From Bacteroidales bacterium (GTDB lineage: Bacteria; Bacteroidota; Bacteroidia; Bacteroidales; VadinHA17), in the NCBI GenBank assembly GCA_025358455.1, contig JANYJP010000117.1, forward strand, positions 1 through 32,282: 32,282 bases of DNA. Direction: 5' to 3'. Made by a program: the position numbers and the translations under genes. This document shows positions 1 through 32,282 of the stretch, in pieces. The notes below the pieces were generated by a model that saw only the letters and a program-made list of their open reading frames with translations, had not been told where the DNA came from and ran no database searches. Position 1 is the first letter of the stretch; each line of letters begins with the position of its first letter.

Positions 1-1
1 T

Positions 2-790
2 TACGGAACCGATAAATTAAGAAAAGAGTTTCTTATTGAAAATATTTTTATTGCCGATGAGATTTCACTGGTTTATTCTCTGTATGACAGGTATATGGCA
101 GGAGGTGCAATGCCGGTTAAAAAAGCATTGAAACTCGAATCTCCTGACGAACTTAAAGCAGGGCAATTCCTTGACAGAAGAGAGATGGGAATCATAAATG
201 TTGGAGGAGATGCTGTAATAGAAGGCGGAGGTAAAATATATAAACTGGCATTTAAAGAAGCATTATACCTTGGAAAGGGAACGCCTGATGTTGTATTTAA
301 ATCTGCTGATCAGAAAAACCCGGCTAAACTGTACATAAATTCTGCGCCTGCTCATAAAACTTATCCTTCGAAAAAAGTTACACGTAACGAAGCAGAAGTT
401 GTAATGCTGGGAAATGCTGAGACTTCAAACCTAAGGACTCTTAATAAATTACTTGTGAACAGCGTGATTGAAACATGTCAGCTTCAAATGGGAATGACGG
501 AACTACAGAAAGGCAGTGTATGGAATACTATGCCGGTGCATACTCATAACCGAAGGATGGAAGCTTATTTTTATTTCGAAGTGCCCGACAAACAGGCTAT
601 CTGTCATTTTATGGGCGACCCTGATGAAACCAGGCATATATGGATGAAGAATGAGCAGGCAGTTCTTTCTCCATCATGGAGTATTCATAGTGCGGCAGGT
701 ACATCAAATTATACATTTATCTGGGGTATGGCAGGCGAGAACCTCGATTACGGGGATATGGACGTCAGGCAACCCGATAGTCTGAAATAA
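2..790 (+). CDS. kduI: 5-dehydro-4-deoxy-D-glucuronate isomerase (5' truncated by window edge)
   Basis: The frame is open from base 2 with no start, so the gene begins outside the window; 262 residues are visible and full KduI proteins have about 280. An internal ATG at 95 is not the start, because the codons before it encode conserved KduI sequence (for example LRKEFLIENIF). The enzyme isomerises 5-keto-4-deoxyuronate to 3-deoxy-D-glycero-2,5-hexodiulosonate in the cytoplasm, during breakdown of unsaturated uronates from pectin or glycosaminoglycans. The metal-binding cupin motif HTHNRRMEAYF is present (visible residues H180, H182, E187), with the later ligand His in PSWSIHSAAGT (H229). It lies 37 bp before kduD on the same strand, and the two catalyse consecutive steps, so they are probably co-transcribed. 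Confidence 0.95.
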   Translation, partial: YGTDKLRKEFLIENIFIADEISLVYSLYDRYMAGGAMPVKKALKLESPDELKAGQFLDRREMGIINVGGDAVIEGGGKIYKLAFKEALYLGKGTPDVVFKSADQKNPAKLYINSAPAHKTYPSKKVTRNEAEVVMLGNAETSNLRTLNKLLVNSVIETCQLQMGMTELQKGSVWNTMPVHTHNRRMEAYFYFEVPDKQAICHFMGDPDETRHIWMKNEQAVLSPSWSIHSAAGTSNYTFIWGMAGENLDYGDMDVRQPDSLK

Positions 791-827
791 TTACTCAGAG
801 AATTATTAAGAAGGATTAAAAAATAAT

Positions 828-1622
828 ATGAAAGATTTATTTGATTTAACAGGTAAAGTTGCCCTGGTTACAGGAGGCACTCATGGAATTGGATTGGCTA
901 TAGGGCTGTTACTTGGTAAAGCCGGAGCGAAAGTATGTGTTAACGATTTGCAGGAGGAGAAACTACAGAGCTGTAAAGAGAGTTTCGCTAAGGAAGGACT
1001 GGATGTCTTCACTTTAAAATTCAATGTCACAGATGAACATGATACTGATAAAGGAATTTCATTAATTGAAAAAAAAGCCGGTCCTGTTGATATTCTTGTA
1101 AACAATGCCGGTATTATTAAAAGGATCCCGATTCTTGATATGTCAATAGCTGACTACAAACAGGTAATTGATGTTGATCTTGTAGCCCCGCTTATTGTTG
1201 CAAAGCGTGTAGCTCCTAATATGATTTTAAAAAGAAGCGGTAAGATCATTAATATGTGTTCAATGATGAGCATATACGGACGTAACACAGTTTCGGCATA
1301 TGCTTCCGCAAAAGGAGGACTCATGCTACTCACGCGCAATATGACCTGCGAATGGGCAAAATTTAATATTCAGATTAATGGGATTGGTCCGGGTTACATT
1401 GCAACTTCTCAAACCGCGCCAATCCGCGAGAATGGTCATCCTTTTAACGATCTTGTAATGACGCGTACGCCGGCAGGAAGATGGGGTGAGCCTGAAGATG
1501 TTGCAAACGCCGCACTTTTCCTTGCATCAAAAGCAAGTAATTTTGTAAATGGACATATCCTGTTTGTAGATGGCGGAATTCTTGCCAATTTCGGCTATGT
1601 TAAGGGAGAGAACGAGCTCTAA
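828..1622 (+). CDS. kduD: 2-dehydro-3-deoxy-D-gluconate 5-dehydrogenase (SDR family)
   Basis: This 264-residue classical short-chain dehydrogenase has the cofactor motif TGGTHGIG (15-22), NNAG (91-94), a catalytic Ser around 144 and the YASAK pair Y157/K161, with the usual C-terminal VDGG. Length and motifs fit KduD or the closely related gluconate 5-dehydrogenase. The adjoining kduI makes KduD the better choice: it reduces 2,5-diketo-3-deoxygluconate to 2-keto-3-deoxygluconate with NAD(P)H. The start is the first ATG after an AT-rich leader (811-827) with no clear Shine-Dalgarno sequence, as is usual in Bacteroidota. No hairpin terminator is evident in the 37 bp before the convergent membrane-protein gene. 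Confidence 0.9.
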   Translation: MKDLFDLTGKVALVTGGTHGIGLAIGLLLGKAGAKVCVNDLQEEKLQSCKESFAKEGLDVFTLKFNVTDEHDTDKGISLIEKKAGPVDILVNNAGIIKRIPILDMSIADYKQVIDVDLVAPLIVAKRVAPNMILKRSGKIINMCSMMSIYGRNTVSAYASAKGGLMLLTRNMTCEWAKFNIQINGIGPGYIATSQTAPIRENGHPFNDLVMTRTPAGRWGEPEDVANAALFLASKASNFVNGHILFVDGGILANFGYVKGENEL

Positions 1623-1659
1623 TCTCAAAGTCACCCCTTCAGCCAGTCTCCCTTTAAAA

Positions 1660-2580
1660 TTATTTATTATCGGGATTATCCGGATGATCATCTGAATAAG
1701 GTTTCGCGTACAGGTCTTCAACCCTGACTCTGTCATCCCATTGATTTACCGGTTTTACGATCTGGTTTTGATCTTCACCGGCCCTGGCGTTGAAATAAAG
1801 TACGCACGCAAAAATCGGCATCAATGGAAGAGTTAGTGCATTCACCAATGCTGAGAGAATTATAAACATAGGGTTAGATGCGATTTCAGTCAGGCTTGAT
1901 CCATTCTCTGAATTTAAAATTGTTTTTAAAAAACTCCCTGTGAAAGGCAGAAGAACGATTGCTGAAAATATTACTGAAATAACAATCAGTATGATCAGGA
2001 AAATCGTTACCCAGCCTATGTTTGTCCAGAAATTCCTGTGTGCAAGTTTTATTGTCCGTCTGATAGTATTTCCGATATTGGCTCCTTCTGCCATCATTAT
2101 TGGCAATATGAAAAGATAAAGTGTCATTACATATAATATAGCGAAGAATGCGCCGATTACAAGAGCAAAAATTCCCAGTACAATAGCTATAGAACCAAAA
2201 AATGCCAGAAGTATCATAGTGATTAGGAAGGGAATAAAGTACTTCAGGGATTTTATCAATGAGGAAAAAATATTATCGCTGTTAATCGGATTATAGATAA
2301 TATAGTACTGGAGAATAGTAGTGAACAAGAGATTTATAAGTGATATTATCAGGATGGGGACAAGATATCCCTTCATTTTATCAAGTAAAAGCATCGGATC
2401 CGTAATTGTCTGCAACTCCTTCATGTTTACCATAGTTGAAGCATACTGTATTACTAGAGACATCGCAAGGGAAATAATAAACAGAGAGAGAAATTTACTT
2501 TTGTAAAACTCCCAAATTGAACTCATTGCACTGTCAATGTTGTGTTTACGGTAAAGTGGGTGATTACTGAACTGATCCAT
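1660..2580 (-). CDS. Polytopic membrane protein of unknown function
   Basis: The protein has 306 residues and about six strongly hydrophobic segments (roughly residues 30-50, 70-95, 110-135, 140-165, 190-220 and 245-275), with short charged linkers and a hydrophilic C-terminal tail ending in DNPDNK. The N-terminal stretch before the first segment is cytosolic in character and no signal peptide is cleaved. The arrangement resembles Bacteroidota membrane proteins annotated only as hypothetical or as DUF4013/GPDP-membrane-domain-like, but I see no catalytic motif and assign no function. It lies 73 bp downstream of the UPF0316 gene on the same strand, with its own -7-like box at 2604-2611. It converges on kduD. 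Confidence 0.8.
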   Translation of the reverse strand: MDQFSNHPLYRKHNIDSAMSSIWEFYKSKFLSLFIISLAMSLVIQYASTMVNMKELQTITDPMLLLDKMKGYLVPILIISLINLLFTTILQYYIIYNPINSDNIFSSLIKSLKYFIPFLITMILLAFFGSIAIVLGIFALVIGAFFAILYVMTLYLFILPIMMAEGANIGNTIRRTIKLAHRNFWTNIGWVTIFLIILIVISVIFSAIVLLPFTGSFLKTILNSENGSSLTEIASNPMFIILSALVNALTLPLMPIFACVLYFNARAGEDQNQIVKPVNQWDDRVRVEDLYAKPYSDDHPDNPDNK

Positions 2581-2603
2581 GATTTATTAATTTTATTTGC
2601 GTT

Positions 2604-2631
2604 CAAATGTAGCCAAAATTACAATTTGGCT
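2604..2631 (-). promoter_or_regulatory. Putative -7 box and adjacent inverted repeat upstream of the membrane-protein gene
   Basis: Read on the minus strand, 2611-2604 is TACATTTG, a perfect TAnnTTTG -7 element ending 23 bp before the ATG at 2580 and predicting a leader of about 17 nt. No TTTG lies 19-20 bp further upstream. Instead a 7-bp inverted repeat (AGCCAAA at 2611-2617, TTTGGCT at 2625-2631) occupies that space. The repeat could be an operator or the weak terminator of the upstream gene. The call rests on motif matching only. Confidence 0.4.
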
Positions 2632-2653
2632 GACTCGTTTTCTGAAAAATACC

Positions 2654-3253
2654 CTACTTCCCTTTTCTCCAGTTCCTTAATACAGTACTAAAGGGAAATA
2701 TTGAATTTGGTCTGTTTTGGGTGAATATGCCTTCATTAACTGATTTTACATCTTCAATAGTGTAAAATGCTTTAGGGTTAAACCGGGTTATGACATCGAG
2801 AACACTTGAAAGCTCATTCCTCTTTACAATCGTATATATGAGATGAATTTTTTCTCTTGCCCCATTAGCTTCAACCACGGTTGCCCCGAAACCGTTTTCA
2901 TTAAGATTCTGAACAAGTTCAGGACCCCGTTCATGAGCAAAAACCCTTATCATCAGTATTCCCATTGCAAGTTTTTCTTCTATTATCATACCAATCAGGT
3001 TTCCTGTAGCAAATCCTGCGGCATAGGCAATATAATTTATATAATTGTCGAGGTTCTGCATGATCTTGCTTATCGCAGTTATCCAGATAAGTACTTCAAA
3101 AAAACCCAGGATAGGTGCGATGTTCCTTTTTCCCTTTGAAACGAAAATAATGCGCAACGTACCAATTGATACGTCGCAGATTCGGGCAAGAAAAATTAAC
3201 AAAGGCATCAGTACATAGCTGAAAAGGTTGGAATCGAAGAAGGAGGTATCCAT
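2654..3253 (-). CDS. UPF0316 / DUF2179 membrane protein
   Basis: This 199-residue protein has three N-terminal membrane segments (about 10-30, 44-65 and 72-92) containing the family signature ARICDVSIGTLRIIFVSKG, and a C-terminal soluble alpha/beta domain of DUF2179 type (about 110-170, with an FYTIEDV motif near 163-169). Length and layout match UPF0316 (DUF5698 plus DUF2179) proteins, whose molecular role is not established. The frame extends upstream to 3322, but I chose the ATG at 3253 because a promoter-like pair (TTTG and TATATTTG, 3309-3278) lies between the two and the extra residues look unlike the family N-terminus. A GCACAAAG repeat overlaps the promoter. Confidence 0.85.
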   Translation of the reverse strand: MDTSFFDSNLFSYVLMPLLIFLARICDVSIGTLRIIFVSKGKRNIAPILGFFEVLIWITAISKIMQNLDNYINYIAYAAGFATGNLIGMIIEEKLAMGILMIRVFAHERGPELVQNLNENGFGATVVEANGAREKIHLIYTIVKRNELSSVLDVITRFNPKAFYTIEDVKSVNEGIFTQNRPNSIFPFSTVLRNWRKGK

Positions 3254-3277
3254 TTTATTATGAATTTGGGTCAGAAA

Positions 3278-3309
3278 CAAATATAGGTATAAAGAGACAA
3301 CCGCACAAA
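3278..3309 (-). promoter_or_regulatory. Bacteroidota-type promoter for the UPF0316 gene
   Basis: On the minus strand a TTTG -33 element (3309-3306) is followed after 20 bp by TATATTTG (3285-3278), a full match to the TAnnTTTG -7 consensus. The predicted transcript starts near 3271, giving a leader of about 18 nt before the ATG at 3253. The -33 element lies inside an 8-bp tandem repeat (GCACAAAG x3), so TTTG also occurs 8 and 16 bp further upstream. Confidence 0.6.
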
Positions 3310-3326
3310 GGCACAAAGGCACAAAG
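3303..3326. repeat. Three perfect tandem copies of an 8-bp unit (GCACAAAG)
   Basis: GCACAAAG occurs at 3303-3310, 3311-3318 and 3319-3326 with no mismatch, followed by AAA-rich units that lose the pattern. On the minus strand each unit contains CTTTGTGC and so supplies a TTTG. The copy nearest the gene supplies the -33 element of the UPF0316 promoter. Confidence 0.85.
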
Positions 3327-3416
3327 GAATAAAAACTCTAAAGCCTGAAAAGGTGGTAATATTTACATTTAGTGGTAATAAAATGTGTGCTGAAACATTC
3401 CATTATAATATTTGTT

Positions 3417-3446
3417 ATTGTCTTGTTGGTATATTTGCTAAATTTG
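3417..3446 (+). promoter_or_regulatory. Bacteroidota-type promoter for the lipoprotein pair
   Basis: ATTG (3417-3420) is followed after 18 bp by TAAATTTG (3439-3446). A second -7 match, TATATTTG, sits just upstream at 3430-3437 and could be paired loosely with TTTG at 3411-3414. The transcript would start near 3453, leaving a leader of about 70 nt before the ATG at 3526. Confidence 0.55.
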
Positions 3447-3525
3447 GCAAGTGTGAAATCTATTAGTGTAATTGGATATAAATAATATTTTTGATGAATA
3501 TTTTTAATTTAAAACAGATATAAGC

Positions 3526-4590
3526 ATGAAACTGAGAAAACTTAATATTCCGGTAATCCTTGCAATAATATTCGGGATCGGGATTGTATCCTGCACCGGA
3601 AACTCGACACAGAAAAATTTGCATTCAGGTGTTGAATATTATAGAAACCTTCAATTCAGTGAGACACCTTATGATATCGAAAGGGGTAACCATGCACTGA
3701 CTGCTGATCAGGCGAAGACAATAAACAGTTATAAGTTCACTTATGATACTACCGGACGCCTTGTTTCAGTGGAGTTTGTCAGGAATAATGTTCTTCTTGA
3801 CTATTCCTCTATGGGAGGTGCTGCAAAAATTACTTATGAGTATAACGGTATTATGCAGACTAAGCATTATTTCAATAAGGATAACCAACCAATCGAAAAC
3901 GGAGGTGTATTTGCAGCTCAATACTCATTAGATTCAAAGGGTACCCGTGTTGGCCTGATGTTTTTAGGGAAAGACGGTACAATGATTGAAAACAGGAATA
4001 AAATACATTCATGGACATGGACAGTTCTTCCCGACGGAATGGTAAAAGAACTAAGGTATAATCTGGCAGGAGAAGAAACGGTAATGAATCCGTTCTGTCC
4101 GTTTTATGAACTTAGGTTTACATACAATGACAAAGGCTATACAACCAGAATGGCAAATTTTAAGGCTGATACACTCTATAACTGTACTGCAGAAAATTGC
4201 GGCGACATTGGAGTTTCATACTTCTCATTCGCTCCAAACATGAATGGAGACCTGGAAAGCTTTTCAGTTTTCAATGTCAGAGGACAGATGTCAAATCTTT
4301 ACTGGGGATGGTCAAAACGCATTTCCACCTATGATGAAAACGGTTATGTTACCGAAATGAAAGTTTTTGATCAGGATAATGAATATGTGGGAGGCAAATT
4401 GATACCTGTTACAAAAAATACATACGATAACCACGGTGCCCTTATTGAGGTCAGAAATATGGATAAAGACGGAAACGTAATCAATAGCCAGGAAAACGGG
4501 GTAGCAATAACCGAATACAAATATGATGAAGCCGGCCACAGAACCGAAACACTCACATACGATAAGGACAAAGTACCTGTTAAACTTTAG
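3526..4590 (+). CDS. Lipoprotein with YD/RHS-like beta-hairpin repeats
   Basis: The 354-residue product starts with a lipoprotein signal peptide whose lipobox ends GIVSC (C23), so it is probably membrane-anchored outside the cytoplasm. The rest is built of about eight loosely repeated units of roughly 25-35 residues with the pattern aromatic-x-Tyr-Asp-x-x-Gly-x-hydrophobic, for example FTYDTTGRLVSV, FTYNDKGYTTRM, STYDENGYVTEM, NTYDNHGALIEV and YKYDEAGHRTET. They resemble YD/RHS repeats or WG-like beta-hairpins, but there is no RHS core or toxin domain. No enzymatic residues are evident. It is 22 bp upstream of the tandem-rhodanese lipoprotein and probably shares its transcript. Function unknown. 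Confidence 0.85.
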   Translation: MKLRKLNIPVILAIIFGIGIVSCTGNSTQKNLHSGVEYYRNLQFSETPYDIERGNHALTADQAKTINSYKFTYDTTGRLVSVEFVRNNVLLDYSSMGGAAKITYEYNGIMQTKHYFNKDNQPIENGGVFAAQYSLDSKGTRVGLMFLGKDGTMIENRNKIHSWTWTVLPDGMVKELRYNLAGEETVMNPFCPFYELRFTYNDKGYTTRMANFKADTLYNCTAENCGDIGVSYFSFAPNMNGDLESFSVFNVRGQMSNLYWGWSKRISTYDENGYVTEMKVFDQDNEYVGGKLIPVTKNTYDNHGALIEVRNMDKDGNVINSQENGVAITEYKYDEAGHRTETLTYDKDKVPVKL

Positions 4591-4612
4591 TCAACGACGA
4601 AATATAAGTCAA

Positions 4613-5659
4613 ATGAAAAGGCAATTTTTCCAGGTAATATTTATTTCAGTTCTCGTAATCATTTCGTTTGCAGGATGCTCCGGTAAGAAAGCTGACAATA
4701 AACAAACCTCAATACCGGAGGCTAAACCTGAAACTAAAAAGCCGGTTAATATCGGAAATGAGACTTCTTTACTTTTGAAAGACCTTAAAGAGAATGGCGA
4801 TTATGTCAATAGTAAGGTATACCCATCAATAATCAAAGCCTCGATAGTAAATGAGAGCATTGGGAAAAATATTCTTGTTATAGACATTAGGTCCTCAAAG
4901 GATTACACTAAAGGCCATATTAAAGGGGCTGTAAATAAAAATTTTGAAGATCTGCCGGCTTATTTTGAAACAGGGATCAAACCATTTTCATTTGACAAGA
5001 TAATAATGGTAAGTGAAGATGGTCAGCTTTCAAGCTATACAACCTCATTACTAAGACTTATGGGATATGGCAATGTCTATTCTATGAGATGGGGAATGAG
5101 CGCCTGGAATATCAGGTATGCAGAACAGGGATGGCTTAAAAATGTTTCTGGAAAATTTGAAACGAAGCTTGAGACCAAAGCAAACGAAAGATCGGAGGCA
5201 AACGTTATGCCTGAGCTCAAAACCGGATTAACTTCGGGAGCAGACATTGGCACAGCACGATTCAAAAAACTCTTTGAAGAGGGAACAGGCAACATACTTA
5301 TTACTGCTGATGAAGTATTCAGTAGTCCTCAAAAATATTATATCATAAATCTTGACAGGAAGGATAAGTATGAAGATGGACATATTCCGGGTGCAACGCG
5401 GTATAAACCTGAGGGCACTCTTGGATTTGTTGATGAAATGGCTTCAATCCCTGTTGACAAAACTGTTGTCGTTTATTGTGCAACCGGACATAATTCAGGG
5501 TTCGCAACAGCTTTCCTTCGATTATTAGGTTATGATGCCCGCACACTTAAATATGGTAACAACGGCTTCATGTACGATAAAATGGTTAAACAACGGACTG
5601 CTTTATCGTGGCTCCCTTTTACAACTGCAGAAGTAAATAATTTTGATGTGGTAAAATAA
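4613..5659 (+). CDS. Lipoprotein with tandem rhodanese domains (first domain inactive)
   Basis: I start this 348-residue lipoprotein at 4613, where the signal peptide with lipobox SFAGC (C22) begins; an upstream ATG at 4523 would overlap the preceding gene and hide the signal peptide. Domain 1 (about 75-175) has the rhodanese fold marks VIDIRSSKDYTKGHI, but the loop where the catalytic Cys should be reads VSEDGQLS, so it lacks the nucleophile. Domain 2 (about 230-330) has a proper active loop CATGHNS (C289-S295) and GHIPGA. Rhodanese domains carry sulfane sulfur as a Cys persulfide, so domain 2 could do so in the periplasm or on the cell surface while domain 1 is structural or binding. The sulfur-transport gene group converges on it from 5678. 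Confidence 0.9.
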   Translation: MKRQFFQVIFISVLVIISFAGCSGKKADNKQTSIPEAKPETKKPVNIGNETSLLLKDLKENGDYVNSKVYPSIIKASIVNESIGKNILVIDIRSSKDYTKGHIKGAVNKNFEDLPAYFETGIKPFSFDKIIMVSEDGQLSSYTTSLLRLMGYGNVYSMRWGMSAWNIRYAEQGWLKNVSGKFETKLETKANERSEANVMPELKTGLTSGADIGTARFKKLFEEGTGNILITADEVFSSPQKYYIINLDRKDKYEDGHIPGATRYKPEGTLGFVDEMASIPVDKTVVVYCATGHNSGFATAFLRLLGYDARTLKYGNNGFMYDKMVKQRTALSWLPFTTAEVNNFDVVK

Positions 5660-5677
5660 TAACTGCAACTTAAACTC

Positions 5678-6145
5678 TTATAATTCCGGCCTGACTAAAG
5701 TATCTGGCCGGAATTTGTTTTTAAAGACCTCATTATCAGTAGAGTTGGAAAGAATATACAGATTTTTGATTCCCATCTGACTTAACAACATCCATATCCT
5801 TGCAGAAACGGCCGGTTCAGATGAACTGAGAACCACAGGTCCGTTATGTTTATGAATTACCTTAACATTATTTCTGTCAAGTACAGAATCAGGCGTGATA
5901 TCGAGCGATTTTCCTGTAGATAAGTTACCAGAACTTTTTACACCATCAAGGTTGATTAATAGAACTTCACCTTTCAGTGAGCTTAGCTTTTCACTGGTAA
6001 CAATATTCGACCTCATTACAGACGGTTCAGCCCATTTTTTTGAATCACTCTGAAAATGATTGCTGCCAAAAGATCTGAAAAGTACCAGAATCAATACAGG
6101 CACCACAATCATGATGGACACTTTATATTTTTTTATTAACTCCAT
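5678..6145 (-). CDS. Cys-less degenerate rhodanese-like membrane-anchored protein
   Basis: The product has 155 residues with one N-terminal membrane anchor (about 8-25) and an extracytoplasmic domain. The domain keeps a rhodanese-like outline: a VLLINLDG strand (61-68) in place of the usual D-x-R strand, then PVVLSSSEPAVSARIWML (103-120), which aligns with the strand, active loop and helix of a rhodanese. The loop Cys is replaced by Ser and the protein contains no Cys at all, so it cannot form a persulfide. It is the last gene of the minus-strand sulfur group, 27 bp after the other rhodanese-like gene. The link to the rhodanese fold is my inference from pattern. Confidence 0.75.
   Translation of the reverse strand: MELIKKYKVSIMIVVPVLILVLFRSFGSNHFQSDSKKWAEPSVMRSNIVTSEKLSSLKGEVLLINLDGVKSSGNLSTGKSLDITPDSVLDRNNVKVIHKHNGPVVLSSSEPAVSARIWMLLSQMGIKNLYILSNSTDNEVFKNKFRPDTLVRPEL
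5682..5722. terminator. Strong hairpin terminator between convergent genes
   Basis: A perfect 10-bp inverted repeat (AATTCCGGCC at 5682-5691, GGCCGGAATT at 5706-5715) encloses a 14-nt loop and is followed on the plus strand by TGTTTTT (5716-5722). It fits a Rho-independent terminator for the plus-strand rhodanese lipoprotein, whose stop is 23 bp upstream. The hairpin lies inside the last codons of the convergent gene ending at 5678. Confidence 0.8.
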
Positions 6146-6172
6146 TTATTTTAATTCTGATTTATGCACTGT

Positions 6173-6784
6173 TTACTCACACCCACCGTCAAGTTTTTTT
6201 GCGGCAATATGCTTAGAGTCAAAGAATTTAATTTTAAGACTGTCAGGCAGACTGTTTATTTCAGTAAACATATTTTTTGCCCGTAACCTTGTTTCAAAAA
6301 GTGCATTTTCCCTTGCAGAGATTTTGTTTCCGGCAAAGTTACTGTTCATAACAATGTTGAACCATTCATTCAGCCCGCCTTTCATAACAAAGACATTTTT
6401 ATAATTCATTCCCTGGGCAAGTACAAGGGCATAATTTGAATCATAGTCACCATTTGAGTAGAATATGTTCTTAATATTTTCATTGTTAATAAACCCTGCA
6501 GGATCATTATTAAGAAATTCTTTATAAGGAACATTTATTGAACCGGGAATATTAAATGATGTGAATTCCTCTGGTGATCTGAGATCAATTATCCTTACTG
6601 AACTATCCTCCGTTACAATAAACCTGGCAACCTGATCCACGGTAAAATATGATTTTTGATCAAGAGTTTCGGCCAGCAGCCTTTTCGGTTTGACAATAAA
6701 TGACCGGCTACCTGAAAGTGGCAGTAGAGCCAGGGTAAAACCCAGGCAGATAAGTACTACTGAAAACTTCTCCCTGATATTCAT
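6173..6784 (-). CDS. Secreted or anchored rhodanese-like protein lacking the catalytic Cys, with C-terminal GGC
   Basis: The protein has 203 residues, an N-terminal membrane or signal segment (about 8-28) and a single rhodanese-like domain (about 45-145). Conserved marks include IIDLRSPEEF (65-74), a PGSINVPYKEF stretch, and KNVFVMKGGLNEW (129-141). The active-site loop reads YSNGDYDS (109-116), with Ser where the catalytic Cys belongs. The only Cys outside the signal segment is the penultimate residue, C202 in GGCE. It begins 11 bp after the YeeE-type gene and 27 bp before the smaller rhodanese-like gene, so it is probably part of one sulfur-handling operon. It may be a sulfur-acceptor or binding partner rather than a sulfurtransferase, which is inference. 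Confidence 0.85.
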   Translation of the reverse strand: MNIREKFSVVLICLGFTLALLPLSGSRSFIVKPKRLLAETLDQKSYFTVDQVARFIVTEDSSVRIIDLRSPEEFTSFNIPGSINVPYKEFLNNDPAGFINNENIKNIFYSNGDYDSNYALVLAQGMNYKNVFVMKGGLNEWFNIVMNSNFAGNKISARENALFETRLRAKNMFTEINSLPDSLKIKFFDSKHIAAKKLDGGCE

Positions 6785-6795
6785 TTTAATTAGAA

Positions 6796-7398
6796 TTAAA
6801 TTTCATTTGTTATATCGGGCCGGGCAAATCTCTTTTCTGCAAGCTCGGCAATCCAGAACATTATTACGGCTGCAACGATAAGAAGTAAAGTAAATAGTCC
6901 CGGTGAAATACCCATAACCTCGTTAATCTTAAGCGGTCCTTTATATGACCCGTTAGCCAGATTTTGAATCAATGGATAAGTTTCTGCAAAGAGGAATGCG
7001 CCAGTGAGCCCCCCTGCAAAAAAAATCATTGCGTCAATTTTTCCGATAGAAAGCGCGCTTAAACCAGTCCCGGGACAAAATCCCCCCATTATGAAACCTG
7101 CACCCATAATTACGCCTCCCACTATAGAGGCAGCCACATAATATTCATTCACAAAAACCAGATTAAGATTCAGTAACCCGAAGAAACTTAAAAATTGCGA
7201 TCCGACCAGAGCAACAATTGCTGCCGTAAAAAACACTTTTATTACAGTGGTGTCGTATCCATAAAACATCCCTGCAAGCTTACGGCTCGATGAGAATCCT
7301 GCCTGCTCAAGAGCAAATCCAAAACCTATTCCTATAATCAGGGCGATAAGCAGATCCAGCCATTCCGGCATTGATATAAGTGATGATATTGGTCCCAT
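6796..7398 (-). CDS. YeeE/YedE-family sulfur transporter, C-terminal-type half
   Basis: This 200-residue protein has about five membrane segments and two family motifs: GFGFALEQAGFSSSRKLAG (25-43) and GGFCPGTG (105-112, Cys 108). YeeE/YedE (TsuA) proteins take up thiosulfate-like sulfur compounds through a pore lined with such Cys residues. Full-length members are about 350 residues with two pseudo-symmetric halves. This protein corresponds to one half, and the neighbour at 7521-8045 carries the other Cys motif, so the two may pair as in PmpA/PmpB-type systems. An 88-bp tract of 8-bp repeats starts 13 bp upstream of its ATG. The following rhodanese-like gene is 11 bp downstream. Confidence 0.9.
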   Translation of the reverse strand: MGPISSLISMPEWLDLLIALIIGIGFGFALEQAGFSSSRKLAGMFYGYDTTVIKVFFTAAIVALVGSQFLSFFGLLNLNLVFVNEYYVAASIVGGVIMGAGFIMGGFCPGTGLSALSIGKIDAMIFFAGGLTGAFLFAETYPLIQNLANGSYKGPLKINEVMGISPGLFTLLLIVAAVIMFWIAELAEKRFARPDITNEI

Positions 7399-7411
7399 TC
7401 TATATTTTTTT

Positions 7412-7499
7412 GTCTAAAAGTCTGAATGTCTAATTGTCTGAATGTCTGAATGTCTTGAAGTCTTGTAGTCCTAGGGTCTTGCGGTCTTACAGTCTTTTA
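7412..7499. repeat. Tandem tract of eleven 8-bp units, GTCT plus four variable bases
   Basis: The tract is exactly 11 x 8 bp. Ten units begin GTCT and one begins GTCC, while the other four bases change (AAAA, GAAT, AATT, GAAT, GAAT, TGAA, TGTA, TAGG, TGCG, TACA, TTTA). In the direction of the flanking genes it reads NNNNAGAC. It fills most of the 122-bp gap between the two YeeE-type genes and ends 13 bp before the second start. It is not a CRISPR array, because unit and spacer are far too short. Confidence 0.9.
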
Positions 7500-7520
7500 C
7501 TTTTTACTGCTCTGTGCTCT

Positions 7521-8045
7521 TCATATCCAATTCTTCCTGAAAAACCATGCAAACAAGTAGGCAGAGCCAAAAATCGCGATCATTGTAACAAATCCTGCCA
7601 CAGACAGAACCGCCATTCCTGAGAGGGCAGCACCGCTGGTACAACCTCTTGCAAGCTGGGCTCCATAAACAAAGAACACTCCTCCGAGAAATGCAAATAT
7701 CAACCGCCTGGTATTTGAAATATTCGGAGACTTTTCAATCTTGAATTTAAGCCTTTTAGAAATTGCACCGGAAATAAATCCTCCGGCTACTACTCCGAGT
7801 ATTTCGATTGTGAGCCAGTTCTTCAAAGGCTTCTTCCCGTCTTCAAAATACTTACTGTAGTATATTGATTTATCAGCATGCGGCCGGTCAACTGCACCCA
7901 CAATAGAAACAACGCAATATTTTAGTCCTCCGCTTGCTCCTAGTCCCCGCCCCGCCATGAACATTGCCAGAAGCAGAACAACCCCCAGCAAAGTACCGGC
8001 AATATATGGGTTCATATATCTTTTTTTCATTTGTCTGAAGTTCAA
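7521..8045 (-). CDS. YeeE/YedE-family sulfur transporter, N-terminal-type half
   Basis: The protein has 174 residues and about four membrane segments. It has GRGLGASGG (32-40), Cys 44, and the family motif QLARGCTSG (130-138, Cys 135), one of the two Cys-bearing pore motifs of YeeE/YedE thiosulfate transporters. It is half the length of TsuA, and its partner is the 200-residue gene downstream (122-bp gap holding an 8-bp repeat tract). The start at 8045 is supported by a good promoter at 8099-8069, giving a short leader; an ATG five codons further in (8030) is also possible. It is the first gene of the sulfur group with the two rhodanese-like genes. Confidence 0.9.
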   Translation of the reverse strand: MNFRQMKKRYMNPYIAGTLLGVVLLLAMFMAGRGLGASGGLKYCVVSIVGAVDRPHADKSIYYSKYFEDGKKPLKNWLTIEILGVVAGGFISGAISKRLKFKIEKSPNISNTRRLIFAFLGGVFFVYGAQLARGCTSGAALSGMAVLSVAGFVTMIAIFGSAYLFAWFFRKNWI

Positions 8046-8068
8046 TTATTAATCTATTCTTCCGGGTA

Positions 8069-8099
8069 CAAAAATACGAAATGCAAAACTGTAGTCAAA
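8069..8099 (-). promoter_or_regulatory. Bacteroidota-type promoter of the YeeE/rhodanese group
   Basis: On the minus strand TTTG (8099-8096) is followed after exactly 19 bp by TATTTTTG (8076-8069), a full match to the -33/-7 consensus and its spacing. The predicted transcript begins near 8062, about 17 nt before the ATG at 8045. The site lies in the 86-bp gap after the heme-copper unit, so the sulfur genes can be expressed independently of it. Confidence 0.7.
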
Positions 8100-8131
8100 C
8101 AGTCTCCGGGTAATTTATAACACAGAATATC

Positions 8132-9751
8132 CTAGCTGGCTGGAATTAAGTCTTTTGTTTTTATTTTAGACGGAGTAAATATTCCAATAACACCTTTGAT
8201 TCCGATACTCATTACAATATTATAGAAAAAGGAGAGGAATCCAATAAGCAATAAAGTACCACATGTAGCAGCAAGGATCATATAAATATTAAACTCTCCA
8301 TTGAGGTACAATGAACGCCTGAGCATCCCTTTTAAACCTGCCATTCCCATGAATGCACCCATTCCGATACCGCCAATGAGATGGCACCAGAAATGAATAT
8401 TTACAAGTTTCTGGCTATACATTTTTGCCCCATTTGTAAGAATTGGGAAAAGTATGTATATAACTGAATAGAGAGTCATGGTCAATCCAATAAGTATAGC
8501 TACATGAACATGTGGGCCGACTACCCATTGTGTATTATGAAGTATCCTGTTTAATCCTACATCGGCCTGCATAATACCCGCGGGGACAGCAAGGGCAAAT
8601 CCCAGTAATCCGCCCAGCAGGAACTTCAATGGATTTGTCATCTTAAGCGGCCTTGCACTCCATAGTGTTGCAAGGGTAATGAAGAATGCAAGTCCCTGGG
8701 TGATAAGCTCAAATGCAGTCACCATTTCGCCTGATATTACTTTCAGAATCGCTGGCTGTGCCTGATCGGAGAGAAGGTGATGTGACCAAACGGTCCAGGA
8801 AACAACCAGTTCGACAAGCAAAGCAGCTCTTGCAATATTCTGCATGAATAGTGGTTTTCCACTAATCATCATGGCAAGAAGATACCATGTGCCTGCAACA
8901 AAAACAAGCACAAGTCCGTCAGCTATAAGATCAAGACCCCACCAGAACCAGTTTTTGTATAGAAGCGCATCAATTGCAGTATTTTTAAGATCAAAACCCA
9001 GAATTGATGCAATCATAAATACCAGTACTAACACTCCTGTAAAAAGGATTACGGCTGTATTCAGAGCCACATCAACACTACCTCGTGCTACAGCTGCTAC
9101 AGGAAGGGGAACCAGATGCTCCTTTTTGTTTTTTGTAAACAGATTTTTGAATCCGGTTATTCCTAATGCTGAAGCAAGCAATGCTTTTGAAGGTTGTTTT
9201 TCCCAACCTTCCGGTGTGTATGTAATTGTTTTGAAGATGTTTATAACAAAAAATGCACTACCGGCCATTACAAGGGCTATTCCTGTAATAAAAAAAGTCC
9301 CGCCCCAAACACTGAATTGTTTAAAATCAACAGGAAGCGGCCAGTAAAGTGTATAAAGAGGGGCATAATGACTTACAAAGCCAGCAAACCAGAAGATGAA
9401 AGTCCCTGCCGTAACAAGAATGAATGTCCAATTGCCAAGCTTTATGCTCCATAAGGGTTTCTTCATCAGGAATGGAACAAGGAAGAGAAAAGCGCCGAAA
9501 ACAATAGAGTAAGTTGAACCAAAAATTCCGACAAGTGGGTGTGCTGTAAGAATTGCAAAGAATTGTGGTTCTGTAATAAAAGGAAGAGGCTTGACTTCGT
9601 AAAGCCTCATAAGCATACCCTCAATCACAACAAATCCAAAATAAATCAGACCAACCACAACAAACCGAAGTGTCAGTTTTTGCATGGGCGTAAGAGTTTC
9701 TGACTTGAATAGTCCCTCTTCACCATTTATAAGTGTTTGAATAAAACTCAT
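8132..9751 (-). CDS. Heme-copper superfamily catalytic subunit, divergent nitric-oxide-reductase-like
   Basis: This 539-residue polytopic protein has about 12-14 membrane helices. The superfamily ligands are visible: H71 in TAHPLVGIFG (helix II, low-spin heme), H324-H325 in VWSHHLLSD (helix VII), and H414 and H416 in VVGPHVHVAIL (helix X, both hemes). In helix VI, WWGLDLIADG (270-279) aligns with the NorB pattern WWVVHLWVEG rather than the oxidase pattern GHPEVY, and puts Asp (D274) where the third His ligand of the active-site metal should be. There is no covalent Tyr-His motif of A-type oxidases. NO reduction is my best inference, since NORs outside the classical c/qNOR families, some with carboxylate substitutions, have been proposed. 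Oxygen reduction is less likely but not excluded. Its partner gene is 36 bp upstream. Confidence 0.85.
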   Translation of the reverse strand: MSFIQTLINGEEGLFKSETLTPMQKLTLRFVVVGLIYFGFVVIEGMLMRLYEVKPLPFITEPQFFAILTAHPLVGIFGSTYSIVFGAFLFLVPFLMKKPLWSIKLGNWTFILVTAGTFIFWFAGFVSHYAPLYTLYWPLPVDFKQFSVWGGTFFITGIALVMAGSAFFVINIFKTITYTPEGWEKQPSKALLASALGITGFKNLFTKNKKEHLVPLPVAAVARGSVDVALNTAVILFTGVLVLVFMIASILGFDLKNTAIDALLYKNWFWWGLDLIADGLVLVFVAGTWYLLAMMISGKPLFMQNIARAALLVELVVSWTVWSHHLLSDQAQPAILKVISGEMVTAFELITQGLAFFITLATLWSARPLKMTNPLKFLLGGLLGFALAVPAGIMQADVGLNRILHNTQWVVGPHVHVAILIGLTMTLYSVIYILFPILTNGAKMYSQKLVNIHFWCHLIGGIGMGAFMGMAGLKGMLRRSLYLNGEFNIYMILAATCGTLLLIGFLSFFYNIVMSIGIKGVIGIFTPSKIKTKDLIPAS

Positions 9752-9787
9752 ATTAATTAAAAGTTAGGATTTATGAATTGTTAATTA

Positions 9788-10351
9788 CTAATTTGCTGAG
9801 GTGGTTGGAATAACCTGAACAACATCTTTTAAAATCATAAAGACCCCTTGGGGACCTGAGTACTCAGTAGAACGAATTGAATAAACACCTTCACGGTCGA
9901 AGTGCCATAGAAGATCATTCCGGTGACCCGGCACTACCTGCATCTGAAACATCATGCTGTTATCTTGTCTGAAAAGACCGAAGCCATATGTCAGATCCTC
10001 AGATTGAACATCGAAAAGAACTTTATCATCGACATTAATAACAAGCTTTTCCGAAGGCATAATGAACTTGTGATCTTTGACGGTTATTACAAAGGTCTTA
10101 TCGGGTTTGTAATCCGACCTGTTCAAATCCATCTCTGCCCAGGGAATGGTGTTGTAGGTGATTAAATGAAGTGACACCCCAAGTACAGTCAGAAACGCTA
10201 CAAATGTGTAGAATATGGCAGGCTTTACCGCGAGCCCTTTGCCCTTTCCCGTTACTTTTATACTAAACCATGCTACCAGAAGAATAATTACAATACAATA
10301 AAATGTGTAAGCCAGGGTTTGCCCCGTCAGAACCATTTTTGAGTCAACCAT
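9788..10351 (-). CDS. Subunit II-like protein of the heme-copper unit, lacking CuA ligands
   Basis: The protein has 187 residues, two N-terminal membrane helices (about 12-32 and 45-66) and a periplasmic cupredoxin-like domain (about 85-178). The fold marks of cytochrome oxidase subunit II remain, but the CuA site does not. The usual His of the first ligand loop is Tyr (DLTYGFGLF, Y122). The C-x-x-x-C-G-x-x-H-x-x-M loop reads STEYSGPQGVFM (161-172), with both Cys replaced by Ser and the His replaced, leaving only the Met. It therefore cannot accept electrons through CuA, which suggests a quinol-dependent or otherwise divergent enzyme. It is the first gene of the pair and has an unusually clear Shine-Dalgarno sequence. 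Confidence 0.85.
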   Translation of the reverse strand: MVDSKMVLTGQTLAYTFYCIVIILLVAWFSIKVTGKGKGLAVKPAIFYTFVAFLTVLGVSLHLITYNTIPWAEMDLNRSDYKPDKTFVITVKDHKFIMPSEKLVINVDDKVLFDVQSEDLTYGFGLFRQDNSMMFQMQVVPGHRNDLLWHFDREGVYSIRSTEYSGPQGVFMILKDVVQVIPTTSAN

Positions 10352-10355
10352 AGTA

Positions 10356-10360
10356 CCTCC
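10356..10360 (-). promoter_or_regulatory. Shine-Dalgarno sequence (GGAGG) before the subunit II gene
   Basis: On the minus strand GGAGG stands 4 nt before the ATG at 10351. Most starts in this window have only A/T-rich leaders, so a canonical site here is exceptional. It fixes the start codon of this gene. Confidence 0.65.
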
Positions 10361-10533
10361 TTTTAGTTGTTTATTTTAACAATTATTGCTTTCTTTTTCA
10401 GAATATGCTGGAACCTCTAATATATGAAATAATCATTAACAAAGAGGCAAATCTGTTTATTATTTCACAATACTTTTAAAGATTTACGAGGCAAAATTCA
10501 TAAAACAATATTTCTGTTGTGCAATACACCTGC

Positions 10534-10565
10534 AAGACTTCATGACCATAGGACTTTAAGACTTT
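10534..10565. repeat. Four degenerate 8-bp units with a constant GAC core
   Basis: Units of 8 bp at 10534, 10542, 10550 and 10558 read AAGACTTC, ATGACCAT, AGGACTTT and AAGACTTT, with GAC at the same place in each. The core matches the AGAC core of the tract at 7412-7499. It lies just upstream of the truA -7 box, where a -33 element would be expected. Confidence 0.6.
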
Positions 10566-10570
10566 TTTCG

Positions 10571-10578
10571 TACATTTG
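10571..10578 (+). promoter_or_regulatory. Putative -7 box of truA
   Basis: TACATTTG matches TAnnTTTG and is followed by C, as in many Bacteroidota promoters. No TTTG is present 19-20 bp upstream; a repeat tract occupies that position. The predicted start of transcription (about 10585) is only 7-13 nt before the ATG cluster at 10592-10598, so the leader would be very short. Confidence 0.5.
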
Positions 10579-10591
10579 CAATGTTAAATTA

Positions 10592-11374
10592 ATGATGATG
10601 GGCAGATTCAAGTTGACAATAGAATACGATGGTACCCGTTATTCGGGTTGGCAGATGCAAAAGGGGGGTAAAACTATTCAGGGAGAAATATTGGATGCCT
10701 GCCGTGATCTTTTTAAGACTGAAGAACTCGATGTTTTCGGTGCAGGAAGGACCGATGGGGGAGTTCATGCTTCAGGTCAGGTAGCTCACCTTGATGTTGA
10801 AACTGATCTGCCTCAGTTAAAAATTAAATATGGAATTAATGACCGTCTTCCTCCTGATATTTGTATTCTTAATGCAGAAGAGGCCCATCCAAAGTTTCAT
10901 GCCCGACACGATGCTAATGCGCGGAGTTATATTTACCAGATAAGCAGAAGGCGTACTGCTTTCGGGAAAAAATATGTGTGGTGGATCAAAGATCTGCTTA
11001 ATATTGATCTGATGAATGAAGCAGCCAAAAACTTTCCCGGATTGAAAGACTACAGGTATTTTACAGATGAAGATCATGAACAGTCATCTACTAAAGTGGA
11101 AATATTACATGCAAAGGTGAATGATTTTGGTGATATGCTTGTATTTCATGTTGTTGGTTCGCATTTTCTTTGGAAGCAGGTCAGACGTATGACAGGGGTA
11201 CTGGTTGAAGTGGGCCGAGGGAAACTATTACCTGCCGATGTAGCCTCCTTTTTCAAAACGAAGTCTGATATCCCTGCTAAACTTACAGCCCCTCCAAGTG
11301 GTCTGTTCCTCGAGAAAGTGTATTATAAACAAGAAGTGATAAGCTACGAAACAAAACCTATTATAAGTATCTGA
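10592..11374 (+). CDS. truA: tRNA pseudouridine synthase A
   Basis: TruA converts U38-U40 of the tRNA anticodon stem-loop to pseudouridine. The 260-residue protein has the family N-terminus FKLTIEYDGTRYSGWQ and the catalytic motif GAGRTDGGVHA, with the nucleophile at D55 (numbered from 10592). The conserved HARHDANARSY and FLWKQVRRMTG stretches follow. Three consecutive ATG codons (10592, 10595, 10598) precede the conserved region. The frame also has an ATG at 10517, but that extension lies upstream of a -7 box and looks unlike TruA. It is a single gene on the plus strand between two minus-strand groups, and converges on the radical SAM gene with a 29-bp gap. Confidence 0.95.
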   Translation: MMMGRFKLTIEYDGTRYSGWQMQKGGKTIQGEILDACRDLFKTEELDVFGAGRTDGGVHASGQVAHLDVETDLPQLKIKYGINDRLPPDICILNAEEAHPKFHARHDANARSYIYQISRRRTAFGKKYVWWIKDLLNIDLMNEAAKNFPGLKDYRYFTDEDHEQSSTKVEILHAKVNDFGDMLVFHVVGSHFLWKQVRRMTGVLVEVGRGKLLPADVASFFKTKSDIPAKLTAPPSGLFLEKVYYKQEVISYETKPIISI

Positions 11375-11379
11375 TGATG

Positions 11380-11435
11380 CCTCACGCCTGACTCTTCACA
11401 CCTTTATATTACATTCACATTATTACATTCACATT
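11380..11435. repeat. Degenerate 7-bp-period tract with a perfect 14-bp tandem duplication
   Basis: From 11380 to 11435 the sequence divides into eight 7-bp units, beginning CCTCACG, CCTGACT, CTTCACA, and ending with ATTACATTCACATT duplicated exactly in tandem (11408-11421, 11422-11435). It spans the convergent junction of truA and the radical SAM gene, and the 14-bp copies lie within the last codons of the latter. Confidence 0.7.
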
Positions 11436-12363
11436 CTATGATAGGAGCAATTGACTGACTCAAATTCAATAGAGTCAATCGGTTTGTTCTTTTTTCAATA
11501 CACTTATCACAACTGGAAAACATAGCCAAATCCCATACATCGGCAAATACGCGCCCGGCATTTAATTTAATGCCATATTCCAAAACTGTTTCAAGTGATT
11601 TTATATCAGGTGGATAAAATAGTCCTTTTTCGAACAGAATATCCATTGCCCCGTTACCTGCTCTTACAGGTATAACTGTGCAACATTCAACACCAGAACT
11701 AAACGCAAAATCGATTGACTTTTCCGCCCAGTAAATCCCTTCTGGTTCTGTTAGAAATGGAGGCCTGAGCAAAATAAATGCTCTTGACAGTATCCCGTTT
11801 GTTGTAAGAAAACTGACCGACTTGCTGAAGTCTTCAGGGGTCATGCGTTTGTTGAGTTTCTTTAATATTTCAGGTTGTACAGTCTCAAGTCCGAGAGCTA
11901 TTTGCAAATCAGGTTTTAGCATATCCCTGAATATAAGGCATTTATTGTTAATCATCGTGGGATGACTTTCAACAATAACTGATTCGAAATTACTTACCAG
12001 GTCTGAAATTCTCTGATAGTCTTCATATGGTATAGCTTTTCCATCAAAGAAACTTCCACTATTATAAAGTTTCAGGTGTTTAGCTGGAGGTAACCGGTTT
12101 AAGGCCCATTCAATCTGGTCAGGGATAGCGCCTGCCGGAACAGATTTACCGGTAGTATTTTTCCAGAGGTCGCACATCAGGCAATGAAATGGACACTCCC
12201 TGTTTGTCAGAAAAATGATTGCAACATCCTCAATTTCTCCCGATACGGTGCGCTCCTTTTCAACAAGCCACGCGTATGGTTTATCAGGATCGACTGTATT
12301 TTTATTGCCACGGTGGGATACTATCCACCTGTCAGTAATCGGGAGATTAGTATGTTCATTCAT
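11404..12363 (-). CDS. Radical SAM protein (resembles the RaSEA/TIGR01210, Elp3-like group)
   Basis: The protein has 319 residues from the chosen start. It has the radical SAM cluster motif CPFHCLMC (CxxxCxxC) near residues 58-65, then features of a partial TIM barrel: a LYNSGSFFDG strand-loop, VESHP, and ALGLETVQPEILKKLNKRM. These resemble the TIGR01210/RaSEA group of Elp3-like enzymes (archaeosine-related in archaea), but the substrate here is not predictable. The ATG at 12363 is preferred over 12393 because the 8-bp overlap ATGAATGA with the stop of the preceding gene is typical of translational coupling. The last residues (ECECNNVNVI) are partly encoded by a 14-bp tandem duplication, so the C-terminus may be recently altered. 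Last gene of the 12-gene group. Confidence 0.85.
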   Translation of the reverse strand: MNEHTNLPITDRWIVSHRGNKNTVDPDKPYAWLVEKERTVSGEIEDVAIIFLTNRECPFHCLMCDLWKNTTGKSVPAGAIPDQIEWALNRLPPAKHLKLYNSGSFFDGKAIPYEDYQRISDLVSNFESVIVESHPTMINNKCLIFRDMLKPDLQIALGLETVQPEILKKLNKRMTPEDFSKSVSFLTTNGILSRAFILLRPPFLTEPEGIYWAEKSIDFAFSSGVECCTVIPVRAGNGAMDILFEKGLFYPPDIKSLETVLEYGIKLNAGRVFADVWDLAMFSSCDKCIEKRTNRLTLLNLSQSIAPIIECECNNVNVI

Positions 12364-13684
12364 AATGGGAAAGAAACTCCTTCCTGTAATCAATCTCTTT
12401 TACCGGAAAATGCCTTGTAAAATCCCTTGAAGATGCTGCTCCGTGCTGAAAACGTCTTTTCTGAAAGACTGGCATTTCCATTCCGGTTACAGCTTTTATT
12501 CCCTGAGAAACTATTTGTCCCTTCAAAGCATAAAGTTTTTCATGATCCCAATTGGTCATATCAATATAGGGAATCCCCTCTGAAATTTCAATCACATTTG
12601 GCAATGTATAGGGACTGAATCCTTCAAACCCCAGTGAATCCGAAGGAGTAAAGGTCCTCATATATCCGCGGCTCAATCCCCCTGAATATGTCAATGAATG
12701 TTTTATAGACTCCACGCCCCATCCTTCATGATATAACATCAGGTTATTAAGGACGCTCCTGATGGTTAGTTCAGGATTTTCTTCAATCGGGTAGTCTTTA
12801 AGGTTTTCATCCCCCCCGTCTCCGTCAATAATATATTTCCAGTCACGATAGCGTGAACGGATCCCATGCATAAGCGCCAGGTTCATTGTAGCTGATTGTA
12901 TGTCAAGGGCTTTATAGTCTTCAACTACTTTCACGGCATTCCTCCAATCGAGCGATGAATAATCAACTTCAACAGGTTCAAGGAACATTTCGAGATTCAG
13001 TGATTCAAGAAATTTTCTGGCCTGAATCAGATCTGCACCATCCCCGTCGATTGAAAGAGTAAATGCTTTCAACCTTGATGGGCTTTCCCCAAGCTCTTTA
13101 AGTGCATGGTAGGTAAGTAAAAATACTGAACCACTGTCAATTCCGGCTGAGAAGGTAACGCCCACAGGACCTTTTTTTGCCCGGTACTTCAGCCACTTTT
13201 TGATTTCATTATATAATACTCCAATATAGTTTTCACCAATTTCTGAAGTATTCAGTTGAGAATATTTATTTCGTTCCGGAGTAAAAAACCTGGTATAAAC
13301 AGGATTTGGATCAGGGCATCCCAATAGTTCAATTTTCGTGATATAATGCGCCGGAGCCATCCTTGTATATGATGGATGAAACTGGTGATCAAGGCCTTCC
13401 TTTTTAAGGTAATCAAAGATGACATCAATACGTTCAGCAATAATCAGGTTAGGGCCAGCCGGACGTTTTGCAATAAAATAACGGATCGGACGGCCAATTG
13501 ATCTTGCCATTCTTATAGTCTTGCCTTCTACTGAGACCAGTGCGAACTGCCCGTCAATTTTACGAACCGCGTCCACATCACCTGACCTGACGACATTAAC
13601 TGCCTCTTCGTTTGTCATGTTATAAATAATATTCTTTTCAGGGTTGGTGAGATCAATTACCTTTTCTAAATATTGACTATTCAT
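12356..13684 (-). CDS. Asparagine-synthetase-like ATP-dependent amide/lactam-forming enzyme without glutaminase nucleophile
   Basis: This 442-residue protein carries an N-terminal remnant of the class II glutamine amidotransferase fold (DGQFALVSVEGKTIRMARS near 44-62). It has no Cys at position 2, so it cannot hydrolyse glutamine. The C-terminal part has the PP-loop SAGIDSGS (179-186) for ATP pyrophosphatase chemistry and IIDGDGGDENLKDYP (285-299), the counterpart of the AsnB acidic motif. Such nucleophile-less relatives include beta-lactam synthetases and lasso-peptide cyclases, which activate a carboxylate with ATP and couple it to an amine. True asparagine synthesis is unlikely. It overlaps the radical SAM gene by 8 bp, so the pair probably acts together. 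The substrate is unknown. Confidence 0.85.
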   Translation of the reverse strand: MNSQYLEKVIDLTNPEKNIIYNMTNEEAVNVVRSGDVDAVRKIDGQFALVSVEGKTIRMARSIGRPIRYFIAKRPAGPNLIIAERIDVIFDYLKKEGLDHQFHPSYTRMAPAHYITKIELLGCPDPNPVYTRFFTPERNKYSQLNTSEIGENYIGVLYNEIKKWLKYRAKKGPVGVTFSAGIDSGSVFLLTYHALKELGESPSRLKAFTLSIDGDGADLIQARKFLESLNLEMFLEPVEVDYSSLDWRNAVKVVEDYKALDIQSATMNLALMHGIRSRYRDWKYIIDGDGGDENLKDYPIEENPELTIRSVLNNLMLYHEGWGVESIKHSLTYSGGLSRGYMRTFTPSDSLGFEGFSPYTLPNVIEISEGIPYIDMTNWDHEKLYALKGQIVSQGIKAVTGMEMPVFQKRRFQHGAASSRDFTRHFPVKEIDYRKEFLSHYE

Positions 13685-13724
13685 ATTTTCGGTTTTAAAA
13701 TTTTAAATCTAAAATATCCGCGAA

Positions 13725-15389
13725 CTATTTTATTATCATTCCTTTTCCCTCTGATATTGTAATATAACGGTCGGAATCAATTTTATTGTAAACCTCTGTT
13801 TTACCATCTGACCATTTGACCTCGAGCCGGTCTATCACTTTATCCGGGCCAAGTCCGATATGAAGTCGGGGATCGTTGTTGGAAAGGTAAGTTGTTGCCC
13901 ACTGATTTACCAGAACCTGTTTTTTAGCTCCTGCAATAACTGTAACCACTGCACTTATGGCCGAAGCTGGTCCGTCTTTGCCTTTCAGAGTCAGTCCCAG
14001 CCAATGATTATTATTTCCTCCATCATTTCTCAAAAGCACCGGTGTTCCATTGTTGTCAATATGCGAAATGATTATATCCATATCGCCGTCGTTATCGAAA
14101 TCCCATACAGCCAGACTTCTTCCTGATCGTTTTGTCGAGAAATAAGCGCCATGTTCCTTGCCAGTGTTCTTAAAATGTCCCTTACCGTCATTCTCAAGCA
14201 GTAATGGATATTGCAGAATAAGCTCCTCTGCGGTTCCGTTTGCAGCAACAATATCAAGATCGCCATCGTTATCATAATCAAAGAGTTGAGCACCCCAGCT
14301 GCTTTTGCCTTCCATGGCAGAGGCCACTCCGCTTTCTTCAGTTATGTCTTTAAAGACGCCATTACCAAGGTTTTTATATAAAGCTCCATAATCAAGGTCT
14401 GAGACGAGGATATCAATCAACCCATCGCCATCAATATCACCAATTGACCCATGCATTGAACCTGTTCCTTTCCCCTGGCTGTTTGCCGCAACGCCAATTT
14501 CCACACCGACCTCCTTGTATACGCCTTTATCATTTCTGAACATAAAATTCAGCTGGTGGTCATTGGCCTGAAAGATATCAATATCACCATCATTATCATA
14601 GTCAAAAATAGTAAGTCCCATGCATTTTGAATCAGGATAATAGAGGTTGTTCTTCCTGGTGACATCGAGAAATGTTCCGTCTGACTGCTGTTCATACAGC
14701 ATCGATGCCTGGCCCAAATATTCAGTCGGACTTGGCATCATTTTGGGTGCAGAAGGCGAAACATATGCCGGGTCAAAGGCCAGAAAGTTACCCACCATTG
14801 CATCAAGCCGCCCGTCAAGATTATAGTCCCAGAATGAGACTCCGATACTCCATTTTGTAAAACCGTTTAGTTTATCAGGTCCCCCCAGACCAAGCGATCT
14901 GGTAACGTCAGTAAAAGTTCCGTTCCGGTTGTTCATGAAAAAAATGTTTGAGCCATAATTCAGAACATAAAGATCCTGGTATCCATCATTGTTAATATCA
15001 ATGGCTCCTGCAGCCATGCTCCACTGATGGACATCAACACCGGCTGCTTTCGAGACCTCAGTAAATGTTCCGTTCCCGTTATTCTTATAAAGCTCATTAT
15101 GCGAATTTCTGAATACTTTTCCTGCAGGATCGGATATACCTTCAAGATAAGTACCATTCATCAGATAAAGGTCCATTAATCCATCATTATTGTAATCAAA
15201 AACCGTAATACCTCCACCGCTGCTTTCAAGTAAATTCTTATAGGAATAATCACCAATAGTATATTTAAAACTGATCCCGGCTTTCCTGGTTATGTCGGTA
15301 AAGATGACCCTTTTATTCTGTGCTGACGACTCAATGGTTATTAATAGCAGGAAAAGGCAAAATAATCTACCGGTAAAATTATTCTTCAT
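13725..15389 (-). CDS. CRTAC1-family secreted protein (FG-GAP repeats plus ASPIC/UnbV domain)
   Basis: The 554-residue protein has a type I signal peptide (cleavage likely after SSA near residue 23). At least seven FG-GAP/VCBS-type calcium-binding loops follow the pattern D-x-[DN]-x-D-G-x-x-D, for example DYNNDGLMDLYL (65-76), DINNDGYQDLYV, DYDNDGDLDIVA and DFDNDGDMDIII, making a probable beta-propeller. An ASPIC/UnbV domain (about 465-545) with YLSNNDPRLHIGLG ends the protein. It is extracytoplasmic, and binding rather than catalysis is likely. Its ATG overlaps the stop of the preceding TPR-CRTAC1 gene by one base (TAATG), so translation is coupled. Paralogue of the proteins encoded at 15389-18952 and 27624-29276. 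Confidence 0.92.
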   Translation of the reverse strand: MKNNFTGRLFCLFLLLITIESSAQNKRVIFTDITRKAGISFKYTIGDYSYKNLLESSGGGITVFDYNNDGLMDLYLMNGTYLEGISDPAGKVFRNSHNELYKNNGNGTFTEVSKAAGVDVHQWSMAAGAIDINNDGYQDLYVLNYGSNIFFMNNRNGTFTDVTRSLGLGGPDKLNGFTKWSIGVSFWDYNLDGRLDAMVGNFLAFDPAYVSPSAPKMMPSPTEYLGQASMLYEQQSDGTFLDVTRKNNLYYPDSKCMGLTIFDYDNDGDIDIFQANDHQLNFMFRNDKGVYKEVGVEIGVAANSQGKGTGSMHGSIGDIDGDGLIDILVSDLDYGALYKNLGNGVFKDITEESGVASAMEGKSSWGAQLFDYDNDGDLDIVAANGTAEELILQYPLLLENDGKGHFKNTGKEHGAYFSTKRSGRSLAVWDFDNDGDMDIIISHIDNNGTPVLLRNDGGNNNHWLGLTLKGKDGPASAISAVVTVIAGAKKQVLVNQWATTYLSNNDPRLHIGLGPDKVIDRLEVKWSDGKTEVYNKIDSDRYITISEGKGMIIK

Positions 15390-18300
15390 TATTTGTCTTT
15401 GTTTTTAAGTGCATTAAGATAACCTTCTGAAGTTACGATCCTGGTGTTATATTCCATATTATATTTCTGAAGATCAGGATTATTCGGGTAGGTGTCCTTG
15501 GCTGATGGGGGGTAGCTTGACATTCCATGAAATGGAAGCGGCAAAACCGTACTTCCCAGAGCAGTATTTATATCCCCGTCTTTTACCCAACCAACACTAT
15601 TTATGAGAAAGTCTCTTTTCCATCCTTTTTTTAATTCAGGTAAGGCACCGGCATTAAAATCTATAGAAGTTTCATCGCCTGCATTTGAAATAATATACTT
15701 GTTATCAGAAGCTGTAAGCAGAGGCAAAACGTCGCCATAACGTGTATAGTTTCCGGCCAGGTCTCTCCATTTTGGTTCTTTTGATACTTTGTGATAATCA
15801 AACCAATGAGGTCCGTACCGTCCGCCTTTTCTATAGCTGCCTGAGAAACCCCTGTAGTGAATGTCGGCAGAAACAGGATCTAATCTGGTTGAAATGATCG
15901 GAGTTGCAGAGATACAATCAGAAAAGAATGCCTGGTCCCAGTAAATTTCCATATTTGTCCTTATCCTGATCCGGTGGTCAGCTGTAAGAAATTTTCCTGA
16001 AATGTCTGCAATTACTGTTTTATTTTTCCCCATAGGAAAACCCAGTTTATCAATAACCGTCTGCCACTCACCTTTTTTATTAATAACCTGTACTATCGGA
16101 GGAATGACTTTTATATTGTCAGATTGTGACAAAGCAACATTAATACTAGCGTCTGTAGGAAAGATCCAGCCACTCAGGAATAAATACAGACTCTTCGGAT
16201 CTGCTTTGCCCGGATCAAGGATCAGATCCTTCATCTCTGTAACACCCTGATACTTATCGGGTTTAAAATCGGACACATATTTATCATCCTTTTCGGAGAT
16301 AAGCGGAAGTACATCATTTCCCCGGGAATCTTTAGCTGACGCAGGGAGATGTTTTTCCCTTACCTGGAAAATCTTCATGCCGGGAAAGGGTGGGGGAGAA
16401 AATTGCTCAGGAACGAATATGTCAACTGAATCAGGATGATCAACAGCAACCAATTGTATCTTATCCAGATATATGGTCTCCCATAGTTCTGATGTAACCT
16501 GAATTGAATATTTCCCATTCTTTGGTTTTAATAATTCCCCGGGTATTTTCAGGTAATCATCCGATGCATCAGGAAATGCATATGCGGTGGTACCTCCCAT
16601 GATACCCAGTGGCATTCCGAGTGCACTTCTCCACAGGATATCTTTTACAAATACATATTCATCACCATTCCAGGTATAAAGGAAAGGACATGATCCCTTG
16701 AGCGTTTGGGCCTCAATCAGGGCCTGATTAGCTCCTGGCAAAAAGATGTTTTGAGGTACTCCGTTTGTCCAGGTTATCCTGATCACGTCAGCCACTGAAT
16801 GATTTCCTATACCGAAATGAATATTCGGATCGGTGACTACCATAGTTTCGTAGAGATCACCTGCCCGAATTTCAACCTTAGCGCCTATTCCAAAGAAATT
16901 ATTCTTGGCACTTCCGGCACGAAGGCCAACGAGTTTCATTTTTACAAAATGATTGCTATTTCCGCCGTCATTGCGCAAAAGAGAGACTCCTCCATTCAGA
17001 CCTGCAACAACAAGATCAAGATCACCGTCATCATTATAGTCAAATACAGCAATCTGTCTGCCGGATTTCAGGTTTTCAGGCAACAATTTTGAAACGTCAG
17101 TGAAATTTCCTTTTCCGTCATTATGATAAAGAAAAAGTCCCTGACCTCCTTTTTCTGCCGGTTCACCTGCAAGAAAAAGATCGAGAAATCCGTCATTATC
17201 AAAATCGAAAAAACGGGCATCATAAATCTTAACACCCTGAATTGACCTGAACATCTCTTTCGTATTCTTAACCTTTTCAAAGGCGCCATTGCCAGAGTTC
17301 CGGTATAATTCATGACCAGTTCCGTTGCCGGAGGCAACAAAAATGTCAAGGAATCCATCATTATTGTAATCTCCAACTGTTACAGCGCTTGAACCACCAG
17401 TGCTTTTCAAACCACTGGTTTCAGTTACATCCTTAAAGATTCCCTGTCTTTGATTTGAATATAAAATGTTACTTGAGTTTTCATTTGCAACAAAAAGATC
17501 GATATCTCCATCTTCGTCAAAATCACCGGCTGCTGCATCTCTGCTTATACCTCCATTCCCTGACAATCCCATTTTTTCAGACATTTCCTGAAACGTTCCA
17601 TCTCCATTATTCCGGAAGAGCAGGTTCTTTCCCGCACATGTTTCAAAAAGATCAAGATCGCCATCATGATCGAAGTCGTAAAAAAAAGCTTTGGTTCCAC
17701 CTGTTTTAGTTCCGATCTTTGCTTTAGCTGTAACATCCTCAAAAGTTCCTTTTCCGGCATTTCTGTATAAAATGTCGCCACCCTCTCTTACTATAAACAG
17801 ATCAGGGAAACCGTCATTATCATAATCTGCAAATATTGCTGATGATTCCTTTCCTGAATGCGTTATGCCTACCTCGGCCGAAACATCTTTGAACCTTCCC
17901 ATTTCATTATTGAACAGGTAGTGTTTATAGGTTTTAGATACCTCATCATAGCTGCCAACATATAGATCTATATCCCCGTCATTGTCATAATCGGATGCTT
18001 CAACATGAGTTTTGCCATTGTTCTCATTGTTTTCAGCCTGAGCTGATACAGGAACAACATCAAATCCTGCTGATGAAGATGCATCGGTAAACTTAATTAC
18101 GTCTAGTATAGACTCATTTTCAGCTATTTGAGAAGAGGCTTGCTTATCAAAGGTGATCAGTGGAAATCCTATAAGATTTCCGCCCGGACCTTTCAGATCC
18201 ATCATACCTGCCTGATAGGGAGAGGTTACCTTAAGATAATTATGAAAAATGGTGAATTGTAAAGTTGCATTTGCTTTATCCTCTTTTTTAAGGCTTGAAA

Positions 18301-18952
18301 TTGTTTTATTGTAAAAATCAATGGCTTCTTTAGGAAATTCAGGAAATTGTTTGTGTATGATTTCCAATTGCGCTACTGCCTTATCTGATTCTCCGTTCCT
18401 GATATATATTTCCGTCAGGTTGAGTTGCGGTACAAGATTCCCGGGCGCTTTCTCAACGAGTCTTAGCAGGTAAGTCCTTCGTTGCCTCAGTGAAGCTGTA
18501 TCTGTATCTATTGAATACATTTCAGAAAGTTCATATAGGATTTTGACATGGTCAGTAGCAAATGTAAGCGCCTCTTTAAGTTCTGCAACTGAACTATCCT
18601 GTTCACTATTCATCTTAAATACAGTAGCCAATATCAACCGTATATCAGGGTCTTTGGGATCAATGCTAATTGCTTTTTGGAGTTGCTTCTCGGCCTCAGG
18701 ATACTTCCCCATTCTTAAATAGGTCAACCCTAGATTTGCATACCCCAGTTTTTCGTTTGGTACCAGTCTGGTAAACTTTAAAAATTCCTTTTCGGCATCC
18801 TCAAGCTTAAATTCCTCAAGATAAGCGAGGCCCAGTGTCTTGATGGTCATAAGATTCTGTGAATCCTGTTTCCCTTTCTCGGGGTTATTCTTACAACTGA
18901 ACAAAGCGAAAGTACAAAGCAGAATTAATAATAAACAGTTAAATTTTTTCAT
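15389..18952 (-). CDS. Large TPR + FG-GAP + ASPIC/UnbV lipoprotein
   Basis: The protein has 1187 residues from the ATG at 18952, where a lipoprotein signal peptide begins (lipobox FALFSC, C20); an ATG at 19021 would overlap the preceding gene and bury the signal. Order of domains: TPR repeats (about 30-215), eight or so FG-GAP calcium loops (about 318-665, such as DYDNDGDIDLYV and DFDEDGDIDLFV), an ASPIC/UnbV-like domain (about 684-750), then a 430-residue C-terminal region starting SCPFLYTWNGDEYVFVKDI with beta-rich character (GWIFPTDASINVALSQ, RTNMEIYWDQAFF). The last region recurs in TPR-ASPIC proteins of Bacteroidota and Acidobacteriota to my knowledge, but has no assigned function. Probably a surface or periplasmic scaffold. 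It is coupled to the next CRTAC1 gene. Confidence 0.9.
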   Translation of the reverse strand: MKKFNCLLLILLCTFALFSCKNNPEKGKQDSQNLMTIKTLGLAYLEEFKLEDAEKEFLKFTRLVPNEKLGYANLGLTYLRMGKYPEAEKQLQKAISIDPKDPDIRLILATVFKMNSEQDSSVAELKEALTFATDHVKILYELSEMYSIDTDTASLRQRRTYLLRLVEKAPGNLVPQLNLTEIYIRNGESDKAVAQLEIIHKQFPEFPKEAIDFYNKTISSLKKEDKANATLQFTIFHNYLKVTSPYQAGMMDLKGPGGNLIGFPLITFDKQASSQIAENESILDVIKFTDASSSAGFDVVPVSAQAENNENNGKTHVEASDYDNDGDIDLYVGSYDEVSKTYKHYLFNNEMGRFKDVSAEVGITHSGKESSAIFADYDNDGFPDLFIVREGGDILYRNAGKGTFEDVTAKAKIGTKTGGTKAFFYDFDHDGDLDLFETCAGKNLLFRNNGDGTFQEMSEKMGLSGNGGISRDAAAGDFDEDGDIDLFVANENSSNILYSNQRQGIFKDVTETSGLKSTGGSSAVTVGDYNNDGFLDIFVASGNGTGHELYRNSGNGAFEKVKNTKEMFRSIQGVKIYDARFFDFDNDGFLDLFLAGEPAEKGGQGLFLYHNDGKGNFTDVSKLLPENLKSGRQIAVFDYNDDGDLDLVVAGLNGGVSLLRNDGGNSNHFVKMKLVGLRAGSAKNNFFGIGAKVEIRAGDLYETMVVTDPNIHFGIGNHSVADVIRITWTNGVPQNIFLPGANQALIEAQTLKGSCPFLYTWNGDEYVFVKDILWRSALGMPLGIMGGTTAYAFPDASDDYLKIPGELLKPKNGKYSIQVTSELWETIYLDKIQLVAVDHPDSVDIFVPEQFSPPPFPGMKIFQVREKHLPASAKDSRGNDVLPLISEKDDKYVSDFKPDKYQGVTEMKDLILDPGKADPKSLYLFLSGWIFPTDASINVALSQSDNIKVIPPIVQVINKKGEWQTVIDKLGFPMGKNKTVIADISGKFLTADHRIRIRTNMEIYWDQAFFSDCISATPIISTRLDPVSADIHYRGFSGSYRKGGRYGPHWFDYHKVSKEPKWRDLAGNYTRYGDVLPLLTASDNKYIISNAGDETSIDFNAGALPELKKGWKRDFLINSVGWVKDGDINTALGSTVLPLPFHGMSSYPPSAKDTYPNNPDLQKYNMEYNTRIVTSEGYLNALKNKDK

Positions 18953-18992
18953 GACATCAAAATTAAGAAATAAAAGGAATTTAAATTTGACC

Positions 18993-20117
18993 TTATTTAT
19001 CAACTGCACCAGGCATGCCATTTTTTATTTTCTTAAGATCAGGAGTAGCCATACGATTGCCTTTTTCATCAAATTGAATTGATCCGGTGACTCCGGCATA
19101 ATGAATTCCTGACAAATAATTTTGAATCTTTTCACGATCGGTACCGCTATTTTTGATGGCGTCAATAAGCAAATTCATACCATCAAACGAATATGCTGCC
19201 ACAGGACCAGGCTTCCTGCCATAAGTATTCGTAAACTCCTCACTGAAGGCGGGGTATTTTGAGACTGCACTTTTATCTGAATAAATCAGAATAATATTTT
19301 TAAAGTAATCAAGATCCTGTTCTGAAATTTCATCTTCATCCAAAAGAGCAAATGAACCAAAGATTAGAAGATTAATTTTCCTTTGCTGTAATTGCTGAAT
19401 TAATCTCAGTGAGCCGGAGGGTTGTCCGAAAAGAATAATTCCTTCGATTTCAGCTTTATTTATCTGATCGATTATACCATTAAAATCCTGATTTATATTA
19501 TCATAGAAAATCTGTTTGGGGGCTTCATTACCGGCTCTTTTTGTTTTTTTAACAAAACTTTCCAGAGCAAGTTTTGAATCATAGCTATTATCTGAAATAA
19601 CAGTTATTCGTGTAATTTTTCTTTTATGATAAATTTCTTGCATTAAGGCATCGGCCTGTTGATTATCGTTGGGCACACAACTGAAATACCATGGAACAAA
19701 AGCCTGGGAAAGAGTAGGATCACCAGACCAGGCTGATAGGAAAACCTTTCTGGTTTTGGCAGCAACCTGTTCTGCAAGGTGTGCATTTCGGCCATTGTGA
19801 GAACCAAGAAGGGCTACTACTTTTTCATCAAATATCATGTTTACTGCTTCTTTTGAACCGCTTCCCCAGGGTCCTTCCATTGTTCGAACAATCAACCTGA
19901 ATGGTTTGCCTTTAAACCCGCCAATCTCATTAGCTTTCTTTATAGCCATTTCAGCTCCCTGTTTTGCCGCGAGCGACCTGGAGTCAGAGATTAATAGTCC
20001 AATTTTTACGGACTGATCCGGGCCATCAGGTTTTTGTATGGCTTGAATACCCGGATCAGAGGATCCAAGAAATGCTAATATAATGCATGCCGGAATTTTA
20101 AATTTAAGTAATTTCAT
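18993..20117 (-). CDS. Type 1 periplasmic solute-binding protein (Leu/Ile/Val-binding fold)
   Basis: The 374-residue protein has an N-terminal signal peptide (about 1-26) and a two-lobed periplasmic-binding fold of the LivJ/AmiC class. Marks include VKIGLLISDS near the start of the mature domain, GGFKGKPFRLIV, VVALLGSHNG and AAYSFDGMNLLIDAI. It is related to the protein encoded at 21039-22352: both have a PWG/LWG element followed by DEKV and a LLGS/FLGS strand. No ABC permease or ATPase is encoded in the window, so it may present its ligand to a sensor or a TonB-type receptor rather than an ABC importer. It lies 21 bp after the DAHP synthase gene and 40 bp before the TPR-CRTAC1 gene. Ligand unknown. 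Confidence 0.88.
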   Translation of the reverse strand: MKLLKFKIPACIILAFLGSSDPGIQAIQKPDGPDQSVKIGLLISDSRSLAAKQGAEMAIKKANEIGGFKGKPFRLIVRTMEGPWGSGSKEAVNMIFDEKVVALLGSHNGRNAHLAEQVAAKTRKVFLSAWSGDPTLSQAFVPWYFSCVPNDNQQADALMQEIYHKRKITRITVISDNSYDSKLALESFVKKTKRAGNEAPKQIFYDNINQDFNGIIDQINKAEIEGIILFGQPSGSLRLIQQLQQRKINLLIFGSFALLDEDEISEQDLDYFKNIILIYSDKSAVSKYPAFSEEFTNTYGRKPGPVAAYSFDGMNLLIDAIKNSGTDREKIQNYLSGIHYAGVTGSIQFDEKGNRMATPDLKKIKNGMPGAVDK

Positions 20118-20138
20118 TGAATGGCCTCAAAATTCCTT

Positions 20139-21023
20139 TTAAACAGAAGGATGAGCGGGTAACGAAATTTCTCTACCCACTGCCTGTGCTATTTTCTTCA
20201 GATCAAGCATCAATCGGTCAAATTCATCCGGGTTTAGTGATTGCTGACCATCACATAATGCTTCTTCAGGTTTATAATGCACTTCCATAATGAGACCATC
20301 TGCGCCAACAGCTACTGCCGCTTTTGCCATTGCAGGCACCATCCACCTGAGACCAGTTCCATGACTTGGATCAATAATAACAGGAAGATGTGTTAGTCGT
20401 TTCAACATTGGGACTGCACTCAGATCCAGCGTATTTCTGGTAGATGTTTCAAATGTACGGATTCCCCTTTCGCAGAGTATTATCTGATCATTACCCTGGT
20501 TCAGAATATATTCGGCTGCCAGTAAAAACTCCTCAATAGTTGACATCATTCCCCGTTTTAATAATATAGGTTTCCGGCACATCCCTGCTTCCTTCAACAG
20601 AGGAAAGTTTTGCATGTTACGTGATCCGATCTGGAGCATATCTGCATATCCCGACACCAGTTCTACCTGTCGCGTATCCATTACTTCTGTAACTACCGGT
20701 AAACCTGTTTCCTTTCTGATGATATCGAGTAATTTCAACCCCTCTTCACCCATGCCCTGAAAGTTGTAAGGTGATGAGCGGGGTTTGAAAGCGCCACCCC
20801 GTAATATCTTTGCTCCGCCAGTTTTTACTGACCTGGCAGTATTAAACAACTGTTCCCGGCTCTCGATAGCACAAGGTCCTGCAATAACAATTATTTCAGA
20901 TCCTCCTACCTTAATTCCGTTTATATCCACGATTGTATCATCCGGTTTCGTTTTACGACTAACTTTGGATGGAATGGAAGATCCACCATTTACGTGACTA
21001 TTGCATGGATTTATTTCCATCAT
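20139..21023 (-). CDS. 3-deoxy-7-phosphoheptulonate (DAHP) synthase, type I beta-like
   Basis: DAHP synthase condenses phosphoenolpyruvate and erythrose 4-phosphate, the first step to chorismate. The 294-residue protein has IAGPCAIES with the metal-ligand Cys (C51), [16 protein letters not shown] (75-90), [18 protein letters not shown] and IDPSHGTG, all characteristic of the I-beta group. A full N-terminal ferredoxin-like regulatory domain is absent; only about 40 residues precede the core, and no chorismate mutase domain is fused. A housekeeping copy would be expected near other aro genes, whereas this one lies between two solute-binding protein genes. That suggests a dedicated supply of an aromatic precursor for this operon, which is inference. 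Confidence 0.93.
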
Positions 21024-21038
21024 ATATTCCCTTTCAAA

Positions 21039-22352
21039 TTAATAAATTCCTGTTGAATTACCTCTTTTTTGTTTCATATCCAAAGGAGGCGCCGGAGTAA
21101 ACTCAAACTTACCTTTAGATACTTTAGCCATGTAAATATCGCGTATTTCGTTCCAACTTTGATCCAGTGCTATGTTACCTGTAACTCCCGGATAACCCTG
21201 AAAAGTTTTTAGGTCAGTGAGAACATCGCGGATCAATACTCTGTTAAGGCCCACTTTTCGAATAGATTCGATAATCAGTTTCATCCCATCATACGCGTGA
21301 GCAGCAAACACATCCGGTTCCTTACCGAATCGCTTTAAATAACTTATTTGAAAGGCTTTTAACTTCGGATTATTACTTTCGGGATTGTACTGACAGGTAG
21401 TTACAATACCTTCAGAATTCTTCCCGGCAATTTTAAGGAACTCCGGAGAAACCATCCTGTCAGAACCATAAACTGGCTGGTTTAATCCAATTGAGCGAGC
21501 CTGTTGTAATATAAGTGCAGATTCTTTGGCATTACCCCATACGAGTATAGCATCCGGATTAGTTCCCTTGATTCTTTCAAGTTGGGTTTTAAAATCTGTT
21601 TCTCCATCTGAGAATCTCTCCTCAATAATTATGGGGTGACCAACACGGGTGGCATTTTCAGAAAAAAACTTGAATGCAACCCGGCCATAGCGGGCTCCTG
21701 TTCTGATAATTGCAACCCGTTTGTGACCATCTTTCTGATAAATCTGATTTATTAAGGAGTAGATGCTTTGGCGATCATCTGTGATGACGCGGATGGTCCA
21801 TGGTATATTTGTTTCTGTATAAGTAGGATCCGGGTCGCCGGTACACACCATGAAAATCTCAAGTTTTAACGCTGCCCTCAGAGCAATATGAGAAACATTG
21901 TCGTCAATTGAGCCAAGAAAAGCCCAGACTTTTTCATCGTCCATTTTTACAACTTCATTTGCTGCAGCACCCCATAAACCAACATCATTATGCGTCATCA
22001 GTTTAAAGGGAAGATTCCGATATCCACCATTCATGTTGGCTTCTTCCATAGCTAAGGTGGCGCCTTGCAACATTTGCTCGCCTTGCTGAACCATCAAAGA
22101 ACCAGAGAGTGGCCCAAGGAAGCCAATCCTGACTTCTTTCAGATTTACCGGGGGCTTTAACTCACGACCGGCGCCGGTAAATGTAATAGGGATAAGGAAA
22201 TGATATTTATACGGTTTAATGAACTTGTCATAAGGGAAAATCTCATCAGGGGCTTTACCATAGTTCAATTTTTTATCCTGTCCGTTTAGGACTGAAACCG
22301 AATTCAATATACTCAGGGTAACAATTAGAAATAGCCAATATTTAAGTTTCAT
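21039..22352 (-). CDS. Type 1 periplasmic solute-binding protein (Leu/Ile/Val-binding fold), second copy
   Basis: Starting at 22352 gives 437 residues with a signal peptide ending near SVLNGQ; an ATG at 22397 would overlap the RidA-type gene and lacks a signal at its N-terminus. The mature protein has a long leading segment, then VRIGFLGPLSG, ATLAMEEANMNGG, AFLGSIDDNVSH, TRVGHPIIIEERF and AAHAYDGMKLIIESI, typical of branched-chain-amino-acid-type binding proteins. It is a divergent paralogue of the protein encoded at 18993-20117, and the DAHP synthase gene sits between the two. No transporter partners are seen. Ligand specificity cannot be read from the sequence. Confidence 0.88.
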   Translation of the reverse strand: MKLKYWLFLIVTLSILNSVSVLNGQDKKLNYGKAPDEIFPYDKFIKPYKYHFLIPITFTGAGRELKPPVNLKEVRIGFLGPLSGSLMVQQGEQMLQGATLAMEEANMNGGYRNLPFKLMTHNDVGLWGAAANEVVKMDDEKVWAFLGSIDDNVSHIALRAALKLEIFMVCTGDPDPTYTETNIPWTIRVITDDRQSIYSLINQIYQKDGHKRVAIIRTGARYGRVAFKFFSENATRVGHPIIIEERFSDGETDFKTQLERIKGTNPDAILVWGNAKESALILQQARSIGLNQPVYGSDRMVSPEFLKIAGKNSEGIVTTCQYNPESNNPKLKAFQISYLKRFGKEPDVFAAHAYDGMKLIIESIRKVGLNRVLIRDVLTDLKTFQGYPGVTGNIALDQSWNEIRDIYMAKVSKGKFEFTPAPPLDMKQKRGNSTGIY

Positions 22353-22359
22353 GATCTCT

Positions 22360-22935
22360 TTATTTTGATTTACAGATTGCGTATACTTCAATTTCAATCA
22401 GAAGGGTTTCCCAGCACAGACGTGCCTGTATTCCCGTACTGGCAGGTAAAGGATCCAGATTCATCCAATGATAAAATGATGTCCGGATTTTGTTAAATTC
22501 AGCATAATCTCTTTCAATATCCCTGAGATAGTTTGTGGTTCTGACTACATCATGCCATGTCATTTCTTCGGCTGAAAGAAGATTAGTTATATTTACATAA
22601 GTTCTCCACAGCTGGGCTTTAAAATCGCCGATATGTTCTGCTTTACCCTCTTCGTTTACACTTGCTGTCCCTGATATGAGTAAAACCTTATAGCCACCGA
22701 AATCCAGTCGTAATGCTCTCGAGAAGGAGGATGGTCTCTGATAGTCATAAGCTTCATTTATTACCTTTGGAGCATGCACAACATGTTTTTCAATAGGGGG
22801 ACGCACTTTATGAAGTGAAGGATAGACATACCCGGGGATTTTGTCAGCATCCGATAAAATCCCGAGTTTTTTCATTTCTATTCGTTCCCCATCAGTCAGT
22901 TTCGACAGATCTATCATTAATCGGTTATTGTCCAT
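22360..22935 (-). CDS. RidA/YjgF-superfamily protein with N-terminal extension (possibly chorismatase-related)
   Basis: The protein has 191 residues and the RidA-like domain occupies about 70-188: LLISGTASV (85-93), GDFKAQLWRTYVNITNLL (103-120), DVVRTTNYLRDI (129-140) and ARLCWETLLIEIEVYAI (171-187). It keeps the Arg (R172) that binds the substrate carboxylate in RidA deaminases. A 65-residue N-terminal extension is unusual for RidA. FSRALRLDFGGYKVLLISGTAS recalls in parts the C-terminal domain of chorismatases (FkbO/Hyg5 family), though those are about twice as long. With a DAHP synthase two genes downstream, an aromatic or imine intermediate as substrate is possible but unproven. No signal peptide, so cytoplasmic. 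Gap to the next gene is 7 bp. Confidence 0.85.
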   Translation of the reverse strand: MDNNRLMIDLSKLTDGERIEMKKLGILSDADKIPGYVYPSLHKVRPPIEKHVVHAPKVINEAYDYQRPSSFSRALRLDFGGYKVLLISGTASVNEEGKAEHIGDFKAQLWRTYVNITNLLSAEEMTWHDVVRTTNYLRDIERDYAEFNKIRTSFYHWMNLDPLPASTGIQARLCWETLLIEIEVYAICKSK

Positions 22936-22982
22936 TTTTTTCTAATATTTTTTAAATTCAATCTAATTTCCACTTATTTCTG

Positions 22983-24137
22983 CTACTTAAGCAGTTCTCC
23001 CCGGCTTACACCTTTCTCAGTAGCAACCCAAATAAATTCTTTATCAGCATCTACACCGATAATAAAATTATGAGCAATGGCCGGCGACGAAGGAATTTCT
23101 TTGGTGGTGTGAACAACTGTGCTATCATCGTTTCGTCCAAAATTTTTAATTATTGTCATCCCGTCACTGTTATTTTCATTTTTCTTATATGTAACCCAGC
23201 TTTTTCCATCAGTGCTGCTCAGTCCTTTATCACTGCATATAAAAACAACAGGTCCTTTTGCTCTGACAAAGTTTATAAAATTGCTTGCTAAACCGCTATC
23301 TGTATCAAAATATCCTTTCCAATGAGTACCATCGTAACTGGATAGCCCAAAGTAAGTAGATACCCATAACATGCCGTTTGCCCACGATGTTGCGGTTGTT
23401 ATATCATGAACGGGACCATCATCAGGAAGCAGATCTATCTCCATTTCACCATCAGGATCAGTATAATCCTTGAATTTTTTTGTCTTGTTAGTGTATTCAA
23501 TTATCCCGCCTCCCCATGCCGCAATATATATTTTCCCATCCCCGGCAGAAACACCATATGTCCATGGTTCATGCATTGGGGCATTCTTTTCTGTAAATAT
23601 TTCCCACTGTTTGGTGTAAGTATCATATTGACCTGCTCCTCCTGCTGTTGCAGTCCAGACATCTTTCCCGTCGCAAATAACACAGTAGACAAGATCATTG
23701 GGCATTCCACTGTTGAACTGTGTGAAGTTTTCAAATTTTCCACCTGACCAACGGCTCAGTCCACCCAGTGTTCCAATCCATACATCGCCGGTGAGTTCGC
23801 TGACGTCAATTGAAACAACTCCGTTATGCACTAATCCGTCTTTTGTAGTATAGGTTGTCCATTTTCCGTTTTCATAGACTGCAAGACCATCATGGGTTCC
23901 AACAAGTACCCTGTTACCGTCTATCCTGACACAATATGCATGATCAGATGGCAACCCGTCTTTTGTTGTGAAATTCTTCCAATGACCATATACAGGCATA
24001 GGTTTTGCATCATCTTTAGGAGAATTCAATCCGGCTGGACTTTTCTCAATGGGAGTGAATCCCATTGAAAAGATACAAAGAAGGACTACTCCGCTTAACA
24101 GATATCGGAAATAATTTTTTTGAATTAAGTTTCTCAT
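22983..24137 (-). CDS. Exported beta-propeller protein of two-component-regulator-propeller type
   Basis: The 384-residue protein has an N-terminal signal or anchor (about 10-28), then repeated blades of the Reg_prop pattern, for example WKNFTTKDGLPSDHAYCV, WTTYTTKDGLVHNGVVSI and VWIGTLGGLSRW, ending with FIWVATEKGVSRG. Such blades form the extracellular sensor half of hybrid two-component systems in Bacteroidota, but here there is no transmembrane Y_Y_Y, kinase or DNA-binding part, so it is a free-standing propeller. It sits 20 bp after the triheme cytochrome gene and 47 bp before the RidA-type gene. A ligand-binding or docking role is inferred from the fold. Confidence 0.85.
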   Translation of the reverse strand: MRNLIQKNYFRYLLSGVVLLCIFSMGFTPIEKSPAGLNSPKDDAKPMPVYGHWKNFTTKDGLPSDHAYCVRIDGNRVLVGTHDGLAVYENGKWTTYTTKDGLVHNGVVSIDVSELTGDVWIGTLGGLSRWSGGKFENFTQFNSGMPNDLVYCVICDGKDVWTATAGGAGQYDTYTKQWEIFTEKNAPMHEPWTYGVSAGDGKIYIAAWGGGIIEYTNKTKKFKDYTDPDGEMEIDLLPDDGPVHDITTATSWANGMLWVSTYFGLSSYDGTHWKGYFDTDSGLASNFINFVRAKGPVVFICSDKGLSSTDGKSWVTYKKNENNSDGMTIIKNFGRNDDSTVVHTTKEIPSSPAIAHNFIIGVDADKEFIWVATEKGVSRGELLK

Positions 24138-24157
24138 GATTTCCTGTCTTAATAGGG

Positions 24158-26176
24158 TTATAGTGAAGTGTGTTTTATTTTAGAAGGTATATTCTCATAT
24201 TCAGGAGCTCTCAGCGATTTCAGATACTCTACCAGATCGTTGAGCTGATTTTTATTCATGTCGTTTGCAAGGCCATGTTTGTCTTCTTTACCATATATAG
24301 TCCATATCTCCTCGAGTGTTGCAGCACGTCCGTCATGTAAATATGGCGGAGAAGCAAAAATATTATTAAGATGAGGAGTGTCGAATTTTATCGAATCGTC
24401 TGTGGCAGCCAGTGTACCTACACTTGCCAACTTTAAATTTGTATAATACGGTGGGGTGTGGCAGGTTATACAACGATTATTTTCAGGTATAACATTGCCA
24501 GAATTATCTTTTGTCCGTTCAAAAATTTCTTTGCCACGCAGTTGCGATCCGGTCAGTTCTCCGGTAGGATTATACATAAGATTCGGAGGATAGTGTATCC
24601 CGGTCAGTATATAAGCAGTCAGTGCGTCAAGATCCTCATAGCTAAACTGTTCAGATCTTGTAAGAACAGTTGAAAAACGTATCCCATCCTGTTTATAAAC
24701 AGTCTGATTTTTACCGTTCCATTTATATGGAGGAGTGTCACGGATATCCCTTAATGATTGAGTGTTTGTAAGGTTACGGCCCATATCCTTTGATGCCATA
24801 TTGTAAACCAGTCCATCTTCATGCATATCCGGATGACAGGTATAGCAGTCAAACTGATTCTGAAATGTATGTCCTGAATTATTGAAAAGCCTGCGGCCCT
24901 GCCTGGCAACTGTTATTCTCCGGGGACCACCAAGGCTGATTGTATTTATTGTTTCAAGACTTACCGTGTTTATTACTGCAATCCGGTCCTCAAGTTGTTC
25001 GGCTACATACAGTAACTTTCCATCAGGAGAGAGTGCGAGCCCTTTTGGATTTGCCCCGGTAGGTATTCGTTTTATAACATAACGGCTGCTGATTCCGAGG
25101 TTATTGGACCATTTATTGAGTATTTCAGGCGATGACTCTTTTAACAAAGTTCGTACGGAGTCAATATCAACCACAGAAATACAATTTACCCCTGAATGTG
25201 ATATGAAAGCTTTTTTCCCGTCAGGTGTGATTACAATATCGTAAGGATCAGAATAATATGCATTGGGTTCATCAAGTAATAACTGGATAACCCTGCCTTT
25301 TTCCTTCTGTTCAATGATGGTGATTCCATAAGTCATCATCCATCCCTGCTCAACCTGAATTGATGGAATAAGGTTTTTTGGTCTTATCATAGTCATTATG
25401 GCAAGATCTCCTGTAGGAGTGAAGGCAACGTTTTCTATCAAATAAGCCGATTCAATATTCCGGCGTGCGATTACTCTTTCCGTGCTCTCATCTACTACAG
25501 TAAGTTCACTCTTCAGGGTATCTCCATACGGAGCAATCAGGGCACGTCTGCTTGTAACATATAATGTTTTTCCATCAGGAGATAATTCTGCTCCTGTAGG
25601 ATTATTCCCGGCAGAAAACCTTTTGTGTTCTTCTCTGTTTTTAAGGTCTATGACAGAAATATCTGAAGAGAAAGAATTTACTACATACAAGTATTTGCCA
25701 TCAGCACTTAAAGAAAGTCCTGCAGGACCATTGCCCGTTTTTAAAGTATCAGACACTTTTTCTGTAACCAGATCAATTACCGATACATCATCTGACCATT
25801 GATTACTTACATAAGCTATTTTACCTGCCTCATCCAATACCACACCGTATGGGTATTTCCCTACCTTGATCTTATTTAATACCTTATGATTTTCAGGATC
25901 AACTACCAGTAGTGCATTTCCTTCCTGAGCAACAACATATAATCTTCCGCCATCTTTAGAAACAGCTAAATTAAATGGTGAGTAATAATCTGAATTAATA
26001 AGCTTTACTATAAGTTTGTTCTTCGATAGGGGAATATGACAGGAAGTACACATCAGCGGATGGTCCTCAACACCTGTTTTTGAATTAACATGAGCCCTGG
26101 CCAGTTTGCGTCCGGGGAAATAAATTATCAATCCCAGAACAACAATAATCAGCATAATCTTATAAGTAGTCTTCAT
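24158..26176 (-). CDS. Triheme cytochrome: YVTN beta-propeller fused to MauG/cytochrome-peroxidase-like domain
   Basis: The protein has 672 residues with an N-terminal membrane anchor (about 7-20) and three heme c motifs: CTSCH (43-47), CYTCH (444-448) and CITCH (569-573). Between the first and second is a YVTN/YncE-type propeller (about 60-425) with blades such as LSPDGKTLYVTSR and LSPDGKLLYVAEQ. The C-terminal part (about 430-655) resembles di-heme peroxidase/MauG proteins, with RDTPPYKWNGKNQT and the closing PYLHDGRAATLEEIW. This group makes peroxidases or oxidises protein side chains; which applies here is unknown. It acts outside the cytoplasm, needs cytochrome c maturation, and is 2 bp from the preceding monoheme gene, so the two may exchange electrons. 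Confidence 0.92.
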   Translation of the reverse strand: MKTTYKIMLIIVVLGLIIYFPGRKLARAHVNSKTGVEDHPLMCTSCHIPLSKNKLIVKLINSDYYSPFNLAVSKDGGRLYVVAQEGNALLVVDPENHKVLNKIKVGKYPYGVVLDEAGKIAYVSNQWSDDVSVIDLVTEKVSDTLKTGNGPAGLSLSADGKYLYVVNSFSSDISVIDLKNREEHKRFSAGNNPTGAELSPDGKTLYVTSRRALIAPYGDTLKSELTVVDESTERVIARRNIESAYLIENVAFTPTGDLAIMTMIRPKNLIPSIQVEQGWMMTYGITIIEQKEKGRVIQLLLDEPNAYYSDPYDIVITPDGKKAFISHSGVNCISVVDIDSVRTLLKESSPEILNKWSNNLGISSRYVIKRIPTGANPKGLALSPDGKLLYVAEQLEDRIAVINTVSLETINTISLGGPRRITVARQGRRLFNNSGHTFQNQFDCYTCHPDMHEDGLVYNMASKDMGRNLTNTQSLRDIRDTPPYKWNGKNQTVYKQDGIRFSTVLTRSEQFSYEDLDALTAYILTGIHYPPNLMYNPTGELTGSQLRGKEIFERTKDNSGNVIPENNRCITCHTPPYYTNLKLASVGTLAATDDSIKFDTPHLNNIFASPPYLHDGRAATLEEIWTIYGKEDKHGLANDMNKNQLNDLVEYLKSLRAPEYENIPSKIKHTSL

Positions 26177-26178
26177 AT

Positions 26179-27612
26179 CTATTCCAGTTCTATAGCTTTC
26201 TCTTTAAGATTTGATTTGTGTACCGGAATAATTACCGGAGCCTTTTTAACCGACAAGGGTATATTATTCCCTGGAACCATTTCAGGATCCCCGTGACAAC
26301 CGACGCATCCACGCCTCTCATTTGGTCGCAACCAGATCCAGTCACTGGGTCCATTTAAAACCTTGCCATTTTCATCAACAGTCTGAATCCGGAATGGTGT
26401 ATCAGCAATAACTTTTAAATAAAAGGACCCGTCCTGCTCAACCTGAACTACTCCAAGTGTTGAATCTTTTCCGATCACCTCTATTTTGTATGCTTTTGAT
26501 AAAGCGGAGGTATTAACTGATGATTGAGCTTCTGATACATTAATATTCTGACAAAGAATTAATCCGGTCTTCACACCTTTATCCACTTCGCTTGGCAGTT
26601 TTTTTGGTCTTTCATGCGCCTCAACAGCAATAACTTCCAGAATATCAAAATCTTTATTACTATAAATAGCATTATCAACAGACCTTTTCTCAGGATCAAA
26701 TCCGTAAATGGCGTACCTGTCAGTTTCCGACTTACGATAGGAGACTAGTAACCTGCCTGATTTAAGTGGGAAAACTGAATTGAAATTGCCTTCAATTTCA
26801 GAGCTGAGATTTACCCGTGTATGTAACGGCCGGTTATAATTAATGGAAATTACATTTCCCTTTTCCCTGTTGCTTTTTTCTGATTCGATAAAGACTATCC
26901 TGCCATTGCTGGTTTCCCAACCGTGACCTGACAGGATATTACCCTCAGAACTTTTATAAAATAGTTCTGCTTTTGTGCCATCGGGCCTGAGTGCCATATA
27001 AACCGGGTCTCTTTTCTCGGGGTAAACCTGTTTGCTTATAGTTAATATGCGACCGTCTTTTAATGTAGTTGAAGATGAAAAAACATCAGGATTAAAAGTA
27101 ATTTGTCTGACATCAGAGCCGTTTACATTACAGCTGAAAATAGAATGGCCTGACTTCAATGTATCATTAAGTGGTATTTTGCTAAATATCAAACGTTCTC
27201 CAGGTAACCATGCAGGATCGATACAGTTTTCCGGCGCGGAAGTAATCTGATTTATTTTTGAATTCGCCGGATTCATTTCATAAATCTGCCATGTATCGCC
27301 TTGTTTTTTCTGACCGGTAAATATTAACTGAGTGCCATCAAAAGAAACCGCAGGCGATTTTGCAGAATAGAAATCTTCTGTAAGGATAGTAGGCGAATCA
27401 CCTGATTTATCAGGGTCAATAGAGAATATCCGTGTCAGTGCTGTATATTCCAGAGTCTCTTCAGCCACATTTTTATCCTGTTCCTTTCCGTAAACCTGTG
27501 TAAAGATTATCATACCATCAGCGGACTTTCTCCTGCAGGATGCGAAAAACAGGAATGAAAAGCCCGAGACCATCAGGATAGAAAGGATTATGGTCGATCT
27601 TGTTCTATTCAT
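26179..27612 (-). CDS. Monoheme lipoprotein related to the hydrazine synthase alpha subunit (HzsA-like)
   Basis: The 477-residue protein has a lipoprotein signal peptide (lipobox FFASC, C26), a TolB/PD40-like beta-propeller (about 30-330) with blades like SPAVSFDGTQLIFTGQ, and a C-terminal domain resembling HzsA: VIAVEAHERPKKLPSEVDKG, TGLILCQNI, VEQDGSFYLKVIADTPFRIQ in sequence order, then WIWLRPNERRGCVGCHGDPE with one heme c site (CVGCH, 436-440). HzsA-like proteins are widespread outside anammox bacteria and their function there is unknown. No HzsB or HzsC homologue is nearby, so hydrazine synthesis is not claimed. It probably sits on the membrane outside the cytoplasm, and is tightly linked to the CRTAC1 gene (11 bp) and the triheme cytochrome gene (2 bp). 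Confidence 0.85.
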   Translation of the reverse strand: MNRTRSTIILSILMVSGFSFLFFASCRRKSADGMIIFTQVYGKEQDKNVAEETLEYTALTRIFSIDPDKSGDSPTILTEDFYSAKSPAVSFDGTQLIFTGQKKQGDTWQIYEMNPANSKINQITSAPENCIDPAWLPGERLIFSKIPLNDTLKSGHSIFSCNVNGSDVRQITFNPDVFSSSTTLKDGRILTISKQVYPEKRDPVYMALRPDGTKAELFYKSSEGNILSGHGWETSNGRIVFIESEKSNREKGNVISINYNRPLHTRVNLSSEIEGNFNSVFPLKSGRLLVSYRKSETDRYAIYGFDPEKRSVDNAIYSNKDFDILEVIAVEAHERPKKLPSEVDKGVKTGLILCQNINVSEAQSSVNTSALSKAYKIEVIGKDSTLGVVQVEQDGSFYLKVIADTPFRIQTVDENGKVLNGPSDWIWLRPNERRGCVGCHGDPEMVPGNNIPLSVKKAPVIIPVHKSNLKEKAIELE

Positions 27613-27623
27613 TAAAATATAAT

Positions 27624-29276
27624 TTATTGTTCCTTAACAGTAAGAATCTGGTTAGCTTTGATATTCTCCAATATCTGTAGTTTGCCTGATGGCCATTTAA
27701 TTTCAATCTTTTCAACCATATCACTTTTTGCAAGGCCAAAATGCATCCTCGGATCATTCTGGGAGAGGTAGCCGGTAGTGCTTTTCTTTTGGGCTGTCTG
27801 AACTTTGCCTCCGGAGCTGATTTTTACTCTTGAACCAATACCATCCCTATTGCTTGTGGTTCCCACTAAATTAAGTTCCAGCCAGTTATTCTGATTCCCT
27901 TTATTGTTTCTCAGAAATGCCCCACTATCGTTAAGATTTACAATATAGCCATCTATATCGCCATCGTTATCATAATCTCCGAAACAGGCGCCACGTCCGA
28001 CAAGTTCCTGAAGGAAATATTTTCCACTCTCGGTTGAGACATCCTTAAACTTCCCGTTCCCAATATTTTCAAATAGCTGATCTTCCTGTCCATAAAGATG
28101 TTTCAATGCACCGTTAACTTTGTATATATCCACAAGGCCATCATTATTATAGTCAATAAATGAAGATGACCAACCAACGTATTGTCCGGCAGGCATTGCA
28201 ATCCCTGAAGAATATGACCTGTCTGAGAAGATCCCGTTTCCAAGGTTTTCATATAGCCTGCAGTATTTGTCATCAGAAATAAACATATCCATGCGTCCGG
28301 AACCCGTATAATCAGCAAAATCCACTGACATACTTACAGCAGATTCACCTGACTGACCGAACGCGGTGCCTGATGGTGTGCCCATATCAGTAAAACCTTT
28401 TCCGCCGTTATTATGCCATAGATAATTCATTGAATGATCATTTGCCACATAAATATCAACGAAACCATCATCATCATAATCAATTGCTCCGACCCCCATA
28501 GCTCTTCCATCACGATCTGTTATACCCATAGATTTAGTAACATCTTCAAAGGTACCATCGCCGTTATTATGATAAAGAATATCAGGCTGTGCATCATAGG
28601 CCATTGGGCTAGGGAAGCCATCGGGAGCATAATAATATTTATATTTTGGATCGAAATTAAGGTAATTGCCTACGTAAAGGTCGAGAAAACTGTCATTATC
28701 GTAATCAAGCCATACAGCGCCTGTGCTGAATTTATTTTCTTCACCTCCAACTTTAGCCCGTTTGGTAACATCAGTAAATGTGCCGTTGCCATTATTTTTA
28801 TAAAGCACATTTGGGCCATAGTTGCTTACAAATAAATCGGGATAACCATCATTATTGTAATCGCCTACGGTTACTCCCATGCTGTACCAGGGGCCGCCTA
28901 CACCGGCTTTTTTTGTGACATCTTCAAATGTGCCATCTCCGCGATTGTGATAAAGATGATTCTGCGGCATCTTATCGGGCTTTGGTTCGCTGCTTAAACC
29001 TTCTTTCCAGGTTCCGCTGGTTATATATAAATCGATATACCCATCCTGGTCATAATCCAGAAAAGCAACACCTCCACCACTTGATTCTACAATATTGCTT
29101 AATTCTTTATCTCCTATGGAATGAATAAAATCCAAACCAATCTCTTTCCCAATCTCCTGAAAATAATCATCGGTTGCAACAGGAACAGAAGTTACAGATT
29201 GTTTTTGAGTATTTTTAGATTGGCATCCGGCAAGGATCAGAAAAAAAACGAAGAGGTAAACAATATACTTAAGCAT
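27624..29276 (-). CDS. CRTAC1-family lipoprotein (FG-GAP repeats plus ASPIC/UnbV domain), first gene of the large operon
   Basis: From 29276 the product has 550 residues and a short lipoprotein signal peptide (lipobox LILAGC, C18). FG-GAP-type loops follow, such as DYDQDGYIDLYI, DYNNDGYPDLFV, DYDNDSFLDLYV, DYDDDGFVDIYV and DYDNDGDIDGYI, then a C-terminal ASPIC/UnbV domain with TTGYLSQNDPRMHFGLA. The frame is open to an ATG at 29363, but the promoter-like box at 29344-29336 lies inside that extension, so the start must be 29312 or 29276; I prefer 29276 for the signal peptide. It shares domain order with the protein encoded at 13725-15389. It is the leading gene of the operon after a 285-bp gap that carries repeated GATTAAA-like elements. 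Confidence 0.9.
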   Translation of the reverse strand: MLKYIVYLFVFFLILAGCQSKNTQKQSVTSVPVATDDYFQEIGKEIGLDFIHSIGDKELSNIVESSGGGVAFLDYDQDGYIDLYITSGTWKEGLSSEPKPDKMPQNHLYHNRGDGTFEDVTKKAGVGGPWYSMGVTVGDYNNDGYPDLFVSNYGPNVLYKNNGNGTFTDVTKRAKVGGEENKFSTGAVWLDYDNDSFLDLYVGNYLNFDPKYKYYYAPDGFPSPMAYDAQPDILYHNNGDGTFEDVTKSMGITDRDGRAMGVGAIDYDDDGFVDIYVANDHSMNYLWHNNGGKGFTDMGTPSGTAFGQSGESAVSMSVDFADYTGSGRMDMFISDDKYCRLYENLGNGIFSDRSYSSGIAMPAGQYVGWSSSFIDYNNDGLVDIYKVNGALKHLYGQEDQLFENIGNGKFKDVSTESGKYFLQELVGRGACFGDYDNDGDIDGYIVNLNDSGAFLRNNKGNQNNWLELNLVGTTSNRDGIGSRVKISSGGKVQTAQKKSTTGYLSQNDPRMHFGLAKSDMVEKIEIKWPSGKLQILENIKANQILTVKEQ

Positions 29277-29335
29277 ATATAAACTATTGTAGTTAGTCTT
29301 TGTTGTATTCATAGTAGTCAGGTTCTGATAAGGGC

Positions 29336-29344
29336 GCAAATATA
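29336..29344 (-). promoter_or_regulatory. Putative -7 box of the 12-gene operon
   Basis: On the minus strand 29344-29336 reads TATATTTGC, a full TAnnTTTG match followed by C. Transcription would begin near 29329, 17 nt before the ATG at 29312 and 53 nt before the one at 29276. A clear -33 TTTG is absent. A weaker alternative -7 (TATTATTG, 29453-29446) lies next to the 11-bp repeats. Confidence 0.5.
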
Positions 29345-29461
29345 TTGATTTTTTCCATTTCATTTTAAGTTATTAATCAGATCAATTGTTTACGTTTATT
29401 TAAACCGTCAGGTTCAGGTATTATGCTCATTCAGGGGCTAAGTGTCAATAATAAATCATGA

Positions 29462-29505
29462 CTATTAAACACAGATTAAAAGAAGATTAAAAAAGAATTA
29501 AATTT
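29462..29505. repeat. Four ATTAAA elements at exact 11-bp spacing upstream of the 12-gene operon
   Basis: ATTAAA begins at 29464, 29475, 29486 and 29497, each 11 bp apart, mostly within AGATTAAAA-type units. It lies in the 285-bp gap between the sensor kinase gene and the first operon gene. Direct repeats one helical turn apart are the usual binding sites of OmpR/PhoB-type regulators. The region is AT-rich, so chance is not excluded. Confidence 0.55.
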
Positions 29506-29561
29506 CATTGTCATTAGTTGCTCAGAAGTTCATGAAATGACTTATTGCAACAAGGAATATG

Positions 29562-30932
29562 TTATGAGATTGAAGGAAGAATTACAATAAACTTTGTTCC
29601 TTTACCAAGAACGGACGTGAGTTTTATTGTTCCATTATGGCTTTTAATTATCTGATTAACAAGAGGTAATCCTATGCCGGTGCCACGGATTGAAGCTGCA
29701 TTGGAGCCACGATAAAAGGGTTCAAAAACCTTTTTGATATCCTCTTCTGAAATACCAATACCTTTGTCTTCAAATGCTATCTCTAACCTTTTTTCGAAGT
29801 GGTTCAGCTTGATATCAACGGTATGGTCATGTGAGTATTTGCATGCATTGTCAATGAGGTTTGAAACAGCAACTTTCAGCAATGATTCGTCACCGACCAC
29901 AATCATCTGATCGGAATCGGTCAATGAATTATCAATAGAAATATTAATATGAAAATCCTTATTAAACCTTTTCATTTCCTCCTGAGCCTGCCAGAGAATT
30001 TCATCGATTCTGAATTTTTTATTCAGATTTACAGGACTATCTGTGCTGGTACGGGCTATCAAAAGTAATCTGTTTGAAAGGTTTATCAGGGATTTAATAT
30101 CGTCAAGTACCGACTCAAGGGCAGCTTTATATTCATTGGTGGAGCGATCTTTCATCATGAGAACTTCCAGTTGTCCGTTAATCGATGTAAGAGGGGTCCT
30201 CAATTCATGAGATGCATTGGAAATAAAATCCTTCTGCATCTTAAATGATATCTCGAGGCGTTCAAGCATCTTATTAAAAGTTTTTGCGAGTCTGCCTATC
30301 TCATCAGTTCCATTACCCACATTTACTCTTAAATTCAGGCTGGTTATAGAAATGTCTTCTGCTTTCTTTACTACATCTGATATTGGTTTAAGCGCTCTCC
30401 CTGAATAAAACCATCCGGCAATAAAAAACAAGACCAGGCTAAACGAACAAACAATTATTAAAATGGTCTTTAATTTTTCAAGATGTAATGCGCCTTCAAT
30501 ATCGCGGGCGCCGGCGACTATCACGAACCGGTCATAATTTGTGAAAAATAATGTTGCCATAACTGAAAAATCGGCTTGGTTATAAGAAACCTTATAACCT
30601 AATCTTACCCGTTCCAGAATATTATTTCTTATTTCAATTTCCCTGTTCTTATCTGAACTATAGACTGTATCGTTTGCAAAATTGATAATAATTATCTTTT
30701 CATTCTGCAGGTTAACCGGATTGTCGTTTTCAATTTTGAGAAGTCGATCTGCATCAGTTTTATTAGTACTAAAAAGTATGCCGGCGGTGCTAAGCGCTTT
30801 ATTCCTGAGACGGTTATAAAAGTCCTCCCTCCTGAAACTTGCTGAGGAAACATAAATTGCCATGGATGCAATAATCATAATTATTCCCCCCAGCAGGAGA
30901 AACTGTAAGGTTAATCTGGTTCTGATCTGCAT
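29562..30932 (-). CDS. Sensor histidine kinase (HAMP, HisKA, HATPase_c)
   Basis: Starting at 30932 gives 456 residues. There are two membrane helices (about 8-30 and 155-175) flanking a periplasmic sensor region of about 125 residues, then a HAMP linker (about 176-230). The phosphoacceptor motif is FISNASHELRTPLTSING, with H242. The ATPase domain shows the N box LIDNACKYS, G1 DKGIGI, F box FEPFYRG and G2 GTGIGLPLV. The chosen ATG is 1 bp from the stop of the response-regulator gene; a start at 30959 would overlap that gene by 26 bp. The sensor domain is not recognised. The 12-gene operon follows 285 bp downstream on the same strand. Confidence 0.95.
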   Translation of the reverse strand: MQIRTRLTLQFLLLGGIIMIIASMAIYVSSASFRREDFYNRLRNKALSTAGILFSTNKTDADRLLKIENDNPVNLQNEKIIIINFANDTVYSSDKNREIEIRNNILERVRLGYKVSYNQADFSVMATLFFTNYDRFVIVAGARDIEGALHLEKLKTILIIVCSFSLVLFFIAGWFYSGRALKPISDVVKKAEDISITSLNLRVNVGNGTDEIGRLAKTFNKMLERLEISFKMQKDFISNASHELRTPLTSINGQLEVLMMKDRSTNEYKAALESVLDDIKSLINLSNRLLLIARTSTDSPVNLNKKFRIDEILWQAQEEMKRFNKDFHINISIDNSLTDSDQMIVVGDESLLKVAVSNLIDNACKYSHDHTVDIKLNHFEKRLEIAFEDKGIGISEEDIKKVFEPFYRGSNAASIRGTGIGLPLVNQIIKSHNGTIKLTSVLGKGTKFIVILPSIS

Positions 30933-30933
30933 T

Positions 30934-31611
30934 TTAGATATCTCCAAAAATATATCCAAATCCGACCCTGGTATGGATCAGTTTTTTATCGTATCCCTTA
31001 TCAATTTTCTTTCTCAGGAAATTAACATAGACATCGACAACATTGGTTCCGAAATCAAAGCTTACTTCCCAGACTTTTTCAGCAATATCATTCCGTGATA
31101 ATACCCTTCCGCTATTCCTCATAAAGTATTCAAGTAAAGAAAACTCTTTAGCGGTAAGCTCAATATGTGTGTTTCCTCTGTGAGCAACTTTCATATCAAG
31201 ATCCAGTTCCAGATCACCAACAACAAGATTGTTTGCTTTGTCAGGCGCAGGGTTGGATATCCTGAGTAAAACCTTTACTCTTGCAAGCAGCTCCCTGAAT
31301 TCGAATGGCTTAACCAGATAATCATTCGCTCCTGCATCAAATCCAATAAGCTTATCATCAGTTGTGCCAAGGGCAGAAAGCATTAAAACAGGCACATTTG
31401 AGTTTAGTTTTTTAAGTTTTTGACACAAATCCAAACCTGTGATACCCGGAATTATAATATCAAGTATAAAAAGGTCATACTTATATTGTTGCGCAAGCTT
31501 TTCTGCAGATATTCCATCATAAGCTATTTCAGCTTCATAATGACTTTCTTCAAGACCCTTTTTTATAAATGAAGCAACCTTCGGTTCATCTTCGACAATC
31601 AATATCTTCAT
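30934..31611 (-). CDS. OmpR-family response regulator
   Basis: The 225-residue protein has a receiver domain (1-115) with the acidic pair ED (7-8), phosphoacceptor D51 in FILDIIIPG, the conserved Ser in MLSA (77-80) and K101 in LVKPFEF. The C-terminal winged-helix domain (about 125-222) has ELTAKEFSLLEYFM and the recognition-helix region NVVDVYVNFLRKKID, ending HTRVGFGYIF. It belongs to the ArlR/CusR-like OmpR subgroup, is cotranscribed with the kinase, and is divergent from the SusC-type gene. Its DNA-binding class fits the 11-bp direct repeats at 29462-29505 and 31829-31861. That it binds them is inference. Confidence 0.95.
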   Translation of the reverse strand: MKILIVEDEPKVASFIKKGLEESHYEAEIAYDGISAEKLAQQYKYDLFILDIIIPGITGLDLCQKLKKLNSNVPVLMLSALGTTDDKLIGFDAGANDYLVKPFEFRELLARVKVLLRISNPAPDKANNLVVGDLELDLDMKVAHRGNTHIELTAKEFSLLEYFMRNSGRVLSRNDIAEKVWEVSFDFGTNVVDVYVNFLRKKIDKGYDKKLIHTRVGFGYIFGDI

Positions 31612-31828
31612 AGTTATACCTTATATATATACTGAGAATTTGAAATTAGTAAATCCCTTAGTCTCTTTACACGAGCTTCCTGACCATTCAGCAATATTAA
31701 TCAATTTCCCATTAACAGATCCGGGAGCATTAAAAATAACCGTTTCTGAGAAGACAGCCATTAGATATTCGGATTAAACAGGTGAAAACCAGAGTTCTCA
31801 GCCCAGGTAATGTGAATTAATGGTAACT

Positions 31829-31861
31829 CCAGATTAAATCCGGATTAAAACCGGATTAAAA
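31829..31861. repeat. Three 11-bp direct repeats (CCGGATTAAAA type) upstream of the SusC promoter
   Basis: Units at 31829-31839 (CCAGATTAAAT), 31840-31850 and 31851-31861 (both CCGGATTAAAA) are contiguous, 11 bp each. The last ends 27 bp before the -33 element of the SusC promoter. The shared GATTAAA core and 11-bp period match the elements at 29462-29505, suggesting a common regulator site. Confidence 0.7.
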
Positions 31862-31888
31862 AATAATTATAAAAATTCCTGTTTTTTT

Positions 31889-31918
31889 ATTGTAGTTATG
31901 ATTTTTTATATAGATTTG
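31889..31918 (+). promoter_or_regulatory. Bacteroidota-type promoter of the SusC-type gene
   Basis: ATTG (31889-31892) is followed after 18 bp by TAGATTTG (31911-31918). Element identity and spacing equal those of the promoter at 3417-3446. The transcript would start near 31925, giving a leader of about 55 nt before the ATG at 31981. Confidence 0.65.
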
Positions 31919-31980
31919 TACGTTGACCTAAGACCTGAACACGTTAATTCTTGCTTTATATTATAAACCCTTTAACTAAC

Positions 31981-32282
31981 ATGTTTAAAAAACGACTGAC
32001 TATGCAAATTTCAACCAATGTGCGGCGCATTGCGCTGTTTTTTCTCAGCATGGTACTTTCATCGGGCATTATCTTTGCTCAGGAAAGAACCATTACAGGG
32101 AAGGTTACTGCTGAAGGCGAGGGACCACAACCTGGAGTGAACGTTACTGTCCAGGGGACGGTAATCGGAGCTATTACTGACCTCAATGGCGCTTATTCAA
32201 TTAAAGTTCCAAGTCAGGCTTCAGTACTTTTATTTTCATCTGTTGGTTATACAACCCAACAGGTAACTGTCGGATCACAAAA
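31981..32282 (+). CDS. SusC/RagA-type TonB-dependent outer-membrane receptor (3' truncated by window edge)
   Basis: One hundred codons are visible. A signal peptide (hydrophobic stretch about 18-35, ending near IIFAQ) is followed by a carboxypeptidase-regulatory-like domain, beginning ERTITGKVTAEGEGPQPGVN and continuing GTVIGAITDLNGAYSIKVP and SSVGYTTQQVTVG. That order is typical of SusC-family receptors, which import large substrates with a SusD lipoprotein partner; the plug and barrel lie beyond the window. The gene is divergent from the two-component genes and has its own promoter with 11-bp direct repeats upstream, so it may belong to the same regulon as the 12-gene operon. The substrate cannot be told from this part. 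Confidence 0.88.
   Translation, partial: MFKKRLTMQISTNVRRIALFFLSMVLSSGIIFAQERTITGKVTAEGEGPQPGVNVTVQGTVIGAITDLNGAYSIKVPSQASVLLFSSVGYTTQQVTVGSQ

Follow-up and report, generated by a model that had tools for sequence, protein, structure and literature searches.

A conserved gene block of Bacteroidota in which hydrazine-synthase-like heme proteins and CRTAC1 proteins accompany an asparagine-synthetase-like ligase and a radical SAM enzyme

The window (the whole stretch of DNA analysed, 32,282 nucleotides) carries twelve tightly packed genes on its minus strand, from 29363 to 11404 in the ORF map. A two-component pair and the beginning of a SusC gene, incomplete because the contig ends at 32282, lie upstream. 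The features are, in the order of transcription of the block:

31951..32282, plus strand: 5′ part of a SusC/RagA TonB-linked receptor gene (first 63 of the 981 positions of TIGR04056)
30934..31611, minus strand: OmpR-type response regulator, CusR-like (TIGR01387, 233 bits, below the cut-off of 279.2)
29562..30959, minus strand: sensor histidine kinase, CusS/CopS-like (TIGR01386, 202 bits, below the cut-off of 292.6)
27624..29363, minus strand: CRTAC_A, FG-GAP/UnbV lipoprotein (PF13517, PF07593; lipobox-like LAGC)
26179..27612, minus strand: HzsA-like monoheme lipoprotein (PF18582, 68.4 bits; NF052339, 107 bits, cut-off 800)
24158..26176, minus strand: triheme YVTN-MauG protein (NF052342, 257 bits, cut-off 1250; 5c2v_B, E 1e-55; 5c2v_C, 1e-18)
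22983..24137, minus strand: Prop, regulator-type beta-propeller with an N-terminal hydrophobic stretch (weak PF07494, 20.3 bits, cut-off 20.4)
22360..22935, minus strand: RidA-fold protein with an N-terminal extension, optional (PF01042, 54.5 bits)
21039..22397, minus strand: SBP1, branched-chain-type solute-binding protein (PF13458, 151 bits)
20139..21023, minus strand: extra DAHP synthase of the AroA I-beta type, optional (NF006421, 453.5 bits, cut-off 335)
18993..20117, minus strand: SBP2, second solute-binding protein (PF13458, 123.5 bits)
15389..19021, minus strand: CRTAC_B, TPR and FG-GAP/UnbV lipoprotein (domain matches; lipobox-like LFSC)
13725..15389, minus strand: CRTAC_C, FG-GAP/UnbV exported protein (matches to FG-GAP and UnbV_ASPIC)
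12356..13684, minus strand: AsnS-like ATP-dependent ligase without glutaminase nucleophile (AsnS below; PF00733, 36.3 bits, cut-off 21)
11404..12393, minus strand: RaSEA-like radical SAM enzyme (rSAM below; TIGR01210, 105 bits, cut-off 212)

The families listed in a first-pass annotation of this DNA were all recovered: three CRTAC1 proteins (FG-GAP and UnbV_ASPIC), HZS_alpha, YVTN-MauG, a propeller, RidA, two Peripla_BP_6 proteins, DAHP, PF00733 and radical SAM. Its gaps of −8 to +47 bp were reproduced when internal in-frame ATGs were taken, and are start-codon dependent (alternative starts: 29312 or 29276 for CRTAC_A, 22352 for SBP1, 18952 for CRTAC_B, 12363 for rSAM). Terminator-like sites in the block were at chance level (12, compared to 15.4 in shuffled sequences) and promoter-like sites hardly above it (69, compared to 58.1, sd 7.0). 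The top promoter-like site (11/12), at 29448-29420, is directly 5′ of CRTAC_A. The block splits into two separable modules. The exported one comprises the HzsA-like and triheme proteins, the three CRTAC1 proteins, Prop, SBP1 and SBP2, and the cytoplasmic one AsnS and rSAM. No small-molecule exporter gene is encoded within the twelve-gene block.

The HzsA-like protein is a relative of HZS-alpha that retains the heme alpha-I motif as its sole heme motif (CxxCH at 436-440 in 20/20 aligned orthologues). The triheme protein is made of an N-terminal hydrophobic stretch with a heme motif, an HZS-beta-like YVTN propeller and an HZS-gamma/MauG-like diheme part; its three CxxCH (positions 43, 444 and 569) and Trp486 were found in all 19 aligned rows. 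MauG-type diheme enzymes have a Tyr as axial heme ligand; His614 of the triheme protein is invariant in the alignment. None of the hydrazine synthase NCBIfam cut-offs was reached (107/800, 257/1250, 224/560 and 84/625 bits), nor that of TIGR03791 by the triheme protein (19.2 of 443.9 bits). According to the available passages of PMC12758564, hydrazine synthase relies at heme gamma-I on gamma-His144 and gamma-Cys165, has Tyr591 as ligand of heme alpha-I, and also contains heme alpha-II. Here the counterpart of gamma-His144 is the invariant Trp486, no conserved Cys corresponds to gamma-Cys165 at 488-511 (a single row has one, at 497), no Tyr lies within seven residues past the heme alpha-I CxxCH in any of 20 rows, and the HzsA-like protein of the window, with one CxxCH only, is devoid of the heme alpha-II motif. 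As far as the aligned residues tell, the heme core is one without the hydrazine-synthase active-site residues. The position of Trp486 matches the catalytic Trp of CCP/MauG (same passages of PMC12758564), and the MauG-type features, two CxxCH and this Trp position, were present in 19/19 rows. The conserved heme motifs fit the extracytoplasmic electron transfer proposed in the first-pass annotation, but no redox partner was identified.

An SxGxDS loop and a GGxE motif characterize the asparagine synthetase-type ATP-pyrophosphatase domain, and AsnS retains both in 20 aligned rows. Asparagine synthetase B has an N-terminal nucleophilic Cys; residue 2 of AsnS is a Cys in none of the 20 rows, and TIGR01536 (asparagine synthetase B) gave 31 of the 267 bits of its cut-off. 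The rSAM protein has the CxxxCxxC motif at residue 67 and scores just below the cut-off of PF04055 (25.1 bits, compared to 29.5). RaSEA is by far its closest NCBIfam model, with 105 bits and the next at 20 bits. The two genes adjoin each other in 72 of the 74 named loci with room. Among 20 loci of other genera, they are at most ~2 kb apart in all and adjacent in 16 (spacing of 1.7-2.0 kb in L212, L215, L216 and L219), and a QhpG/LodB-like flavoprotein gene follows 3′ of the pair in 19. This flavoprotein resembles the models of the CmlS halogenase and of the maturases QhpG, LodB and GoxB, with every score under cut-off. It was found in 0/59 genomes, counting the window's own and 36 of the genus, at E 1e-15, in a search without independent positive control. 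MauG has been ranked beside QhpG, LodB and GoxB as an alternative cofactor-maturing enzyme (available passages of PMC7876137). Three f65 genomes (G233, G450 and G482) have the heme block and AsnS on separate contigs, and two of them also have the flavoprotein; this coexistence means that the MauG-like protein and the flavoprotein are not simple substitutes.

As to the binding proteins, SBP2 is fast evolving (34-74% identity across loci). The earlier remark that they come without a transporter is borne out: the permease family PF02653 had no match in the genome, which is 95.7% complete, with a control positive in 12/14. With no branched-chain-type permease found by this model, SBP1 and SBP2 are not ordinary importer parts. 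The extra DAHP synthase passes both model cut-offs (403.2 bits compared to 267.8 for TIGR01361), and the same genome encodes a KDO8P synthase and one further divergent DAHP-type protein. Rid deaminases have an active-site Arg; the RidA-fold protein has a Ser opposite the Arg of the PDB RidA structures 9bjv and 9bjy, and TIGR00004 gave 40 of 106 bits.

Conservation was followed on 17 further contigs of the genus, each reaching from CRTAC_A to CRTAC_C. CRTAC_A, HzsA, YVTN, Prop, SBP1, SBP2, CRTAC_B and CRTAC_C were found in a single order in 17/17, opened each time by CRTAC_A and with Prop kept between YVTN on one side and RidA/SBP1 on the other. The block is therefore not due to chance. All twelve genes were together on 12 of the 17 contigs, the DAHP synthase gene was present on 16, AsnS on 15 (it is truncated in G001, and the contig of G019 stops within it), RidA within the block on 14, and rSAM on the same contig in 13. 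One genome, G033, has an in-order DAHP copy in the block and a second DAHP gene elsewhere. Neither DAHP synthase nor RidA is obligatory in the system: RidA is missing from the block on three of the 17 contigs, and the SBP1-SBP2 interval of the Maribacter loci has no DAHP gene. The two-component genes and SusC, reported upstream by the first-pass annotation, are frequent neighbours but optional, outside the invariant core; a complete SusC-SusD-CRTAC1 unit stands at the same place in G017 (SusD by Pfam) and G026. The block was found again, in two arrangements, in other Bacteroidota including other classes (Maribacter, Lutibacter and Lutimonas among them); many of these relatives are uncultured and some are cultured. 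This recurrence makes it look like one real, widespread redox system, and the single-system view of the first-pass annotation, which had called for a conserved order of at least eight of the twelve families, stands on both counts.

The separation of the modules is seen in both directions. G054 and G056 have the exported block but lack AsnS, rSAM and an in-block RidA, and five named loci (L099, L122, L127, L133 and L144, 10 kb inspected on each side) have AsnS-rSAM without the heme block, with HzsA elsewhere in the genome for 4 of the five. In the genus count for HzsA (n=58), HzsA and rSAM were both present in 24, one without the other in 3 and 3, and neither in 28, while an HzsA orthologue is present in only 4/24 AsnS genomes. 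This means that the heme pair is not required everywhere that the ligase pair works, and vice versa.

In 395 genomes of the phylum, a CRTAC_B-type protein was found in 24/24 AsnS-positive genomes and 17/371 AsnS-negative ones (12/12 genera with AsnS, 6/159 without), using the top two candidates of a first look at each genome, a threshold set by us, a model in which three of 13 rows are AsnS-positive genomes of the same sample, and genus counts alone to handle kinship. AsnS is absent from 17 of the 41 CRTAC_B genomes, and in the second arrangement CRTAC_B was in the flanks of 0/13 loci. CRTAC_C is 5′ of AsnS in 46/61 named loci with room. The C-terminal region of CRTAC_B has no Pfam match (model pLDDT 87.6); one Cys and seven Trp are invariant in 41 rows. 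Searched alone at E 1e-8, it matched at least 6,428 clusters, which shows how numerous the bacterial CRTAC1 proteins are. In the enediyne-type UnbV-UnbU pair, the UnbV domain stands beside an NQR2/RnfD-like membrane protein. The UnbV domain is present here, and no such membrane protein was seen among the scanned window genes; in relatives, PF03116 occurs beside CRTAC1 in L222 (39.1 bits, cut-off 27.7), with L266 (23.4) and L268 (23.7) below cut-off.

Our preferred reading, tentative and with somewhat less than even confidence, is that of one system in two modules: the product of the ligase pair would be a small molecule, and the CRTAC1/heme complex would bind it, oxidise it or employ it as a cofactor. 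AsnS, by activating with ATP, would link a carboxylate with an amine; the adduct would then be remodelled by the RaSEA-like enzyme into the small molecule, much as ArcS and then RaSEA act sequentially on preQ0 (available passages of PMC11298593). In some lineages the extra DAHP synthase and the non-canonical RidA-fold protein may aid the synthesis. SBP1 and SBP2, having no permease, would pass the molecule on outside the inner membrane to a receiving complex of CRTAC1 propellers (chiefly CRTAC_B) and the HzsA-like/triheme MauG-like pair, which may oxidise it or take it as cofactor, electrons leaving via the hemes. Control probably lies with the metal-sensor-like two-component pair, and the SusCD-CRTAC1 unit may carry a related ligand over the outer membrane. 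We infer the nature of the molecule, the direction of transfer, the formation of the complex and the redox partner; as the first-pass annotation suggested, a modified aromatic or amino-acid-derived molecule may be produced or captured. This reading draws on the conserved order, the AsnS-rSAM pairing, the dependence of AsnS on CRTAC_B, the HzsA/rSAM co-occurrence, the missing permease, the kept ligase motifs, the invariant hemes and Trp486, the ArcS-RaSEA precedent and the flavoprotein 3′ of rSAM elsewhere. Against it count the separable modules with AsnS-rSAM alone in five loci, the second-arrangement loci without flanking CRTAC_B, the lack of an in-block exporter, and RaSEA and AsnB matches below curated cut-offs.

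Alternatively, AsnS and rSAM might modify CRTAC_B or a sister protein into one with a protein-derived cofactor such as tryptophylquinone, helped by the QhpG/LodB-like flavoprotein elsewhere and by the MauG-like heme protein here. We consider this unlikely. The constant company of a CRTAC_B-type protein with AsnS, the sub-threshold resemblance of the trio's third gene product to maturases (and to CmlS), the invariant Cys and seven Trp of CRTAC_B and the invariant Trp486 all point towards it. On the other side are the CRTAC_B genomes without AsnS and the unreached cut-offs of MauG (19/444 bits) and QHNDH-beta (55/223 bits). In addition, the lipobox-like signal of CRTAC_B implies that a protein of 1,200 residues would be exported only after the steps that require ATP and SAM. 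Less likely again is nutrient capture, in which an aromatic or a polymer fragment from outside the cell would reach a heme oxidase in the periplasm by way of SusCD-CRTAC1 and be processed by the cytoplasmic enzymes. Still less probable is a new extracytoplasmic redox class, where AsnS and the RaSEA-like enzyme would make a PQQ-like cofactor, free or protein-bound, for a CRTAC_B holo-enzyme working with an HZS-like heme oxidase. The QhpG/LodB-like flavoprotein would join the cofactor synthesis in other lineages.

Nitrogen-oxide or hydrazine chemistry, by a true functional relative of hydrazine synthase, could be argued from the similarity to all three HZS subunits, but is very improbable: gamma-His144 is replaced by Trp, gamma-Cys165 has no conserved counterpart, the Tyr after heme alpha-I (seven residues) and the heme alpha-II motif are missing, the model scores fall far under cut-offs, and PMC12758564, in its available passages, gives the same verdict on its own homologues. 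Finally, unrelated genes in a loose neighbourhood would explain why the modules are apart in some genomes, yet this is hardly credible when the eight-gene order is kept in 17/17 contigs and the block recurs in two arrangements in other taxa.

Earlier work noticed relatives of hydrazine synthase beyond the anammox bacteria; its available passages assign them no function (PMC12758564, PMC10732223). The block, a redox system still unexplained, ties these relatives and the CRTAC1 proteins to two dedicated enzymes. If true, the PQQ-like cofactor reading would provide a first function for the huge bacterial CRTAC1/UnbV family. For metagenomes, it follows that hzs-like matches need not signal anammox. 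Two strains that bear collection numbers, Maribacter polysiphoniae DSM 23514 and Lutimonas halocynthiae CECT 8444, carry HzsA; with the block present in collection strains, both functions are open to knock-out and metabolomics.

Among known systems, the closest are the clade III HZS-like loci published by Hagglund et al. (December 2025, PMC12758564). In the available passages of that account, an alpha-like gene lies 5′ of a fused beta-gamma-like gene, with a CRTAC1 gene upstream and two ABC-type binding-protein genes downstream; heme alpha-I only is kept, one extra heme motif is present and Trp replaces gamma-His144, all as here. By predicted gene order, heme count and Trp, the heme core of the window fits clade III. 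The label "undescribed" of the first-pass annotation was thus only partly right, since the heme core with its upstream CRTAC1 and downstream binding proteins was already in print; Prop, RidA, DAHP synthase, CRTAC_B and CRTAC_C, AsnS, rSAM and the two-component and SusCD neighbours are not mentioned in the same passages. With anammox hydrazine synthase (PDB 5c2v), the window shares parts of the HzsA chain including the middle domain, the HzsB propeller and the HzsC diheme part, whereas the active-site residues and alpha-II heme motif are not kept and an additional N-terminal heme motif with a hydrophobic stretch is present. With MauG and the bacterial diheme peroxidases, it shares two C-terminal CxxCH and the invariant Trp, but the window protein also carries a YVTN propeller and a third heme motif in the same chain, and TIGR03791 and NF040606 remain far below cut-off. 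The quinohemoprotein amine dehydrogenase (qhp) operon likewise combines a YVTN propeller, hemes and a radical SAM enzyme, with a QhpG-like flavoprotein shared by other genera, whereas the radical SAM enzyme here is of the RaSEA type. The archaeosine pathway of ArcS and RaSEA (available passages of PMC11298593) shares the RaSEA-like enzyme and the ligase-then-radical logic; here the partner is an AsnS-type ligase rather than ArcS, and the hosts are bacteria.

The window, which makes up an entire contig (32,282 bases), holds twelve consecutive minus-strand open reading frames running from 29363 down to 11404 (the block), preceded by regulatory and receptor genes. The products recognised were as follows.

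CRTAC_A and CRTAC_C, minus strand: CRTAC1 proteins with FG-GAP and UnbV_ASPIC
CRTAC_B, minus strand: CRTAC1 protein with FG-GAP, UnbV_ASPIC and TPRs
HzsA, minus strand: protein like hydrazine synthase (HZS) alpha, PF18582, one heme motif
YVTN, minus strand: propeller protein similar to HZS-beta and HZS-gamma, three heme motifs
Prop, minus strand: weak match to a regulator-type propeller
RidA, minus strand: RidA-fold protein, family match
SBP1 and SBP2, minus strand: solute-binding Peripla_BP_6 proteins
DAHP synthase, minus strand: family match
AsnS, minus strand: ligase-like protein, PF00733
rSAM, minus strand: radical SAM family
Kinase and regulator, upstream of the block: family matches
SusC gene, start only, upstream and divergent to the block: family match

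Lipobox-like motifs are present in CRTAC_A, CRTAC_B and HzsA, and no export signal was seen in RidA, DAHP synthase, AsnS or rSAM, N-termini being judged by eye. Near the block (6173-10351) lie YeeE/TsuA-like sulfur transporter genes, a rhodanese and heme-copper oxidase-type subunits. TruA (10517-11374) is convergent at the rSAM end; the gene also turned up on 11 retrieved contigs from the genus, which suggests one ancestral site.

Among 98 relatives (own genome included), AsnS was detected in 30, rSAM in 29 and HzsA, at E 1e-20, in 29, one being a weak partial match (G068). Of the 58 genomes in the genus (own included), 24 have HzsA together with rSAM and 28 have neither; three have HzsA without rSAM (G001, G054, G056), and three rSAM without HzsA (G021, G037, G039), each on a contig of less than 9 kb. 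Seventeen other contigs of the genus span CRTAC_A to CRTAC_C (G005, G006:C64, G008, G009, G011, G017, G018, G020, G026, G027, G032, G033, G042, G001, G054, G056, G019). One order for eight genes was found in all 17, and 12 carry all twelve genes side by side; contigs ending inside the block show the same order in their visible part. RidA is absent from the block in G018, G054 and G056, and in the latter two neither AsnS nor rSAM was found genome-wide, so that these blocks (L282, L283) offer a natural test of the exported part alone. The G001 block (L284) lacks DAHP synthase and rSAM and has AsnS shortened to ~394 residues, the remainder being intact, from which AsnS and rSAM seem to decay as a pair. 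In G019, AsnS is cut by the contig end and rSAM lies on a separate contig. The G006 bin has two copies of the TruA-rSAM-AsnS end on different contigs (L036, L066), possibly a strain mixture.

A single scan of named genomes with the AsnS alignment as query gave at least 590 matches; 570 were confirmed and 80 loci examined, arrangements being called on flanks of up to 10 kb with identity thresholds that we set. Among the matches listed, named relatives belong to Bacteroidota, the closest being mostly Bacteroidales MAGs; the 80 loci comprise 32 with the window-like arrangement (system upstream of AsnS), 13 with a second one (system downstream of rSAM), 24 without clear arrangement and 11 short ones, and rSAM follows AsnS in 72 of the 74 with room (77/80 overall). 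The window-like loci contain CRTAC_B and CRTAC_C (both 32/32), SBP2 (31/32), RidA (26/32) and DAHP synthase (20/32). Counts for the second arrangement, where many loci end before these genes, were RidA 5/13, SBP2 4/13, CRTAC_C 3/13, DAHP synthase 1/13 and CRTAC_B 0/13. No heme block was seen within the flanks (up to 10 kb) of five full-flank loci of the 24. DAHP synthase is missing from the SBP1-SBP2 interval of Maribacter, Lutimonas and Lutibacter citreus (L089). HzsA is present in 15 of the 17 genomes behind named loci, and was not found in G112 (Cyclobacteriaceae MAG, L145) and G113 (Bacteroidia MAG, L148). At L201, in a flavobacterial genome, CRTAC_A and HzsA adjoin with no YVTN next to them, and at L197:6731-8119 a PAP2-superfamily protein (27.4 bits, cut-off 27.2), haloperoxidase-like by eye, lies between CRTAC_A and a large CRTAC1 protein.

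Across the phylum, sampled evenly with 395 genomes, AsnS occurs in 24 and HzsA orthologues in 4, all with AsnS; two further weak HzsA matches fall in genomes without AsnS, as do HzsA of G054 and G056 within the genus. CRTAC_B-type proteins (41/395 at E 1e-150, a threshold set by us, two candidates being scored per genome) are found in 24/24 genomes with AsnS versus 17/371 without (Fisher 9e-28), and by genus in 12/12 versus 6/159 (2e-14), deeper kinship being ignored in both tests; three of the 13 rows of the CRTAC_B model come from AsnS-positive genomes of this sample. The three f65 genomes that have HzsA carry their heme block and their AsnS gene on separate contigs.

We examined 20 of the 23 AsnS loci of other genera (L210-L229; G122, G237 and G419 left out). 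In all 20, rSAM lies within ~2 kb of AsnS (16 adjacent), and a flavoprotein of ~500 residues follows rSAM in 19, the remaining locus (L215) stopping at the contig end. Tested flavoproteins match the CmlS, QhpG, LodB and GoxB models, every score being below cut-off. In these genera AsnS, rSAM and a QhpG/LodB/CmlS-like flavoprotein make a compact biosynthetic trio of their own. A search run without independent control yielded no such flavoprotein gene in 59 relatives, of which 36 belong to the genus.

Sixteen contigs, window included, have an examined stretch continuing past CRTAC_A. The kinase/regulator pair lies within 0.8 kb of CRTAC_A in 11 (window, G001, G005, G008, G017, G018, G019, G020, G026, G027, G056), partly outside the examined stretch in G001, G008 and G020; it is 2.6 kb off in G042, ~5 kb off and inverted in G033, and was not seen in the 13, 17 and 2.8 kb examined of G009, G011 and G054. 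SusC lies past the regulator in the window, G005, G017, G018, G026, G027 and G042, the full unit in G017 and G026 being SusC-SusD-CRTAC1, and was not seen in the 1.3 kb examined of G056. At L088 it is the rSAM end that has a kinase, a regulator and SusC beside it, and in Lutibacter citreus (L195) a SusC unit borders the block. We therefore regard kinase, regulator and SusC as recurrent partners, not core. At L222, L265-L270 and L280 an RnfD/NqrB-like membrane protein adjoins CRTAC1 proteins of ~600 and ~1,150 residues, often with SusC and a third CRTAC1 protein of ~1,115 residues; PF03116 was scored in three (L222 over, L266 and L268 under cut-off), the others being called by eye.

HzsA Cys436, Cys439 and His440 are kept in 20/20 aligned rows, none of which has a Tyr within seven residues after the heme motif. 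In YVTN, the three CxxCH motifs and Trp486, aligned with HZS gamma-His144, are invariant (19/19 rows). AsnS retains SxGxDS and GGxE, and none of its 20 rows has a Cys at residue 2. The RidA-fold protein has a Ser aligned to the Arg of a PDB RidA. DAHP synthase of the block scores over its curated cut-offs. It looks extra, since the genome has a divergent DAHP-type protein as well, and a KDO8P synthase that scores over cut-off.

The analysis thus shows a conserved block made of two modules, one exported and one cytoplasmic (AsnS and rSAM), together with the motifs above; the following account of how it may work is proposed. PF00733 enzymes carry out ATP-driven carboxylate activation, and those lacking glutaminase can accept a different amine, as in beta-lactam synthetase-type enzymes. 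RaSEA, which rSAM resembles, acts on the lysine adduct produced by ArcS (PMC11298593, part of the text). AsnS and rSAM might make a small nitrogen-containing molecule, because steps that depend on ATP and SAM must take place in the cytoplasm, whereas the remaining proteins that are always kept are exported. SBP1 and SBP2 could be ligand carriers or chaperones, since a search of the window genome (95.7% complete) gave no PF02653 permease. CRTAC_B would be the protein in need of the AsnS-rSAM product, and the heme pair (HzsA and YVTN) a peroxidase- or oxidase-type unit. For tryptophylquinone formation, PMC7876137 groups MauG with QhpG, LodB and GoxB as alternative makers. It is suggestive that the partner of AsnS-rSAM is a MauG-like protein here and, in other genera, a QhpG/LodB-like flavoprotein, but a plain swap is weakened because the f65 genomes have both.

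No description of the full twelve-gene block was found in the open-licence literature. Another paper (PMC10732223) proposes that HZS-like proteins form a wider family acting on other substrates. Compared with the HZS-like clade III loci, as far as the December 2025 text seen describes them (PMC12758564), the block shares the heme count and the CRTAC1-alpha-betagamma-two-binding-protein order. We conclude that the heme core is an already described, still unexplained family, and that what is new lies in the biosynthetic pair (AsnS and rSAM), the CRTAC_B dependence and the order of all twelve genes.
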